Shown here: positions 1-64,000 of the stretch, piece after piece
How the letters are laid out: each line of letters starts with the position of its first letter
Position numbering within the stretch: the stretch's first letter is position 1
NCBI RefSeq assembly: GCF_024585285.1
Contig: NZ_CP040755.1
Coordinates: 62,001-126,000, forward strand
Direction of reading: 5' to 3'
DNA from: Colwellia sp. M166
Lineage (GTDB): Bacteria > Pseudomonadota > Gammaproteobacteria > Enterobacterales > Alteromonadaceae
Length of the DNA: 64,000 bases
The notes under the pieces: model-generated
Told to the model about the DNA's origin: nothing
Databases searched by the model: none
What the model saw: the letters and a program-made list of their open reading frames with translations, nothing else
Translations under genes and position numbers: made by a program

Positions 1-1
1 T

Positions 2-52
2 AAATATGTTCGCGATACAGTGTCATGGAAAAAACTGCCGGGGCGCGAGTAA
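2..52 (+). CDS. tsaB: TsaB C-terminal end (partial)
   Basis: Only the last 16 codons and the stop lie in the window. They read KYVRDTVSWKKLPGRE, very close to the C-terminus I recall for E. coli TsaB/YeaZ (YLRNNVAWKKLPGKE). TsaB is the partner of TsaD and TsaE in making the t6A modification of tRNA. In E. coli tsaB lies near fadD, and fadD follows here at 2.3 kb, which fits. The identification rests on this short tail alone. Confidence 0.7.
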   Translation, partial: KYVRDTVSWKKLPGRE

Positions 53-53
53 A

Positions 54-77
54 ATAACTTGATTGCTATCAAGTTAT
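54..77. other. Perfect stem-loop after tsaB
   Basis: Two 10-base arms (54-63 and 68-77) are perfectly complementary around the loop TGCT, starting two bases after the tsaB stop codon. There is no T-run, so it is a weak intrinsic terminator at best; it may instead stabilise the 3' end of the message. Confidence 0.5.
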
Positions 78-135
78 GCTTATCAAAATAAAAAATAGTT
101 TTCACCTTGACTAGAAATTTGTTAAATTAAACTTT

Positions 136-537
136 ATGCAAGTTAATAATTCCGCCAATTTTGTCTCCCAAGCGCCTATTGCTTTAGGGAATAATTCTTC
201 TGTACAAGCCCAAGAGCAGCGTGCAAGAGTAGCTGCGCGTGAAACGCAGAGCGCTGAAGAAAATAAAAGTCAAAATTCACAAGCTGATGTCGACACCCGC
301 CAGCGTCTCGATATTGATGAGCAGGTCATTGCTTTAATTGAGCGTGAGCAACCACCTCCTTATGGTAATGCTGGTAATAACAACGCACAACAAAGTAACC
401 AGCAAAACAGTTATAACAGCGCATATGATGCACCATCGAATCAAAATAAATTGGCAGTAGCCGCTTATCAATCGGTTGATACTCTTGCTGCGCGCGATAA
501 CATTGAACAAGTTTTTGGTGTTGATTTATTTGCCTAA
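136..537 (+). CDS. Hypothetical Asn/Gln-rich protein
   Basis: A 133-residue protein that I do not assign to a named family. It has no signal peptide or membrane segment. The middle is low-complexity and rich in Asn, Gln and Ser (residues about 70-105). The ends are more ordered, with a short conserved-looking tail around DNIEQVFGVDLFA. Short orphan proteins of this kind sit after tsaB in related marine bacteria, so it is probably a real but uncharacterised gene. It overlaps the start of the next gene. Confidence 0.55.
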   Translation: MQVNNSANFVSQAPIALGNNSSVQAQEQRARVAARETQSAEENKSQNSQADVDTRQRLDIDEQVIALIEREQPPPYGNAGNNNAQQSNQQNSYNSAYDAPSNQNKLAVAAYQSVDTLAARDNIEQVFGVDLFA

Positions 538-1234
538 TTCATCTGAGCAAAAACCTACAGTATCTTCTACAAAAAATGCTTTGAGCTTTCGCCAAAGATA
601 TCAATTCTGGCTGATGTTACTTACAGCATTTATTATTTTGCAACTGCCTTTCATTTCTATCCCCTTTAAGTGGTTAGAGAGTTATTTTCATGAGATTAGC
701 CACGGTTTAACGGCGTTACTCACCGGGGGAGACATTGTGCAGATCCAATTATTTCCTAACGGGGCAGGTTTGTGTACCACTCGTGGTGGCTCAGCCTTTT
801 TTATCAGTTTAATGGGCTATGGTGGCGCTATATTATGGGGCTGTTTATTCTTTTCTTTGGCATCTGTTCATCGTAAGGCTGCACAGGCTTTTTCGGTATT
901 ATTAGTGGCCTTATTAGCTGGTAGCATTCTTTTCTGGGTACGAGATTTATTAACCTTGTTTATTGTACTGGTACTGCTCAGTTTAGTGCTAGCTCAGTTA
1001 AAATACTCATCACAAAAATATCTTCAGACGCTACTAAAAATGACCGGACTATTAGTGTTAGCTAACAGTTTAATGAGTCCTTTGTATTTACTGGATGGTC
1101 AAGCACGAGGTGATGGTGCGGCTTTAGCTAATATTACCTACATTCCAGAAATAATATGGGTGTTACTGTGGTTTATTGCAGGGCTATTTGCAACATATCG
1201 CCTGAGTAAAGTATCGTTTGCTAGCAGATCTTAA
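518..1234 (+). CDS. M50-like integral membrane metallopeptidase
   Basis: Polytopic membrane protein carrying HEISH, the zinc-binding HExxH motif of M50 peptidases, just after the first membrane segment, and a later LLDGQARGDG stretch that may supply the third ligand. M50B-like proteins are putative intramembrane proteases; the substrate is unknown. The longest frame starts at 476, but that would overlap the preceding gene by 62 bases. GTG at 518 or TTG at 521/530 is more plausible, and no start has a good Shine-Dalgarno. It may be translationally coupled to the preceding gene. Confidence 0.7.
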   Translation: MLIYLPNSSEQKPTVSSTKNALSFRQRYQFWLMLLTAFIILQLPFISIPFKWLESYFHEISHGLTALLTGGDIVQIQLFPNGAGLCTTRGGSAFFISLMGYGGAILWGCLFFSLASVHRKAAQAFSVLLVALLAGSILFWVRDLLTLFIVLVLLSLVLAQLKYSSQKYLQTLLKMTGLLVLANSLMSPLYLLDGQARGDGAALANITYIPEIIWVLLWFIAGLFATYRLSKVSFASRS

Positions 1235-1268
1235 GGAGCTATAACTCCTTACTTAATAAAGGGTTTAT

Positions 1269-2132
1269 ATGTTAAATACTAGTGTCATGAAAGCCGTTAC
1301 ATTTAATGTTAATGGCCAAAATATTTGTGGTGTCAGTAATGGTAATGAACAACAGCCACTACTTTTATGCTTACATGGGTGGTTAGACAATGCGGCAAGC
1401 TTTCAGCCTTTGATACCTTATTTAAGTGATTATCATGTTATTGCCATCGATTGGCCAGGACATGGATTATCCAGTCATCGCAGCCTTGATGCACATTATC
1501 ATTTTTTGGACTGGGTCTATGATCTTATTGCTCTATTTCGCTCTCAGCAGTGGCAAGAAATTGATATTGTTGCCCACTCTATGGGAGCCATGGTAGCGTC
1601 TGCTTTTGCTGCGGCATTTCCCGAACATGTCAAATCCTTAACCTTAATTGATGCTATCGGTATTTTAACCTCGGATGCCAAAGAGAGCACAGCACAATTG
1701 CGCAAAGGACTATTAAGTCGTTTAACGCGTCATGCAAAGCCTAAAAACAAACATGCAAGTATTGAGTCTGCTGTTGCTGCTAGAGTGTCGGTGTCGGACT
1801 TAAAGGCTAAATATGCCGCTCTTATTGTTGAACGTGGTATTGAGCAGACTGACAATGGCTTTATTTGGCGTGCAGATAGCCGTTTACGCGCCACCTCACC
1901 GTACCGATTTACCTTGGCGCAAGCTAAACAGCTTATTACTGATATAACTGCACCAGTGCAACTGGTTTATGGCGATAAAGGCATGGAGATGGTTACAACC
2001 GGTTTAGCATGCTTTGGACCTCTGTATCAAAACCTACAGGTGCATAAATTATTGGGGGGCCACCATGTTCATATGGAACAAGCCGAGCAGACAGCGAAGT
2101 TAATTGCTCAACTTATTGAACAGAAAAAGTAA
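1269..2132 (+). CDS. Alpha/beta hydrolase
   Basis: A 287-residue cytosolic alpha/beta-hydrolase fold protein. Visible motifs are the oxyanion strand LCLHGWLDNAASF (around residue 35), the nucleophile elbow AHSMGAMVA (Ser in SMG) and a C-terminal catalytic His in GGHHVHME. An Asp in VYGDKGMEM is the likely third member. The substrate cannot be read from sequence; homologues are called esterases or MhpC-like hydrolases. AAAGGG lies upstream of the ATG. It sits directly ahead of fadD, as related hydrolases do in other Alteromonadales, which suggests acyl-ester chemistry but does not prove it. Confidence 0.8.
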   Translation: MLNTSVMKAVTFNVNGQNICGVSNGNEQQPLLLCLHGWLDNAASFQPLIPYLSDYHVIAIDWPGHGLSSHRSLDAHYHFLDWVYDLIALFRSQQWQEIDIVAHSMGAMVASAFAAAFPEHVKSLTLIDAIGILTSDAKESTAQLRKGLLSRLTRHAKPKNKHASIESAVAARVSVSDLKAKYAALIVERGIEQTDNGFIWRADSRLRATSPYRFTLAQAKQLITDITAPVQLVYGDKGMEMVTTGLACFGPLYQNLQVHKLLGGHHVHMEQAEQTAKLIAQLIEQKK

Positions 2133-2190
2133 CCAGAGATAAGATAAGGTTTTAGCCAGTTCATCTATAATAAGCGGAGTAATTATCTGT

Positions 2191-2216
2191 TAAATTTAAA
2201 CAAGTGTTTAAATTTA
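2191..2216. promoter_or_regulatory. Perfect 26-bp palindrome, PsrA-like operator
   Basis: Twelve-base arms TAAATTTAAACA and TGTTTAAATTTA flank a central AG. The core TTTAAAC-N4-GTTTAAA resembles the PsrA box of gammaproteobacterial fatty-acid regulation (TTCAAAC-N4-GTTTGAA type). It lies 75 bp upstream of fadD and touches the FadR-like site at its last base. Confidence 0.55.
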
Positions 2217-2230
2217 CTGGATCGACCAGT
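2216..2230. promoter_or_regulatory. FadR-like operator of fadD
   Basis: ACTGG-ATCGA-CCAGT is a perfect palindrome matching the core of the FadR operator (CTGGTCNGACCAG type). FadR normally represses fad genes and is released by long-chain acyl-CoA, so a site ahead of fadD is expected. Confidence 0.65.
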
Positions 2231-2290
2231 GAAAATTTGATAAAACGTATCATTAAAATTATGCATAAGAATTAAAAGAGGAAAGGCACA

Positions 2291-3946
2291 GTGGAAAAAA
2301 TTTGGCTTGAGAAGAGTTATCCTCCCGGCGTTCCATATGAAATTGACCCTGATAAGTACGCTTCCATTGTTGATATGTTTCATAAATATACCAAGATGTA
2401 TGCTGAGCGTTCAGCGTTTATTAATATGGGAGCGGAATTAAACTATCGTGAACTTGCTCAACAAGCCACTGACTTTGCTGCATATTTACAACAAGATCTC
2501 GGTTTAGTTAAAGGTGATAAATTTGCCATTATGGTACCTAACTGTTTGCAATACCCTATTGCACTCTTCGGCGCCTTGTTAGCTGGTTTAACCGTTGTTA
2601 ATGTTAATCCGTTATATACGCCACGTGAATTAGAGCATCAATTAAAAGATTCAAATACTAAAGCGATCTTAATTATTGAAAACTTTGCCAGTATTTTGGA
2701 AAAAGTTATTGAGAAAACGCCGGTGGAGAAAGTAATTCTTACTTCGCTTGGTGATCGTTTAGGTACCATTAAAGGTGCTATCGTTAACGGTGTTGTTAAA
2801 TACGTTAAAAAAATGGTGCCAGCCTTTAATCTTAGTAATGTTGAGCATTTTAATAAGGCGTTAGCGAAAGGGCATAAGTTAAGCTTTAGCCCTGTTGAGC
2901 TAAGTGGCGATGACTTAGCCTTTTTGCAATATACCGGTGGTACAACAGGTGTTTCAAAAGGCGCGATGTTAACGCACCGAAATATGGTGGCAAATTTAGA
3001 GCAAGCTAAAGCGGCAATTAAACCACAACTTGAAGAAGGTAAAGAATTAGTTGTTACCGCTTTACCGCTTTACCATATCTTTGCGTTAACCGCTAATTGC
3101 CTAACCTTTATTACCCTTGGTGGCACCAACTTATTGATCACTAATCCGCGTGATATGCCAGGTTTTGTCAAAGAGCTAAATAAATATAATTTTACCGCTA
3201 TTACCGGGGTAAATACGCTTTTTAATGGCTTGTTAAATACGCCAGGTTTTAGTGAACTCGACTTCTCTAATTTAAAATTATCGCTTGGCGGCGGCATGGC
3301 GGTACAACGCCCAGTCGCTGAAAAGTGGGAAACCGTGACGAAATCACGTTTACTTGAGGGCTATGGTTTGACGGAATGCGCGCCGCTGGTAACACTTTGC
3401 CCTTATAATCAACAACATTATACTGGCAGTATTGGCTTGCCAGCATCATCTACCGATATTCGTATTGTTAAAGAAGATGGTAGCGAAGCTGAAATTGGTG
3501 AGGCGGGTGAAATGTGGGTTAAAGGCCCACAAGTCATGAAAGGTTACTACAAACGCCAAGAAGCAACAGATGAAGTATTAAAAGATGGTTGGCTAGCAAC
3601 AGGTGATGTTGCTTGTATGGATGAAAATGGTTTCTTCAAAATTGTTGATCGTAAAAAAGATATGATAATTGTTTCTGGTTTTAATGTTTTTCCAAACGAA
3701 ATAGAAGAAGTTGTTGTCAGCCATGAAGGGGTATTAGAAGCCGCAGCTATAGGAGTACCTCATGAGGTTTCTGGTGAAATTGTAAAAATATTTGTTGTTC
3801 GTACCGATCCGAACTTAACGGAAAAAGCGTTAATTAAATATTGCCGTGAAAACTTAACGAATTATAAAGTACCAAAAATTGTTGAGTTCCGTGATGATTT
3901 ACCGAAAACCAATGTTGGTAAAATATTACGACGTGAATTACGTTAA
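2291..3946 (+). CDS. fadD: Long-chain fatty acid--CoA ligase
   Basis: A 551-residue adenylate-forming enzyme activating imported long-chain fatty acids to acyl-CoA for beta-oxidation, acting at the inner membrane face. The P-loop signature [12 protein letters not shown], the GYGLTECAP motif, the [21 protein letters not shown] hinge region and the C-terminal catalytic Lys in [10 protein letters not shown] are all present. Length and order match E. coli FadD. The start is GTG with AGAGGAAAGG upstream. Two palindromes in the promoter, one FadR-like and one PsrA-like, suggest fatty-acid responsive control. A bidirectional terminator follows. Confidence 0.95.
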
Positions 3947-3976
3947 GCGCATTGTTTAGCAAATAAACGATCAACG

Positions 3977-4006
3977 AAAAAGGCCAACGTCATGTTGGCC
4001 TTTTTT
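3977..4006. terminator. Bidirectional intrinsic terminator
   Basis: AAGGCCAAC and GTTGGCCTT form a strong stem around GTCAT, flanked by A5 and T6, between convergent fadD and the SDR gene. Confidence 0.9.
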
Positions 4007-4100
4007 ATGTACTGAACTGCGTGCGATTTTTTCGATATTGCTACTTTTAGATTGAAGGATTTGGTTTTCCTAAAAGCAAGGGGAATTCAGTTTTATTCTG

Positions 4101-4841
4101 TTAACCCTGTGCGTTTAATCTCTGACCATTGACTGCCTTACTATCATCAGCCATCAGATATACGTAAAGTGGCATAATGTCAGCGGGCGATGCTATATTC
4201 GCTTTATTCTCAGCAGGGTAGGCACTTGAACGCATGTTGGTATTTGTCGCGCCAGGATTAATAGCATTTATGCGTAATGTGCTATTTTCATATTCATCAG
4301 CAATAACTTGCATCATACCTTCAGTGGCAAATTTAGACACGCTGTAGGCGCCCCAATAAGCTTTACCTTTATTACCAACACCTGATGAAGTAAATACCAG
4401 AGATGCATTGTCAGCTTTTAAAAGTTCCGGTATTAAAGCCTGAGTGAGTAAAAACTGTGCGTTAACGTTAACTTGCATAACATCTTGCCAGATTTGCTGA
4501 TGAATTTGATTAAAAGGTGTTAGCTCACCTAACATTGAAGCATTAAGCAATGCACCGTCTAACTGTCCAAACTGGTTCGCTATCGTCGCTGCTAAATCAA
4601 TATAATTTTGTTTTGTTGCTCCCTTGAAATCAAGTGGCACAATTGCCGGCTCTGGGTAGCCTTTATCTAGTATTTCGTCATAAACGGTTTCCAGTTTCGC
4701 GACAGTTTTGCCTAATAAAATGACCGTTGCGCCTAGTTCGGCATAGGTTAATGCCGCTTGGCGACCAATGCCTGCACCTGCACCGGTAACTAAAATGGTT
4801 TTATTTGCTAGAATTTGTGGGGTAATTGAATAGTCAAACAT
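4101..4841 (-). CDS. yciK: YciK family SDR oxidoreductase
   Basis: A 246-residue short-chain dehydrogenase/reductase. The N-terminal nucleotide site reads TGAGAGIGRQ, the structural NAS motif is in LLNASMLGE, and the catalytic set is Ser in TSSG with Tyr and Lys in YSVSK. Length and N-terminus (FDY...LANKTILVTGAG) match E. coli YciK, whose physiological substrate is not established. It converges with fadD across a shared terminator. Confidence 0.85.
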   Translation of the reverse strand: MFDYSITPQILANKTILVTGAGAGIGRQAALTYAELGATVILLGKTVAKLETVYDEILDKGYPEPAIVPLDFKGATKQNYIDLAATIANQFGQLDGALLNASMLGELTPFNQIHQQIWQDVMQVNVNAQFLLTQALIPELLKADNASLVFTSSGVGNKGKAYWGAYSVSKFATEGMMQVIADEYENSTLRINAINPGATNTNMRSSAYPAENKANIASPADIMPLYVYLMADDSKAVNGQRLNAQG

Positions 4842-4895
4842 ATGATTAGTTGCTAAAAAAATTTGTTAATAATTCTACTACTTTGTCAGCTATAT

Positions 4896-4913
4896 TGACG
4901 AGTGTTTTCGTCA
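4896..4913. other. Small inverted repeat upstream of lipase
   Basis: TGACGA and TCGTCA flank a 6-base spacer in the 280-bp divergent region between the SDR and lipase genes. It could be an operator for either gene; no regulator family is recognised. Confidence 0.35.
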
Positions 4914-4992
4914 GTAAAGTGCATTTGCTGAGGAAAAACTGCGAATAAATCAAAAAATCACTAGCACTTGATCTATTCTTGAGTTAAGTTTG

Positions 4993-5007
4993 ACTGGTCG
5001 AACAAGT
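4993..5007. promoter_or_regulatory. Possible FadR-like operator of the lipase gene
   Basis: ACTGGTCGAACAAGT resembles the FadR operator, with a perfect left half (ACTGGTC) and a degenerate right half. It lies about 115 bp before the lipase start, where fatty-acid dependent control would make sense. Confidence 0.4.
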
Positions 5008-5121
5008 TGATGGTAGTACTAGGATAAGTATGAAAATCAACAATAAGAACGAAAAATAATAAATATATTCTTAAACACATAGTTAGGTATATACATAAAG
5101 ACTAGTCCGTGGGGAGATAAA

Positions 5122-7560
5122 ATGAATAAGCTAGTACTCAGTCTCGCAATAGCCAGTACATTAGGTTTAAGTGCTTGTGGCGATGAAACCATCAAAGATG
5201 TTGAAAATGAAGTTGTTGAAAACGGTCCTGCCATCACACCATCAGCTCGTGTTAAATTTGATCCAGCTGCTGGCGCTGCCGGACTTTCTATTCCGAATGA
5301 TTTGATTTTTTCTGGTACCGTAGATGGTACATTAGAAATCCCCGTTGCTGATCCAACCGATGGCTCTGATCCCTTTGTTGCTATTAGCGCACTTGACGGT
5401 TGGTCAATATCTCAACCTTTTTCTCTGGCCATTGAGTTTCCTGCGGGTACTTCGCTAGACAGCGATAGTGCCTCAGAGCCCGCTTCAGTGCGCATTTTTG
5501 AAACAATCATGGGGGGCGATGCTAATGATAGTGATTGTGCAAGTGTTACCCGCGGTTTAGCCTGTAAAGTTGTTGGTGAACTCGTTTTTGGTCAGCATTT
5601 TGTTACACAAAAATCAGGTGACAATGTGGTCGTTGTCCCGACCCAACCACTTAAGGCTGAAACGACTTACGTTATGGTGATGACAAATAATCTTCGTGAC
5701 GATAATGGTAAAGCTGTTGCTGGCTCGACAACCTATGAATTAGCACGCCAAGATATTAATACGTTACCGCTAGGCAGTGCTTCACAATTGGTACTGCAGG
5801 GTGCAGTGAATAGCTACGAAGCTGCTGTTGTTGCCGCTGGTGTTGATAGCGATAGTATTATTTATAGTGCTGCAATGACGACACAATCAACGACGCGGGT
5901 ATTAAGTACCGTTAAAGCTGTTATGGCTAAAGTTGCTTTACCGCAAATGATTGCTGATGCTCAGCAAGGTATTCCTGCGATTGGTGTCGCTGATACCGGT
6001 ATGTCAGTTGCTAACGTTTTAGGTGATGCTATTCCTGCATCATTAGTTCCGTTATATTCAGCAGCGAATTATATTCAAGGTTCAATTACGCTACCTTATT
6101 ACTCAGCTTTACCGTCAGCAGAAAACGCATTAGCACCGGTTAATGATTGGTGGCGTGCCCGTTGTGACTCAGGGGCGACACTTGCAGGTTTAGCAGCGGC
6201 GAATCCAGGGTTGATCCCGGCAGGTCCATTAGATGCTAACGATGGTTTTTGTATGGAGTTTGGCTTGCGTGATTTAAGCTCTAGTTCGAACCCTGCCATA
6301 GCGGAGATTGATACTGAGCGTAACTTAACTAAGTTCAACCCCATTCCAGCAACCAGTGCCATGTTGCCAATTGATGTGCAAATGACCACACCTGATTTGA
6401 CTGTTGCCAATGCAGTTCGTGCAAGCATGAATTTACCAGCATTAGAAGAGCCTGCAAACGGTTGGCCAGTGGCAATACTAGTGCATGGCATTACCTCAAC
6501 CAAAGAGCAGATGTTACCTATTACCGGTTTACTGTCGTTATATGGTATCGCTACGATAGCTATTGACCAACCATTACACGGTAGTCGCGGTTTTGATCTT
6601 GATCCAACTAATCCAGGTGATGAGATTAACACCAGTACGGTTTCAACATTACATTATGTTAATTTAGGTAGTATGTTGACCATGCGTGATAATACACGCC
6701 AAAGTACCGCTGATTTACTAGGTTTACGTTTAGGCATGAACTTTTTAGGCAGTGCAGATAACAGCGTTAAAATTGATAGCAGTAAAGTACATCTGTTAGG
6801 GCATTCGTTAGGTGGTATCTATGGTATGAATACCGTGGGGTTAGCCAATACACCATTAGATCCTCAAGTTGATGGTTTATTTAAAATCTCTAGTACCTCA
6901 TTAGCGATGCCAGGTTTAATGTTAGCGAATTTTGGTATTGAATCCCCAGCATTTGAAGCTTTAGCGAAGTCAAATTTAACTTATTCACTAAGTGAGGATT
7001 TTAAAGCTTTAGTTGATTCACAATATCCATTGGATGACAAAGGTCGCTCAACGGCAACTCAAGAGGAATTAGAAACACTTTATTCAACTTTTTATGATGC
7101 TATAACCGGCGAACAACGAGCAACCTTAGATGCTGGTTTTGCCCAGTTTACTTTTGCGGCACAAACGGTAACGGATTCAGGTGACCCTATTGCTTATGTA
7201 CAAGCACTGGCAGCGACACAAACACCGACACATCTTATTGAAGTTGTGGGTAACGGTGTTGATAACCTTTCAGACCAAACCGTCACTAATACAGCACCAT
7301 TTACTCCTATGGGCGGAACTGAGCCTGCCATTGCTTTCTTAGGCCTGCAAGGTGTAAGTGAAGATACAAATGGCTCTGGCGTGGTTAGGTTTGTTAATGG
7401 CCATCACAGCTCTATTCTTGACCCACGACCTAATGCTGCATCACCAGATGCTGTCTTGAGTGCTCGTGCGACACAAGAAATGCAAACACAGGTGGCAACA
7501 TTCTTTGCTTCAATGGGACAATTAATTAAAATTACTGACCCTGAAGTTGTAAAACAATAG
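5122..7560 (+). CDS. VolA/Pla-1/cef family extracellular lipase lipoprotein
   Basis: An 812-residue surface or secreted lipoprotein. The signal peptide ends in the lipobox LSAC (Cys at about residue 19), followed by GDE. Half-way is an alpha/beta-hydrolase domain with the oxyanion region VHGITSTKEQ, nucleophile elbow GHSLGG (about residue 560) and a late His in NGHHSSILDP. Architecture and length match the Vibrio VolA/Aeromonas Pla-1 lysophospholipase/lipase family, which releases fatty acids from exogenous phospholipids. Nearby fadD and a FadR-like box fit a scavenging role. GGGGAG precedes the ATG, and a terminator follows. Confidence 0.88.
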   Translation: MNKLVLSLAIASTLGLSACGDETIKDVENEVVENGPAITPSARVKFDPAAGAAGLSIPNDLIFSGTVDGTLEIPVADPTDGSDPFVAISALDGWSISQPFSLAIEFPAGTSLDSDSASEPASVRIFETIMGGDANDSDCASVTRGLACKVVGELVFGQHFVTQKSGDNVVVVPTQPLKAETTYVMVMTNNLRDDNGKAVAGSTTYELARQDINTLPLGSASQLVLQGAVNSYEAAVVAAGVDSDSIIYSAAMTTQSTTRVLSTVKAVMAKVALPQMIADAQQGIPAIGVADTGMSVANVLGDAIPASLVPLYSAANYIQGSITLPYYSALPSAENALAPVNDWWRARCDSGATLAGLAAANPGLIPAGPLDANDGFCMEFGLRDLSSSSNPAIAEIDTERNLTKFNPIPATSAMLPIDVQMTTPDLTVANAVRASMNLPALEEPANGWPVAILVHGITSTKEQMLPITGLLSLYGIATIAIDQPLHGSRGFDLDPTNPGDEINTSTVSTLHYVNLGSMLTMRDNTRQSTADLLGLRLGMNFLGSADNSVKIDSSKVHLLGHSLGGIYGMNTVGLANTPLDPQVDGLFKISSTSLAMPGLMLANFGIESPAFEALAKSNLTYSLSEDFKALVDSQYPLDDKGRSTATQEELETLYSTFYDAITGEQRATLDAGFAQFTFAAQTVTDSGDPIAYVQALAATQTPTHLIEVVGNGVDNLSDQTVTNTAPFTPMGGTEPAIAFLGLQGVSEDTNGSGVVRFVNGHHSSILDPRPNAASPDAVLSARATQEMQTQVATFFASMGQLIKITDPEVVKQ

Positions 7561-7581
7561 TTAAATTAACTTATGTTTAAT

Positions 7582-7606
7582 AAAGCCCTCATATGAGGGC
7601 TTTTTT
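7582..7606 (+). terminator. Intrinsic terminator of the lipase gene
   Basis: AAGCCCTCAT/ATGAGGGCTT stem followed by T6, 22 bp after the stop. The remaining approximately 250 bp to sohB shows no further gene. Confidence 0.9.
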
Positions 7607-7860
7607 ATATCTAATCAACAGGGTTTAGCTTTGTATTATTTGACGCTAGCTATGGATAAAAGACATTATTGGTATTAAACCCCTATATATTGCTGCAATA
7701 TCCAGAGTTATTAATACTACTGAGTAACTTTTTTACATAATTGGCTATTGGCCCTTTTTTTATAAACTATATCCCCCATATTGTTAGATATCATAATTTT
7801 AGAAATTAAAGCGCAACAGTAAAGCTAACGTGAGTTAGTTTGTCAGTTAGGAGAGACACA

Positions 7861-8910
7861 TTGGAATTTTTGTATGAATACGGCTTGTTTTTAGCTAAAA
7901 CTATCACTTTTGTCATTGCAGTTATTGCCATTATTATTGCTATTGCCTCATCAGCAATGAAACAAGGTGGAAAGAAAGGTGAGTTAGAGGTAACTGATTT
8001 ATCAGAGCAATATCTTGAAGTTGAAGAAGATATTACCCATCATTTACTTTCGAAAGAAGAATTTAAAGAAAAAGAAAAACAAGATAAAAAAGCGGCTAAA
8101 GAGCAAGCAAAACTCGAGAAGAAAGCCAATAAATCCGGTGAAGATAAACCAGCGTCGTTACCTCGTTTATTTGTTGTCGATTTTAATGGCAGTATAGATG
8201 CCAAAGAAGTGAGCTCTTTACGTGAAGAGATAAGTGCAATTTTAACCGTAGCAAAACCAACTGATGAAGTGTTTGTTCGTTTAGAAAGTGGCGGTGGCAT
8301 GGTACACGGTTATGGTTTAGCATCATCACAACTTGATCGTATTCGTCAGCATAATATTCCACTGACTGCTTCGGTTGACAAAGTGGCCGCGAGTGGTGGC
8401 TATATGATGGCCTGTGTTGCTAATAAAATTGTATCGGCGCCTTTTGCCATTATTGGTTCTATTGGTGTTATTGCTCAAGTACCTAATTTTAATAAGCTAT
8501 TAAAGAAAAATGATGTTGATTTTGAGCAGTTCACTGCTGGTGAATTTAAACGCACGGTGACTATGTTCGGTGAAAATACCGACAAAGGTCGTGAAAAATT
8601 CATTGAAGAGCTAGAAGAAACCCATATATTATTTAAAAACTTTGTTAGTGAACATCGTCCAAGTCTTGATATTGCAAAGGTGGCAACGGGCGAACATTGG
8701 TTTGGTACGCAAGCAAAAGATTTAGGCCTTGTTGATGAATTACAAACCAGTGATGATTATCTGCAAGCTCGTGCTAAATCCCATAAGTTAGTGCAAATAA
8801 AATATGCGACGAAAAAAGGTTTAGCTGAAAAGTTTTCAAAAGCAGCTTCGTTGTCGTTTGACGCAATAATGAGTAAGGTTTGGCAGAATAACCGCATTTT
8901 TCCTAGTTAA
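7861..8910 (+). CDS. sohB: Inner-membrane S49 serine protease SohB
   Basis: S49-family peptidase anchored by an N-terminal membrane helix, with the catalytic domain in the periplasm. The nucleophile Ser lies in VAASGGYMMAC and the general-base Lys probably in GEFKRTVTMFGE. A Lys/Glu-rich charged linker occupies about residues 50-95. The frame can be extended to TTG at 7840, but TTG at 7861 gives MEFLYEYGLFLAKT, like E. coli SohB, and has AGGAGAG five bases upstream. Its role is membrane-protein quality control. tpm follows after 30 bp, perhaps in one transcript. Confidence 0.9.
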   Translation: MEFLYEYGLFLAKTITFVIAVIAIIIAIASSAMKQGGKKGELEVTDLSEQYLEVEEDITHHLLSKEEFKEKEKQDKKAAKEQAKLEKKANKSGEDKPASLPRLFVVDFNGSIDAKEVSSLREEISAILTVAKPTDEVFVRLESGGGMVHGYGLASSQLDRIRQHNIPLTASVDKVAASGGYMMACVANKIVSAPFAIIGSIGVIAQVPNFNKLLKKNDVDFEQFTAGEFKRTVTMFGENTDKGREKFIEELEETHILFKNFVSEHRPSLDIAKVATGEHWFGTQAKDLGLVDELQTSDDYLQARAKSHKLVQIKYATKKGLAEKFSKAASLSFDAIMSKVWQNNRIFPS

Positions 8911-8940
8911 TTTATCAAATTAAGTTTTTGGGCGAAATAA

Positions 8941-9594
8941 ATGAAAAGTGGCTTTTGGCATAACTGTTGGGAACGCAATAAGCTTGGTTTCCACCAAGAT
9001 GATGTGCATCCGCTATTAACTCAATACTTTACTGACTTGATCTTAGCTTCTGATCAGCATGTATTTGTGCCGCTATGTGGTAAAACGCATGACATGGCTT
9101 ATTTAGCACAGTATATGCGAGTAACGGGCAGTGAATTAAGTGACATCGCTTGTCGGGACTTCTTTATCGACAATGATATTGAATATCAAAAGCAAACGTT
9201 TGGCGAGTTTAAGCAATACTCTGCTGATCAGCTGACATTATACCAAGGTGATTTTTTTAAGCTCTGGGCGGATGCTATCAATAAAGTCGATTGGATATAT
9301 GATCGTGCAGCATTAATAGCACTGCCTCCGGTAATGCAAGTGCAATATGCAAATCATTTGCAAACATTTTTTTCTTCAAATACCCGTTTATTTTTAGTCA
9401 CCGTTGAGTTTCCTAGCGAGCAATTAACGGGTCCACCATTTTCACTTAATAGCGTCGATGTTAAATGCTTGTTCTCCGGCTTTAGTGTTGAATGTATTGC
9501 CAACCATGAACTTGATAATAAACGTTTTGCGCAACGTAGATTTGAGGTCGATTACCTACGAGAAAAGCTCTATATTATTAAAAAGCTAGATTAG
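8941..9594 (+). CDS. tpm: Thiopurine S-methyltransferase
   Basis: A 217-residue SAM-dependent methyltransferase of the TPMT family. It opens with FWHNCWERNKLGFHQDDVHP, the family's N-terminal signature. The SAM-binding segment FVPLCGKTHDMAYL and a GSELSD acidic loop follow. Bacterial homologues methylate thiopurines and oxyanions such as selenite and tellurite; the natural substrate here is unknown. It follows sohB and ends before a strong terminator. Confidence 0.92.
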   Translation: MKSGFWHNCWERNKLGFHQDDVHPLLTQYFTDLILASDQHVFVPLCGKTHDMAYLAQYMRVTGSELSDIACRDFFIDNDIEYQKQTFGEFKQYSADQLTLYQGDFFKLWADAINKVDWIYDRAALIALPPVMQVQYANHLQTFFSSNTRLFLVTVEFPSEQLTGPPFSLNSVDVKCLFSGFSVECIANHELDNKRFAQRRFEVDYLREKLYIIKKLD

Positions 9595-9633
9595 CATTAG
9601 GATGTTTTGTGCTAGGTGCTATTGATAAGTCAG

Positions 9634-9670
9634 GTAACAAAAAAGGTGCCATAAGCACCTTTTTTGTTAC
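9634..9670. terminator. Strong bidirectional terminator
   Basis: A perfect 16-base stem (9634-9649 with 9655-9670) flanked by A and T runs, between convergent tpm and the small exported protein gene. Confidence 0.92.
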
Positions 9671-9719
9671 GAGCATTAATTCTAGAGAAATTGATGCACT
9701 GTAGTTGGGTAAAGCTAGT

Positions 9720-9986
9720 TTATTCAGCAAGTGTGATCGTTTTGATAATGTTATTTAAGTTTTTACTGCTATGGCCACGACTCATTGTTACTTGAGCTCG
9801 CGCTGTTTTTTCGATAGGGTTAATCGCTATCGTATTAAACTTAATTGATTGTGCTAAATTTAACTTAGCCACTTCAACGAGTTCATCTGTATTGATTGCT
9901 TGTGCTTTTACTAATTCTGTTGCATGGCTGTTGTGTGTAACAAAAGCGAGAATAGCAATAGCTGATATTTTTAAAATGTTGTTCAT
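9720..9986 (-). CDS. Small exported hypothetical protein
   Basis: An 88-residue protein with a clear Sec signal peptide (MNNILKISAIAILAFVTHNSHA, probable cleavage after SHA), leaving about 66 residues in the periplasm. No cysteines or known motif are visible. It converges with tpm and lies divergently from gcvA with 280 bp between. The function is unknown. Confidence 0.6.
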   Translation of the reverse strand: MNNILKISAIAILAFVTHNSHATELVKAQAINTDELVEVAKLNLAQSIKFNTIAINPIEKTARAQVTMSRGHSSKNLNNIIKTITLAE

Positions 9987-10069
9987 AAGTCACCTGTAAT
10001 AAAACGTCAATAGTCCATATAGATGTTTTGGGACTCTTTCTTTTTGCATACAAACAAGGGTTGGGAGCC

Positions 10070-10125
10070 TGTTTGATTCTGCCCGAGTGCTTCGGGATAA
10101 AGATGAAGTCCTTCATCTATGGCGA
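10070..10125. other. Paired hairpins upstream of the exported protein
   Basis: Two small inverted repeats, CCCGA/TCGGG (10081-10095) and GATGAAG/CTTCATC (about 10102-10117), lie between the divergent starts of the small exported protein and gcvA. They could be in the 5' leader of the minus-strand gene. No known RNA family is recognised. Confidence 0.3.
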
Positions 10126-10268
10126 GCATATTACGGTAATACTGGTAACTTTTAAAATGACAAATTATAATGTCATTCATTAGAATAACTAATCCGACAT
10201 GGTTATGTGAAAAATGTGATGATTTATGCATTAATATATTTATATATAACTAAAAATACAGGTGTAAC

Positions 10269-11186
10269 TTGGCTAATAGACTCCCTCCACTTAACGCACT
10301 CAGGGCATTTGAAGCTTCAGCTAGGCAACTGAGTTTTACTCGGGCAGCAGAAGAATTATTCGTCACTCAAGCGGCAATAAGTCATCAAATAAAAGCTTTA
10401 GAAGATAATTTAGGCATAAAATTATTTATGCGTAAAAACCGAGCCTTGCTACTAACAGAGGAAGGGCAGTCCTATTATCTCGACATTAAAGATATTTTTA
10501 ATGCGTTGCATGATGCCACAGAGAGGTTACTAGCCCGCGGTGAGAAAGGGGCAATTACCGTCAGTATGCAACCGAGTTTTGCCATACAATGGCTAGTACC
10601 TAGGTTGAATACCTTTAACTTACTGCATCCTGATATTGATGTACGAATTAAAGCGGTTGATCAACCAGAAAACTCACTTACTGAAGATGTTGATTTAGCC
10701 ATATACTATGGCCGAGGTCGCTGGCGCGGCATTCATGCTGAACAATTGCATACCGAGTATTTAATTCCGGTTTGTTCGCCACTGCTATTGTCTGGCAAAA
10801 AAACACTTAATGAAATTGCTGATTTAGCACAGCATACTTTGTTGCATGATACCTCGCGCAGGGACTGGAAACGTTGGTTTAAACATGTTGATGTCAGAGG
10901 CGGCAATGTCAATCATGGGCCTATATTTAGTCACTCAGCTATGGTGTTACAAGCCGCTATTCATGGTCAAGGGGTAGCGCTTGCTCATAGTGTACTCGCT
11001 AAACCTGATATTGATAACGGCCGATTAGTTTGCCCTTTTAAAGAAGTCTTAGTCAGTAAAAATTCTTATTACATTGTTTGTCGAGAACAACAACTGGAGA
11101 TTGGTAAAATAACCGCATTTCGTGAGTGGGTTTTGCAAACGGTTGCTGATGAACAAGTTATTATCGATGAAGAGAAAATTGTATGA
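10269..11186 (+). CDS. gcvA: LysR-type regulator GcvA
   Basis: A 305-residue LTTR. The N-terminal RLPPLNALRAFEASAR and SFTRAAEELFVTQAAISHQIKALE helix-turn-helix are nearly those of E. coli GcvA, activator/repressor of the glycine-cleavage operon. A periplasmic-binding-like effector domain fills residues about 90-300. The start is TTG preceded by AGGTG. The gcvA-ygdD-rlmM order of E. coli is kept here, with one hydrolase gene inserted. The gcvTHP target operon is not in the window. Confidence 0.88.
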   Translation: MANRLPPLNALRAFEASARQLSFTRAAEELFVTQAAISHQIKALEDNLGIKLFMRKNRALLLTEEGQSYYLDIKDIFNALHDATERLLARGEKGAITVSMQPSFAIQWLVPRLNTFNLLHPDIDVRIKAVDQPENSLTEDVDLAIYYGRGRWRGIHAEQLHTEYLIPVCSPLLLSGKKTLNEIADLAQHTLLHDTSRRDWKRWFKHVDVRGGNVNHGPIFSHSAMVLQAAIHGQGVALAHSVLAKPDIDNGRLVCPFKEVLVSKNSYYIVCREQQLEIGKITAFREWVLQTVADEQVIIDEEKIV

Positions 11187-11848
11187 TCAGTAAAGAGTTG
11201 TCAGTAACTAATGTACTAAATGAGGCCGAAAATGCAAAAGCACTGATCATATTTGCTCATGGTGCTGGTGCTGATATGACAAGCGATTACCTTGAGACCC
11301 TTGTTGCTTTGATGAACACTCAGCAATTAAGTGTTTTACGCTTTAACTTTCCGTATATGGATAAACGGAAACTTGATGGTAAAAGACGTCCGCCAGATAG
11401 AATGCCAGTTTTAGTTGCAAGTTATCAATCCGTTTTAGCTGCTCTTGATACCAACTTACCTATTTTTATTGCCGGTAAGTCAATGGGGGGGCGAGTGGCG
11501 GCAACGTTAGCGACAGAGCAAAGTTTAATGAAAGCGTTAAATATATCTGGCGTTATCTGTTTAGGGTATCCTTTCCACCCCATTAAAAAACCAGAGAAAT
11601 TACGTTTAGAGCCACTACAAGACGCGCAGTTACCCGTGCTCATTTTGCAAGGTCAAAGAGATGCTCTGGGGAGTGAATTAGAAATTAATAGCTATCAGAT
11701 ATCTGCGCACTGTCAGCTACATTATTTTGCTGATGGTGATCATGATTTAAAGCCGAGAGTTAAATCGGGTTATAACTTAAAACAACATCAAAGCACTGCG
11801 ATTGATAAAATAAGGAACTTTGTCGATGAAATACACAACTGTTGCTAA
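11183..11848 (+). CDS. KANL3/Tex30-type alpha/beta hydrolase
   Basis: A 221-residue alpha/beta-hydrolase. The oxyanion strand reads FAHGAGADM, the nucleophile elbow AGKSMGGRVA, and the catalytic Asp and His are likely in LQGQRDALG and ADGDHDLKPR. GxSMGGR plus FPYMDKRKLDGKRRPPDR is typical of the KANL3/Tex30-like group, for which no bacterial substrate is known. The ATG overlaps the gcvA stop by 4 bases (ATGA), so the two are translationally coupled. Confidence 0.8.
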   Translation: MISKELSVTNVLNEAENAKALIIFAHGAGADMTSDYLETLVALMNTQQLSVLRFNFPYMDKRKLDGKRRPPDRMPVLVASYQSVLAALDTNLPIFIAGKSMGGRVAATLATEQSLMKALNISGVICLGYPFHPIKKPEKLRLEPLQDAQLPVLILQGQRDALGSELEINSYQISAHCQLHYFADGDHDLKPRVKSGYNLKQHQSTAIDKIRNFVDEIHNCC

Positions 11849-12227
11849 ACTACTGGTGATATTTGTTGGTATCAGTGGTTGTTTTTCTGTATTATTCGGC
11901 GCTTGGTTAGCACATGGTGGTCAAACACTACCGTTGGCGTCACAAGAACGATTAACGACGGCATTAAGCTATCAATTTTTTCACACATTGATGTTAATGT
12001 TAACCGTTATCTTATATAAACTTAATGCAAAACCTATGTTATTAGCCGGCGGTATTTTATTTATGCTGGGCATTCTATGTTTTAGTGGCAGTTTGTATAT
12101 TAAGACACTATTCGATGTCTTGAGTATTGGTAAATTGGCGCCATTTGGCGGCCTGTCATTTGCACTTGCATGGCTATTAGTTGGATTTGCAGGTACTAAA
12201 ATGTTTGATCATAAGTTAGGTAAGTAA
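11826..12227 (+). CDS. ygdD: DUF423 inner-membrane protein (YgdD)
   Basis: A 133-residue protein with four predicted membrane helices and the DUF423 N-terminal pattern (GCFSVLFGAWLAHG), as in E. coli YgdD, whose function is unknown. ATG at 11826 is preferred over TTG at 11820 because TAAGGA lies nine bases upstream. It overlaps the end of the hydrolase gene and runs into rlmM after 5 bp. Confidence 0.85.
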   Translation: MKYTTVAKLLVIFVGISGCFSVLFGAWLAHGGQTLPLASQERLTTALSYQFFHTLMLMLTVILYKLNAKPMLLAGGILFMLGILCFSGSLYIKTLFDVLSIGKLAPFGGLSFALAWLLVGFAGTKMFDHKLGK

Positions 12228-12232
12228 TAGAA

Positions 12233-13327
12233 ATGACTGCAATAGTTTTATATTGTCGCCCCGGATTTGAAAAAGAATGTGGCGCAGAAATTCAAGATAA
12301 GGCCTCATGGAATGAAGTTTATGGCTATCTTCAGCTGATTAAAAATCAAGGTGTGGTTTATTTTCATTTAAACAAACCGGAAGAGGGCGAGATACTAATG
12401 GAAAAAATTCCATTACGTCGACTTATATTCGCTCGTCAATGGTTTGTCACCGTGACTGAAAAAATAGACTTACCAGATTACAATCGTGTAGAGGCAATAT
12501 GCGAAGCATTAGGTAGTCATTGGCAATATGCCGATTTGCGCATGGAAACGCCTGATACTAATGATGGTAAAGAACTTTCAAAGTTCTGTCGGAAATTAGC
12601 TGTACCATTACGTCAAGCGCTGAGAAAAGAAAAAGTATTGACTGAAAAAGGTAATAAAGATGGTGCTGTATTGCATGCCTTATTTTTATCGGGCAAAGAA
12701 GTGATATTTGGCTTTTCATTAGCACAAAATACTTCGCCACATGTAATGGGTATTCCTCGTTTAAAATTTCCTAATGCTGCACCAAGTCGTTCAACGTTGA
12801 AATTAGATGAAGCCTTTTTATATTTTATTCCAAGAGATGAATGGGATACACGTTTGACATCAGGTATGAATGCGGTTGATTTAGGTGCTGCTCCCGGTGG
12901 TTGGACTTATCAATTAGTACGTCGTGGTATGATGGTAACGTCAATCGATAATGGTCCAATGGCAGAGTCATTAATGGAAAGTGGCCAAGTAAAACATCGT
13001 ACTATGGATGGTTTTAAATACGTGCCGCAAAAGCAAAATGTTTACTGGTTAGTTTGTGACATGATTGAAAAGCCACAACGCGTAGCAAAATTGATGAGTG
13101 ATTGGCTACTTAAAGGGCAATGTAAAGAAGCGATATTCAACTTAAAGTTGCCAATGAAAGGCCGATATCAGCAAGTTAATGATGATTTACAAGCTATCAA
13201 AGATGCTTTTTCACACCATAAAGTAAAATATGAACTTTATGCGAAACACTTATATTATGATCGTGAAGAAATCACTGTTCACGCAAGATTACTCTCCCCA
13301 GCGCCACTAGATATTTATGCGGGCTAA
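12233..13327 (+). CDS. rlmM: 23S rRNA C2498 2'-O-ribose methyltransferase RlmM
   Basis: A 364-residue enzyme methylating the 2'-OH of C2498 in 23S rRNA. The N-terminal half carries a THUMP-like RNA-binding region. The C-terminal Rossmann fold begins at VDLGAAPGGWTYQLVRRG, the SAM site, and the catalytic Lys lies in FNLKLPMKGRY. Length matches E. coli RlmM (366). It is the last gene of the gcvA-hydrolase-ygdD-rlmM cluster. Confidence 0.95.
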   Translation: MTAIVLYCRPGFEKECGAEIQDKASWNEVYGYLQLIKNQGVVYFHLNKPEEGEILMEKIPLRRLIFARQWFVTVTEKIDLPDYNRVEAICEALGSHWQYADLRMETPDTNDGKELSKFCRKLAVPLRQALRKEKVLTEKGNKDGAVLHALFLSGKEVIFGFSLAQNTSPHVMGIPRLKFPNAAPSRSTLKLDEAFLYFIPRDEWDTRLTSGMNAVDLGAAPGGWTYQLVRRGMMVTSIDNGPMAESLMESGQVKHRTMDGFKYVPQKQNVYWLVCDMIEKPQRVAKLMSDWLLKGQCKEAIFNLKLPMKGRYQQVNDDLQAIKDAFSHHKVKYELYAKHLYYDREEITVHARLLSPAPLDIYAG

Positions 13328-13347
13328 TAGGTTATAGTTTTACGAAT

Positions 13348-13384
13348 AACGCGCTAAATTCCTTAGGAGTTTAGTGCGTTTTTT
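13348..13384 (+). terminator. Intrinsic terminator after rlmM
   Basis: AACGCGCTAAA pairs with TTTAGTGCGTT around ATTCCTTAGGAG, followed by T-rich sequence. Confidence 0.8.
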
Positions 13385-13421
13385 ATTATTCATTTCTAGA
13401 TGCTTTTAATGAAACAGACAT

Positions 13422-13449
13422 AAAAAAACCAAGCTTGCTTGGTTTTTTT
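13422..13449. terminator. Bidirectional terminator for the isocitrate dehydrogenase gene
   Basis: AAAAAACCAAGC and GCTTGGTTTTTT form a symmetric stem with A and T tracts on either side, 23 bp past the stop of the minus-strand dehydrogenase gene. Confidence 0.88.
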
Positions 13450-13471
13450 GTTTTACCAGTATGATGAGCTA

Positions 13472-14479
13472 TTATAAGCGCTCTAAAACTGCTTCTGTGA
13501 AGTCTGTAGTGCCATGTGTACCACCTAAATCACGTGTAGTACGATCGCCAGATTCGATAACGTCAGTAATCGCACGACGAATGTTGTCAGCCTTATCAGC
13601 CATGCCTAAATATTCTAGCATTTGAATCGCGGCTAAAATAACTGAAGTCGGATTAGCTAAGTTTTTACCTGCAATATCAGGAGCACTGCCGTGAACCGCT
13701 TCAAATATAGCACAACCATTACCGATGTTTGCGCCAGGTGCCATGCCAAGGCCGCCAACTAAACCTGCACATAAATCTGACAAGATATCGCCGAAGAGGT
13801 TTGTGGTTACGATGACGTCAAATTGCTCTGGGTTCATCACTAATTGCATACAACAGTTGTCTACGATCATTTCTGTTGATTCAATTTGTGGGTAACGCGC
13901 TGCTACTTCACGTGCTACTTTTAGGAAAAGCCCTGATGTTGATTTAAGGATATTCGCTTTATGAACGGCAGTTACTTTCTTACGACCTTCTTTAATAGCT
14001 GTTTCGTATGCAAAAGTTACAATACGTTCAGCACCTTCACGAGTCACGAGACTCATTGCTTCAGCATGCGTACCATCAGCAGATACTGTTTGTCCTAGGC
14101 CAGAATACATACCTTCGGTGTTTTCACGAATAGTAATGATATCAATGTTTTCATAGCGTGCTTTAGTACCTTTAAACGACAGCACCGGACGAACATTAGC
14201 GTACAGTTGAAATTGCTTACGCAAGGTAACATTGATTGAGGTAAAACCTTCACCTACTGGTGTAGTTAATGGCCCTTTTAAGGTGATTTTGTTCTTTTCA
14301 ATTAAGGCTAAGGTTGATTCTGGTACCAAATCGCCATGGTTCTCTAATGCAGTTAGACCGGCATCAGCGTATTCATATTCAAAGTCACATCCTGCTTTAT
14401 CTAACACTTTGATTGTTGCGTCTATAATGTCTGGACCTATGCCGTCACCAGGGATCACTGTTATGGTTTGTTTAGCCAT
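13472..14479 (-). CDS. NAD-dependent isocitrate dehydrogenase
   Basis: A 335-residue beta-decarboxylating dehydrogenase, TCA-cycle step from isocitrate to 2-oxoglutarate. It has the short single-domain form typical of NAD-linked enzymes rather than the 415-residue NADP form. Visible signatures are IPGDGIGPDI, the substrate-binding segment TIRENTEGMYSG, the metal-binding TTNLFGDILSDL and HGSAPDIAGKNLANP, where Asp (instead of the NADP-type Lys/Tyr pair) favours NAD. 3-Isopropylmalate dehydrogenase is the alternative, but the TIRENTEG motif and the overall match favour isocitrate dehydrogenase. Confidence 0.88.
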   Translation of the reverse strand: MAKQTITVIPGDGIGPDIIDATIKVLDKAGCDFEYEYADAGLTALENHGDLVPESTLALIEKNKITLKGPLTTPVGEGFTSINVTLRKQFQLYANVRPVLSFKGTKARYENIDIITIRENTEGMYSGLGQTVSADGTHAEAMSLVTREGAERIVTFAYETAIKEGRKKVTAVHKANILKSTSGLFLKVAREVAARYPQIESTEMIVDNCCMQLVMNPEQFDVIVTTNLFGDILSDLCAGLVGGLGMAPGANIGNGCAIFEAVHGSAPDIAGKNLANPTSVILAAIQMLEYLGMADKADNIRRAITDVIESGDRTTRDLGGTHGTTDFTEAVLERL

Positions 14480-14767
14480 TGTTTAATTACCTTTTGAATA
14501 TTGCTTGTCTTAAATAGCGAGAATCGAGATTATTGGTTGAATATACAACAATGAGCAATAGTCATACTTGATCTAGCGCTGATATTATTGCTTCAACTAA
14601 GTTAATGGCCGCAATTATAGCAACTAATCGGAGCTGTTAGTAAGTTTTAACCTTAAACTTTAGTCTTATGGTTAATCGTTGAGCGCAATACCGTTTCTTT
14701 AGTACGGCAAAGGATTAAATAAGGCACAATATTAGCTATAACTGTATTGATTTGTCGGCTAGCTAGT

Positions 14768-15145
14768 TTATAAGGTTTTAAACTGTTGGTAGGCTGTTTT
14801 ACCAATAGCCGTTAGTATACCATTAGTAAATAGCAAAGCCGTGCATTCATCTTGCGTGGTAATACCATCTGACTTGACATGTTGCGTGCGGTAAAAGCTA
14901 ACTTGATAACTGGTTTCGTTAACTATTTTTGCTTCAGTAATATCAGGACTACCGAGCTGTTCAATAGCGCTGTTAAAATTAAAACTTTTTAACTGTAGCT
15001 TAGCAATAAATTGACGATTGTAAGCTTCGCGATCTTCCCATTGCATTTTGGCTGGACTGTCATCGTAAAAATTGACCACTAAGGCGACAAATACGCCGTA
15101 TGCGGCTAAGGCTATTAGTATTCTGAGGATGACTTTTTTATTCAC
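14768..15145 (-). CDS. DUF3192 membrane-anchored protein
   Basis: A 125-residue protein with one N-terminal membrane helix (IALAAYGVFVALVV) and a periplasmic DUF3192 domain. Its core, VSFYRTQHVKSDGITTQDECTALLF, is clearly paralogous to the lipoprotein at 21325 (YYRTHRLHKDGLTTKDECTKLVF). The fold recalls SmpA/OmlA-like small envelope proteins; function is unknown. The copy here is helix-anchored rather than lipidated. Confidence 0.75.
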   Translation of the reverse strand: MNKKVILRILIALAAYGVFVALVVNFYDDSPAKMQWEDREAYNRQFIAKLQLKSFNFNSAIEQLGSPDITEAKIVNETSYQVSFYRTQHVKSDGITTQDECTALLFTNGILTAIGKTAYQQFKTL

Positions 15146-15267
15146 TTTTATTCCTTGAGCCTTGCTTTAAATAATAATTTTCATTGATATTATATTGAAC
15201 GATGTTTTTAAAACTGTAGCTTGATGAGTCGCAAACATGTCATTAACAGTGTGATGTTACCAGATTG

Positions 15268-16089
15268 TTAAGTGCTGGCAAGTGCATTTTCACAGGGTAA
15301 TCTTATGTCTTTTAAATTAAAACCTAGTGGAATATCAATTTTCAAGGTTAATAACTTTCGACTTAAGCTAATTTGTTCACCATGTTGCGCTAGTTTATCG
15401 CTGACACTGCGCTTTAAATCTTTTGCACTGAGGATACTTTTAATCGAACCATATTGATTGAGTAATTGTGATGCTGTTACTTGCCCAATGCCTGCCACAC
15501 CTGGAATTTTATTGGTACTATCACCTGTTAATGTCCAGAGATCCATGAGTTTATCCGGCTTTACACTGAACTTATTAAGCACGTATTCTTGATCTAAATA
15601 GCGACGATTAAAGTAGTCATATACCTGTATATTGGGATTAAGTAATGATAAAAAACACTTGTCTGTTGAGACAATAGTTACGTTTTGACCACGTAATGCA
15701 ACTTTAATTGCTAAGGTTGCAATGAGGTCATCGGCTTCGTCAGCTTCTGAAACTAGGGAGTCAACATGATGTGCCATAAATCTGTCTTGTATATCAGCTA
15801 ATTTATCAGCCAAATGCTCAGGCATTTTTTTACGGCCCTTTTTATAATCGGGATAAATATCATAGCGCCAACAGGGACTTTGAGAGTCAAAAACAGCAAG
15901 GGCATGGCTTGGCTGTAATTGTTCAATAATTTTTTGTAAAGCTTGTTCACAAGCTTTAGCAGTATTAGATAGAACTTGCTGCTTAGTGTTATCCGCTAAT
16001 TCATTATTTAAGAGAAATGGTCGTTCTTGTACAGCATAAATTCTTCTGATCAAATTTAAAGCATCAATCAATATTAAATGAACCCTCAT
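15268..16089 (-). CDS. xni: Flap endonuclease Xni (ExoIX)
   Basis: 5'-nuclease of the Pol I N-terminal exonuclease family, processing flaps in DNA replication and repair. It begins MRVHLILIDALNLIRRIYAVQ, as in E. coli Xni. Acidic metal ligands include VFDSQSP and SEADEADDLIATLA, and an H3TH region lies at IPGVAGIGQVTASQLLNQYGS. The frame runs up to 16125, but the internal ATG at 16089 matches the family start and removes the overlap with ppnN, leaving 4 bp between the genes, which are probably co-transcribed. Confidence 0.9.
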   Translation of the reverse strand: MRVHLILIDALNLIRRIYAVQERPFLLNNELADNTKQQVLSNTAKACEQALQKIIEQLQPSHALAVFDSQSPCWRYDIYPDYKKGRKKMPEHLADKLADIQDRFMAHHVDSLVSEADEADDLIATLAIKVALRGQNVTIVSTDKCFLSLLNPNIQVYDYFNRRYLDQEYVLNKFSVKPDKLMDLWTLTGDSTNKIPGVAGIGQVTASQLLNQYGSIKSILSAKDLKRSVSDKLAQHGEQISLSRKLLTLKIDIPLGFNLKDIRLPCENALAST

Positions 16090-16093
16090 ATAA

Positions 16094-17440
16094 TTAACCT
16101 TCAATGACCTTGTAACAAGGGACATATTTACTACCGGGTAATTTCATTCTTTGCTGTTTAACGAACGAAGTTAGCAGGGTATCCATTAATGCCATCATTT
16201 CACTGTCACCACTGATGATAAAGGGGCCATGATCTCGAATTGACTTGATACCGCTTGCTTTGACATTACCGGCAACAATACCTGAGAATGCGCGACGTAA
16301 ATTGGCAGCCAATGAAGCTATGCCTTGGTTATGGTGTAAATCTAGCGATGCCATATTGGCATGATCTGGCTCGAAAGGCTGTTGAAATTCAGGCTCAATA
16401 ACCAGCGACCAGTTAAAGTGGTATGAATCGCCAGTCAGTTTTCGATGCGCGACAACTTCTTCTGTTGTTGATATTAAGGTTTTGGCGACTTGTTCAGCAT
16501 CATCAATAATGATTTTATAAAGCTGTTGTGCTTCTTCACCTAATGTTGCAGCAATAAAGTTATCAATTTGCTGGAAATATTCAGCACTTTCAATCGGTCC
16601 GGTTAATATTATAGGTAACTTTTGAGCTTGATTTTTTACGTGTAGCATGATGCCTAAAATGTAGAGTAACTCTTCGGCGGTACCTGCGCCACCAGGAAAA
16701 ATAATAATACCATGCGACATACGAACAAAGGCCTCTAAACGTTTTTCAATGTCAGGCATGATAACTAGCTCGTTGACGATAGGGTTTGGTGGTTCTGCTG
16801 CGATAATACTTGGCTCTGTTAACCCTAAATAGCGGCCAGTAGCATTACGCTGTTTGGCATGACCAAATGTCGCACCTTTCATCGGACCTTTCATTGCACC
16901 AGGGCCACAACCTGTACAAATGTTAAAACCCCGTAGCCCTAAGTGATAGCCAACTTCTTTAGTATATTTATATTCTGTACTGTTAATTGAGTGGCCACCC
17001 CAACAGGTAATTAAGTTAGGCGGACTATCGGGAATAATTGCGTTAGCATTACGCAGCATATCAAAGGTAATATTGGTGATACTTTCAGCTTTTTTAGTGT
17101 TGGTGTTGTAACGATCACCAATAAATAGAATATCACGTAAAACTGCAGAAAGATGTTCTTGAATACCCTTTATGATCACGCCATCAACAAAAGCATGTTC
17201 AGGGGGGTTATCCAACGCTAGTTTTACACCGCGTTCACGTCTTAATACTTTTATTTTAAAGTCGGTATATTGCTGATAAATATCTTCGGCATTATCGGTA
17301 TGGCTGCCAGCATTTAGTACCGCTAACGAACAATTACGATAAAGGTTATAAAGTTCACTGCTTGCTGAGTGCTGTAAGTCATCAACTTCAGCTTGAGACA
17401 GCAAATTCATCTTGCCAACGGGATTAATTTGAATATGCAT
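16094..17440 (-). CDS. ppnN: Nucleotide 5'-monophosphate nucleosidase PpnN
   Basis: A 448-residue enzyme cleaving nucleoside monophosphates to ribose-5-phosphate and base; in E. coli it is allosterically controlled by (p)ppGpp. The central LOG/lysine-decarboxylase-like domain carries the diagnostic [12 protein letters not shown]. The preceding region [21 protein letters not shown] forms the substrate pocket. The flanking N- and C-terminal domains (DUF4478 and DUF3412) are full length. Linked to xni, and to queF across the diguanylate cyclase gene, as in E. coli. Confidence 0.93.
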
Positions 17441-17464
17441 AAATTTACTTCCTCAATCTTATTG

Positions 17465-19102
17465 TTATCCGTAAATAACTCTATTTTTTCCGTCTTTTTT
17501 GGCTTGGTATAATGCGATATCAGCCCGTTCAAATGCGGAATGTACATTATCATCACTTTCTATCATGGTTACCCCAATAGAAAGCGTAATGTTGACACGA
17601 TTATTTTTAAAGGTGAAAGGTAAACTTGCCACTTTTTTCCGCAATACGTTGAGTTTATTTATGACTGTTATTTTATCTATATTGCTAAAGATTAGTACAA
17701 ATTCTTCACCACCATAACGACCGATAAAGGCATCTTCAGCGATAATTTTTTTTAAGGTATTAGCAATAACTTGCAAGGTTTTATCGCCAGCAGTATGACC
17801 ATAAGAATCATTAATACGTTTAAAGTCATCTAAATCGATAACGGTAATCGCTAAGTCAAATTTCTTATGATGGTATCGGACAATCTCTTTGGCAAAGTGT
17901 TCATCAAATGCCGCACGATTGCCTAATTTGGTTAAGGCATCTTGCAAACTTCTGGCCTGTTGTGCTTGAATACGCTTTTCAAAATTTTGGCTTTGAAGTT
18001 CTAGTTGCTCAACTTGAGCGGACATTTTATTTAACTTTTCTTGTAAGACTGAGCTTTGCTTCTCTTCTAATTTTGTTTTTTTATCGAATGTTTTCGCAAT
18101 TGCTTGCAACTTTTCATTCACATCTACTTTTATTTCAGTTAACGAACTCGCGCCGTTAATGCCGATACTCATTTCGCTTATTTTATCTTTGAGTTCTAAA
18201 TTAAGTTTTTTACCTTTGATGTTTGATGTCGTTGTATTGGCAATTGCTGAATTTACTGAGGCTTGGACAGACGCTAAGGTTTCACTTAATGAAGATAAAA
18301 ATGATTTTGCAGTGCTGCGCTCTAGTTTTAAATCTTCTATGATAAGATCAAAAACACAGAGGCATTTAGTCATCAAGATATGATTTGAAATTTTACCTTT
18401 CAAACTTGATTTTATCTCACTGATATTAGACTTATGCTTGGTGGAAGCGGCTAAGCTATTAAGGATAGTATTGAATCGTTCGAGCAATTCTAACGATGCA
18501 TTTTGGTCATGTTGGAGCGCTGGCGAGGTGATACCGTTGCTATCAATACTATTGGTTTTGTGAGCGGCTTTTGAGCTACTACTATTGAGGGGACTTATAG
18601 TTAGTTGGTTATGTTCTGCTTGTTCTAATGCATTAGCATAAAAAGCAATAAACTCACTCATCAAAGGCACATATTGAACTAGTGTGGCTTGGCTTTGTTG
18701 GTTTTTATCAATTAGTATTTTTAATTGACGGCGGTTACTTGCCGGCATGTTTTTAATTTTTTTTAAACTCGTAGCAGAACTTTGTAATTGTTCATGTATT
18801 TTTACTATGGTTTTGTCGTTTAGCTGAGCATGTTGCTGCAATAATGCTGATATGGCTTTAATTTCATATTCTAGCTCAGCAAAACTAGTTGATTTTTTTA
18901 GCGCAGTGCGTAACTTCGCTAATTTATGATCAAGTAATATATCAGTGCCTTTACAAGCTTGCGATAATTTACCTATAAATCCTGTCAACAAAGCAGATTG
19001 TGTGCTGAGTTCTTCTTCGAGCTCGCTACGAGCACTAATCGCACTATCAAGCCGTACCTTTAAATGATTTATGGTTTTTTCCGCGACAGAATTTTCGCTC
19101 AT
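17465..19102 (-). CDS. GGDEF diguanylate cyclase with coiled-coil N-terminus
   Basis: A 545-residue soluble protein. The N-terminal 370 residues are helical and rich in Gln, Lys, Ser and Leu, without membrane segments; residues about 320-375 look like a coiled coil. The C-terminal GGDEF domain (from DALTKLGNRAAFDEHF) has an intact GRYGGEEFVLIF active site and should make c-di-GMP from GTP. I see no RxxD inhibitory I-site five residues before GGEEF, so product inhibition at that site is unlikely. The N-terminal sensor function is unknown. It lies 24 bp upstream of ppnN on the same strand. Confidence 0.88.
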   Translation of the reverse strand: MSENSVAEKTINHLKVRLDSAISARSELEEELSTQSALLTGFIGKLSQACKGTDILLDHKLAKLRTALKKSTSFAELEYEIKAISALLQQHAQLNDKTIVKIHEQLQSSATSLKKIKNMPASNRRQLKILIDKNQQSQATLVQYVPLMSEFIAFYANALEQAEHNQLTISPLNSSSSKAAHKTNSIDSNGITSPALQHDQNASLELLERFNTILNSLAASTKHKSNISEIKSSLKGKISNHILMTKCLCVFDLIIEDLKLERSTAKSFLSSLSETLASVQASVNSAIANTTTSNIKGKKLNLELKDKISEMSIGINGASSLTEIKVDVNEKLQAIAKTFDKKTKLEEKQSSVLQEKLNKMSAQVEQLELQSQNFEKRIQAQQARSLQDALTKLGNRAAFDEHFAKEIVRYHHKKFDLAITVIDLDDFKRINDSYGHTAGDKTLQVIANTLKKIIAEDAFIGRYGGEEFVLIFSNIDKITVINKLNVLRKKVASLPFTFKNNRVNITLSIGVTMIESDDNVHSAFERADIALYQAKKDGKNRVIYG

Positions 19103-19283
19103 AAAATGTTTTTCCCTAAAATATAGGCTAACGGATGTAAAAGGCGCGTTACTGATAACTCTAACATCAAGAGCAAAGCTATATCTTCAGTATATGCTAA
19201 TAATAGCTATATGCTAAAGATAAAAAGCGAGTACAAGCCTGTATTTATTACTTAATTGTCTAAAAAGTATACGTTATTTTAGT

Positions 19284-20135
19284 TTATTGCCTTAAGGTTC
19301 TTAGTTTCGGTGCTTTTTTCTCAATGGTTGAGCGAAAAGGGTTAATATCTAAACCGCCTCGACGAGTATATCGGGCAAAAACTGATAAGCTTTTAATTTC
19401 ACAAAAACGCTGAATATCACAAAAAATACGCTCAACACATTGTTCATGAAATTCATTATGTTGACGAAAAGAAATTAAGTACTTTAATAAACTCTTATGG
19501 CAAATTTGTTTGCCCCTATAGTTTATATAAATACTCGCCCAATCTGGTTGGTTGGTAATTAAACAGTTTGATTTTAATAGGTGGCAAACTAAATATTCTT
19601 CAACCTGACTTTCTTGGTTTCGATTTGCTGTACTCAATATTTCAGGTGCTAGCTGGTAGTGATTGATCTCAACATCTAAGTCATCTATACATAAGGCATT
19701 ATCAGCTGATAGGGCAAGAGCAGGGCAGTTATTGACCGGGAATAGCTTGACGTTTGCAATAGCGTCAGCAGTAGCGGATAAATCAGCAGATAAGGCTGAT
19801 TCAACCTGTTGCCAAGAAGAAAATTTTGTTTGATTAAAACTATTTAGGTATAATTTAAATGACTTTGACTCAACAATATTAGCACTGGTGCACGGAAAGC
19901 TAAACTCAGCAACAGCAACCACGGGTTTGCCTTTATCGTTCAACCACGACAATTCATAACCATACCAAACGTCTTCACCGACAAAAGGCAGCTGCTCAGC
20001 TTTTAAACCTAAGCTGTCTCTATTTAAGCTTCTTGGTACCGCTTGCAATAATTCTGGGTTATATTGGCTACAATAGTCTGTTGTTTTTCCAAGAACTAAG
20101 TTACTTAATTCTTTTGCGTTTGTATAAGTGCTCAT
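19284..20135 (-). CDS. queF: NADPH-dependent 7-cyano-7-deazaguanine reductase
   Basis: A 283-residue type II (long) QueF reducing preQ0 to preQ1 in queuosine biosynthesis. The C-terminal half contains the catalytic-Cys region [20 protein letters not shown] followed by SIYINYRG. The [13 protein letters not shown] segment and the [11 protein letters not shown] tail are typical. It is divergent from syd, as in E. coli. Confidence 0.95.
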
Positions 20136-20205
20136 TTTTGAGTGATTTCTTCTCTGGTTGTCACAATATCGATATTTGTTTTATTTTATAGGATTTTTTG
20201 CTTAG

Positions 20206-20787
20206 ATGAAAATATCAAATTTTGCTCTCGATGAACTTGTATGGCGCTTCTCTCAAGATTATCTACAAGATTATCAACAAAGATTTCAGCATTTGCCAAT
20301 TACTGAACAAGCTGAAGATTGGCCGTCTCCTTGTGAGCAAGGTGTGCATCAAGATATTTTTTCTTTGTGGCAGCCTATCAAAGTAACGGAAACGCTGACG
20401 TTTGATAATGTTGAAGCAGCTTTAGAAGTTAAACTTCATCATGACATTAAAGCGTATTTTACCGCTATTTATAGTGATAGTTTGGATGCTAGCTGTGTTG
20501 AAGGCGATTTATCATTATTATTTGCTTGGAACTTAAAAGATTTCGCACGGCTTCAGGAAAATATCATTGGTCACATCTTAATGAAAATAAAATTAAAGCA
20601 AAAGTTAACAGTATTTTTTGCTATGACCGATGATGACGATCACATTATTTCAATAAGCAATGATACTGGAGCCGTTTGGGTGGAAAAGGTCGGTTGTGAG
20701 CCGCATAAAAAATTAGCAGATACACTTGCCGGTTTCATTGAGCAACTCACGCCTCGGATACCACCCAAAGCGCTAGAAACTAACTAA
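20206..20787 (+). CDS. syd: SecY-interacting protein Syd
   Basis: A 193-residue cytosolic protein that binds SecY and is thought to monitor or dissociate faulty SecYEG complexes. It has the typical N-terminus LDELVWRFSQDY, a central EGDLSLLFAWN and the C-terminal EKVGCEPHKKLADTLAGFIEQLTPR. It lies divergent to queF with only 70 bp between, so the promoters must overlap. Confidence 0.92.
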   Translation: MKISNFALDELVWRFSQDYLQDYQQRFQHLPITEQAEDWPSPCEQGVHQDIFSLWQPIKVTETLTFDNVEAALEVKLHHDIKAYFTAIYSDSLDASCVEGDLSLLFAWNLKDFARLQENIIGHILMKIKLKQKLTVFFAMTDDDDHIISISNDTGAVWVEKVGCEPHKKLADTLAGFIEQLTPRIPPKALETN

Positions 20788-20824
20788 TAGGGTCATCTAT
20801 AAGTGATATTGGGCCTATATTTTA

Positions 20825-21151
20825 TTATTTCTTCGTTTGTTGAATCTCTAGTAGCTGTTTGACTTGTTGTTTTAATTGCTCAACTTCTTGTTGCAGTGGT
20901 ATTAAGGCCTTATTGATTAATAAGGCTACTGTTTCATCATCTGGCACTTGCTTCGTTGGGGCTTTAATTGTTTTATCATGCTGTTTAGCTTGTATAAATG
21001 TAGGCTCATGTTGCCAGTTTTTTAACACGGCAATAATTTTAGGTAATGGTGTTGTTTGACTCAGTTGGCTTTTAATTAATGCGACACTTGGTGTTTTACC
21101 TTCGTTGGCAAGTTTGTTAGCGATGATGGAAATTTCATCAGATATAGTCAT
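20825..21151 (-). CDS. Hypothetical protein with N-terminal helical domain and coiled coil
   Basis: A 108-residue protein. Residues 1-50 (ISIIANKLANEGKTPSVALI...LPKIIAVLKNW) look like a winged-helix/KfrA-like DNA-binding region. Residues 78-104 (LQQEVEQLKQQVKQLLEIQQ) form a coiled coil. This resembles small KfrA-N-like proteins, but the match is from memory. It is convergent with syd; a DNA-binding role is inference only. Confidence 0.55.
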   Translation of the reverse strand: MTISDEISIIANKLANEGKTPSVALIKSQLSQTTPLPKIIAVLKNWQHEPTFIQAKQHDKTIKAPTKQVPDDETVALLINKALIPLQQEVEQLKQQVKQLLEIQQTKK

Positions 21152-21324
21152 AAAGCATAACTCGAATGTGAAAGAGGTAATATTTTAGCGAAAAAGACTA
21201 ATCATGTCTTGAGTTATTTCTATTTTAATTTTTAATGTTTATTCTAATCAATAACTTATAAAAGTGGTTTGACATTTGCTAATAGCTGTATGAAATAATT
21301 ACTTTTTAGTGAGAGAAAAATAAA

Positions 21325-21672
21325 ATGAAAAAATCATTATTAGCATTAATCATTGTTGCACCGTTAACATTAGGCTTAACCGGTTGTGTAATTGCTGTTG
21401 GCGGTGAAGACGGCCATTCAATTTCGGGTAGCTTTGAAGACAGAGAATACGAAAATAGAAAGAAAATTTCTCGTCTTCAATTAAATACAGCTTTCGCTGA
21501 TGTTACTCGTGAAATGGGGGTTGCTGATTTTAATGAAACTTATTTAGAGAATGGCAAAACGGTTAATGTCGTTTATTATCGTACACATCGCTTACATAAA
21601 GATGGTTTAACGACTAAAGATGAGTGCACAAAGCTTGTTTTCGTGGATAGTAAATTAACAGCAATTGAATAG
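21325..21672 (+). CDS. DUF3192 lipoprotein
   Basis: A 115-residue lipoprotein with a signal peptide ending in the lipobox LTGC (Cys about residue 21) and a DUF3192 domain ending in KDECTKLVFVDSKLTAIE. It is paralogous to the membrane-anchored copy at 14768. GAGAG lies upstream of the ATG. Its natural terminator appears to be at 22072, now separated from the gene by a repeat element at 21811-22066. Function is unknown; an envelope-associated role is inferred. Confidence 0.78.
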   Translation: MKKSLLALIIVAPLTLGLTGCVIAVGGEDGHSISGSFEDREYENRKKISRLQLNTAFADVTREMGVADFNETYLENGKTVNVVYYRTHRLHKDGLTTKDECTKLVFVDSKLTAIE

Positions 21673-21810
21673 TGCACTCAATAAGCGCTAGTTAGCCAAT
21701 ACTTTTCAGGTCTGCGGTAATTAATAGTTAAGTTGCTCAATATCCGCTATAGATTAACGCTAGATTTATTCACCAAAGCTCGCTTTTGAATTGAAGTTGC
21801 TTCAGGACAA

Positions 21811-22066
21811 TAATACTAACTCTGTTAAGTTTGTTCCTGAAGGGTGATTTTAAAAGGTTTACAGGCCGTGTTATTGATTTCGATAAGGTTCTCACAGGGA
21901 TGTGAGTCATTAGAACAACGCTGGAGCAGTTGTCGAGAATATCATTATCTTAAATCAATGCCTTGCCTTCATGGATGTACTTAGGTTCAGTCTGGAACTG
22001 TGAAGCTGTGCCGCTAAAGCTTTTAAATGTCACTGAGTGGGAAGAAACTTAGTAGAATTGGTATAA
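21811..22066 (+). repeat. MITE-like repeat, copy 1
   Basis: A 256-bp non-coding element with imperfect inverted ends. The left end reads AATACTAACTCTGTTAAG; the right end is close to the complement of ATACCAATTCTACTAAG. It contains the hairpin CTCACA-GGGA-TGTGAG. Two further copies lie at 28092 (cut short) and 47271 (opposite strand). The copies share long stretches near TTACAGGCCG and TCATTAGAACAACGC. It carries no ORF, so it would be mobilised in trans. Confidence 0.85.
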
Positions 22067-22071
22067 GTTAA

Positions 22072-22108
22072 AAAAGGCAATGTCGTTTAACGATATTGCT
22101 TTTTTTTA
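22072..22108 (+). terminator. Terminator displaced by repeat insertion
   Basis: GCAATGTCG and CGATATTGC stem followed by T8. It probably belonged to the DUF3192 gene before the repeat entered between them. Confidence 0.8.
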
Positions 22109-22173
22109 CTTTTAAGTTGTAAGGTATTGATTTTTTCTAATGTAACCGCCACCAGGCTCAATGGGCATAAAGA

Positions 22174-23553
22174 TTAATTTTGCTGTTTTACGCTCTGTTG
22201 TTGAGATTTATTGCTCTTTGTCTTGCTACTGTGTTGAACTTTATGGCTTTGATTATGCCTATTACCGGCTACTTTTGTACTTGACGCTTGATGAGTGTTT
22301 TTTTCGCTTATTTTTCGATGACTTTTTCTGTCTGCGTATTTAACCTGCTCAGTTTGATGACTAAATTTTTTCGGAATAACTTCTGCCGTTTTAGTCGATC
22401 TTAGATGTTTCCCCCGTGCTTTGATGTTTGCTGGTGGCGTTTCTCGCCATTTGTTATCTGTATACGGCATACTTTTAGTAAGAACTTTTTTCTTATTCTG
22501 ATGATTATCAATTTTTACTGCGCGGTTAACTTTTAACTTATACTGTAAATTTTGATGCTTACTACTGCTGTTTTTTTTTGTGTATTGGTGGCTATCAACA
22601 AAGTGTTTTTGTTTTGAACGCAGCATTTTATGTTGCTGAACACTCGGTGTATGGCTACGATATTTTTTCTGTATATGTGAGGTACGATAAGCAACGCCTT
22701 TTCTATGGCGAGGGTTATGCTGCCAACGTTTAGCTTGATAACTTGTCGACACTTTTTTATTGCTATGATGTTTATAATAGCGAGAACTCTGGTGCTGAAC
22801 TACAACATGGTGATTGCTCCAATGCACGGCACCAAAAAATAATCCGACACTGAGTTGCACTGGGTTATGCCAATAATAAGGCCCGTGATGTGAAGTAAAG
22901 TGTTGAGGTTGACGCCAAAAAATAGGTGGATAATGCGACCAACGCCAATGCCCGTAAACAACTCGGGTGTCATAATAAGGCACATAAATTATATTGTTTT
23001 GTTTTGGCTCGATAATAATTGTTTGAGTGTCACGAACAACCTTAACATTATTCATGTTTTCAAGGTTGCCGGCTTGATCTGCTTGTTGACGTAAGGTTTG
23101 TACGCTAGCAAGTACTAACGCTTCATCTTGTAAAAAAGCATCACCTAGATTACGCATCCAATGTAGGTCTTCACTCAGTTTTTTTAGAACACTTGGAAAA
23201 GGTAGTAAAGCTTTAACACTCGCATCCCAATCTTTATTTTCTGCAGCATCGAGCAGTGCCTCAGAACTTAGCTGTTTGTTTTTATTTATCCAACGTTCTG
23301 CGTCAACAACTTCAATAGGATAGGTAGTAGCAATCAAAATATGGGTAAGCAAAGCATCAGGGTATAAGGCTATAGGCGCTAACATTTGTTCTAATTCTGC
23401 CTTGCTAAAAACGCTATTATTATCGGTTTGCAGAGCAGAGGAGGTGTCATCATTGATATTGCCAATAGCAAGCGCAGGTGTTGAAAAAAGCAATGCACTT
23501 GATAGCGAGAAAACCAGAAAGCTTAATGAACGTTTGAAGTTAAATTTTTGCAT
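22174..23553 (-). CDS. DUF3300 exported protein with His/Lys/Ser-rich tail
   Basis: A 459-residue exported protein. The signal peptide ends STPALA. The DUF3300 domain (residues about 50-230) includes ELEQMLAPIALYPDALLTHILIATTYP and the aromatic IIYVPYYDTRVVYGHWRWSHYPP. The C-terminal 220 residues are low-complexity, basic and rich in His, Lys, Gln and Ser, which could bind metal or cell-surface polyanions. Function of the family is unknown. It lies downstream of the two-component operon on the same strand but 150 bp away. Confidence 0.82.
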   Translation of the reverse strand: MQKFNFKRSLSFLVFSLSSALLFSTPALAIGNINDDTSSALQTDNNSVFSKAELEQMLAPIALYPDALLTHILIATTYPIEVVDAERWINKNKQLSSEALLDAAENKDWDASVKALLPFPSVLKKLSEDLHWMRNLGDAFLQDEALVLASVQTLRQQADQAGNLENMNNVKVVRDTQTIIIEPKQNNIIYVPYYDTRVVYGHWRWSHYPPIFWRQPQHFTSHHGPYYWHNPVQLSVGLFFGAVHWSNHHVVVQHQSSRYYKHHSNKKVSTSYQAKRWQHNPRHRKGVAYRTSHIQKKYRSHTPSVQQHKMLRSKQKHFVDSHQYTKKNSSSKHQNLQYKLKVNRAVKIDNHQNKKKVLTKSMPYTDNKWRETPPANIKARGKHLRSTKTAEVIPKKFSHQTEQVKYADRKSHRKISEKNTHQASSTKVAGNRHNQSHKVQHSSKTKSNKSQQQSVKQQN

Positions 23554-23707
23554 ATTACCATTCCTTAATGCTGGGTGCTTAAAAGGTCATCTATGATGAG
23601 CAACTTAGTTTTAAAACTGCTCAGGTGACTTTTTAAATTCTGTTGATAATATTAAGCTCTGTAAACTGAACGTCTGCTGAACACTCAATAATAAAGCATA
23701 AGTATTT

Positions 23708-25102
23708 CTATACGGGGAAGTTCAGGGTAAATTTTGCCCCAGATAGCTGCTGTGATGACTCAATGAGTATACTACCTTGATAACTATTCACTAAATCTCG
23801 AACTATGGCTAAACCAATGCCGTGGCCATGTTGATATGTGTCAGCTCGAGTACCACGTTGTAATATATTATTTCTCATTTCGGGGGCTATGCCTGCTCCG
23901 TCATCTTGAATGACAATAGTCAGCCCCTGACTATTGCGGCTGACATCCAGTTGAATAATTTTATTTGCGGCCTTGCAGGCATTATCTAATAGATTGCCGA
24001 GTATCTCTAACAGATCAGCCTCATCGCCTTTGAAGCTGCACTCTGAGCTAACATTGACCTTAAATAATAAGTTTCTGTCTTGATATATTTTTTTCAGACT
24101 ATCAATTAATTTCTTAGTAATGGGAGCGACTGCTGTACCTAAATACCATGAGGATTTTCCGGCACTTTGTGCTTTGCCCAGTTGATGTTCAATGATTGTA
24201 TTGATAATAGTTATTTGCTCTTGGGTCAGTGCGGACAATTGTGCTTGAGTTTGCATTACAGCTAATGGTGTTTTTAAGCTATGAGCGAGATCTGACAGGG
24301 CATTTCGGTAGCGTTGACGTTGCTTTTGCTCTGCACTTAATAATAAGTTTAATTGTTCGGTAACTTGGCTTAATTCAGTTGGATAAATACCGGTAAGGCG
24401 CTCACTTTTACCTTGCTCGACATGGCTAAGTTCGGTTTGTAATGTTTGCAGAGGTTTTAAAGTCCATAATGACCAAAGATATTGGATCATTAATAACACT
24501 AACATCAAACCGACTAAGCCCAATAGTAGTTGGCGATGAAACTCTGCCATCATGCTAGTTAAATTGTCTTGCTGTTTAATGATATGTAAGGTCATCGGGA
24601 AAGGGTGCTGTTCACTACCATAACTGACACTTAAACTATAAACAAAATGCATTTTCTGCGCAATTTCAGCTTGATAGAAGGCACTATCTCCTAGTATTGG
24701 TTGTTGAAAATTATCTGCTTGCCATGGCGATAACAAGGACTGAGAACTCCAAAGTTGTTCTGAAGCCAGCAAGTTTTTATCGACAGAATTATTATCTTTA
24801 GTTACTTTACTAGCGGTTAGCGCTGCATATAAGCCTGATTGACTGACATTGAATTGGGTTTCTAATAATTGCTCTGGCATTATTAGGGTATTATATTCTA
24901 CTTCAATAATAGCTAAAATTGAGTATGAATAAGCTGAAAGTTCGTTTTCAAGGCTAGCAACCATGTGCTTTTCATAAGCATTACTGATAATTATGCCAAC
25001 GATAGGTAGCAAGATGAAAATCATTAACAAAGCACTAAATAGTACTCTAGTTTTTAATGAGTTTAGAGCACCTTTTAGTGACATTTTTAGGGCATTTAAC
25101 AA
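23708..25102 (-). CDS. Sensor histidine kinase, PhoQ-like
   Basis: A 464-residue kinase with two membrane helices (about residues 20-42 and 190-212) enclosing a periplasmic sensor of about 150 residues, then a HAMP region. The phosphoacceptor is His in ALSDLAHSLKTPLAVMQ. The catalytic domain has the N-box LGNLLDNACKAA, G1 DDGAGIAPE and G2 GHGIGLAIV. The gene order PepSY-regulator-kinase and the HSLKTPLA H-box are typical of PhoPQ/CarRS-like envelope-stress systems. The signal is not evident; cations or antimicrobial peptides are guesses. Confidence 0.9.
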   Translation of the reverse strand: MLNALKMSLKGALNSLKTRVLFSALLMIFILLPIVGIIISNAYEKHMVASLENELSAYSYSILAIIEVEYNTLIMPEQLLETQFNVSQSGLYAALTASKVTKDNNSVDKNLLASEQLWSSQSLLSPWQADNFQQPILGDSAFYQAEIAQKMHFVYSLSVSYGSEQHPFPMTLHIIKQQDNLTSMMAEFHRQLLLGLVGLMLVLLMIQYLWSLWTLKPLQTLQTELSHVEQGKSERLTGIYPTELSQVTEQLNLLLSAEQKQRQRYRNALSDLAHSLKTPLAVMQTQAQLSALTQEQITIINTIIEHQLGKAQSAGKSSWYLGTAVAPITKKLIDSLKKIYQDRNLLFKVNVSSECSFKGDEADLLEILGNLLDNACKAANKIIQLDVSRNSQGLTIVIQDDGAGIAPEMRNNILQRGTRADTYQHGHGIGLAIVRDLVNSYQGSILIESSQQLSGAKFTLNFPV

Positions 25103-25133
25103 CTAGGCTTACCTTGTTTTGACAACGAACTGA

Positions 25134-25820
25134 TTATGACGACATTGATGTTAAATCTTTTAGTAAATAGCCTTGGCCGCGTAAGGTTTCAATAAACTGA
25201 TACTGATTATCGGGATCAAGCTTTTTTCGTAATCGACGAATGAAAACTTCAATGACATTGGAGTCTAAGTCAAAATCTTGATCGTAAATATGTTCAGTTA
25301 ATTGCGTTTTGGATTTCACTTCACCTAGATGATGCATTAAATATTCAAATAATTTGTACTCATAACTACTTAGCGAAATGATTTGCTGATTAACGCTAAC
25401 TTGCATACTCGCCGTGTTTATTGAAAATGGTCCATTTTCGATTAACGGACTGGCTTGTCCAGCGCTGCGGCGAATTAAGGCATTTAATCTAGCTAATAGT
25501 TCTTCAGTGTGAAAAGGTTTAGTTAAATAGTCATCAGCGCCCGCATCTAAGCCCGAAACTTTATCTTGCCAGCTGCCACGCGCGGTCAATATTAATATCG
25601 GAAAAGTGAAGTTTTGCTCACGCAATGATTTCACAACACTAACGCCATCAAGCTTTGGTAAACCTAAATCTATAATAGCAGCATCATAAGGAAACTCCTG
25701 ACCTTGAAATAAACCCGACTCGCCATCACTGGCAACATCAACACTGTATTTTGCCGCGATCAAATGTTCTTTAATGTGTTTTTGTAAGTTTTCATCATCT
25801 TCTATGAGCAATATACGCAT
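25134..25820 (-). CDS. OmpR/PhoP-family response regulator
   Basis: A 228-residue regulator. The receiver domain has Asp in IIDLGLPKLDG as phosphoacceptor, Thr in ILTAR and Lys in YLTKPF. The C-terminal winged helix contains NVIEVFIRRLRKKLD and the usual RGQGYLL end. It is partner of the kinase encoded 31 bp downstream. It starts 3 bp after the PepSY gene, so the three form one operon. Direct TTCAGT repeats at 26301 may be its binding site. Confidence 0.92.
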   Translation of the reverse strand: MRILLIEDDENLQKHIKEHLIAAKYSVDVASDGESGLFQGQEFPYDAAIIDLGLPKLDGVSVVKSLREQNFTFPILILTARGSWQDKVSGLDAGADDYLTKPFHTEELLARLNALIRRSAGQASPLIENGPFSINTASMQVSVNQQIISLSSYEYKLFEYLMHHLGEVKSKTQLTEHIYDQDFDLDSNVIEVFIRRLRKKLDPDNQYQFIETLRGQGYLLKDLTSMSS

Positions 25821-25823
25821 TGA

Positions 25824-26135
25824 TTAATATCCTGATATACGGCCTGATTTGGCGTCAACATTGACAGAAATCACATGACCATTATCTTTAAGTAATTTCA
25901 CTCGGTAACTTGGGTTATTTTTAGCTCCACTATTGCTAACTTTTAGCACTTTGCCGCCGAATTTGTTTTTGACTATACGAGCAGCTTGTTGCGGACTAAG
26001 TGATTTAGTATTGTTCGTTTGTGCATACTTAGCTTTTACAATCATTATGTTATTAGGCGCAACCTCAAGTGTAGCAAACACAGGCGTTGCTATTAGTGAG
26101 GCTATTACGCTTAGAATAAATAATTGCTTTTTCAT
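25824..26135 (-). CDS. PepSY-domain periplasmic protein
   Basis: A 103-residue exported protein with a signal peptide ending TPVFA and one PepSY domain (SLSPQQAARIVKNKFGGKVLKV...YRVKLLKDNGHVISVNVDAKSGRISGY). Small PepSY proteins often precede two-component genes and are thought to act as periplasmic inhibitors or modulators. It is the first gene of the operon with the regulator and kinase. Confidence 0.85.
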   Translation of the reverse strand: MKKQLFILSVIASLIATPVFATLEVAPNNIMIVKAKYAQTNNTKSLSPQQAARIVKNKFGGKVLKVSNSGAKNNPSYRVKLLKDNGHVISVNVDAKSGRISGY

Positions 26136-26300
26136 TGTGACACCTAATCAATACGACATAATTAAACAGTTTAAAAGAATGAGTAACGTAATCCAAGTAG
26201 GGCATAGTGTAAAAGATTTAAACTGAATGCTTTCTGAACATAAGTTGCCTGAGTTTATTACTTAACAGCATGTTGACGCCTTAATTATTAATGAACATTG

Positions 26301-26317
26301 TTCAGTTTCAGTTCAGT
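26301..26317. promoter_or_regulatory. TTCAGT direct repeats
   Basis: TTCAGTTTCAGTTCAGT is nearly three tandem TTCAGT units, with the phasing expected for an OmpR-family dimer. It lies in the divergent region between the PepSY operon and the surface-protein gene, about 50 bp before the latter's start. No binding consensus for this regulator is known to me. Confidence 0.45.
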
Positions 26318-26366
26318 ATTATTGAGGTTAAATAAGCGTCATATCTTATATGGAGGTTGTTTATTT

Positions 26367-27158
26367 ATGTTTAAATTAAAAAGAGTAATGTACTTAACTT
26401 TGGCTTCGTTATTGGTAAGTCTAATGTCTTTTGCCGAAAGTCCTGCAAAAAATAACGGTGAAAGTCGTTCCATCGGAGGACTAAAACAGCGTATGCCCAC
26501 TGGTGAAAAGAATAAAATAATATTGATAGAGCAAATTAAATTGGTAAGCGAAAAAATAGCATCTAAAGGTATGGATCGCGTCGATATTAAAGCTGTTCAT
26601 CAGCAAAAAGAAAAACAAGTGCTAGCAACAACATTATCGAACGATGGTCTTGAGTATAGTAGGATGTCACACTATAGCTTTTCAATTTACACCGGTTATA
26701 GCCAATTGATCTCAGATATTGATGAAGATGGTTATTACCAAACTTTTAGTGTTACTTTCGACGCCGATATACTATCGCCAATTGCGAACGAACAGGCACT
26801 TGTTTACGCTGAGTTATATTTAAGTCAAAATGGTGGGCCTTGGATTTTATACTTTTCTACTGACAATTTTCTTATTACAGGAGAAGATACAGAAGATGAA
26901 TTTGAGGTCGTTACTCAATTAGATTCGGGGTACCTAGCTGAGCATTACGACGTATTAATTGACTTATATGAAGTGGGTTATAGTGATGTTGTAGCAACTT
27001 ATAGCGCAAATGATAATAATATGCTTTATGCCTTACCATTAGAAAGTGCTGACTATGATCCTGAATATATTGAAGTCGAATACTATGCTGAACACGGAGG
27101 CAGTAGTAGTTGGTTATTAATTGTTAGTTTATTATTACTATTATATCGTCGTATTTGA
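26367..27158 (+). CDS. Choice-of-anchor H-type surface protein with GlyGly-CTERM-like tail
   Basis: An exported protein with a signal peptide ending LMSFA. A middle beta-rich domain around SIYTGYSQLISDIDEDGYYQTFSVTFDAD is typical of choice-of-anchor H proteins. The extreme C-terminus is GGSSSWLLIVSLLLLLYRRI: small residues, one hydrophobic helix and a basic end, the pattern of GlyGly-CTERM substrates processed by rhombosortase. The frame extends to 26298, but ATG at 26367 has TGGAGG 10 bases upstream and begins the signal peptide. It is divergent from the PepSY-kinase operon and may be its target. Confidence 0.75.
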   Translation: MFKLKRVMYLTLASLLVSLMSFAESPAKNNGESRSIGGLKQRMPTGEKNKIILIEQIKLVSEKIASKGMDRVDIKAVHQQKEKQVLATTLSNDGLEYSRMSHYSFSIYTGYSQLISDIDEDGYYQTFSVTFDADILSPIANEQALVYAELYLSQNGGPWILYFSTDNFLITGEDTEDEFEVVTQLDSGYLAEHYDVLIDLYEVGYSDVVATYSANDNNMLYALPLESADYDPEYIEVEYYAEHGGSSSWLLIVSLLLLLYRRI

Positions 27159-27200
27159 GGCAATATTGACACCTTAATACACATAATTAACCTCGCCAAG

Positions 27201-27249
27201 TTACGCTATTTAGCTACAATAGTGTGTTCGATTAACGAAAATAGCGTAA
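27201..27249. other. Inverted repeat after the surface-protein gene
   Basis: TTACGCTATTT and AAATAGCGTAA, eleven-base perfect arms separated by 27 bases, lie between the surface-protein gene and the GNAT gene. The second arm lacks a T-tract, so a classical terminator is unlikely. It could be a structured leader or a protein-binding site. Confidence 0.4.
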
Positions 27250-27355
27250 TTTAGTGTTTCGCTAAAGTAATAACATTTGACCTGATTTCTACTATCCTGA
27301 TATGGTGAACAAATAAAAACAAAAAAAATTGTCTTACTTGAATAAGGAATTCTAG

Positions 27356-28006
27356 ATGTCATCAGCTGTCATTGATAAAGCCAACGTCGATATAAAAGCC
27401 GCTTACCTTTCGGCTGAAGATTTGAAATTAGCCGCATCCTTGTTATATCAAGCGTACCATGATGATCCTGTTTTTCTTGAAATATTCTCTGCTGATAAAG
27501 TTGATTATGAACAACGTTTGCGTGCATCTATTCGCGAGGAGCTTAATGCTTTTTGGCAAGCAAAACAGCCAATGATCGGTTTATATTTAGGTGAGACTAT
27601 GGTCGGTGCTGCTTGTTTAAATAATCCAGAAGAAGGTGTGTCATCTGAGCGTTTTTGGCATTGGCGTTTAAAAATGTTACTTGGTGCTGGATATTTTGGC
27701 ACCAAACAAATGATTGAAAAAGAAAAGATTGTCTTAGGCGCGGTACCGTTGAAAAAATTCCACATGCTGTCTTTTATCGCCATACATCCGCTACATCAAC
27801 ATCATGGTTTTGGTCACTACCTTATGGCAGCGGTAAATACTATCCTAGCTGAGCATAAAGATAGTGAAGGTGTTGCTGTTTATGCGACCAGTAAAAAATA
27901 TAAAGCATTTTTCAATGATGTAAACTATCAATTTATTAAAGAAGTTACGGTTGGCAATGTTTCCGGCTCTTTAATGGTTTATTATCGAGAAACAACTGAA
28001 AGTTAA
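27356..28006 (+). CDS. GNAT family N-acetyltransferase
   Basis: A 216-residue acetyltransferase. The acetyl-CoA pyrophosphate-binding motif appears as HPLHQHHGFGHYLMAAV (Q/RxxGxG/A-like), preceded by the strand MLSFIAI. The N-terminal half is variable, and the substrate cannot be predicted. A good ribosome site (AAGGAATTCTAG) precedes the ATG. It is the last gene before the accessory region and may be core or accessory. Confidence 0.8.
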   Translation: MSSAVIDKANVDIKAAYLSAEDLKLAASLLYQAYHDDPVFLEIFSADKVDYEQRLRASIREELNAFWQAKQPMIGLYLGETMVGAACLNNPEEGVSSERFWHWRLKMLLGAGYFGTKQMIEKEKIVLGAVPLKKFHMLSFIAIHPLHQHHGFGHYLMAAVNTILAEHKDSEGVAVYATSKKYKAFFNDVNYQFIKEVTVGNVSGSLMVYYRETTES

Positions 28007-28091
28007 TTATTAGTAATATTATACAATTACCACTATTGATGAGCACGATAGATAGTAAGTGATATCGTGTTTATTGGTCTAATTTATAACT

Positions 28092-28262
28092 AATACCAAG
28101 TCTATTAAGTTTATTCCCGAAGGTTGATTTTAAAAGGCTTACAGGCCGCGTTATTGATTTCGATAAGGTTCTCACAGGGATGTGAGTCATTAGAACAACG
28201 CAGGATCAGTTGTCGAGAATAACCACTCTCTTCATTCAATGCCTGCCTACATGGATGTAAGT
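28092..28262 (+). repeat. MITE-like repeat, copy 2 (truncated)
   Basis: It begins with the intact terminus TACCAAGTCTATTAAGTTTA and matches copies at 21811 and 47271 up to ATGGATGTAAGT, then stops exactly where an IS50-like end starts. The right third is missing, so insertion or deletion occurred here. Confidence 0.85.
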
Positions 28263-28279
28263 CTGTCTCTTATACACAA
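28263..28279. mobile_element. IS50/Tn5-like terminal sequence
   Basis: CTGTCTCTTATACACAA matches the first 16-17 bases of the IS50/Tn5 mosaic/outer-end type (IS4 family). No partner end in opposite orientation or IS4-type transposase was seen nearby, so this is probably a remnant. Confidence 0.6.
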
Positions 28280-28456
28280 CGTTTTCAACGTGCGATGTTT
28301 ATAATCTAACACCATTTTTATTTAATACTGAAATATATAACTAATGGCTTGTTAAGCGTTGTCGACGAGTAATTGGACACATTCTAGATTAAATTTTCAT
28401 TACAAAAAAAATTGAGAAACTTGTTGGGAAGAGTATTTTGATGAACTCCCCCTGTG

Positions 28457-29008
28457 TCAGGATTGTTCAAGTTGCTGAAAATAATTATTAATATGTTTTT
28501 CTACTCGCTCAATATGTGACTTTATTTTACCCGGTGTATAGTTTTTATCTTTGTTATTGGACGCCTTAAATTTACTACCATCAATGGCAACGGTCGCTTC
28601 ACTAAATATATTGAATTTATGGCACATTTGAACGAACGTTTTACAGGCGTTTTTAATTCCAAGATGGTTATCTTTTCTAAAGTCAGTAATCGTTTTAAAG
28701 TCTGGTGACAAACGTTCTGTGAGCCACATAAGTTCAACATTACGTTGTGTCTCTCGCTCTAGGCAGCGTGACGACTGAATTCTGTTTAAATAACCATAGA
28801 TATAAATCTTGAGTAATATGGCGGGATGATAACCAGGACGTCCAGTTGCTTTAGATTGAACTCCTTTAAAACTAAGGCTTTCTAAATCTAATTCATCGAC
28901 AAATACATCAATTACTCTAACAGGACTTTCTTTAGCGACAAAATCTTCAAGCATTTCTGGAAAGAGGGTTGCTTGGGAGCGAGATGAACCTTTAATATGA
29001 CGTGACAT
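28457..29008 (-). pseudogene. Truncated IS1182-type transposase
   Basis: The N-terminal 183 residues of an IS1182/IS5-group DDE transposase. It opens with SRSQATLFPEMLEDFV, RVIDVFVDELDL and GRPGYHPAILLKIYIYGYLNRI; the first catalytic Asp is in VAIDGSKFKA. Full proteins are usually above 430 residues. Here the frame ends at QQLEQS and the rest of the catalytic domain is missing, so it cannot transpose alone. The break lies next to CCTGACACAGG, about 180 bp from the IS50-like end. Confidence 0.8.
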
Positions 29009-29331
29009 ATAGCCAACATATAATCAATTAACCTAATGAATTTTATAGCAAATATAGAGTGATTTATTATCTTGTTTTGAGATTGACTGACCATAAGTAT
29101 TCGGTACTTATTCGAAAAAGTGATCAAAACGTTTTCACACAGGCTGAGCCAATTGCGGACATTAAGCCTTTGCAAAGCCATGAGCATATTTAGTGTAATA
29201 TTATTGAAAATATTTGCTCGTTTGTGGGTCTGGTTTAAGCTCAAAGCAGTCGTTAGCTGAATCGTGTTGAAATCTACTTTTTCAACTTATAACTACAAGT
29301 TAAAAGCATAAATAAAATTATTGGACTTTAT
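29009..29331. other. Right side of the IS1182 remnant, no gene
   Basis: This stretch is upstream of the transposase remnant and downstream of the XRE gene. It contains TTTTCACACAGGCTGAGCC (near 29133), similar to ends of IS1182-type elements as I remember them, and GCAGTCGTTAGCTG at about 29248, which could be a remnant of a cassette-type site. No credible coding region is seen. Confidence 0.4.
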
Positions 29332-29538
29332 TTATTCATCTAATGCGAATATTGACTCTACAGGAACTTCGAAATACCTAGCAAGTTTTAGAGCAATAAC
29401 AACTGATGGAGTAAAACGACCTGTTTCGACTGTACTAATTGTTTTTCTAGACACGCCAATTAAGTCAGCAAGTTGCTGTTGAGAAACCTTCCTTTTACTC
29501 CGTAATTTCGCAATATTATTATCTAATTGACTATTCAT
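29332..29538 (-). CDS. XRE-family transcriptional regulator
   Basis: A 68-residue single-domain Cro/CI-type helix-turn-helix protein (KRKVSQQQLADLIGVSRKTISTVETGRFTPSVVIALKLARYF) ending in FEVPVESIFALDE. This is the compact form typical of autoregulators paired with membrane proteins. ATG at 29538 is preferred over the longer frame from 29616 because it begins the conserved domain and overlaps the upstream gene by only 8 bases. Confidence 0.85.
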   Translation of the reverse strand: MNSQLDNNIAKLRSKRKVSQQQLADLIGVSRKTISTVETGRFTPSVVIALKLARYFEVPVESIFALDE

Positions 29539-30010
29539 CTTCGCCTCGTAATAGAAGTAATATTGGTAAGCTATAACTGATAAATGACAGCCCAAGTGTA
29601 AACTCAGCAAAGTCACTAAAGGATAGATTAACTAAAAAGCTTTGAAAGTGATGACCGAAAACAGAAAAAAACACAAGGAAAGCACAGGAAGTATTGAATG
29701 AATATTTAAACCCTTTATTGTTAATATGATTAAAATACTCATCATTAAAATGACTATACCATATTGTATATCTATCCATATTTCCCATTGATTTTATTGT
29801 TTTAAATAATGTAAAAACAATAGATATACCTAAAACTATACTTAATAGACCTAAGGTTATGTATAACCAATCATATAGAGTAATAAAAGGCTCAAGTAAT
29901 TTGTATAAGGGAGAAGATATAAACATTAACCCTACAAATATCCCTAATAGTGAATTTCTTTTTAAGAAAATCTGTTCGTTTATTGCTGTCGATATGATTT
30001 GAGTATTCAT
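29531..30010 (-). CDS. Four-helix membrane protein paired with XRE regulator
   Basis: A 159-residue protein with four predicted membrane helices (about residues 20-40, 46-70, 105-125 and 130-152) and a short charged C-terminus (LLLRGEDE). It overlaps the XRE gene, so the two are translationally coupled. Such pairs are widespread in Firmicutes and Proteobacteria; the function is unknown, and a toxin-antitoxin or transport-stress role is speculation. Confidence 0.65.
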   Translation of the reverse strand: MNTQIISTAINEQIFLKRNSLLGIFVGLMFISSPLYKLLEPFITLYDWLYITLGLLSIVLGISIVFTLFKTIKSMGNMDRYTIWYSHFNDEYFNHINNKGFKYSFNTSCAFLVFFSVFGHHFQSFLVNLSFSDFAEFTLGLSFISYSLPILLLLRGEDE

Positions 30011-30184
30011 TGATTTATTCCATTAACACAAAAATGATACCTGTAGGTTGCTTGTGATACCCTAAGTTGTCAATGGTAACCTTTAGGTATCAATCAGTAT
30101 GAATGAAGATTATTATCAAAAGTTAGCCTGCTGCATAAGAATGGTATGACTATTTGATCGTCTCAACAGCCTCTTTTATTTAAA

Positions 30185-30240
30185 GTGTCTATGACTGCTT
30201 TGGTGGCAAATAGGTCAGTCAATGTGACACCTATAAGCTC
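30185..30240 (-). repeat. attC-like repeat R1
   Basis: A nested palindrome: GTGTC/GACAC outside, TGACT/AGTCA next, TTTG/CAAA inside, apex loop GTGG at 30203-30206. The inner stem differs from that of R4 (TGTG/CACA) by a compensating pair change, supporting a real fold. It carries the shared apex GCTTTGGTGGC. It lies 175 bp above the membrane-protein start and just before the IS91-like element. Confidence 0.65.
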
Positions 30241-30365
30241 AAAGAACTAAACCGCTCCCGCGGTAATGGTGCTCTTTTCTAGTCCAGTGTCATTCTCTAA
30301 CTTCTGTATTCTTTTCTACTCTTAGCATTGAGGTATTGTGCCTCAATTTGCTAGGAGTATTTACT

Positions 30366-31268
30366 ATGAACATTTCAATACATTTTGACCCAGCCCTTCA
30401 TCAACGCATTAACGAAGATATGAGTCTGCGCAAACTTGCCACGAAAACCCAAATATCTTACATCCGAGCCATTAATCGCTTATGTGAGTATTTACAACAT
30501 TCGCCTGAGAACACAACTCATGAAGAGTTGCGTGAATTTCAATTGTTCTTGGTGAATGATGGAGCTACGGGAACAACCATTAATGGCATCCTTTCTGGTT
30601 TGAAATTCTTATATCAAATCACGTTAGATAGCCCACAACTTGTCACAAAGTTAAGCACTATTCCTGTTGCACGTAACTTACCTGTCGTATTGAATCTTGA
30701 AGAAATGAAACGCTTTCTTGCGGTAGCCGCACACCCAAAATATCATGCCGCATTCTCTGTAGCTTATGGTGCGGGGCTTCGCGTTAGCGAAGTAGTATCT
30801 CTGAAAGTTAGTGATGTAGACAGCGAGCGCATGGTACTTCGTGTTGAGCAAGGCAAAGGAAACAAAGATCGATATGCAAAACTTTCTCCCGCCTTGCTTG
30901 AGCATTTACGACATTGGTGGTGCTTTGCCAATAAACACGGACAAATGTATCGTGAGGGTTGGTTGTTTCCAGGACTTGATCCCATGAACCCTATGTCTGC
31001 TCGACAATTAAGTCGAATATGTGTAGAAACAGCTAAACTAGCAGGGATTAATAAAAAAGTCTCTATGCATACCTTACGACATAGTTTTGCCACACATTTA
31101 CTCGAAGCACATGTTGATATTCGCGTCATTCAAGTCTTACTCGGTCACTCTAGATTAAGCACCACTGCTTTATATGCACAAGTTGCCACTAATCTGTTAC
31201 GCGAAGTTATCAGCCCGCTTGATGCCCTAGAAAATAAGGATAAAACAAAATATAAGGATAAGTCGTGA
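30366..31268 (+). CDS. Tyrosine recombinase of an IS91-like element
   Basis: A phage-integrase family protein of about 300 residues. It has an N-terminal SAM-like core-binding domain (residues about 15-95) and a C-terminal catalytic domain with Arg in GAGLRVSEVVSL, HTLRHSFATHLL (HxxR), GHSRLSTTALYAQV (His and nucleophile Tyr). Such a recombinase often precedes IS91-family transposases in Shewanella and Vibrio and belongs to the element. ATG at 30366 has TAGGAG upstream. It ends 9 bp before the transposase. Confidence 0.88.
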   Translation: MNISIHFDPALHQRINEDMSLRKLATKTQISYIRAINRLCEYLQHSPENTTHEELREFQLFLVNDGATGTTINGILSGLKFLYQITLDSPQLVTKLSTIPVARNLPVVLNLEEMKRFLAVAAHPKYHAAFSVAYGAGLRVSEVVSLKVSDVDSERMVLRVEQGKGNKDRYAKLSPALLEHLRHWWCFANKHGQMYREGWLFPGLDPMNPMSARQLSRICVETAKLAGINKKVSMHTLRHSFATHLLEAHVDIRVIQVLLGHSRLSTTALYAQVATNLLREVISPLDALENKDKTKYKDKS

Positions 31269-31277
31269 GCGTTTATC

Positions 31278-32471
31278 ATGACTCGTCCTCAGTTAGAGAT
31301 AGCCGATATATTTCGTCATCATGGGCAACAATGGCGTGACACTCATCAAGGGCATGTAGGCTTAAGCCAATTGAAAGTCATGTCAGCGATTGAAAACTGT
31401 CGAACGCAAGTACTCGGTGGGCATATATTACGTTGCCAATCATGTGAGCACATTCACATATCGTACAACTCCTGCCGTAATCGTCATTGTCCTAAATGCC
31501 AAGCAAGCTCGGCAAAAAGATGGCTTGAAGCCAGGCAAGCACAACTGTTGCCAGTGGATTATTATCACTTGGTGTTCACTTTGCCCAAAGAGATTGCCAA
31601 CTTAGCGTATTACAACAAGTCGGTGATGTATGGTTTGTTGTTGAAAGTAGCCGCAGAAACATTACTGACGATTGGTGCTGATGTAAAACGTCTTGGAGCC
31701 AAACTAGGTGTGACATTTGTTCTGCATACATGGGGCAGTGCTATGACTCATCACCCGCATGTGCATGGTATTGTTCCTGGTGGTGGTTTATCTGCTGACT
31801 CAGAGCACTGGGTATCATGTAAATCAGGCTTCTTTCTTCCTGTTCGCGTGCTATCAAGATTGTTTCGACGCTTGTATCTAGAAAAACTCTCTCAGGCATA
31901 TCAAAGTAACTCACTGATGTTTTTCGGTAACGATGTCGAGCTCGAAAATGAGCAGTTGTTTGCTAAATGGCTTACGCCATTACGCAAAAAAGAGTGGATT
32001 GTCTATGCTAAGCGTCCATTTTCTGGGCCAAAAGCAGTATTCATCTACTTGTCGCGTTATACCCATCGAGTAGCTATATCGAATAGTCGCTTAGTTAAGT
32101 GTGATAGCAATGGTGTGACATTTCGTTGTAAAAACTACCGTGCTAAAACCTCTAGCCATTATCGAACCATGACGTTAGATAATGATGAGTTTATTCGCAG
32201 GTTTTTGCTACACACACTACCTTCAGGTTTTCATCGCATTCGTCACTATGGTTTGATCGCCAATACGGGTTGTAAAAAGAACTTGGTGAAGGCTCGTCAA
32301 TTACTCAACGTGATTGAAGTTATTCCTGAAACTAAGGACTTAGTTGAAGAAAAGCCTATTAAGCAAGGGCCAGTCTTTGTCTGTCCAGAATGCGGTGGGC
32401 CGATGGTGATCAACGAAATCTTAATCAGTCAGTTGAAACCTCGGGCACCACCGATGAAACTTGTGAATTAA
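31278..32471 (+). CDS. IS91 family transposase (HUH, Y2-type)
   Basis: A 397-residue rolling-circle transposase. The N-terminal zinc-finger CQSCEHIHISYNSCRNRHCPKCQ, the HUH motif in HTWGSAMTHHPHVHGIVPGGG, the YLSRYTHRVAISN signature with catalytic Tyr residues and a C-terminal zinc ribbon (VCPECGG) are intact. Length is normal for the family. Such elements move by single-strand rolling-circle replication and often capture neighbouring genes. Confidence 0.93.
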   Translation: MTRPQLEIADIFRHHGQQWRDTHQGHVGLSQLKVMSAIENCRTQVLGGHILRCQSCEHIHISYNSCRNRHCPKCQASSAKRWLEARQAQLLPVDYYHLVFTLPKEIANLAYYNKSVMYGLLLKVAAETLLTIGADVKRLGAKLGVTFVLHTWGSAMTHHPHVHGIVPGGGLSADSEHWVSCKSGFFLPVRVLSRLFRRLYLEKLSQAYQSNSLMFFGNDVELENEQLFAKWLTPLRKKEWIVYAKRPFSGPKAVFIYLSRYTHRVAISNSRLVKCDSNGVTFRCKNYRAKTSSHYRTMTLDNDEFIRRFLLHTLPSGFHRIRHYGLIANTGCKKNLVKARQLLNVIEVIPETKDLVEEKPIKQGPVFVCPECGGPMVINEILISQLKPRAPPMKLVN

Positions 32472-32906
32472 TAGGCGTGACAAGGTATTAAAAATTATCG
32501 AATACTTGATAAGGGATAACTTTGCCTAAAGAAAAGAAATCGACAAAACAAACTATACTTTAATTAAGAAAATCCACATAAAAGTGATTTATGCTCAATG
32601 AAATAGCTTATCAACCTTCAATGTTTTCAGTATTTTCTCACTTAACAACAGCCACAATATAACAATCCCCATAGTAAGCATCTAGTTCTCGCGGTTTCCA
32701 CAATGGAGCTTTGTTCGACACCAGCCTGACTAGGATGGAGGGTGCTTCTTTGGCTTGAGATTGGCGGCTGGTGACAAACAAACCTAAACAAAGTTGCCAT
32801 TGGTGCATGTTCCGTTATTGAAATTTCTACCACATAGCAAGAATTAGCTATGACTAGGCTCTATCTTTAATCTGTCCTTTTGAATGGATTGATAATCTGT
32901 TTAGCT
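32472..32906. other. IS91 right flank without a convincing gene
   Basis: About 430 bp. A minus-strand frame at 32642-32833 is open but unsupported; the same stretch read in another frame resembles a conserved segment I have seen near mobile elements, without a function. A small hairpin CATAGC/GCTATG lies at 32833-32852. The IS91 right terminus must be here but I cannot place it. No repeat of the GCTTTGGTGGC type is present. Confidence 0.4.
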
Positions 32907-34451
32907 CTATTTGTCTAAGCTGAATGCATCGTCTTCATTTTTTGCAGCCGTATAGATTAAACAGCTTTTTTCTAACCTATTTAATTCTAATTTAGTCATC
33001 AAATTTTTAAGATTTTTAGCAGCATTTATGTAATCACCGTACTCCCATGTTCTGTAATCTGTAGTCATGCCAACATAAGATAAATAAGAAGATTTGGTTT
33101 TCACAGGCATATATTTTTCTTCGTTAGCGGAAATGTGCTTTTCTATTCTTAAAATGAGGTCGCCACATGTTGATTCCTGACTTTCATCAATCAAACGTAC
33201 AGCTTGAGATGTTGCGGATATTTCATGCAAATCGATAACCAATGTATGTTGATCATAGTCCGTTGTGGAACCAACATTAAATGTATGAAATTTTCTGACC
33301 TTTCGTCTATCTTTTGCCGTATAGTTTCTGACCAGTATATTAGCAAAACCACTAAGTTCAGGTTGTCTAACATGTGTATGTGCAGACAACCACACGGGCA
33401 TATCACTTGAATTTTTAATCAAAGAAAATAATGGCTTTACCATTTTGTTATGTTGTTTGTTAAAGTAAATAGCTCTACCTCTTTTTCCCCCTTTAACAGT
33501 CATAGACTTAGTATTATTACCGAATATACCTATATCACTTGGCGGGTAATGTGAAGCAAAAACCATTCTTCTATTAAAAGCTCTTTTTTTTCTAACGTTA
33601 GTAAGCCACTCCCATTGTTTGGAACTTATAAAACCTGATATTCCTGAAAAAGAATGGTCTTTAAACTCAATAACAGCTTGCTTAACCTTACTATAAAGTA
33701 TGCTCTCATTCCCATAGTTTGAGCTATCTAAAAGAAATAGTTCTATAAAGTCATTTTCTAAATATGCAGCATAGAAGCAATCTGATTCGCCATGTTGAAC
33801 GACTCCATTTTTTTCACAAGCTTCAACTAAACTATCTGAATAATTATCTACATATTCAAACCCTAGAGTCGATATTTTATCGACAGAACGATAATTGAAA
33901 TTATGAATCATCTTGATAGCTGAATATTTAGAAAGAGAATTCGAACTAAGTGTCGTTTTACTTAAGTCATCCATTACATCAGGTGTACAGAGCATATTAC
34001 GAGTCGATATATTGGAAGTATTTCCAGCACCAAGATAATCATGATTTCCTAGCACATAAAATATAGGTGTACTTGAAAATTCGTGCTCCCCTAAAACTTT
34101 GAATAATGGCTCTAACTCATCACGGCAACCACTATTTGCACCATCTCCAAGATAAAGGATAATATCTGGTTGTTTATTCTCAATAGTGTTCTTTAGTAAT
34201 TCCCTTAATGAATGTTCTGACAATTCATTTTGAACAACAGTCCTCAAAGTTACATTAGTAATGAAGTCCGAACTTTGACTATTCCATAATGACTTTGGTC
34301 TGAATGGTCTAGCCTGTTTGCTGAAAAATTGACTGTCAGCAATAAGCGCAATCTTTAATAACTTTTGGCCTTTCGGCTGAAAATTAGATTTAACAAGAGA
34401 GCACCCGTGCAACATCAATATTGACACAAGACACAAAACCAATTTAAGCAT
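32907..34451 (-). CDS. Calcineurin-like metallophosphoesterase lipoprotein
   Basis: A 514-residue lipoprotein with signal peptide ending LHGC (Cys about residue 17). Metallophosphoesterase motifs appear in order: IADSQFF (usually DxH), YLGDGANSG (GDxxD variant), VLGNHDYLG, ASHYPP and AHTHVRQPE (GHxH variant). The first and second motifs are degenerate, so activity is uncertain. The likely location is the outer membrane or periplasm. It looks like a stand-alone cassette gene: nothing related adjoins it. Confidence 0.78.
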   Translation of the reverse strand: MLKLVLCLVSILMLHGCSLVKSNFQPKGQKLLKIALIADSQFFSKQARPFRPKSLWNSQSSDFITNVTLRTVVQNELSEHSLRELLKNTIENKQPDIILYLGDGANSGCRDELEPLFKVLGEHEFSSTPIFYVLGNHDYLGAGNTSNISTRNMLCTPDVMDDLSKTTLSSNSLSKYSAIKMIHNFNYRSVDKISTLGFEYVDNYSDSLVEACEKNGVVQHGESDCFYAAYLENDFIELFLLDSSNYGNESILYSKVKQAVIEFKDHSFSGISGFISSKQWEWLTNVRKKRAFNRRMVFASHYPPSDIGIFGNNTKSMTVKGGKRGRAIYFNKQHNKMVKPLFSLIKNSSDMPVWLSAHTHVRQPELSGFANILVRNYTAKDRRKVRKFHTFNVGSTTDYDQHTLVIDLHEISATSQAVRLIDESQESTCGDLILRIEKHISANEEKYMPVKTKSSYLSYVGMTTDYRTWEYGDYINAAKNLKNLMTKLELNRLEKSCLIYTAAKNEDDAFSLDK

Positions 34452-34758
34452 ATCTCTACCTTTTATTCTGAATTTTACTCAGCCTTCCGCTTTTAAATAA
34501 GTACAAAATAATTAAAGTAGCAATCACTCTCTTTTTCAAGCAATAGGGTAGTCGCTTGGGTGATTCGCACTTAAAAGGCACGATTTACTAGTAAAAAACA
34601 TTAGCGTAATGTCAAATCAGCACTTTAAAGCCATGTCAATACAAATACGTAAATGACTGCTTTGGTGGCTTTTTCGACTGTCAGGCTTGATCAAAACCTA
34701 TTTACAGAAAGTGTCAATCCAGGTTTGAGCTAATGCATGTTAACTGCTGAAATGAAAT
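34452..34758. other. Intergenic stretch holding R2
   Basis: This contains the attC-like repeat R2 (34597-34741) and an A/T-rich leader of the metallophosphoesterase. No other feature is seen. Confidence 0.5.
34597..34741 (-). repeat. attC-like repeat R2, long nested palindrome
   Basis: From outside in: AACAT/ATGTT, CATTAGC (34599) with GCTAATG (34729), CACTTT/AAAGTG, GTAAAT/ATTTAC, TGAC/GTCA, around GCTTTGGTGGC (34659-34669). The arms are in correct nested order, giving a cruciform of about 145 bp, comparable in size to Vibrio cholerae repeats. It ends 18 bp past the 3' end of the zinc-ribbon gene, and the outermost bases are AAC...GTT as in attC. Confidence 0.68.
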
Positions 34759-35190
34759 TTACTTAGTGCTCACATCTTCATCAATACTATCTTGTAAAGA
34801 TTCATCGTCACTGACATTTTGGTTAATCTTAACATCTGACAGAATGCTTTCTGCCGATCCTTTTTCTTTTTCAATGATTTCTTCTTGCTCTATCATAAAA
34901 CTATCTGAAACTAATCCGAACTTTTCACCTGACAAATCTTTTGCTTCATCAAACATGAACTCTGTTCTGCGTTGATCTCTCAGTGCATACAGCGCTGTTT
35001 TAAAGCAACTCTCACACAAGTCGAGCTGATAGACCTTGCCATCCTCTATTGAGCCATAGCCAAAACTTGCTTTTAACTCACCGCATTCTTCATATTTATG
35101 TTCATTTACTTCAACCATAACGCTCTGTTCGCAAACATCACAAATCTTATCTACTACTGTTTCAACAAGTTTTTCTGCATAAACTTTCAT
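34759..35190 (-). CDS. Zinc-ribbon hypothetical protein
   Basis: A 143-residue protein. Two CxxC pairs (ICDVCEQS near residue 17 and LCESCFKTALYAL near residue 57) should bind one zinc ion. The C-terminal third is acidic and low-complexity. I recall similar short proteins in mobile regions of Vibrio and Shewanella, always without assigned function. Start ATG at 35190 follows AAGGAATTATTA directly after a GGTGGC repeat (R3), as in a cassette. Confidence 0.7.
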   Translation of the reverse strand: MKVYAEKLVETVVDKICDVCEQSVMVEVNEHKYEECGELKASFGYGSIEDGKVYQLDLCESCFKTALYALRDQRRTEFMFDEAKDLSGEKFGLVSDSFMIEQEEIIEKEKGSAESILSDVKINQNVSDDESLQDSIDEDVSTK

Positions 35191-35195
35191 TAATA

Positions 35196-35222
35196 ATTCC
35201 TTGGTGGCTTTGGCGACGATCA
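35196..35222 (-). repeat. Partial attC-like repeat R3
   Basis: TTGGTGGCTTTGGCGACGATCAGTG carries the shared GGTGGC core immediately upstream of the zinc-ribbon gene, with a GGAA ribosome-binding site in the same stretch. It is shorter than the other copies; with R4 it may form one composite site. Confidence 0.4.
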
Positions 35223-35293
35223 GTGATAAATATAGTGCGCTAGTAGCGAACTAATCAAGTGGTATGAGTACGTTCCAAAATGGAACTAACTCC

Positions 35294-35382
35294 CACTAGC
35301 GTTATTAGTTCAATGTTGTATGACTGCTGTGGTGGCACATAAGTTAGTCAATGCGACACCTACAAGCTCATTGCCGCCAGTG
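35294..35382 (-). repeat. attC-like repeat R4
   Basis: Nested arms: CACTAGCG/CGCCAGTG, CAATG/CATTG, TTGTA/TACAA, TGACT/AGTCA, TGTG/CACA, apex GTGG. The inner pair is a compensatory variant of R1. It lies 57 bp after the 3' end of the outer-membrane protein gene. It shares AAGCTCATTGC(C/T)GCCAGTG with the region near 43561. Confidence 0.68.
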
Positions 35383-35438
35383 ACATATTGTCTATAAACT
35401 TACTTTTTGCCATAAAAACACCATGAAATCAGCAGTAT

Positions 35439-36302
35439 TTAAAAATGTGCAATAAAACCGACAAAAGTACCTTTAAATTCAAGGTCGGTGTATAAATTAT
35501 TTAAATTTTCCAATTCCATTTTGACTACCTTATATCCTAATGTCAGATGATAATCTCCCATTTTGGTATCAAGTAGATCGTAACTTAAACCAACTTGATA
35601 ATCAGAAATACTATGGTGATCTTTTAATGAAAAATCGCCTTGTGCAAATATGCTTATATTCTTTAACGGTAAGCTAACGTCAGTTGCAAAATACAGCATA
35701 GGTACGATGTCATTGGTTTTTATTTTACCAGTAGAAGTAACTGATGTTGAAGTTGATGTTGATGTTGTAGGACAAGTCGGATTTTGTGACGTTTGAGGGC
35801 AATCATCATCATTATCAACAATAATTTTTTTTCCTGTCACTATAACATCACCATTAAAATCCCTTGCGGTTAACCCTAAATCAAATGAAAAATTTCTGTT
35901 ATCTAGCAACTGGTAAAATAAAGTGTAATCGACATAACTAACGCTAAAGTTTGTATTAATATCGTCACCAGTTGGAAAGCTTTCTCCACCAAAGCTAAAT
36001 CCTTGTGTTAAGCTTTTTTTATTTGTGGTATTAAGCGAAGTACTTTCAATACGTATATTAGGCAGAAAAGAATAAGGATGTTTAACTGCTACAAAGTAGT
36101 TTGTTTGCTGTTCTTTTTTGGAATTAACATCAATGGGTGAACTTTCTTCACCAAAAGTCCCATTTACTTCACTTTGCCAAATTTGACCACCAAGATATAA
36201 ACCAACCTGACTTTTGTCTTTCGGGGTATAGCTAAAATTTGCAAATGTTTGCGGGATAAAAGTAAAAAGTATAGCAAGTGCTGCTAAAGCCGTTTTTTTC
36301 AT
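35439..36302 (-). CDS. TIGR04219-type outer-membrane beta-barrel protein
   Basis: A 287-residue protein with signal peptide (...FIPQTFA) and alternating amphipathic strands. The N-terminal YLGGQIWQSEVNGTFGEES and C-terminal VKMELENLNNLYTDLEFKGTFVGFIAHF (ending in Phe) match TIGR04219 family barrels. A Thr/Ser-rich insert (STSTSTSVTSTG) with an adjacent Cys pair lies in a loop. Function is unknown. It stands alone between repeats. Confidence 0.8.
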   Translation of the reverse strand: MKKTALAALAILFTFIPQTFANFSYTPKDKSQVGLYLGGQIWQSEVNGTFGEESSPIDVNSKKEQQTNYFVAVKHPYSFLPNIRIESTSLNTTNKKSLTQGFSFGGESFPTGDDINTNFSVSYVDYTLFYQLLDNRNFSFDLGLTARDFNGDVIVTGKKIIVDNDDDCPQTSQNPTCPTTSTSTSTSVTSTGKIKTNDIVPMLYFATDVSLPLKNISIFAQGDFSLKDHHSISDYQVGLSYDLLDTKMGDYHLTLGYKVVKMELENLNNLYTDLEFKGTFVGFIAHF

Positions 36303-36849
36303 CTGGTTATCATCCTTGTTTACTAGTGGCTATATTCCGTATTTTAATATGTGCCATCATCTTGAAAAAACATAATAATATTACCATAAACTATTAGGGT
36401 CTGTTGATCTTTCGAGATTGTTTTTGCAGCTTTTTGTTGGGTATTTATACAAGGCAGAGCCTTTGCCATGTGCTTGTTCCATATAAAAAGGCGATAACGC
36501 CGTACAAATGACCAACAAACGCTGTCCGAAGGATTCGGCTAAAAGCGTCTTACTCATTGTTGAGTAGTATTTGCTTAGAGTGACTAGGCTACACACTACT
36601 CGCCGCGACTAAAACGCTTTTATCTCGAACAAAATTTAACCACGAAAGATCAACAGACCCTAATAAAAAAAATTATTATTGACAATAAATTTTGTCTATG
36701 TTCCTATTTATTTCGCAGGGAGCATCCAATTATTACATTGATCGTAATTATTATTTCTAACCATTATTGTTATTAATTTACTCTAAATATTCCTATTCAG
36801 AGTTTTTGCATCCCTGTTATTTTTAATATTAACAAAGGATTTTTTAATA
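36303..36849. other. Gene-free stretch with a MITE
   Basis: About 550 bp between divergent genes. The MITE at 36394-36663 occupies the left half. The rest is AT-rich and likely carries promoters for the outer-membrane protein and for the small secreted protein. Confidence 0.6.
36394..36663. mobile_element. MITE with perfect 21-bp terminal inverted repeats
   Basis: The left end TTAGGGTCTGTTGATCTTTCG (36394-36414) is the exact complement of 36643-36663. TA flanks both sides, as for IS630/mariner-type insertion, although the flanks could also be part of the palindrome. The 270-bp element carries no transposase. An open frame inside is a by-product of the repeat. Confidence 0.85.
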
Positions 36850-37184
36850 ATGAAAAAGATATATGCATTAGTTCCACTCATTTTTACCGCATTTGTTTCT
36901 ACTTCTACTCTAGCTGGTACATGCTCTTTAAAGCTTGTAGATGAAGATGGAAATTTTTCGTCTGCTGATTATGGGCCAGGAGGTCTGGTATTCCTTTGGT
37001 CGGAGGAGGGGTTTATAATGGGGTAAATAACCAACTTTTACGTACAATAGATTTAGAGCTACGTTCACGAGTAAATAACCCTGCGGTTAACTCTGATTGC
37101 CCTTCATACTATGATAGAGATGAATGTAGAACTAAAAACTCTCGTCTAACAAAATTTACTGTTGATATTAATTGGTCAAATTAA
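36850..37184 (+). pseudogene. Small secreted protein with frameshift
   Basis: ATG at 36850 with AAAGGA upstream begins a signal peptide (MKKIYALVPLIFTAFVSTSTLA) and about 30 mature residues, then runs out of frame near 36985 and stops at FIMG. The other frame continues GIPLVGGGVYNGVNNQLLRTIDLELRSR to a stop at 37184, with a natural composition. A one-base loss around CTGGT would join them. The mature part has a few Cys residues (TCSLKL, DCPSYYDRDECR). It may be an assembly error, a genuine pseudogene or, less likely, programmed shifting. Confidence 0.6.
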
Positions 37185-37205
37185 TCGCTTTGATAATTAA
37201 CTTAG

Positions 37206-37250
37206 CCTCTCAATTAAGGTTAAAGCAACCTACATAGTTGAGAGGTTTTT
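37206..37250 (+). terminator. Terminator of the small secreted protein
   Basis: CCTCTCAA pairs with TTGAGAGG, with an inner hairpin AGGTT/AACCT, followed by T5; 22 bp after the stop codon. Confidence 0.85.
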
Positions 37251-37339
37251 ATTATGGCGATGCCAAGAAAACAACAAATAAGCCACCTAGGTACTCCGCA
37301 TCTTCATTGTATTTTCAGTTCAAAAATAAGTATTATTAA

Positions 37340-37420
37340 AGCTATTAATGACCGCTTTGGTGGCTCAGGAGCCAGTTGAGGAGATAATCAATCAGGTTTG
37401 ATATCCTATGCTCATTATGC
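37340..37420 (-). repeat. attC-like repeat R5
   Basis: It carries GCTTTGGTGGC at 37354-37364 with flanking TGACC. An inner hairpin TGGCTC-AG-GAGCCA replaces the usual short inner stem. The outer arms are weaker than in R2 or R4. The right flank AATCAGGTTTGAT matches R6 (GTCAGGTTTGATT). Confidence 0.5.
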
Positions 37421-37591
37421 CGTTGGTATTCTATTTTTAACATTAGCTATGAACCTTAAGCTCTAGTTAGCAACGATAGATTTTGCTCTCTGTAGTAAAA
37501 AGAAGATATTATTAAATCCTAAATAAAGACTGCGTATAATTCTTTATCAAAGTTTTTCTTGTTAAATTCTTTTATTACACGATTTATAAAC

Positions 37592-37625
37592 ATAGAACCA
37601 CTGTATTAAAATACAGTGGTTCTAT
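37592..37625. promoter_or_regulatory. Perfect 34-bp palindrome before LanC
   Basis: Two perfect 16-base arms (37592-37607 and 37610-37625) flank AA, starting ATAGAACCACTG, 18 bp before the LanC start codon. It could be a DNA operator, or a leader hairpin that exposes or hides the ribosome-binding site (AGAGAG at about 37629). Confidence 0.6.
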
Positions 37626-37643
37626 ATAGAGAGTAAAAATTTA

Positions 37644-38849
37644 ATGTTATTTGATACGGAACGTCATGAATTGCTTACCGTAACTTTATGGGATCATAAT
37701 GTTGTTCAAAAAGAAGTAATATCAATTATTAATGATATTGAACAATCATTGTTACCTAATGCTTGTTGGCCGACACATCCCCTCGATGCTGAAAGTTACC
37801 CTAGAGTTGGACCTAAATGGTCTGCCTATGCAGGAGCGGCTGGAGCTATTCATGGTTTACAAATTTTAAAAAACTACGGTTATGATGTACGTGATTTATC
37901 ACATTTACTTGAAGACGTTCACTCATCATTCATAAAATCTCCTGATGTATCAGTAGAATCTGGTCTGCAAATAGGTGAGATAGGTATTTTAGTACCTCGA
38001 TTATTGGCAGAGCCTGATAATCAAGAAGTATCTCAATACCTTTTGAAATGTATGGAAGAAACAGTAGATCTTCCTCTTTATGAGATAACGTCAGGGCAAA
38101 GTGGAATGATGCATGCTGCATTAGCCTTGTATCGTAATACAGGTGATATCTGCTGGAAAAGTATATTCATTAAAGGTGCAAAGTCATTAATGGATAATTG
38201 GAAAGAAGATACTGAAACAGGCGAATGGCATTGGCAAAGTCAAGTGTTTGGCCTTAAACGACATTATTATGGAGCTTGTCACGGTATATCTGGTAACGCA
38301 AACATCCTACTACAAGGTATTGATTTATTGCCAAGTAGTTATAGTGAAGTCATCATCAACCGAACTATTTCTACACTAAATATTTCAGCCAAAAGAGAAG
38401 CTAATTTAACTAATTGGGTTTTATGTACTAAACCAAATATTGATAAACTACTTGTACAGTGGTGCCATGGTGCCGCAGGTATTGTTACTGCAATGGCAAT
38501 GACACCCAAAGATAATTCTTCAAACTCTAAGCTACTTGATGAATTACTTGAAAGTACGGGGGAGTTAGTGTGGCAAGCTGGTCCACTAGTAAAAGGCTCT
38601 AATATTTGTCATGGTACTTCAGGCAACGGTTATGCCTTTTTATATTTATATAAAAGAACGGGTAACTCTATTTGGCTTGATAGGGCTAGAAAATTTGCAA
38701 TTCATGCTATTGAGCAGTGTAAGAGAGATCGTTTGCATTATGGTCAAGGTAGATACACATTATGGACAGGTGATGCTGGTCTTGCTATTTATTTGCATCA
38801 TTGTTTACATCCTGAAAATTCAGCTATTCCTGGTTTAGATTTATTTTAA
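37644..38849 (+). CDS. Stand-alone LanC-like protein
   Basis: A 401-residue protein of the LanC/LanCL alpha-toroid family. Repeated GxxG motifs (AAGAIHGL, TSGQSGMM, CHGISGN, CHGAAGI, CHGTSGNG) occur in order. Three CHG motifs supply the candidate zinc ligands: YYGACHGISG, LVQWCHGAAG and SNICHGTSG. Canonical LanC cyclises lanthionine peptides, but no LanB/LanM-type dehydratase or precursor peptide is beside it. It may therefore act like LanCL proteins (glutathione adding to dehydroamino acids) or on a peptide encoded elsewhere. It is on the plus strand, unlike most cassettes here. Confidence 0.85.
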   Translation: MLFDTERHELLTVTLWDHNVVQKEVISIINDIEQSLLPNACWPTHPLDAESYPRVGPKWSAYAGAAGAIHGLQILKNYGYDVRDLSHLLEDVHSSFIKSPDVSVESGLQIGEIGILVPRLLAEPDNQEVSQYLLKCMEETVDLPLYEITSGQSGMMHAALALYRNTGDICWKSIFIKGAKSLMDNWKEDTETGEWHWQSQVFGLKRHYYGACHGISGNANILLQGIDLLPSSYSEVIINRTISTLNISAKREANLTNWVLCTKPNIDKLLVQWCHGAAGIVTAMAMTPKDNSSNSKLLDELLESTGELVWQAGPLVKGSNICHGTSGNGYAFLYLYKRTGNSIWLDRARKFAIHAIEQCKRDRLHYGQGRYTLWTGDAGLAIYLHHCLHPENSAIPGLDLF

Positions 38850-38903
38850 TATACTGCTTTGATATGAAGTCTAAATGCAAAATATCTATAGTCATTTAGC
38901 CAA

Positions 38904-38991
38904 GATAATTCGTTTTGATTTAAAGTTCCTATGACAGCAATGGTGGCTTTTGCGACTGTCAGGTTTGATTAAGATCTAAATCGGTGTTATC
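38904..38991 (-). repeat. attC-like repeat R6
   Basis: Nested arms: GATAA/TTATC, GATTTA/TAAATC, TGACAG/CTGTCA, then CAA/TTG around TGGTGGC (38941-38947). An unpaired CGA between the two inner right arms acts as an extrahelical bulge, a feature of attC folds. It lies 69 bp before the PNPOx gene's 3' end and 55 bp after the LanC 3' end. Confidence 0.68.
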
Positions 38992-39059
38992 GAATGGTGA
39001 TAGTATTAACCTTTGACCTAAGAGCTGCACGATATTTCCTTAGGTTTTATAAGCGGCTT

Positions 39060-39623
39060 TCAGTCCGTTTGTATGATGTTTTTTTCAAGAATATTAGACT
39101 CTAAACCATCTAAACTTTTTTGGTTTTTCTTTTCCCAATACTTTTCAATGCCATGTTCACCTTTTTTAATAGCCCAATCTTTAAGTTGTTCTCTATCTTC
39201 GTTATAGCTATAAAAAGGGACTGACATACCACAAGAGTTTTGAACAATATCTACTGATAAATCAAATATCTGCCTTGTACCTGGAAGTAACGTAAAATGA
39301 GCTGATAGCTCGTTCCATTCCACATCATTTCTATGGATAACTTTTGCATGGCCGTAAAGCCGCAATATATTAGGGCTACCATCAAATGCTAAAAACATAA
39401 TTGTCATGCGACTATCTGTTTGAATATGTGCCGATGTTTCATTCCCACTGCCAGTGACATTAAGCCAAATGACTCTGTTTGGCCCTAGAACTTTAAAAGA
39501 ATCCATTCCTTTTGGAGAGATATTTACTCGGCTATCTTTAGTTGCAGTGCCAACGAAATATATTTTTTGTTCTTTTATGAATTGAATGTTTCTATCAGAT
39601 ATTTCTGAATATTGCTGTCCCAC
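39060..39623 (-). CDS. Pyridoxamine 5'-phosphate oxidase-fold protein
   Basis: A 187-residue split-barrel flavin/PLP-fold protein. The N-terminal FIKEQKIYFVGTATKDSRVNISPKGMDSFKVLGPNRVIWLNVTGSGNETSAHI is characteristic of the PNPOx-like family, which binds FMN or F420. GTG at 39623 (GGAG upstream) is favoured over TTG at 39638, giving the usual MGQQYSEIS start. A RidA-family gene lies upstream; without the IS21 element the two would be about 45 bp apart and probably co-transcribed. Confidence 0.8.
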   Translation of the reverse strand: MGQQYSEISDRNIQFIKEQKIYFVGTATKDSRVNISPKGMDSFKVLGPNRVIWLNVTGSGNETSAHIQTDSRMTIMFLAFDGSPNILRLYGHAKVIHRNDVEWNELSAHFTLLPGTRQIFDLSVDIVQNSCGMSVPFYSYNEDREQLKDWAIKKGEHGIEKYWEKKNQKSLDGLESNILEKNIIQTD

Positions 39624-39667
39624 GCCTAAATTCTCCAATTAACAATTCGATTTTAATGATTTGTATA

Positions 39668-39672
39668 GCTAC
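39668..39672. other. IS21 target-site duplication (left)
   Basis: GCTAC at 39668-39672 is repeated at 42307-42311, immediately outside the two ends of the IS21 element. Confidence 0.75.
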
Positions 39673-39751
39673 TGCGTAATACCATGATGCCGATCGCTCA
39701 ATACCATTCAAGCCGATCACTTTTTTGTCTGCCAGTAGACCTCAGTAAAAT

Positions 39752-40516
39752 CTAACTTGAGTGATCGGCATCAGTCAAGGAATTTAGTTTTTTTCGCATC
39801 GATTCGCCTTTTAATTCCAACTTTATTGCTCCGTGAACAAGCCTATCTAGAATCGCATCCGCGTGTGTCGATTCTCCGATCATTTCATACCAATTTTCTA
39901 TCGGTAATTGGCTGGCAATTAAGGTCGATTTTGTGTCATATCTCGCATCAATTAATTCCAGTAAATCACTGCGTTGTTGAGCCGTTAATGGCTCTAATCC
40001 CCAATCATCTAAGATCAGTAAATTGGCAGAGCTAAGCTTGTTGATCAGTTTTCGATAACTCCCATCGGCTTGCGCTAAGAACATCTTTTCTAATAGCTCC
40101 TTGAGCCTAAAATAATAAACACTACTCCCTTGTTGGCAGTGATTTTGACCAAGCGCGCAAGCGAGGTAAGTTTTGCCACACCCCGTTGCGCCCGTGATCA
40201 AAATGTTTTGGTGAAGGCGAAGCCATTCACCTTGTGCTAATGAACGGATCTGAGTTTTATCGAGTTGTCGTGCTGCGCCATAGTTGAGTTGAGCAAGCGT
40301 GCCGCCAACTCTGAACTTTGCTTGTCGAGTTAGTCGGTCAATTTTACGTTGATCACGCTGCGTTATTTCATGCTCAAGCAATAAACTTAGCCGCTCTTCG
40401 AAGCTTTGTTCAACGTATAGATTGGGTTGCTCGTATTGCTGTAATAGCGCATCACATATACCGCTTAGCTTTAAGTGACTTAACTGATTATTGACTTGTT
40501 GATTGATGTTTTGCAT
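39752..40516 (-). CDS. istB: IS21 helper ATPase IstB
   Basis: A 254-residue AAA+ ATPase, DnaC-like. Walker A is LITGATGCGKTYLACALG and Walker B LLILDDWGLEPL. The sensor and arginine finger region is ARYDTKSTLIASQLPIENWYEMIG. It regulates strand transfer by IstA. It follows istA after 28 bp in the same orientation. Confidence 0.93.
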   Translation of the reverse strand: MQNINQQVNNQLSHLKLSGICDALLQQYEQPNLYVEQSFEERLSLLLEHEITQRDQRKIDRLTRQAKFRVGGTLAQLNYGAARQLDKTQIRSLAQGEWLRLHQNILITGATGCGKTYLACALGQNHCQQGSSVYYFRLKELLEKMFLAQADGSYRKLINKLSSANLLILDDWGLEPLTAQQRSDLLELIDARYDTKSTLIASQLPIENWYEMIGESTHADAILDRLVHGAIKLELKGESMRKKLNSLTDADHSS

Positions 40517-40544
40517 AAGGTTTCCTTTGGTTTGTTAGTTTTTA

Positions 40545-42107
40545 TTAATGGTAATAGTTGTTGCCGCGGATATTTTTATGAGCAATATCTTGTAGTAAAT
40601 CACCTTGAGCTTGTGGCAAGGGTTGCTTATCTAAGCCTTTTTCTAAGATGGTTGTTACTTGTTTTACGCGAGTAACACCTGTGGCTAATGCACGATGACA
40701 GGCTGCTTCAAGACGTTGGTCTGTAAACTTCTTGCCTAGGCTTAATAACCCCATACAAGCACGGTAGCTTTGCTCTGGATGCTTTTTAGCTTGCATCAAT
40801 TGCATAACAAACTGCTCCGTTGATTTGCCGAATTTACTTGCCCAGCGCTCAAATCGCTGCGGTGTCCATTGCTGTTGTTTTTGGTGAGCGATAGGCATAT
40901 GCAGTTCAAGCGTAGTGTGTGCACCTTCTCGGTATGATCTGGGATGAACAGCGACTCGTATGCCTTGATGGTAGAGTGTCACCAATTTCCCTGAGGCATG
41001 GACTTCAAGCTTTTGCTTGATCAAGGTGTGAGGCACAGAGTAATAGTGTTTTTCAACTTCCACATGGTAATCAATATGCACGCTAACTTGTTTTACCAAT
41101 GTATAGCTGTAAGGCTGTGTGGGTAAATGTTTGAGCGCAGGTCTGTCGATAGCGTCAAACTGACTGAGCCGTGAGCCAGGATGCTTTTTCATTTTCCTCT
41201 GATTTAAATCGACCAGTAATGCTTGTATCTTCAGGTTCAATTGACGCAAGCTAAAGAAGGTTTCATTACGAAGGCGTGCCATGATCCAACGCTCAACAAT
41301 TTGTACACCCACTTCAGCCTTGGATTTATCTTTTGGTTTATAAGGTCTAGCAGGCACAATGACCGTATCATAATGTGTCGCTAGTTGTTGGTAGGTTGGG
41401 TTTAAGTCAGGCTCATATCGGCAGGGTTTGGTGACGGCACTTTTAAGGTTGTCAGGGATGATCAGCTCAGGAACACCACCAAGAAACTCAAAACAACGGG
41501 CGTGACTCATCACCCAATCTTCGAGTTTCTGGCTGTAAGTCGCTTCGGCATAGGTATAATTTGATGCACCCATGACTGCGACGAACACTTGTGCAGTACG
41601 GCACTCACCTGTACTTCCATCAACAATACTCATGGTTGGGCCACAGTAATCCACAAACAGTTTTTCTCCTGCTTTATGGTTTTGTCGCATCGAGGGTTTT
41701 TGGCATTTAAGCCACGCCTTGTACTGGCGGCAGAAGTGGGTGTAACTGTAAAATCCTTCCGCATGTCGCTCTTTATATTCCTCCCAAAGCAATAACAACG
41801 TCATGGTTTTTGGTCGTAGCTCTTGCTGAACTAATGACCAGTCTGGGATCGTAAAACCTTTGAGTCGAGGCTTTGTTTTGAAGAACGCTTGTTGCAGAGA
41901 GTGATCATCCCACTTCTCATCAAGCGGCCAGCAAGTAATATCTAGCTCTGCTGATTTACAGGCATATTTAGATACGATTGAAGGTGAAACAGATAAGCTT
42001 TTTGCTATCTGACGATGACTGAGTTTACAGCCGTATTTTAATCTTAAAATCTCTTTAAGTTTACGCATTGAAATAGGTGCCGTTGGCATGGTCATTCTCA
42101 TCATCAA
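40545..42107 (-). CDS. istA: IS21 family transposase IstA
   Basis: A 520-residue DDE transposase. The N-terminal helix-turn-helix (LKYGCKLSHRQIAKSLSVSPSIVSKY) is followed by a retroviral-type core: KLFVDYCGPT (first Asp), LIIPDNLKSAV (second Asp) and PKDKSKAEVGVQ (Glu). A beta-barrel domain follows. The C-terminus is complete (to KNIRGNNYYH). It is paired with istB. Confidence 0.93.
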   Translation of the reverse strand: MMMRMTMPTAPISMRKLKEILRLKYGCKLSHRQIAKSLSVSPSIVSKYACKSAELDITCWPLDEKWDDHSLQQAFFKTKPRLKGFTIPDWSLVQQELRPKTMTLLLLWEEYKERHAEGFYSYTHFCRQYKAWLKCQKPSMRQNHKAGEKLFVDYCGPTMSIVDGSTGECRTAQVFVAVMGASNYTYAEATYSQKLEDWVMSHARCFEFLGGVPELIIPDNLKSAVTKPCRYEPDLNPTYQQLATHYDTVIVPARPYKPKDKSKAEVGVQIVERWIMARLRNETFFSLRQLNLKIQALLVDLNQRKMKKHPGSRLSQFDAIDRPALKHLPTQPYSYTLVKQVSVHIDYHVEVEKHYYSVPHTLIKQKLEVHASGKLVTLYHQGIRVAVHPRSYREGAHTTLELHMPIAHQKQQQWTPQRFERWASKFGKSTEQFVMQLMQAKKHPEQSYRACMGLLSLGKKFTDQRLEAACHRALATGVTRVKQVTTILEKGLDKQPLPQAQGDLLQDIAHKNIRGNNYYH

Positions 42108-42306
42108 AAATGAAAAGAATAACGGTTAAAAACACCTACTGGCTAGACAAAGAGTGTGAATATTGAACGATACTATTCAAGCCGATCACTCAATACCATT
42201 TTGACCGAAAAGTGATCGGCATCGATGGTATTGAGTGATCGCGATGGATGGTATTAGGTGATCGGCTTAGATGGTATTAGGTGATCGCGATGCATGAGAA
42301 TATGCA

Positions 42307-42311
42307 GCTAC
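42307..42311. other. IS21 target-site duplication (right)
   Basis: Second copy of GCTAC. It overlaps the stop codon of the RidA-like gene, showing that the element landed exactly at its 3' end. Confidence 0.75.
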
Positions 42312-42688
42312 GATACTACACAATCAACTTCTGTCTCTACTAGCCATTGTAGATCTATGAATCTACTTACTTCAACGAAGGTACAAGCTGGTTTAATAGA
42401 TGAGAATAACTCTCCATGTGCTTGTGCAGCTTCTTTCCAACGGGAAATATCAGTGAGCATAATTCGAGTTCTAATAACATCTTGAATACTACCACCTGCT
42501 TCCTCTATTGCAGTAATTGAAAGCTCAAGGCAGTATTTAGTTTGATTATATACATCATCAATATGAACCGTTTTACCATTATTGATCGGAGCCGTTCCTG
42601 AAACAGAGATAGAATTACCAATTCTACAAGCACGAGAAAAGCCAATAGGCTCTTCAAGGTGAGAACCTGAACTAACAATTTTACGCAT
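42308..42688 (-). CDS. RidA family protein
   Basis: A 126-residue member of the YjgF/YER057c/RidA family, which hydrolyse reactive enamine/imine intermediates. The start SSGSHLEEPIGFSRACRIGNSISVSGTAP and the end RFIDLQWLVETEVDCVV are conserved. The Arg in IRTRIMLTD corresponds to the substrate-binding Arg of RidA. The IS21 insertion duplicated 5 bp over its stop but left the coding sequence intact. It lies upstream of the PNPOx gene; PLP-linked chemistry could connect the two, but this is inference. Confidence 0.85.
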   Translation of the reverse strand: MRKIVSSGSHLEEPIGFSRACRIGNSISVSGTAPINNGKTVHIDDVYNQTKYCLELSITAIEEAGGSIQDVIRTRIMLTDISRWKEAAQAHGELFSSIKPACTFVEVSRFIDLQWLVETEVDCVVS

Positions 42689-42830
42689 ATGCTTCCTTGT
42701 AGTTATAACCGCTTATCATGAGGGCTTCTCAGTAATATAACACAAGAAATTCATTAGATAATATATGGAAAAATATTTTTAGTTAATTGATGCTTGTTGC
42801 ACTTTTAAGTCATCCTTCTCAACTTCGTTA

Positions 42831-42879
42831 CTGGCGGCTTTGGTGGCGTTGTTGCCAGATACCAGTTATGGATCTGGCA
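42831..42879 (-). repeat. attC-like repeat R7
   Basis: CTGGC/GCCAG brackets GCTTTGGTGGC (42837-42847). A second, stronger hairpin follows: TGCCAGAT (42853) with ATCTGGCA (42872), with one extra A inside (CCAGATACC), resembling the unpaired base of attC sites. It lies only 7 bp beyond the 3' end of the small recombinase gene. Confidence 0.6.
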
Positions 42880-42885
42880 CAATAC

Positions 42886-43509
42886 CTAAGAGTCGATACT
42901 CTCTGAAATCTCAAGAGCATCATCAACTTCAATCCCTAAATACCTAACAGTGCTTTCAAGCTTTCGATGACCTAGCAACAATTGGCACGCTCGTAGATTT
43001 TTAGTTTTTTTGTATATCAATGATGGCTTCGTTCTTCTCATCGTATGAGTTCCATATTGGGTTTGATCTAAACCAATCATGGAAACCCAAGCATCAACAA
43101 TTCTTCCATACTGACGTGTTGATAGGTGTTCTGATGAATGAATACGAGACTTGAATAAATAATCATTTGAGTTTAGTTGAAAATTTGTAATTAAAGTTTG
43201 AACTGAATTACGTGTATTTTCGGTAAGTTCAAATTGAACGGGTAATCCCGTCTTTTGTTGAACAATAATGACTCTCGACTGAATAATTTTTCCGTGAGCA
43301 ATATCTCGAATCTTTAGAGTAACTAAATCGCATCCTCTCAATTTACTATCGATAGCAAGGTTAAAAAGCGCAAGGTCTCTTATATTATTCACTAATTCTA
43401 ATCTGATTCGGATTGCCCAAATTTGTTGTAGCTTAAGTGGTAATTTTTGCCCAACAATTTTGTTTTTATTCCATGGCTCAGTTGGTTTATAAACGGTTAA
43501 AGAAAACAT
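42886..43509 (-). CDS. Small catalytic-domain-only tyrosine recombinase
   Basis: A 207-residue tyrosine recombinase consisting essentially of the catalytic domain, with no N-terminal core-binding (SAM-like) domain. Catalytic residues: Arg in DSKLRGCDLVTL, His and Arg in GTHTMRRTK, His in LGHRKLES and Tyr in TVRYLGIE. Proteins of this short type are common on plasmids and islands and may resolve or move DNA. It sits in the cassette-like region and may act on the repeats here. Its start is sequestered in a hairpin at 43513-43537. Confidence 0.8.
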   Translation of the reverse strand: MFSLTVYKPTEPWNKNKIVGQKLPLKLQQIWAIRIRLELVNNIRDLALFNLAIDSKLRGCDLVTLKIRDIAHGKIIQSRVIIVQQKTGLPVQFELTENTRNSVQTLITNFQLNSNDYLFKSRIHSSEHLSTRQYGRIVDAWVSMIGLDQTQYGTHTMRRTKPSLIYKKTKNLRACQLLLGHRKLESTVRYLGIEVDDALEISESIDS

Positions 43510-43512
43510 GAT

Positions 43513-43537
43513 AGTTCTCCGTTATTAATGGAGAACT
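43513..43537 (-). promoter_or_regulatory. Hairpin sequestering the ribosome-binding site of the small recombinase
   Basis: AGTTCTCC and GGAGAACT (perfect 8-base arms, 9-base loop) lie 3 bp above the ATG. On the mRNA the GGAG of the ribosome-binding site is inside the stem, so translation should be inhibited when folded. It could also be a DNA operator for autoregulation. Confidence 0.6.
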
Positions 43538-43595
43538 AAGTATGGTCTATTGTTAGCTTCAAGCTCATTGCTGCCAGTGGCTGTCCATATCAGAA

Positions 43596-43640
43596 CGCTA
43601 ACAATGCCACAAACACGGCAATAAAAGACAAGTGTTAGCG
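43596..43640 (-). repeat. Compact canonical-like attC site (R8)
   Basis: CGCTAACA and TGTTAGCG form the ends of a 45-bp imperfect palindrome, with inner arms TGCC/GGCA. This is the general attC layout with AAC...GTT core boxes (consensus RYYYAAC/GTTRRRY, imperfectly matched). It lies 84 bp below the transposase 3' end. Confidence 0.55.
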
Positions 43641-43723
43641 AGCTTTATACGAGTGAATTTTAAATGTCTTGTATAGGATGAACCATTCTACTTGTAATTT
43701 TGCTCTTAATTGAAATTCAGTTA

Positions 43724-44599
43724 TTACATATCCCATCCTCTAATATTTTTCTTTCCTTTAAAATTATCAATATCTTGGGTTTTAGACATTAAAAACTCTA
43801 AAAGAGGGATGTTTTTAAACCTACAAGTTTGAGCTATGCCCAATAAAATTAGATAGTTAATCATACCTGATTCAGAAAAAGATCCTGATATCTTTCTCTG
43901 TACAGCAAGGTGTCTAAGCGCTCTTTCTGCCATATTATTATTCCAAGGGACATCATCTTTCTCTAAAAAAACAAATAAGCTATTTCTGTAACGTTTGAAA
44001 CGCTTTTGAAACGTACTAGTCACTTCTGATTTGTATGTGTTTTCATCTATATGATATTGATAAAAATTTTCAATCTTAACTTTAAATTTTCTCAAATTTC
44101 TTTTCTTCAGCCCATACTTATCAACGGCCCCAAAAATGGGAGATAAAACTTGCTGTAGATTGTATATAAAATTTTGAAGCTCTAAATCGAAAGGGAATTT
44201 ATGAAGAGCATCATTTATATCTCGAATTAAATGTACTAAGCACTTTTGTTGGCAGCAATCTACGGCATCATATCCCGCAAAAAAATCAGAAATCAATACC
44301 CCTGTATACCCTTTTAAAACTTCATGTACTATTGCCGAATCACGAGTTGGTGTAAGCTTAAATATGACGTGATTTCCATCTGTAAATACCCATATATACT
44401 GTATTTTACCATGAATATTTATAAGCGTTTCATCAACATGTATTTTAGAGGAACCTAGAATTTTTTTTAAAATGATACTTTCTGTTTTTTTGTAAATACT
44501 GCTTATCGACATAAAAAGTTCAGCAATACTAGAAGGACTCACAGTGAGATTGAATGAATCTTCAAGCAGTTGTGTTATTTTCCTGTATGGCAACCTCAT
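43724..44599 (-). CDS. IS66-type DDE transposase (3' part of a probable frameshift fusion)
   Basis: A DDE transposase of the IS66 type. The first Asp is in IHVDETLINIHGKIQYIWVF, the second in VLISDFFAGYDAV and the Glu in NNNMAERALRHLAVQRK. ATG at 44599 is the first start, but the frame stays open to 44932 and encodes a Cys-rich zinc finger (RTCPKHK, GRCTKCKKDITPP) without any usable start. This upstream part overlaps the nuclease gene in another frame by about 110 bp. It can only be made by frameshifting, so the working protein is probably a fusion with the nuclease. Confidence 0.82.
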   Translation of the reverse strand: MRLPYRKITQLLEDSFNLTVSPSSIAELFMSISSIYKKTESIILKKILGSSKIHVDETLINIHGKIQYIWVFTDGNHVIFKLTPTRDSAIVHEVLKGYTGVLISDFFAGYDAVDCCQQKCLVHLIRDINDALHKFPFDLELQNFIYNLQQVLSPIFGAVDKYGLKKRNLRKFKVKIENFYQYHIDENTYKSEVTSTFQKRFKRYRNSLFVFLEKDDVPWNNNMAERALRHLAVQRKISGSFSESGMINYLILLGIAQTCRFKNIPLLEFLMSKTQDIDNFKGKKNIRGWDM

Positions 44600-44819
44600 T
44601 GCTAACCTTTGATATGCAATCCACGCTTTAATACCGTATCCATACTTACTACTTTTACCAAACCTTCTGATAGTTGGAGGAGTAATATCCTTCTTACATT
44701 TTGTGCATCGACCTTTATAACCCCAATATTTAATTACTGTTTTTTTTATTCCTTTTGGATGGCAAACTAAATCAATAATAACTTTCTCTGCAATTATATC
44801 TTTAGTTATTAGTAATCTT

Positions 44820-46415
44820 TTATGTTTTGGGCATGTTCTTCCACGTACAACACGAACCTTTTTGTCTATTTTTATTTTTGCCGTAAAGGTATTTTTTATG
44901 CTTGATCGTTTCCCTATTTTTTTTTCTGTTTTTATTCAAGGATATTTTTGATTGCTCATAGATGCCATGAGCAGATTTGATTATTTTCTTAAAATCTTGA
45001 ATTATTAAATTATTCGTTTCATCAAGGCATTGATCTTCAGAATTAACCGCTATTACATTAGAGTTAGCTTTGTCATGTAGAGCTATTTCACAAATAACAC
45101 CTTTCAATCTTTTTAAATTTAGGCAATCCTCTTGATTATATGTAATTAGCTTTTTTTTAATTACTTGAACTTGTGTCTTTTCATAATTATGTCGCCAAAC
45201 AATACTTGTTAATCCATTGGCATCTTCATCGTCCCATGTATAACCAAGATAATTACAAATATCTTTTAAACTATTACTTATAGTTGGGAAGTAAATTCGC
45301 CCATAGATGTACTCATTTATATTGCACAGCCGCAGGTTAATACTATCAACATCTGTGTTATAGCGTAGTCCAAGTTCTTTAATTACACGTTTCTCATAAC
45401 TCCCATAATGATAAATTGGTGCTTTAGGGGATTCGTTGATAATTTCATTAAAGGATTTCCAAATAATTAACTCGTCTTTTTTATTTTCAGCCCATAAAGA
45501 GATACATTCATCTTTGTCGGGGTTTGATACTATAATCCCAATTAAATAGTGAAATTTATCGTCAGGCATCGACTCAACATCAATGAATATTTCAGTATCT
45601 GCCCCTTGTAGTTCTTTCAAATTATCGGTGTATATCTTTTTAGTTCGCAAAGCTAATGCTTGTAATTCATATTGATGGGTAGGTTTTTTATCTCCCAAAA
45701 AACGTGATCTACGCCTTGGTTTATACAAATATGAAAGCTGCTTAATTGTAAAAATCCCTTTAGACTCAAATTTTCTTATTACCTTTTTTGTCATATTTGC
45801 TAGTAAATTGATACTGTCATTCTTTTTTACGCTTTCTAAACATTCTTTTTCAAAAGGGCAAATACAACAATGCTTATTAAGTATCACTGCTGGAATTTCG
45901 GGCTTTGAATGCTTCCAATGTTCAAGCTCTTCAATGATAGGTAGGTGAATATCGACTTTATGCTGAATAGTTTTTTTTAGACCATTTTGAAGTATAACAA
46001 CAGATCTTTTCGGTTTAATGCCTTCTGCTTTATATAAGATATCAGCTATAAACGAAGCTTTAACTCTATCTTCATTCTTTAGTACAGGATAATCAGAAAA
46101 TAGTAATGGCTCATAAGACAGTTCATTTAAATATTTTTTACTAACCCTCTCTAAATGAATGCACTCTACAGAACCGTAAGGGGTATCAAAGTATGCGTTT
46201 AAGGTAATATCAACATCGGTTAAATGATTTTTTTGATACTGACAGCACTCTCTACCCTCTAGATATTGACGTTGTATATTAAGTTTTTTTTCATCAATAT
46301 ATAGTGAAAATGTTTGCTGTTTACCGAGTGAGAAACCATAAAGAATGAGGTAAGCTTTTCGAGGGCATATTGAATATGAGTAAACGATATTTTCCGTTAT
46401 GTTTAACTTGAACAT
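44820..46415 (-). CDS. TM0106-type RecB/RNase H-like nuclease (5' part of a probable fusion)
   Basis: A 531-residue protein. The N-terminal Cas4/RecB-like nuclease has YSICPRKAYLILYG and CCICPFEKECL, cysteines that may hold an Fe-S cluster, with VKASFIADILY as active-site region. A YprB-type RNase H-like exonuclease follows: IFIDVESMPDDKFHYLIGI (DxE), HYGSYEKRV and ITYNQEDCLNL. The last 35 residues are basic and out of the natural frame. ATG at 46415 is favoured over 46424. Nucleases of the TM0106 family are often encoded beside transposases. Confidence 0.78.
   Translation of the reverse strand: MFKLNITENIVYSYSICPRKAYLILYGFSLGKQQTFSLYIDEKKLNIQRQYLEGRECCQYQKNHLTDVDITLNAYFDTPYGSVECIHLERVSKKYLNELSYEPLLFSDYPVLKNEDRVKASFIADILYKAEGIKPKRSVVILQNGLKKTIQHKVDIHLPIIEELEHWKHSKPEIPAVILNKHCCICPFEKECLESVKKNDSINLLANMTKKVIRKFESKGIFTIKQLSYLYKPRRRSRFLGDKKPTHQYELQALALRTKKIYTDNLKELQGADTEIFIDVESMPDDKFHYLIGIIVSNPDKDECISLWAENKKDELIIWKSFNEIINESPKAPIYHYGSYEKRVIKELGLRYNTDVDSINLRLCNINEYIYGRIYFPTISNSLKDICNYLGYTWDDEDANGLTSIVWRHNYEKTQVQVIKKKLITYNQEDCLNLKRLKGVICEIALHDKANSNVIAVNSEDQCLDETNNLIIQDFKKIIKSAHGIYEQSKISLNKNRKKNRETIKHKKYLYGKNKNRQKGSCCTWKNMPKT
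44917..44925 (-). other. A9 slippery run between nuclease and transposase
   Basis: On the minus strand the message has nine A residues inside the overlap of both frames. A -1 slip (or a polymerase slip) at this run links the nuclease frame to the transposase frame (GKRSSIKNTFTAKIKIDKK...). Such runs drive programmed frameshifting in many insertion sequences. Confidence 0.55.
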
Positions 46416-46540
46416 AGTTATCAACTCACACTTTCATAGCCTTATTTTAGTTTAGCAAAGAAATTATTTTTAATAATCACCTCAGTAACAGAACAAAAAG
46501 TCACGCATTAGATAATAGGCTAATTATTTGGGGTTAATGT

Positions 46541-46624
46541 CGTCAATGTACTTTGAAGTTATGCCAATGTGAATTCGTGACTGGCGGCAATGGTGGCTTT
46601 GCTGACCTTATTGGATTGTTGACG
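46541..46624 (-). repeat. attC-like repeat R9
   Basis: Nested arms: CGTCAA (46541) with TTGACG (46619), CCAAT/ATTGG, GCAA/TTGC around TGGTGGCT. It shares TGACTGGCGGCAATGGTGGC with R7 and R6 types. It lies 126 bp upstream of the nuclease start and marks the right edge of the cassette-like region. Confidence 0.62.
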
Positions 46625-46750
46625 AGTTACAAAATTTTTCTCAGGTGTAACTTAAATGTTAAATTTTCTCATCGTGTGACGCATTTCTCATTATGTTTGA
46701 CGATCCACACATAGTGATTATTATCTGTTTGGCTAAATGTGCCTATTCAA

Positions 46751-46768
46751 TGTAAGACATGTCTTACA
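46751..46768 (+). promoter_or_regulatory. GacA/UvrY-type box of CsrB-like RNA 1
   Basis: TGTAAGACATGTCTTACA is an exact palindrome matching the TGTAAG-N6-CTTACA upstream activating sequence of GacA/UvrY-controlled sRNA genes. It lies about 184 bp before the apparent RNA start, the spacing seen for RsmZ/RsmY-type promoters. Confidence 0.8.
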
Positions 46769-46934
46769 TTGCTGTAAGATATAATGGTTTTTTTGTGGAG
46801 TAAAATCCACTCGATATATTTAACTCATTGTTTATATATATTTTATTTTAGTTTGTAGTTTGTTAAAATAATGTTGCTGTTATTTTTTTTAACCACTAGC
46901 TTTTAAAAAATAGAGATTAGGCTAATATTATCAG

Positions 46935-47237
46935 GGTCAGGAAGACAAACGGATTATCAATCACGGTAAAGGCATACCAGAGGAAGCTTAGTATAGCGAA
47001 GAGATAGGATATCTCATCAGGATAGAGGGAGTAATTGTTACGGAATAATCGTCAGGATGATGGATACAGACAATTGATGTAGTGAGGATAACTACTGTTA
47101 AGGACAATTAGGACAGCAAATGATTTGCTAAAAAACTAAGGAAAGTTCTTTATGGATGAAGCGAGAACATTATATATTGATGCAGGATGCAGATAAGCTA
47201 GTTATAGAAATGCGGTTCATTGAACCGCATTTTTTTA
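46935..47237 (+). ncRNA. CsrB/RsmZ-like regulatory RNA 1
   Basis: A non-coding stretch of about 300 bases with 15 GGA motifs (10 as AGGA), many in predicted loops, e.g. CATCAGGATAG and GTCAGGATGAT. It ends in an intrinsic terminator at 47210-47237 and has a GacA box upstream. CsrB-family RNAs bind many copies of the translational regulator CsrA through such motifs and titrate it. A TATTAT-type -10 lies at about 46926. The exact 5' end is estimated. Confidence 0.78.
47210..47237 (+). terminator. Terminator of CsrB-like RNA 1
   Basis: ATGCGGTTCA/TGAACCGCAT stem followed by T7. Confidence 0.92.
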
Positions 47238-47270
47238 TCTAAAATTTAGCTGATTGTATTTTTATAACTG

Positions 47271-47569
47271 ATACCAATGCTACTAAGTTTATTCCCACTC
47301 AATGAAATTTAAAAGCTTTAGCGGCACAGGTTCACCGTTCCAGACTGAACCTCAGTACCTACATCCATGAAGGCATAAGGCCAGATTGAAGATAATGGCT
47401 ATTCTCGACAACTGCTCCTGCGTTGTTCTAATGACTCACATCCCTGTGAGAACCTTATCGAAATCAATAACGCGGCCTGTAAGCTTTTTAAAATCCTCTT
47501 TCGGGAGCTCACCAGCGGTTCGATAACCGCCGTTAATTTCCTTTATATAGACTAACTAGACTTGGTATG
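47271..47569 (-). repeat. MITE-like repeat, copy 3
   Basis: A 299-bp copy in reverse orientation, with termini ATACCAATGCTACTAAG and ACTTGGTAT. Relative to copy 1 it has an extra segment near 47505-47545. It sits between the RNA 1 terminator and the DUF805-like gene. Confidence 0.85.
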
Positions 47570-47606
47570 AGCTAAGATTGATGGTTTAATTAAATATTTT
47601 TAGTCA

Positions 47607-48761
47607 TTAATATTCAATTAAGTTTGCATAGAAGTTAGATTTACCTAATGTTGCTTGACTCCCTTTTAGTGAAAAATTATAGCCGCAGAGTGAGAACTTA
47701 TTTTTAAAAGCTATATTTTGCAGTAATGTTTTTGTGTCTAATGGTGAAAAATATGCATAATAATCACTATCTATTACGCTGACACTGAAAGGTCTGATTG
47801 CCTCTCCTTTATCAAAGGCTATATTTTCACAGTTTTTATCACCCGTTGCAGTGGCTAATGTCCAACCTTCTTGATTACTATTGACGTCAGCTTGCCAGTT
47901 AATAACAATGCCATTGCTTGAAGACATCATTATCGAAAAATTATCGGGTAAAGTGATTGAGTGCTGAAAACTATTCGTGCTCTTGGGGGCTTCACTTATC
48001 TTTTCAGGATAAATCTCTGCTGTTGGAGAGCGATTAGTCATCATTGATATGATTAATGCTAGCAGTAATACAAAACTAATAGCAGCAAAAATAAGCCTTG
48101 AATTGTTATGGCTTAATAGCGTTAATCGAATGGTCTCACCAAGATCAAAACGACTCTGTTTACTGTTTTCAGCTTGGTTAATATTACTTGTGGTCGAGGG
48201 ATTATACTTGCTATTTTCAGCAGGTGCCGAGTATTGACTTTCATTGTTTGATGGTTGATTAATGTTAATACTGTGCATTGTTGGTTCGACACGCCTACTG
48301 GTGTGCGAGTTAACTTTTGTTGTTTGCTGCAAGTCACTTAAATCAACGGGACCATGATAGCCAAAGATATATGGCTTTTGCCCCTGACTTGGGTAGGTTA
48401 AAATAAATAATGCCGGTAGCAAGGGCAGTAATAATAGCCAGTAACTGACAAGATCATAAAAGAAAATAGTTATTAGGCCGGTAATAATAAAGCTAGTAGT
48501 AGATATAATGCTCAATTGGTTCTTTAATTTAGCATCATTGAGCCGACGCTGAGTGGTGAACAGATAAATAGCTGAACAGAATAATAGTAGCAGCATCGAG
48601 CTTAATTTATGATTAATTAAGCTGACAGTTAAAAAAATAAAAGTAACAAAGCAAATAATACTAATAATGATAAAACGTTGACGATTATCAACACCATGCC
48701 AGCAAAATAATGACTTAATAAGTTGCACAAAACCTCCGGAAAGTAGATTAGCTTTAATCAA
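47607..48761 (-). CDS. DUF805-like membrane protein
   Basis: A 384-residue protein. The N-terminal half has four membrane helices (about residues 30-130), with DNRQRFIIISIICF and TQRRLNDAKLKN resembling DUF805 (YhaH-like). A Ser/Asn-rich linker is followed by a further membrane helix (LIFAAISFVLLLALIISM) and a periplasmic C-terminal domain of about 150 residues with two Cys. Function is unknown. It is flanked on both sides by CsrB-like RNAs transcribed in the opposite direction. Confidence 0.6.
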   Translation of the reverse strand: MIKANLLSGGFVQLIKSLFCWHGVDNRQRFIIISIICFVTFIFLTVSLINHKLSSMLLLLFCSAIYLFTTQRRLNDAKLKNQLSIISTTSFIITGLITIFFYDLVSYWLLLLPLLPALFILTYPSQGQKPYIFGYHGPVDLSDLQQTTKVNSHTSRRVEPTMHSININQPSNNESQYSAPAENSKYNPSTTSNINQAENSKQSRFDLGETIRLTLLSHNNSRLIFAAISFVLLLALIISMMTNRSPTAEIYPEKISEAPKSTNSFQHSITLPDNFSIMMSSSNGIVINWQADVNSNQEGWTLATATGDKNCENIAFDKGEAIRPFSVSVIDSDYYAYFSPLDTKTLLQNIAFKNKFSLCGYNFSLKGSQATLGKSNFYANLIEY

Positions 48762-48913
48762 TATTGGCTAACCTGAAATAACTAAAATAAGAACCCAGTG
48801 TGAGTTATGCAAGGGTAACCAATTTTATCTACAAAGTCAGTCTATATGGCAATTTGTTTATGCCGTTAAAATGGCTATAGATGAGAGACTAATTGCCAGT
48901 GAGATGTTAACTA

Positions 48914-48931
48914 TGTAAGACATATCTGTAT
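48914..48931 (+). promoter_or_regulatory. Degenerate GacA/UvrY box of CsrB-like RNA 2
   Basis: TGTAAGACATATCTGTAT keeps a perfect left half TGTAAG and a degenerate right half, at about 194 bp before the apparent start of RNA 2. The distance matches that of RNA 1. Confidence 0.65.
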
Positions 48932-49107
48932 AACTTGTCAGTTTAGACGATAGGTATTTTACTTTGTTATTGTTAGCGCTTTATATCATCATGATTCTAA
49001 TAGGTTATAATTTCTCTTAACTTTATTTAATAAAAAACTAATAATAAAATAGTAAAGTTAAATTTCATCAGCCTGTATTTAATTGCCCATTCGATTAAAC
49101 TGAATTT

Positions 49108-49361
49108 TGTCAGGGAGACAACAAGTTAAGGAAAGCAAATATTTACATTGCAAGCAGCGTATTGTACTTATAGCTGAAATGGATTTTGCAAAATAAAAGG
49201 GAAGAGATTATTTAAACTGAGGTAAGTAAGGATATCGTGCAGGAAGCACAGCTTGTTAATGATAATTAATAAGCAAGTAATGGAGTACTTGCTAAGGAAT
49301 AGTAAGCCAAGGATAGTGTTGAATAGTTAAAAATAAAAGCGACATTATGTCGCTTTTATTT
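49108..49361 (+). ncRNA. CsrB/RsmZ-like regulatory RNA 2
   Basis: A non-coding stretch of about 250 bases with nine GGA motifs, several in clear hairpin loops: GTGC-AGGAA-GCAC (49237-49249) and AGCAAGTA-ATGGAG-TACTTGCT (49272-49293). It ends in a terminator at 49331-49361. It begins TCAGGGAGACAAC, like RNA 1 (TCAGGGTCAGGAAGACAAAC). It should be a second CsrA antagonist. Confidence 0.78.
49331..49361 (+). terminator. Terminator of CsrB-like RNA 2
   Basis: AAATAAAAGCGACA/TGTCGCTTTTATTT stem, partly bidirectional; serves the RNA and perhaps the convergent DUF3301 gene. Confidence 0.9.
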
Positions 49362-49383
49362 GTCTAATTTACGCTAAGAAGTA

Positions 49384-49686
49384 TTAGTTAACGCGATATG
49401 CAGGTGTATCGATATTATCTAATTTATAGCCTCTTAAGGTCATCGTGCCGTGATAGGTTGATTCACCGTCACCACTAAATTCAAACTCAAAATTACTCAG
49501 CCAATGTGGTCCAAACTGCTTAGAAAACCTCAATCTACTAGATAGTCTTGCGATAGCTAAAAACTGCAAGTTCTCATGTTTACAATACTTATCAGCATGT
49601 GATCGGGCATATTCTGCTACTTTTCGTAAATACACGAAATACCAAAATAACAAGCCGATAAAAAGTAAGTAATAAATGTTTTCCAT
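49384..49686 (-). CDS. DUF3301 protein
   Basis: A 100-residue protein with one N-terminal membrane helix (YYLLFIGLLFWYFVYLRK) and a small cytoplasmic domain with the DUF3301 pattern (KHENLQFLAIARLSSRLRFSKQ, FEFSGDGESTYHGTMTLRGYKL). Function is unknown. The gene order DUF3549-DUF3301 near truC is kept in Vibrio and Shewanella, supporting annotation. Confidence 0.8.
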   Translation of the reverse strand: MENIYYLLFIGLLFWYFVYLRKVAEYARSHADKYCKHENLQFLAIARLSSRLRFSKQFGPHWLSNFEFEFSGDGESTYHGTMTLRGYKLDNIDTPAYRVN

Positions 49687-49697
49687 AACTAAGCCTC

Positions 49698-50735
49698 TTA
49701 TTTAAACAACATACCAATGGCTTGAGCCAAGTCAGGGCTACGCTGTGGTGAACGAATGGCTTGCAATAGTACGGGGCGTATTGTCGGTATTGCAACTAAG
49801 TCTTTAAATATTGCCGAAAATAATTCGTTATCATGGTTTTGTATCAAATGCTCTAAATAGATAAAGAGCATCTTTTCAGTACTTAGTATTGGCCATAAGC
49901 GACCGGCGATGATAATGAGTATTTCTTCATCTAATGTTTTATTCGTCATTAAATTAGTGAGCAATTTTTGACAGAATGGATGATCAGTACTTGAGGCTAA
50001 AGCACGTAATAGCGCAATAGTAATATTAAGATCGCTTGTAATGTCTGTTTTTATAAAGCGTGCAGTTATCTGTTCAATGATCTTTGCGGGCAAAACAATA
50101 TTTTCTAATGCCGAGCATAATGGCAGCAATACTTGCGCTGGTAAGAAAGCAATAGCATTAGCGAGTATGTTGATATTGTTATTTTCACTTAATCTAAATG
50201 CAAAGTCGGATAAGCCTTGTACACCAATATCTTGCCAATTTCCCCAGCCGTTTTTGCCTGACAAGTATTGTTGAACCGGAAGATAAAACTTACTAGCAGG
50301 GTACTTTAATGATGTCGATACTGTGCTATTTATTGCCGCTAATTTATATTGAGCCGGTGTGAAGTGATAGGGATTTTTTTTCAATAATGCATCTTGTTGT
50401 TCGCTAGGATTGACCGATAGATCTTTGCCTAAGGCTTCAATTATTATGGCAATAAAGTGATTTCGAGCGCCTTGGTTTAATAAGCCACGTTCATCAAGCG
50501 GTAATTTTACAAACCATAAATATGGACTGCTCGCCTGTTTCTGCCAAAATGCAATAGCGAGTAAAGCATGACCTTGAGATGGGTATGGATAAGGTAATTG
50601 AGCCGCTTCAATTTTTTCAAATTGTTCTGTTGATATTTTATCGACTCGACGGCCAATATCGTAAATACGGTATTGGGAGTCAGATAAGCTCAGTAGTGCT
50701 GAAATCGAAGAGATAGGGTCGGAAGTTGTGCTCAT
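49698..50735 (-). CDS. DUF3549 protein
   Basis: A 345-residue soluble protein, mostly helical. It has the DUF3549 N-terminus (ISALLSLSDSQYRIYDIGRRVDKISTEQFEKIEAAQLPYPYPSQGHA...WFVKLPLDERGLLNQGARNHFI). The C-terminal half resembles alpha-solenoid repeats. The function is unknown. It lies just upstream of the DUF3301 gene on the same strand and divergent to truC. Confidence 0.82.
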   Translation of the reverse strand: MSTTSDPISSISALLSLSDSQYRIYDIGRRVDKISTEQFEKIEAAQLPYPYPSQGHALLAIAFWQKQASSPYLWFVKLPLDERGLLNQGARNHFIAIIIEALGKDLSVNPSEQQDALLKKNPYHFTPAQYKLAAINSTVSTSLKYPASKFYLPVQQYLSGKNGWGNWQDIGVQGLSDFAFRLSENNNINILANAIAFLPAQVLLPLCSALENIVLPAKIIEQITARFIKTDITSDLNITIALLRALASSTDHPFCQKLLTNLMTNKTLDEEILIIIAGRLWPILSTEKMLFIYLEHLIQNHDNELFSAIFKDLVAIPTIRPVLLQAIRSPQRSPDLAQAIGMLFK

Positions 50736-50968
50736 AGAATAATTCTATCACTATTAAAGTTGAGATAAGTTGTTATAACGCGCCATTATAGAGATAATGA
50801 GACTTTAACTCCACTATGTATTTTTGCTAATTCATAGCTCATCTAGCTAATAAATGAGTAAGGTTAGTGAATATTTTTTCACTATATTTTAAAATTTTTT
50901 GAAATGAGTTATTTTAATCATGGTTTTATAAGTTTAATGCCTTCGCATAATAGAGAATATAACTACGC

Positions 50969-51736
50969 ATGACCATTAAAAGTGCCGGTACGGTTATTGT
51001 TGATAAGCCGATATTAAAAATTTTATTTCAAGATGAGTTTCTTGTTGCCGTTGATAAGCCGGCAGGACTATTTGTTCATCGTAGCTTTATGGATAAAGAT
51101 GAAATCTATTTTGCCTTGCAGTTAGTACGTGATCAAATTGGCCAGTACGTCTATCCTCTACATCGTTTAGATAGACCGACCTCAGGCGTGTTGCTCTTTG
51201 CTTTAACACAAGATGTTGCTCGCTTAATGGGACAGGCGTTTAGTGATAGAAAAATTCAAAAGACTTACTATGCCTTAACACGTGGGCATCTTTTGAGTGA
51301 TGGTGTGATTGAGCACCCATTAAAAGAGAAACTTGATGATTTAGGTGATAAAAATGTTAGCCGGGATAAGGAAGCACAAAGTGCAAAAACTCACTATCAG
51401 TCAATAACAATCGCTTCATTACCTGTGCCTTTAGGTAAATATTCAAGTGTGCGGTATTCGTTGATTAAATGTCTGCCTCATACGGGTCGTCGCCATCAAA
51501 TACGTCGACATCTTGCGCATTTGCGTCACCCGATTATTGGCGATATAAACTATGGTGATAATAAGCAAAATCCATTTTTTGGTGAGTATTTTGGCTTCAA
51601 ACGATTGATGCTAATCGCTAAGCGTGTAGACTTTATTCATCCTGTTACGGAGTTGCCGATCACTATAGAAGCTGAGTTCGATGAGCAATGGCAGCAAATT
51701 TTTTCTAAATTGACATGGGAGCAAGACAGCTTGTAA
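50969..51736 (+). CDS. truC: tRNA pseudouridine(65) synthase TruC
   Basis: A 255-residue RluA-family pseudouridine synthase, isomerising U65 in tRNA. The catalytic Asp is in YPLHRLDRPTSGVLLF. VAVDKPAGLFVHRSFMD and KCLPHTGRRHQIRRHLAHLRHPIIGD are typical of TruC. It is divergent from DUF3549 in the same arrangement as in Vibrio. Confidence 0.92.
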   Translation: MTIKSAGTVIVDKPILKILFQDEFLVAVDKPAGLFVHRSFMDKDEIYFALQLVRDQIGQYVYPLHRLDRPTSGVLLFALTQDVARLMGQAFSDRKIQKTYYALTRGHLLSDGVIEHPLKEKLDDLGDKNVSRDKEAQSAKTHYQSITIASLPVPLGKYSSVRYSLIKCLPHTGRRHQIRRHLAHLRHPIIGDINYGDNKQNPFFGEYFGFKRLMLIAKRVDFIHPVTELPITIEAEFDEQWQQIFSKLTWEQDSL

Positions 51737-51780
51737 ATAGCTTGTCCTATGATATTAATTTAAGGCATGTTTAAGATAAT

Positions 51781-52107
51781 TTAGTTTGGGCCAAAAATTT
51801 GCACTGAGTTAAAGTCTTGCGTAATTAAGCTACTGTAATTATGTTGTGCTCTTGTTGTTTGTTCTTCATTCTTGGCGCCTTTTATTGCTATGGCATTGAC
51901 AAAATAAAGACTTTGATTATTTTCACGTTGTTCCGTGAAGGCCAATATCATTTGTTGGTCTTGTGTCATCGGACGATTTAGCAAACTCAGCATTAAATAA
52001 TGGTCCGAAACAAGCGGCTTTTTCTCAACAATAGTTTTGGATGTTGAACTACAAGCCGATAGTAGCGTGATAATTAAAATAGTGTATAGGGTTAATAAAT
52101 TTTTCAT
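51781..52107 (-). CDS. Small lipoprotein
   Basis: A 108-residue lipoprotein with lipobox LLSACSS (Cys about residue 19) and a mature part of about 90 residues without recognised domain. It is convergent with truC. A function cannot be inferred. Its start lies 325 bp from dapD. Confidence 0.6.
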   Translation of the reverse strand: MKNLLTLYTILIITLLSACSSTSKTIVEKKPLVSDHYLMLSLLNRPMTQDQQMILAFTEQRENNQSLYFVNAIAIKGAKNEEQTTRAQHNYSSLITQDFNSVQIFGPN

Positions 52108-52432
52108 AATTTTTGTGATAATTAAGATAACTTGTTATCTCTATAGCAAAGGTTATGCCAATTATAATTTTAATTATGTAGTATGAAATTTTCTAGCAAG
52201 AAAAAGAGGTTAATTGTTTGAATTTAAGGTATAAAAAATAAAACCTCTAATATTATTAAATCATTACAATGGTACTGAGGAATGTTATTTTAGTGAGTTT
52301 TGATGATTTTAAACTGTGGTGAATAAAGCGTCAAAAAAACCACACTATAAGCTTTTTTGTGTATTTGCTAACAATAAATAATGTTATGGGTTAATGGCAC
52401 ATCATCATTTATTGTTAACACTATTGCTGATT
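52108..52432. other. Intergenic stretch with two inverted repeats
   Basis: A 325-bp gene-free stretch. GATAAC-TT-GTTATC lies at 52126-52139. TAACAATAAAT (52369) pairs with ATTTATTGTTA (52407), a 38-base apart stem that may act as the dapD 3' end on the minus strand, although no T-run follows. Confidence 0.4.
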
Positions 52433-53263
52433 TTATTCTTCTGATACCGAACGCAGTAGGGCATTAATACCTACTTTAGCACGTGTTTTAGCATCAACTT
52501 TTTTCACGATTATCGCAGCATATAAACTATAAGTTCCGCATTTTGAAGGCAAGTTTCCGGGTACAACGACAGAGCCCGCAGGTACTCGTCCATAAAGGGT
52601 TTCACCCGTTTCACGATCAAAAATACGTGTGCTTTGACCAATATAAACGCCCATTGAAATTACCGCACCTTCTTCAACGACTACCCCTTCTACAATCTCT
52701 GAACGAGCGCCAATAAAACAATTATCTTCAATGATCGTCGGGCCTGCTTGTAGAGGCTCTAGAACCCCACCAATGCCAACGCCACCTGAGAGGTGTACAT
52801 TTTTCCCTATCTGCGCACAAGAGCCGACAGTAGCCCAACCATCAACCATACAGCCTTCATCGACATAAGCGCCTATGTTAACGAAACTTGGCATAACAAC
52901 AACATTTTTACCAATGTAACTACCGGTACGAACTGATGCACCGGGTACAATTCTAACGGCATCAGCTACAAAGTCAGCATGGCTGTAGTTACTGTATTTC
53001 ATTGGCACTTTATCAAAAAACTTGCTTTCAGCACCATCGATAACCTCGTTATCCCAAATCCTAAAAGAAAGTAATACCGCTTTTTTAAGCCATTGGTGAA
53101 CAACCCATTCTCCGGCAATTTTCTCTGCAACCCGCGCAGAGCCATCATTTAATGCCGCTAGTGCATCTAATACCGCTTGTTTAACTTCTGAAGATACACT
53201 TGCGGGGGTAATATTCATGCGTTCTTCGAATGCTTGCTCAATAATTGTTTGTAATTCTGACAT
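52433..53263 (-). CDS. dapD: 2,3,4,5-tetrahydropyridine-2,6-dicarboxylate N-succinyltransferase
   Basis: A 276-residue hexapeptide-repeat acyltransferase of the succinylase branch of lysine/DAP biosynthesis. The left-handed beta-helix covers residues about 100-230 ([39 protein letters not shown]). ATG at 53263 (AGGAATTCCCTG upstream) starts the family consensus [14 protein letters not shown], rather than the longer frame from 53284. It is linked to glnD and map, as in many gammaproteobacteria. Confidence 0.95.
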
Positions 53264-53293
53264 CAGGGAATTCCTAGTATTCATTGGGTAAAT

Positions 53294-55918
53294 TTATCGA
53301 TGACTATCAGCGCAAAGCATAGCTTCTAATGCGGCTTCCTGCTCTTTATTTAACGCTTGATTGTCATTATTCGAAACAGTAAAAACATCTTCAGCTTTTT
53401 CGCCAAAAGTTGTGATTTTAGCTGAATGTATTTGGATATTACATTTTTGAAAGATAGCGGCAATATTAGCTAATAACCCTGGATGATCTAAAGCGACAAT
53501 TTCTAACATGGTACGATTTTTAGTTGTTCCTTCAATAAAGCTGACATGCGTTGGAACTTTGAACTGACGAAATCGCTTCGCAATAGGTTTTGGCTTTATC
53601 TTAATTTGTTTTGACGCTAATCTGACACTCAATGAGCGCGCTATACTTAATGCCCTAGCGCTGTCATTTATGGCTTTATTCCGGTTATCAAGCACAACAA
53701 AAGTATTTGCTGTGTAGCCAGATTTATTGGTAGTAATTTTTGCATCATGGATAGAAAGCTTTTTCGCGCCCAATAAAGAGACAATATTGAAAAATATATT
53801 GGGTTTGTCTTGGGTATAAACAAAAACTTCTGTTCCGCCACGATAAGGTTTAGGACTGATGATAACCAATGGTTTGGCTTTATTGTGTGACAATATATGT
53901 TGAAAGTGCCAAGCGATTTGTTCAGGTGAATAACGTAAAAAATAGTCAGCTTTAAACTCTTTCCATAATTGTGGCAACCGTTCTTGGTCAACCATATTTG
54001 TCTTTAAAATCGCAATGGCTTGTTGCTGGTTCTCTCTGATTTTGGCTCGTAAATCGACTGGTTTTTCTAGGCCACGTCTAAAAGCGCGCTTAGTACCATA
54101 GTATAAATCTTCAAGTAAGTTGGCTTTCCAGCTATTCCATAAGCTTTCGTTGGTAGCACGCATATCGGCAACAGTTAAGCAATATAAGTAGTCAAGATGA
54201 GCTTCATCGCGAACAATTTCTGCGAAAGCTTTGATAACCTCTGGATCGGAAATGTCTCTGCGTTGTGCAGTAACCGACATTAATAAATGCTGCTCTACTA
54301 ACCAAGAGATCATTCGTCCATCATGATCTCCTAATTTATGAATCTTTGCGAAGTCTAGAGCATCAATAGCGCCTAACTTAGCATGATCACCACCGCGACC
54401 TTTGGCAATATCATGAAATATACCGGCAAAGTATAAAAGCTCTGGTTTACGAACGCGTTGCACTATTTTACTACATAATGGGTATTCATGACTGTGTTCT
54501 GGTTGACTAAAGCGATATAAATTCTTCAATAAACGGTAGCTATGTTCATCGACAGAATAAGCATGAAACAAATCAAATTGCATTTGACCGACAATATTAC
54601 GCCATTGTGGTAAATATGCACCGATAATTGAATGGCGGTGCATCAATGTAAATGCTAAGCCTAAGCCTCTTGGGTGTTTAATAAGCTTGATGAAAATTTC
54701 GCGACAACGGGCGTAGTCAATCATACCAGAGACTAAACGTCGGCGCGCATTACGCATTAAGCGTAATGTTTCAGGGTGTAAATCGGTAATTTCTTTGTGC
54801 TGAGCGATCAATAAAAACATTTCCATGATCTTGGTAGAGCGGGTAAATACGCGCCTATTACATACCTTGATCTGACCATCAATAATGACAAAATCATCAT
54901 TGAGCACAATTTCTTTACTGTGTTTTTTTTCGTTTAAAATAGCGTACTCAAAATGTTGTAATAACATTCTATTGAGTTCAGAAACGCGAGATATTATACG
55001 AAAAAATCGTTTCATCATTCGTTCTATAGCAAGTTTACCACCATCACCAAAGCCCATAAGTTCTGCAACATCGGCTTGATAATCAAACAGTAATCTATTT
55101 TCATTGCGACCTGCGATAAAGTGTAAGGCACAGCGCATACGCCAAAGGTAATCTTGACACTCAATGAGCTCAAAAAACTCATTGCTGGTTAAGTAGTGAT
55201 GATCAATAAGTTGCTCAAGGGTATCAGCCATAAAATGTCGCTTGGCGACCCAACCTATGGTTTGAATATCCCTTAAACCACCAGGGTTAGCTTTGAGGTT
55301 TGGCTCTAGCGTGTAAGATGCGCCATGGTATTGCTGGTGACGTTGATATTGTTCATCACGTTTAGCGAGGAAAAATTTTTCTGAGGTCCAAAATATGTCT
55401 TCAACTAATAGGGGTTGTAACTGAGTTACTAATGCTTGGTTGCCACAAATTTGGCGCATTTCCATTAAATTTGTCGCAATAGTGACGTCATCTATCGCTT
55501 GATTTAAACATTCTTTGATACTACGAACACTGTGACCAATATCGAGTTTTACGTCCCATAATTGGGTAATAAATGATGATATTTTTTCGGCTAAATCGTC
55601 TTCGATTACATCTTGAGTCAGTAATAAAATATCTACATCAGAATAAGGGTGAAGCTCTTTACGCCCGTAGCCACCAACAGCAGCTAAACTAATTTGATAT
55701 TCATCTAAATGGTGTTGGCACCAAAGTTTGGTTAAAATGAGATCAACGTAATAGGCACGAGCAGCAACAAGCGAAGTGACTTCGCTAATCGGAAATTCTG
55801 ATTTTTGCCATTGCAGAAATTCACTACTCAGTGTACAAATTTCTGAACTCGTTAACGAAGGGGCGCTAACAGCGAGAGCTTCACAGTAATTTTCTGGAAT
55901 GGGTGGGGTAATATTCAA
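53294..55918 (-). CDS. glnD: [Protein-PII] uridylyltransferase/uridylyl-removing enzyme
   Basis: An 874-residue sensor of glutamine. It covalently uridylylates PII to signal nitrogen status. The nucleotidyltransferase motif [21 protein letters not shown]-domain [11 protein letters not shown] and two C-terminal ACT domains ([17 protein letters not shown] and [17 protein letters not shown]) are all present. The start is TTG at 55918, without a strong ribosome site. Length is normal (E. coli 890). Confidence 0.95.
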
Positions 55919-56000
55919 CAGTAAGCTCTCACATTTTTATCAATAGTACAATTGACTTATAAGTTTAAATAACCTTTTAGCTTGTCACTTAATCGATGAC

Positions 56001-56789
56001 TTAGTTATGCAGCATTCTGGGTATCGTATCATCTTTGCGTAATGTTAATATTTCACAACCGGTTTTGGTGACCACAACAGTATGTTCCCACTGTGCTGAC
56101 TTTTTACCATCTAAGGTGTATACCGTCCAGTTATCTTCTTTGTCGAGTGAAGTGTTAGCACGGCCTAAGTTAATCATAGGCTCAACGGTAAAACACATAC
56201 CTTCGAGCATTTTATCTTTGTCATTATTTTTATAATGGACAATTTGTGGTTCTTCATGAAACTCTTTACCAATACCATGGCCACAATACTCTTTTACAAT
56301 TGAATAGCGACCTGATTTTTTGATGAATTTTTGAATTGCGGTGCCGATTTCACCGAAAGTATTACCAGGTTTTACTTTTTTAAGGCCAACATACAATGCT
56401 TCTTGAGTAATACGACAAAGGCGATTATCTTCAGCAGAAGTTTCACCAATACAAAACATTTTACTGGTGTCACCATGGTAACCATCTTTAATAACAGTGA
56501 TGTCAATATTAATAATATCGCCATCAACTAATGGCACATCATTTGGAATGCCATGACATACGACGTGATTCACCGAAGTACAAATCGACTTTGGAAAGCC
56601 GTGATAATTTAACGGTGCAGAAATAGCACTTTGCACTTTGTCAGTATATTCTGCACATAATGTATTCAACTCATCCGTTGTTACACCTGCTTTAACGTGA
56701 GGCTCGATCATTTCCAATACATCTGCAGCAAGCTTTCCTGCAACTCTCATTTTTTCAATTTCTTGCTGATCTTTAATCGTAATTGTCAT
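56001..56789 (-). CDS. map: Methionine aminopeptidase, type I
   Basis: A 262-residue dinuclear-metal enzyme removing N-terminal Met from nascent proteins. Metal ligands: D in DIINIDITVIKDGYHGDTS, H in GHGIGKEFHEEP and E in FTVEPMINLG. The N-terminal His of CHGIP is present. It is divergent from rpsB in the usual E. coli layout (map - rpsB), with glnD downstream. Confidence 0.95.
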   Translation of the reverse strand: MTITIKDQQEIEKMRVAGKLAADVLEMIEPHVKAGVTTDELNTLCAEYTDKVQSAISAPLNYHGFPKSICTSVNHVVCHGIPNDVPLVDGDIINIDITVIKDGYHGDTSKMFCIGETSAEDNRLCRITQEALYVGLKKVKPGNTFGEIGTAIQKFIKKSGRYSIVKEYCGHGIGKEFHEEPQIVHYKNNDKDKMLEGMCFTVEPMINLGRANTSLDKEDNWTVYTLDGKKSAQWEHTVVVTKTGCEILTLRKDDTIPRMLHN

Positions 56790-56996
56790 AAAACCTCAGT
56801 GTGACTGTATTTTTTAGTGTCGCTAGCAAACATAACTTTTGCTGCTTTTCATAAAATAGGCAGCAGGGCTAGCTGGTAAATATTTATTGTTGATGATTTT
56901 ACATGGTTTTCTGATTTTTCCCAATCGGAAAACCTAAGATAAATAAATTAATTACTGAAACAATTTAACAGAGTAAGCGAAGGGAGGAGGAAATCA

Positions 56997-57071
56997 ATGA
57001 ACCAGCAGACATTAGCAAATTGTAAAGTCTGCTGTTTTGTTCATTTATATAACAGTAAAAGTGTTATGTAA
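56997..57071 (+). CDS. Candidate 24-residue Cys-rich small ORF
   Basis: ATG at 56997 follows an excellent ribosome-binding site (GGGAGGAGG, seven-base spacing) and opens MNQQTLANCKVCCFVHLYNS, then ends at TAA. The first codons overlap a hairpin, CAGCAGAC/GTCTGCTG, then TTTT. It lies between two minus-strand genes, against their direction. It may be a real small protein, a leader peptide or an accident; expression is unknown. Confidence 0.35.
   Translation: MNQQTLANCKVCCFVHLYNSKSVM
57003..57038. terminator. Possible hairpin terminator
   Basis: CAGCAGAC (57003-57010) pairs with GTCTGCTG (57027-57034), followed by TTTTG on the plus strand. It lies downstream of the DsbA-like gene (minus), 25 bp from its stop. 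The outer bases AATGAAC/GTTCATT extend the pairing. Confidence 0.5.
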
Positions 57072-57690
57072 TATTTTCAAGTTCAAGCTTTACGGCATCA
57101 ACAATCGCATTTGGGTTCTCTAAATATAGGTTGTGGTTTAACAATACTAAGCGCTCGTTATAAGCCAGTAGCATGGCTGGAATTGCTTGTGTACCAATAA
57201 GTTCTTGAATTTCAGTAATATCATGGATAGCAAATTCAGCATCTTTCGTCAGTTTATTAGACTGTAAGCATTTTGCTGGCGGTGACAGCTTTAATTCATC
57301 GATAATGTCACTGACACTGTCTTTATCGGTTAGTTCATTACCTAAAATAAAATGAGCATGTTGTAGCTTAGTCAATAATTCGAAAGCAGATTTTGCCGAT
57401 TTATTTTGCACCCACGCCATAAGGTTGGCGACTAGTGTTGAATCTTTAGCGTAATTTAGCGTGTCAATATAGTTAGCACCAAATGGCACTTTACTGAACT
57501 CACCCACAGCGGTAATTGTCGTTGGTGATACTTTATTGTCGCCATCATAATAGCTGATATGCATGGCTCTAAATGTTATTGATGGGAAGGCACTTAGTAC
57601 TTTTTCAACAAGTACAGTTGAGGCGTAGCTCCATGGACAGTGACTATCGTAGATATAAAAAAGTTCTGCATTGGGTGTATTTAATGACAT
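57064..57690 (-). CDS. DsbA/FrnE-like thioredoxin-fold protein
   Basis: A 208-residue protein of the DsbA family. The active-site region reads YDSHCPWSYAS, with CPWS in place of the usual CxxC, so the resolving Cys is absent. A cis-Pro loop lies at IGTQAIPAMLL. There is no signal peptide, so it is cytoplasmic. It may use a monothiol or glutathione mechanism, as in FrnE/glutathione S-transferase kappa-like enzymes. The substrate is unknown. It lies between map and rpsB. Confidence 0.78.
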   Translation of the reverse strand: MSLNTPNAELFYIYDSHCPWSYASTVLVEKVLSAFPSITFRAMHISYYDGDNKVSPTTITAVGEFSKVPFGANYIDTLNYAKDSTLVANLMAWVQNKSAKSAFELLTKLQHAHFILGNELTDKDSVSDIIDELKLSPPAKCLQSNKLTKDAEFAIHDITEIQELIGTQAIPAMLLAYNERLVLLNHNLYLENPNAIVDAVKLELENIT

Positions 57691-58040
57691 GATTCAATTA
57701 GCTTGATGAAAAATTGCTTTAATTTTAACGCGCTAGAATTAAAGATCCTAGCCTTTAGTAAAATAAAATATTATTAAGGATGCTTTTTAGCTAAAAACTA
57801 GCCAGTTGCTTGCATTTATGGTATAAAGTGCGCCGTTAAATTGTTTGCCTAAATCGTCCAGCGATTTTACAAATATTTTTAACCTTAAACGGTATTGATA
57901 AAATTCAATACATTAAAACTAAACTCACATACATCTAGCAAAGGTATACCGGGGTGCCCAGCGAATTTACGCTAAGTAAAACGCAATAAGGGTCGTGTAT
58001 ATTGGATGTATGAACGCTTAACCCCACAAAGGATAAAATA
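57691..58040. other. rpsB upstream region and leader
   Basis: A 350-bp stretch, of which the last about 100 bp (from 57940) form the conserved-looking leader of rpsB described separately. The left part probably carries the rpsB promoter and that of the DsbA-like gene. No further gene is seen. Confidence 0.5.
57940..58035 (+). promoter_or_regulatory. Structured rpsB 5' leader
   Basis: GGGGT (57951-57955) can pair with ACCCC (58021-58025) just ahead of the ribosome-binding site AAAGGA, with an inner hairpin AGCG-AATTTA-CGCT at about 57960-57973. In E. coli S2 represses rpsB-tsf translation through a conserved structured leader; this looks like the equivalent, judged from memory of the published motif. 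Confidence 0.5.
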
Positions 58041-58769
58041 ATGCCAAACGTTTCTATGCGCGATATGCTTAAAGCCGGTGTCCATTTCGGTCACAAAACC
58101 CGTTACTGGAACCCAAAAATGAAATCATACATTTTTGGTGCTCGTGATAAAGTTCATATCATCAACCTTGAACAAACTGTACCTATGTTCAACGAAGCTC
58201 TTGCTGTCTTAAGCAATGTTTCTTCGAAGAAAGGTAAAGTTTTATTTGTTGGTACTAAACGCGCAGCAAGCGATGCTATAAAAGAAGCAGCAATTAAATG
58301 TGATCAATTCTACGTAAATCACCGTTGGTTAGGTGGTATGTTGACTAACTGGAAAACAGTTCGTCAATCAATCAAACGTTTAAAAGATCTTGAAGCTCAA
58401 AGCTCAGACGGTACTTTTGAAGCGCTTACTAAGAAAGAAGCGTTAATGCGTACACGTGAAATGGAAAAACTTGAGAAAAGCCTTGGTGGTATCAAAAACA
58501 TGGGTGGTTTACCTGATGTTTTATTCATCATTGATGCGGATCACGAGCACATTTCTATTAAAGAAGCTAACAACTTAGGCATTCCAGTAATTTCTGTTGT
58601 TGATACTAACTCAAACCCAGATGGCGTTGACTACATCGTTCCTGGCAACGATGATGCGATTCGCGCTGTGACCTTATACTTAGACTCAGCTGCTAACGCT
58701 GTTCTTTCTGGTCGTGAGCAAAACATCGCAGTACAGGCTGAAAAAGACGGTTTTGTTGAAACTGAATAA
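58041..58769 (+). CDS. rpsB: Ribosomal protein S2
   Basis: The 242-residue small-subunit protein. It has the usual N-terminus [22 protein letters not shown] and central [39 protein letters not shown]. It is the first gene of the rpsB-tsf transcript, ahead of pyrH and frr. It likely regulates its own expression through the leader at 57940. Confidence 0.98.
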
Positions 58770-58800
58770 ATTCAGTTTTAGATAACGTTTTAAACTGCTA

Positions 58801-58830
58801 TTGCCACAACAACTTCCGTTGTTGTGGCAA
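58801..58830 (+). terminator. Perfect hairpin between rpsB and tsf
   Basis: A 13-base perfect stem (58801-58813 with 58818-58830) around TTCC, 31 bp after rpsB. There is no T-run, so it is more likely a processing or partial attenuation signal reducing tsf relative to rpsB than a full terminator. Confidence 0.6.
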
Positions 58831-58862
58831 ATACTGAAGACACTTTTATTGAGGAAAATTTC

Positions 58863-59735
58863 ATGGCAATTACTGCTGCACAAGTTAAAGAATTACGTGA
58901 ACGCACAGCTGCGGGCATGATGGATTGTAAAAAAGCTTTACAAGAAGCTGATGGCGATATGGAACTTGCGATTGAAAACATGCGTAAGTCTGGCCAAGCA
59001 AAAGCGGCCAAAAAAGCAGGCAACATTGCTGCTGAAGGTGCTATTTTAATTAAAACTAACAACGGCGCTGCTGTTTTAGTTGAAATTAACTGTCAAACTG
59101 ATTTTGTTGCAAAAGACAATAACTTCTTAGGTTTTGCTAACGAAGTTGCTGACGCTGCTCTTGCTGCTAAAGTAACTATCGAAGAGCTACAAGCTCAATT
59201 CGAAGAAAAGCGTATTACCCTAGTGACTAAAATTGGTGAAAACATCAATGTTCGTCGCGTAGAATACATCGAAGGTGCTGCTTTAGCTTCTTATAGCCAT
59301 GGCGCTACTATCGGTGTTGTTGTTGCTGGTGAAGGTGATGCAGAAGCACTTAAGCACATCGCTATGCACGTTGCTGCAAGCAAGCCAGAATACATCAACC
59401 CTGCAGATGTTCCTGCTAGCGTAGTTGAAAACGAACAACGTATTCAATTAGATATCTTAAAAGCTGAAAACGATGCGCTTGCAGATAACAAGAAAAAGCC
59501 AGATGATTTGCTTGAAAAAATCATCATTGGCCGTATGAAGAAATTTACGGGTGAAATTTCTTTAACCGGTCAAGCTTTCATCATGGAGCCTAAGAAAACT
59601 GTTGGCGCCATTTTAAAAGAAAAAGGCTTAACAATTTCTTCATTCGTTCGCTTAGAAGTTGGTGAAGGTATTGAGAAAAAAGAAGAAGATTTTGCTGCTG
59701 AAGTAGAAGCACAAATCGCTGCAGCTAAGGCTTAA
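58863..59735 (+). CDS. tsf: Elongation factor Ts
   Basis: A 290-residue nucleotide exchange factor for EF-Tu. N-terminal UBA-like domain with [42 protein letters not shown], followed by the core exchange region [17 protein letters not shown] at 58863 (TTGAGGAAAATTTC upstream) is correct; the longer open frame from 58824 is unlikely. Terminator at 59775. Confidence 0.97.
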
Positions 59736-59774
59736 TTTACCTTGGTAAATTAGCATAAGCTAAAGAATCCTTCA

Positions 59775-59803
59775 TAAAAAAGCGCCGATTGGCGCTTTTT
59801 TTA
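59775..59803 (+). terminator. Intrinsic terminator after tsf
   Basis: AAAAAAGCGCC/GGCGCTTTTTTT stem ending the rpsB-tsf transcript 40 bp after the stop. Confidence 0.92.
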
Positions 59804-60040
59804 TGGTTGTTTTTAATGGTATAACCGGCTTTCCTATTGATAAATATTTTCTCTTACATGACTTGCGGTTATTGATGATAGTTCGGCGATTTAAGTCATG
59901 AAAAACAACTATTCAATCTCATACTTTGATTTTTTTAGAAGAAAACAATAAATCTCGTGCAAATATTGCACTATTTATCTCGGTAAAAGTGATAAATAGC
60001 TTCTACACTAGACTTTTTTCATATTAGACTTTCGAACCGT

Positions 60041-60091
60041 GGCTAAACGTATTAAAATAGCCGAGGTCGATCAGGCCTAGACTATTTTAAT
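60041..60091 (+). promoter_or_regulatory. pyrH leader with mutually exclusive hairpins
   Basis: ATTAAAATAG (60051-60060) pairs perfectly with CTATTTTAAT (60082-60091). Its left arm overlaps a second possible hairpin GGCTA (60041) with TAGCC (60058-60062). Only one can form at a time. The 3' arm ends 29 bp before the pyrH start. Confidence 0.4.
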
Positions 60092-60119
60092 TTAATAATT
60101 CTTAAGGAATGTTTATTAC

Positions 60120-60860
60120 ATGAGCGTCAACCCCAAACCAATGTATCGTCGAATCCTTTTAAAACTTAGTGGTGAAGCCCTGATGGGTGAAGAAGGTTTT
60201 GGCATAGATCCAAAAGTATTGGATCGTATGGCACAAGAAATTAAAGAATTAATCGAAATGGGCATTCAGGTCGGCTTAGTTATTGGCGGTGGCAATCTGT
60301 TTCGTGGTAAGGGTCTTGCTGAAGCTGGTATGAATCGTGTTGTTGGCGACCAAATGGGTATGTTAGCAACCGTGATGAATGGTTTGGCTATGCGTGATGC
60401 TTTACATCGTGCCTTTGTCAATACCCGTTTAATGTCAGCGATTGACCTTGCTGGTGTTTGTGACCGTTATAATTGGGCTGAAGCGATCAGCTTATTAAAG
60501 TCTGGTCGGGTGGTTATTTTCAGCGCAGGTACTGGTAATCCGTTTTTTACCACAGACTCTGCTGCCTGTTTACGTGGCATTGAAATAGAGGCTGATGTGG
60601 TGCTAAAAGCAACAAAAGTTGATGGCATTTATTCAGAAGACCCCGTTGCTAATCCAGAGGCAACTTTATATAGCCATTTGAGCTATCAAGAAGTTTTAGA
60701 GAAAGAATTACAAGTGATGGATTTAGCTGCATTCACTTTAGCTCGAGATCATAGTATGACCTTACGTGTGTTTAATATGAATAAACCTGGCGCGTTAAAG
60801 TCGGTCATTATGGGCGGTGAAGAAGGTACAACAATCGATCACGCTGAAAATTTAAATTAA
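60120..60860 (+). CDS. pyrH: UMP kinase
   Basis: A 246-residue bacterial UMP kinase (amino-acid-kinase fold), phosphorylating UMP to UDP. The motifs [52 protein letters not shown] and [11 protein letters not shown] are complete. The start is ATG at 60120. It lies next to frr in the usual order. Confidence 0.97.
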
Positions 60861-60879
60861 TTAGTGCAGGAATAACATA

Positions 60880-61437
60880 GTGATAAACGAAATAAAACAA
60901 GACGCTCAAGAACGAATGGCGAAAAGTATCGAGTCATTAAAAATTAGTTTGAACAAAATACGTACTGGCCGAGCACATCGCTCTTTACTTGATAATATTG
61001 TCGTTGAATATTACGGTATGGATACACCACTGAGTCAAGTGGGTAATATCTCTGTACCAGATGCACGGACATTAGCGATTACAGTCTTTGATAAAGGTAT
61101 GATTGGCGCGGTTGAAAAAGCGATTCTAAAATCTGATCTTGGGCTTAACCCATCATCTCAAGGTACGTTAATTCGTATTCCTTTACCTGCGTTAACCGAA
61201 GAGCGCCGTAAAGATCTAGTCAAGGTTGTACGCGGTGAAGCTGAAGGTGGTAAAGTTGCTATTCGCAATATTCGTCGTGATGCAAATACTGATATTAAAT
61301 CACTAAATAAAGAAAAAGATATTAGTGATGATGAAATGCACCAAGCGGAAGATGAAGTACAAAAAATAACGGATACATTTATTAAACAAGTTGATGATGT
61401 TTTATCCGTTAAGGAAAAGGAATTAATGGAAATTTAA
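60880..61437 (+). CDS. frr: Ribosome recycling factor
   Basis: A 185-residue RRF. The family pattern ([43 protein letters not shown]... ) and C-terminal coiled helix ([29 protein letters not shown]) are complete. The start is GTG at 60880. It splits post-termination ribosomes with EF-G. Terminator at 61460. Confidence 0.97.
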
Positions 61438-61459
61438 AGTTTTCATTGCTTAATCCATG

Positions 61460-61488
61460 ACGCCGTAGATAATGCCTACGGCGTTTTT
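61460..61488 (+). terminator. Intrinsic terminator after frr
   Basis: CGCCGTAG/CTACGGCG stem with ATAATGC loop, followed by T5. Confidence 0.88.
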
Positions 61489-61542
61489 GCATTTACCCGT
61501 AAATTATTCAGCATATAGAGTTAAGCTTACGATGGAGAATAT

Positions 61543-62310
61543 GTGAGTAATACAGAAAATCAACTTAAGCAATTGCTAACCACAGAGGTAAAAATACCTC
61601 AACATGTTGCCATTATTATGGATGGCAATGGTCGTTGGGCGCAGCTTCGAGGTAAAAAACGGGTAGCAGGGCATAAATCTGGCGTTGAGTCAGTAAGAAC
61701 TACCGTAGCAACAGCTGCAAAGCATGGTGTTAAAGCCTTGACTTTATTTGCCTTTAGCAGTGAAAATTGGCAGCGCCCAGAAAGTGAAGTTAGTGTTTTA
61801 ATGGATTTATTTATGTTTGTGTTAACCCGAGAGGTTAAACGTTTACATAAAAATAGTATTAAATTTCAAGTGATCGGTGATTTAACTAAATTTTCGAGTA
61901 AATTACAGAAAATGATTAAAGAATCAGAGGCACTAACGACTGAAAATACGGGTATGGTGTTATCAATAGCCGCTAACTATGGTGGCCGTTGGGACATTGC
62001 GCAGGCAGCAAAAGTTTTAGCTAGAAAGGTTGAACGCCAAGAATTAAATGCTGATGATATCACCGAAGCATCATTGCACGAACAGACAAGTCTGGCAGAG
62101 CTTCCCGAATTAGATCTATTAATTAGAACCGGTGGTGATTATCGCATTAGTAACTTTTTGCTCTGGCAAGCAGCTTATGCAGAGTTGTACTTTACTGAAG
62201 TACTTTGGCCCGATTTCAATGAAGCAGAGTTTACGAAAGCAATTACATTGTTTGATCAACGGGAACGACGTTTTGGCCAAACGAGTGAACAAGTAACTAA
62301 TAAGAACTAA
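61543..62310 (+). CDS. uppS: Di-trans,poly-cis-decaprenylcistransferase (UPP synthase)
   Basis: A 255-residue cis-prenyltransferase making undecaprenyl diphosphate, the carrier for peptidoglycan and O-antigen. Signatures [20 protein letters not shown] (substrate P-loop), [13 protein letters not shown] and [34 protein letters not shown] are intact. The start is GTG at 61543 (TGGAGAATAT upstream). It forms an operon with cdsA and dxr. Confidence 0.96.
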
Positions 62311-62398
62311 AAAATACTTAGGGATTATTTAACTTTCAGAGCGTGGTAAAAACTCAATTGAAAGCTTAAATTCCCGCGCATAAATTAAGGAATATCGT

Positions 62399-63265
62399 TT
62401 GTTAAAACAACGTATCATGACGGCATTAATCCTCGCACCTGCTGCGATTCTGGCGATTTTTTATTTATCTCTCATTAACTTCGCAGCAGTTATGTTGGTC
62501 GTTATGGCTATTGGTGCTTGGGAGTGGGGGCCACTCATGGGCTTTGCTAGCAAACCTCGGCGTTTAGTTTTTGTGGGTATCACTAGCATATTAATTGCAA
62601 CCATCTGGTTTTTGATCCCTATCGAACAATTGTGGCACGCGCCAAAAGTTTTGTTGGAACAAGTCAATCTTGTGCTGTGGTTAGCTGTTGCTTGGTGGTT
62701 ATTATCTGCCGGCTTAACCTTCTTATACCCGCGTTGTAGTACCTTTTGGTCAAGCCACCGTTCAGTGCGTGGACTTTTTGGCTGGTTAACGTTAATCCCA
62801 ACATGGCTTGCTTTTATGGTACTTAGAAGCAGTGATTATCAAGTCGATACTTACCATGGCGCGCAATTATTGATGTTTCTTTTTTTGATGGTTTGGAGTG
62901 CTGATGTTGGCGCATACTTTGTCGGAAAATCTATTGGCAAACGCAAGTTATTACCCAATGTAAGTCCAGGAAAAACCTTAGAGGGCTTTTTAGGTGGCGT
63001 TGTTTTTGCTTGTGCTACCGTCGCGATTGCCGGTTATTTTATTGATTGGTCTAATGAGCAATACCTTATTGTTATTCCAGTAACTATTTTAATTACTACT
63101 ATCTCAGTGTTAGGTGACTTGAATGAAAGCATGTTTAAGCGTCAAGCCGGTGTCAAAGATAGTGGTTCAATATTACCTGGGCATGGTGGCGTGCTTGATC
63201 GTATTGATAGTTTAACAGCGACCGCACCGATATATGCTTTATGTTACGCATATTTGGGTTGGTAA
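62399..63265 (+). CDS. cdsA: Phosphatidate cytidylyltransferase
   Basis: A 288-residue integral membrane enzyme converting phosphatidic acid and CTP to CDP-diacylglycerol. It has about eight membrane helices. The C-terminal signature [37 protein letters not shown] is complete. The start is TTG at 62399 (AAGGA upstream). It lies 4 bp before dxr. Confidence 0.95.
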
Positions 63266-63269
63266 GAAA

Positions 63270-64000
63270 ATGCAAAAATTGTGTATTTTAGGCTCTACTG
63301 GCTCGATTGGTAAAAGTACCTTAGATGTTGTGCGGTTACATCCTAAAAAGTTTAATGTTGTCAGTCTTTCAGCACATGCTAGCGTCGATATTATGTTGGC
63401 TCAGTGTCTTGAATTTCATCCTGATAAAGTGGTGATGGTTTCTGAAGAGCATGCCAAATTATTGAAAATAAAACTTAGTGATGCCAAGTTGAATACCATT
63501 GAGGTGTTATCCGGCACTCGTGCTCTTGACATTATTGCACAAGAGCCGACAACGGATACTGTTATGGCTGCTATTGTTGGCGCATCAGGTTTACTGCCGA
63601 CATTAGCTGCAGTAGAAGCAGGTAAAAAAGTGCTGCTTGCAAATAAAGAAGCACTTGTCACTTCGGGCGCTATTTTTATTGCCGCCGTGAAACGTTCAGG
63701 TGCTCAATTATTACCGATTGATAGTGAACATAATGCCATATTTCAATGTTTACCGTTAAGTGCGCAGCAACAGCCGGGCTATTGTGACTTACCTAATGAA
63801 GGGGTCAGTAAAGTCTTATTAACTGGCTCAGGCGGACCGTTTAGAACTTGGCAGCAAGCGGATCTTGACACGGTGACACCGGATCAAGCTTGTGCTCATC
63901 CTAATTGGGATATGGGCCGTAAAATATCCGTTGATTCAGCGACGATGATGAACAAAGGTTTAGAGTTTATTGAAGCTAAGTGGCTGTTCAACCTCGAACC
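63270..64000 (+). CDS. dxr: 1-deoxy-D-xylulose-5-phosphate reductoisomerase (partial)
   Basis: The first 243 residues of Dxr/IspC, an NADPH enzyme of the MEP isoprenoid pathway that makes 2-C-methyl-D-erythritol 4-phosphate. The nucleotide-binding [15 protein letters not shown], the NKEALVTSG substrate loop, the metal site [13 protein letters not shown] and [10 protein letters not shown] are visible. It continues beyond the window. Confidence 0.95.

What the first reader, a model, noticed from the sequence alone, without database searches (positions are those of the whole stretch)
30185..46624. Cassette-like array of single genes separated by attC-like imperfect palindromes with a conserved GCTTTGGTGGC apex
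Seen: at least eight repeats (near 30185, 34597, 35196, 35294, 37340, 38904, 42831, 46541) share a GCTTTGGTGGC-type core. Most fold as nested arms in correct order (R2: CATTAGC/GCTAATG, CACTTT/AAAGTG, GTAAAT/ATTTAC, TGAC/GTCA). Inner stems covary between copies (TTTG/CAAA in R1, TGTG/CACA in R4, CAA/TTG in R6). Between them lie unrelated, mostly minus-strand genes, and the repeats usually follow the gene 3' end. Known: integron cassettes have this layout and attC sites fold as single strands. Inferred: this is a CALIN-type array with divergent attC sites, or a cassette system served by another recombinase. No IntI is present in the window.
Basis: partly seen in the sequence, partly recalled or inferred. 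Interest (0 to 1): 0.88.

Follow-up and report, generated by a model that had tools for sequence, protein, structure and literature searches.

The report
Integron-like gene array, different recombinase
A bacterial genome carries a row of mobile genes joined at short repeated recombination sites, laid out like an integron but with different sites and probably served by a very small recombinase, which may be another way for bacteria to collect genes.

Summary
The repeats are real: seven strong copies and one weak (R3), all in the same direction. They are not integron attC sites. A model of the genome's own attCs finds further attCs there but none of the eight repeats, and neither folding nor arm covariation is supported. 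They look like recombinase core sites of about 30 bp: TGACYGCnnT-GGTGGC-n6-GnCnGTCA.

Units appear to move at these sites. A two-gene unit lies at four places in the genome; its identity stops right after GGTGGC, before three different right halves. A second unit has a homologue beside another such site in a sister species. Another sister species lacks the 18.5-kb array; the right breakpoint falls at the last site, beside a conserved 112-bp element that elsewhere also follows such a site (attI-like end).

In 9 of 16 contexts tested, this gene or a relative lies between the same inverted arms. I propose a cassette array that works like an integron but is not one, probably served by this enzyme. 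Array and unit mobility are fairly well supported; the enzyme is inferred, activity untested.

The parts
30192..30221 (+). R1 core site (TGACTGCTTT-GGTGGC-AAATAG-GTCAGTCA); right part runs into an IS91-type element
34654..34683 (+). R2 core site
35193..35222 (+). R3, degenerate core (left arm lost)
   Evidence: seen; not found by the matrix
35321..35350 (+). R4 core site
37349..37378 (+). R5 core site
38932..38961 (+). R6 core site
42832..42861 (+). R7 core site, just behind the 3' end of the 207-aa recombinase gene
46582..46611 (+). R8 core site, last of the array, joined to attX
46601..46712 (+). attX: conserved 112-bp attI-like element at the right end of the array
   Evidence: 8 (nearly) full copies in 6 of 17 genus genomes and 7 partial copies; 6 other copies follow an arm + CGTAT(C/A) core, one is empty
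42886..43509 (-). 207-aa catalytic-domain tyrosine recombinase (candidate enzyme)
   Evidence: Pfam Phage_integrase 57.7 bits; R58, K86, H155, R158, H181 and Y190 invariant in 12 aligned sequences, their catalytic role recalled; predicted fold resembles XerA and Cre
42830..43578 (-). recombinase element with its two arms: ACTGGCAGCAAT-GAGCTT ... GCCACC-AAAGCCGCCAGT
   Evidence: 743 bp shared with G119 (93%) and G041 (91.5%), other flanks there
29239..30207 (-). unit U1: helix-turn-helix gene 29332-29616 and 159-aa protein 29531-30010
   Evidence: three more copies in the genome, ends at GGTGGC
34720..35336 (-). unit U3 with 143-aa gene 34759-35190
   Evidence: 90% homologue of 34720-35274 beside another GGTGGC site in G163
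35351..37364 (-). unit with outer-membrane beta-barrel gene (TIGR04219) 35439-36302
   Evidence: unit limits inferred from R4 and R5
37379..38947 (+). unit with LanC-like gene 37644-38849
   Evidence: unit limits inferred from R5 and R6
38962..42847 (-). unit with PNPOx-like gene 39060-39638 and Rid/L-PSP gene 42308-42688, split by an IS21 copy 39752-42107
   Evidence: unit limits inferred
43579..46597 (-). first unit next to attX: RecB-like nuclease gene (TIGR03491) 44820-46424, with IS66 remnant 43724-44599
   Evidence: unit limits inferred
30244..32471 (+). IS91-type element with its own tyrosine recombinase (30336-31268) and transposase (31278-32471); rival enzyme or parasite of the sites
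   Evidence: right end not determined

Best explanation
The region is an array of mobile gene units ('cassettes') separated by directly repeated tyrosine-recombinase core sites. SHOWN by sequence: each strong site has a left arm TGACYGC, a 6-bp centre GGTGGC and an inverted right arm of the type GnCnGTCA; all sites point the same way; one unit recurs at other places with breakpoints at the centre; the array is absent from the same locus of a sister species; its right end is a conserved attI-like element (attX), and most genes read away from it. INFERRED: recombination in GGTGGC between two sites frees a unit as a circle or inserts one; attX is the preferred entry point; the enzyme is the 207-aa catalytic-domain recombinase whose gene lies inside site R7. 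It works like an integron, with a different enzyme and with sites that look like double-stranded core sites rather than folded attC hairpins.
For: Site anatomy: in 29 distinct copies G, C and T at +7, +9 and +12 behind GGTGGC are 97% conserved; the left arm and centre were partly fixed by the selection, and 3 of the 29 had been fetched by a pattern that fixes the right half. Of 30 loci found by the left half alone, 8 have the right half by a strict rule, about 0.2 expected. Mobility: U1 is at 4 places, 97-100% alike, identity ends at the C of GGTGGC, then 3 different right halves. U3 homologue beside another GGTGGC site. Empty locus in G182: window 23006-28086, 247 bp, window 46601 onward. attX: 8 (nearly) full copies in 6 of 17 genomes; 7 of the 8 follow an arm and a 6-bp core. 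Enzyme: gene inside the site; the same element between other arms in G119 and G041; two 99.6% copies between different arms in G002; 9 of 16 contexts have both inverted arms at p < 0.03, 6 of 13 without the three that helped to make the matrix.
Against: No activity is shown. The two ends of the recombinase element have different hexamers (GAGCTT and GCCACC), and the empty attX of G182 has no GGTGGC, which a plain duplex exchange with a shared overlap does not explain. Seven of 16 recombinase contexts fail the arm test at p < 0.05, and 0 of 6 plasmid relatives pass. Of the 15 recombinase loci fetched, only five hold strong GGTGGC sites. Sites and recombinase co-occur weakly over genomes: 10 shared, p = 0.037, or 0.067 without this genome. 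The left edge of the island lies in IS remnants, not at a site. Two of the U1 copies (539 and 3460 kb) share a larger block and are not independent. The U3 homology starts 51 bp behind the core.
Confidence: 0.55

Rival explanations
1. The recombinase element is an IS-like transposon that inserts between palindromic arms; the other sites are its small non-autonomous relatives (MITEs); the array is an accretion of such insertions and the genes between them are passengers.
For: The recombinase element is found between different arms with the same borders; short site-like stretches are dispersed singly and attX itself is dispersed.
Against: U1 is shared without its neighbouring spacers, with breakpoints at the core on the right side; all seven strong sites point the same way and end at attX.
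Confidence: 0.22
2. The array is as described, but the enzyme is the 310-335-aa integrase of the IS91-type elements, or an enzyme elsewhere in the genome.
For: An IS91-type element with its own integrase abuts R1. Of 8 distinct ends of that element in my loci, 4 stand three bases behind a core or border hexamer, 3 behind a [GC]CAC-AAA or GCAC-AAA motif also seen in unit ends, 1 is unclear. Pfam finds 38 integrase matches in the genome.
Against: The loci were fetched because they hold sites, so the count is biased; target choice by a parasite explains it as well; the 207-aa gene lies inside the site structure.
Confidence: 0.13
3. A CALIN: integron cassettes with very divergent attC sites, once moved by an IntI.
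For: Array layout, gene direction, an attI-like end; the genome has two true IntI; some single sites show attC-like double palindromes by eye (R1, the site at 951399).
Against: Own attC model finds none of the eight repeats; folding and arm tests fail.
Confidence: 0.04
4. A chance or purely homologous-recombination pile-up of IS elements and intergenic repeats with no site-specific system.
For: The region holds IS1182, IS91, IS21 and IS66 copies or remnants.
Against: Identity breaks at the same base before three different right halves; conserved two-armed core; site density against controls.
Confidence: 0.05

Closest known systems
Integrons and CALINs (IntI, attI, attC)
   Same: Directly repeated sites, one gene or few per unit, genes mostly reading away from a conserved end element, units recurring in other contexts.
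   Different: No IntI above the cut-off in the window, sites not found by the genome's own attC model, no supported hairpin fold; candidate enzyme has only the catalytic domain.
FimB/FimE-type small tyrosine recombinases (recalled; PRK09870/PRK09871 models)
   Same: About 200 aa, catalytic domain only, weak matches to those models (19.8 and 25.4 bits, cut-offs 221 and 222).
   Different: No invertible promoter known here; directly repeated sites with genes between.
Xer/dif-type core sites and pdif modules (recalled)
   Same: Two inverted arms around a 6-8-bp centre; catalytic part resembles Xer proteins.
   Different: Sites are about 30 bp with TGAC arms and sit in an array with attX; dif itself was not compared.
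MITEs / mobile insertion cassettes (recalled)
   Same: Gene units between inverted ends, dispersed short relatives.
   Different: The element seen with such ends carries a tyrosine recombinase, and breakpoints lie at a core site.

Membership tests
Integron / CALIN | Integron integrase IntI next to the array (integron proper) | tested here: not met
   Best in window 167.5 bits, cut-off 265; the two true IntI lie at 893648 and 4051737
Integron / CALIN | attC sites by sequence and structure | tested here: not met
   Model from 3 own attCs finds none of the 8 repeats at E <= 10; window hits 25013-25099 (25.4 bits) and 13405-13462 (13 bits) lie outside the array
Integron / CALIN | Sites fold as hairpins with covarying arms | tested here: inconclusive
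   z -1.74 to +1.08; own-arm test p = 0.29; single sites look palindromic by eye
Integron / CALIN | Array of units with sites in one direction, genes read away from the end element | tested here: met
   7 strong sites all +; most genes minus, attX at the right, with exceptions
Integron / CALIN | Breakpoints of unit gain and loss at the sites | tested here: met
   U1 right end and array right end; the left end of the island is not informative
Tyrosine recombinase | Catalytic residues R, K, H, R, H, Y present | tested here: met
   R58, K86, H155, R158, H181, Y190 invariant in 12 sequences; roles assigned from recall
FimB/E-type invertase | Inverts a segment between inverted sites | not tested
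   Sites here are direct repeats
MITE / mobile insertion cassette | Ends shared with an autonomous element | tested here: inconclusive
   The element seen with arms at both ends carries the 207-aa recombinase; target-site duplications not assessed
pdif / Xer module | dif-like 28-bp site bound by XerC and XerD | not tested
   No comparison with dif was made
Any system | Recombination activity of enzyme on site | not testable with these tools
   Needs experiment

The most novel reading that the evidence does not exclude
An integron-like gene-capture system outside the IntI/attC lineage: a catalytic-domain-only recombinase, coded inside its own attachment site, moves gene units between duplex core sites with a GGTGGC or CGTATC centre and a dispersed attI-like entry element, in Alteromonadales-type genomes and possibly wider, since relatives of the enzyme are on 397 of 72,556 plasmid records and the one on a Pantoea plasmid has similar arms by eye (matrix test not significant).
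Probability: 0.4. Interest if true: 0.85.

Novelty: new variant of a known kind. Interest (0 to 1): 0.62.

Why it matters
Integrons are the standard example of a bacterial gene-collecting array. Another system with the same layout but other sites and a minimal enzyme would suggest that the design arose more than once, would give a role to a widespread family of small recombinases that the sources seen here name only 'integrase' or 'recombinase', and would mean that surveys based on IntI and attC miss part of the mobile gene pool.

Tried and rejected
CALIN with divergent attC: rejected. Hairpin with an unpaired centre and pairing boxes: some single sites look so by eye (R1 ATAGGT/ACCTAT; the site at 951399 CAGGAG/CTCCTG), but tests over copies did not support it. 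Known RNA family: no Rfam match in 28000-48000 at gathering scores. Plasmid copies of 29100-30345: no match. ATGACTGCTTTGGTGGC alone: 55 stretches in genome contigs and 8 in viral contigs, many in unrelated phyla; of the 15 genome contigs and viral-contig loci printed with titles or positions, the Colwellia, Thalassotalea and one Enterobacterales MAG looked like sites by eye, the viral ones like coding DNA. Genome-level co-occurrence: weak. Arms around six plasmid relatives: p = 0.06 to 0.93, none significant. The two G153 hits turned out to be one repeated stretch with no right arm. Papers: the listings show no such system (one search lists 20 of 22, one search lists 30 of 363); of PMC8138268 I saw 12 of 25 passages, which describe simple tyrosine recombinases as having core-binding and catalytic domains. 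No other paper was opened; the library holds no preprints and few subscription papers.

Selection to keep in mind: the matrices were made from site copies that include those of the window. One search used 12 units picked by eye from the 40 cores. One search used 16 of the 41 recombinase places. One search used the 30 of 65 hits that came with loci. One search asked 10 of the 17 genus genomes and only window 31000-50900. The family searches saw 196 genomes drawn from a larger family.
Full report
WHAT WAS CHECKED. The window is G000:C1:62001-126000 of a complete 4.84-Mb genome. GCTTTGGTGGC with up to two mismatches occurs 35 times in the window against 12.9 expected; ATGACNGCNNTGGTGGC nine times in the genome, five of them here, and never as the reversed control. 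A weight matrix made from site copies gives seven sites at 23.4-28.4 bits, all on the + strand; R3 is degenerate and was missed.

THE SITE. Sites align as a two-armed core. In 29 distinct copies the left arm reads TGAC-n-GC (T 100, G 93, A 86, C 100, G 100, C 100%), and behind GGTGGC stand G at +7 (97%), C at +9 (97%), G at +11 (76%) and T at +12 (97%). The selection itself fixed the centre and part of the left arm, and 3 of the 29 had been fetched by a pattern that fixes the right half. Of 30 loci found by left half and centre only, 8 have the right half by a strict rule, about 0.2 expected; by eye several more have variants of it, and many others are chance hits in genes. Over 196 family genomes the left half with centre has 65 hits in 38 genomes against 15 hits of the reversed control.

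NOT attC. The genome has two integron integrases above the cut-off of 265 bits (465 and 450 bits). Near the first lie classical attCs ending in GCGTTAG. A covariance model from three of them finds in loci of that region three unseen sites at 69, 67 and 52 bits and a weaker one at 27, but none of the eight repeats at E <= 10; the window hits, 25013-25099 (25.4 bits) and 13405-13462 (13 bits), lie outside the array. Seven of the eight repeats (not R7) and one further stretch were folded as single DNA strands: z from -1.74 to +1.08. Across-spacer pairing is not significant for any of the seven strong window sites (p 0.31-0.99), and a unit's own arms match no better than swapped ones (94 against 91.0, p = 0.29). 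Single sites with attC-like double palindromes exist, so a weak fold is not excluded.

UNITS MOVE. Window 29239-30207 (helix-turn-helix gene and 159-aa protein) recurs at three other places of the genome at 97-100%. In each, identity stops after the C of GGTGGC. Behind it stand AAATAGGTCAG in the window, TTTTGCGACTG at 539 and 3460 kb, and TTTGTTGACTA at 3992 kb. The copies at 539 and 3460 kb also share a larger block with IS copies and are not independent. Unit 3 has a 90% homologue in G163 beside another GGTGGC site with another left neighbour; there the homology starts 51 bp behind the core because the spacers differ. At the locus of this array G182 has window 23006-28086 (81%), then 247 bp, then window 46601-47236 (85%) and 47608-52000 (83%): the 18.5 kb between are absent. 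The right border lies at GGTGGCTTT|GCTGACC; the left border lies in IS remnants. Four more genus genomes examined at this locus also lack the array. At the 3992-kb locus the close relative G007 has about 2.9 kb of other sequence.

AN attI-LIKE END. The 112 bp right of the last site (46601-46712, 'attX') are conserved: 9 of 17 genus genomes have a match, with 8 (nearly) full copies in G000, G007 (two), G182 (two), G196, G056 and G163, and 7 partial ones. Six of the full copies follow an arm AAYGTCCG and a second type of centre, CGTAT(C/A) (one arm is a base short); the window copy follows GGTGGC; the copy of G182 at the empty locus follows neither. Partial copies share the outer half only. Most cassette genes start on the attX side and read away from it, as in integrons; LanC is an exception. 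A recurrent double site, GGTGGC and about 90 bp on CGTATC, is seen in G196, G007, G119 and G130.

THE RECOMBINASE. The window holds two tyrosine recombinases. One (30336-31268) belongs to an IS91-type element. The other (42886-43509) is a 207-aa protein with only the catalytic domain and a predicted fold like XerA and Cre (pLDDT 76.5, TM about 0.6, a guide only). All 7999 candidates scored in a search of 5.8 billion proteins passed E 0.001, that being the cap of the search; 30 of 196 family genomes have a relative at E <= 1e-40. Its gene lies inside a site: ACTGGCAGCAAT-GAGCTT, upstream region, gene, small inverted repeat, GCCACC-AAAGCCGCCAGT. In G119 and G041 the same element (743 bp, 93 and 91.5%) has other flanks and the same kind of arms; in G002 two copies, 99.6% alike over 902 bp, lie between different arms. 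Of 16 contexts tested with an arm matrix, 9 have both arms in inverted order at p < 0.03 against random segments of the same loci, 1 has p = 0.052 and 6 do not (p 0.087-0.98); without the three that helped to make the matrix it is 6 of 13. The best-scoring stretch is not always the border seen by comparison (G140). None of six plasmid relatives passes, although the Pantoea one shows AACGTCCGTT ... AAGCGGACATT by eye. Of the 15 recombinase loci fetched five hold strong GGTGGC sites: G119, G041, G002 and two of G130. Over genomes the overlap of site and recombinase is weak (10 genomes, p = 0.037; 0.067 without this one). In array 2 of this genome (sites at 944, 945, 951 (two) and 957 kb on the minus strand) the recombinase copy covers residues 1-161 and has a stop inside.

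HOW IT MOST LIKELY WORKS. Exchange in the GGTGGC centre between two direct sites would free the unit between them as a circle with one site; the reverse at attX or another site would insert it. This gives arrays in one direction with breakpoints at the centre, as seen. That the 207-aa protein does it is inferred from its place inside the site structure in several genomes. Two facts do not fit a plain duplex exchange: the two ends of the recombinase element have different hexamers (GAGCTT, GCCACC), and the empty attX has no GGTGGC. An integron-like one-sided exchange could explain them and is not excluded. The main rival enzyme is the IS91-linked integrase: of 8 distinct ends of that element in my loci, 4 lie three bases behind a core or border hexamer, 3 behind a (G/C)CAC-AAA motif also seen in unit ends, and 1 is unclear; those loci were fetched because they hold sites, so the count is biased, and target choice of a parasite would look the same.

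AGAINST KNOWN SYSTEMS. It works like an integron but fails two tested features (IntI in cis, attC model), and a third (fold) is not supported, so I do not file it there. Catalytic-domain size is shared with FimB/E, core layout with Xer sites (both recalled). The papers searched show no such system (listings, passages of PMC8138268).

VERDICT. Observation partly confirmed, interpretation partly supported: a real cassette array, not attC-based, with a likely minimal recombinase. Interest 0.62; the novel reading stands at 0.4.

Noticed in passing
window 30244-32471; L182, L085, L030, L031, L034, L221, L180: Ends (GAACTAAACCGC...GCGGTAATGG) of IS91-type elements with their own tyrosine recombinase lie at or near cassette-site hexamers in most of the 8 distinct copies in my loci; they may be parasites of the sites or a second enzyme. 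The loci were chosen for sites, so the count is biased.
   Followed up: partly
window 25013-25099: Weak match (25.4 bits, E 0.0013) of the genome's own attC model, outside the array and inside an ORF; probably chance.
   Followed up: no
window 28115-28237 and 47384-47506: 123-nt inverted repeat, 93% complementary, flanking the whole island outside attX; origin unknown.
   Followed up: no
window 36392-36419 and 36638-36665: 28-nt inverted pair around 218 nt, MITE-like; pieces of 36394-36668 recur in G119, G091, G198 and G182.
   Followed up: no
G000:C1:4051737-4052684 and 893648-894583: The same genome has two true integron integrases; the first with classical attCs, the second with an IS21 copy at its start.
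   Followed up: partly
G000:C1:944169-957060 (L040): A second array of the same sites on the minus strand with a broken copy of the 207-aa recombinase and an IS91-type element.
   Followed up: partly
L230, L228, L171, L284: Recurrent double site: GGTGGC core and about 90 bp on a CGTATC core, in G196, G007, G119 and G130.
   Followed up: partly
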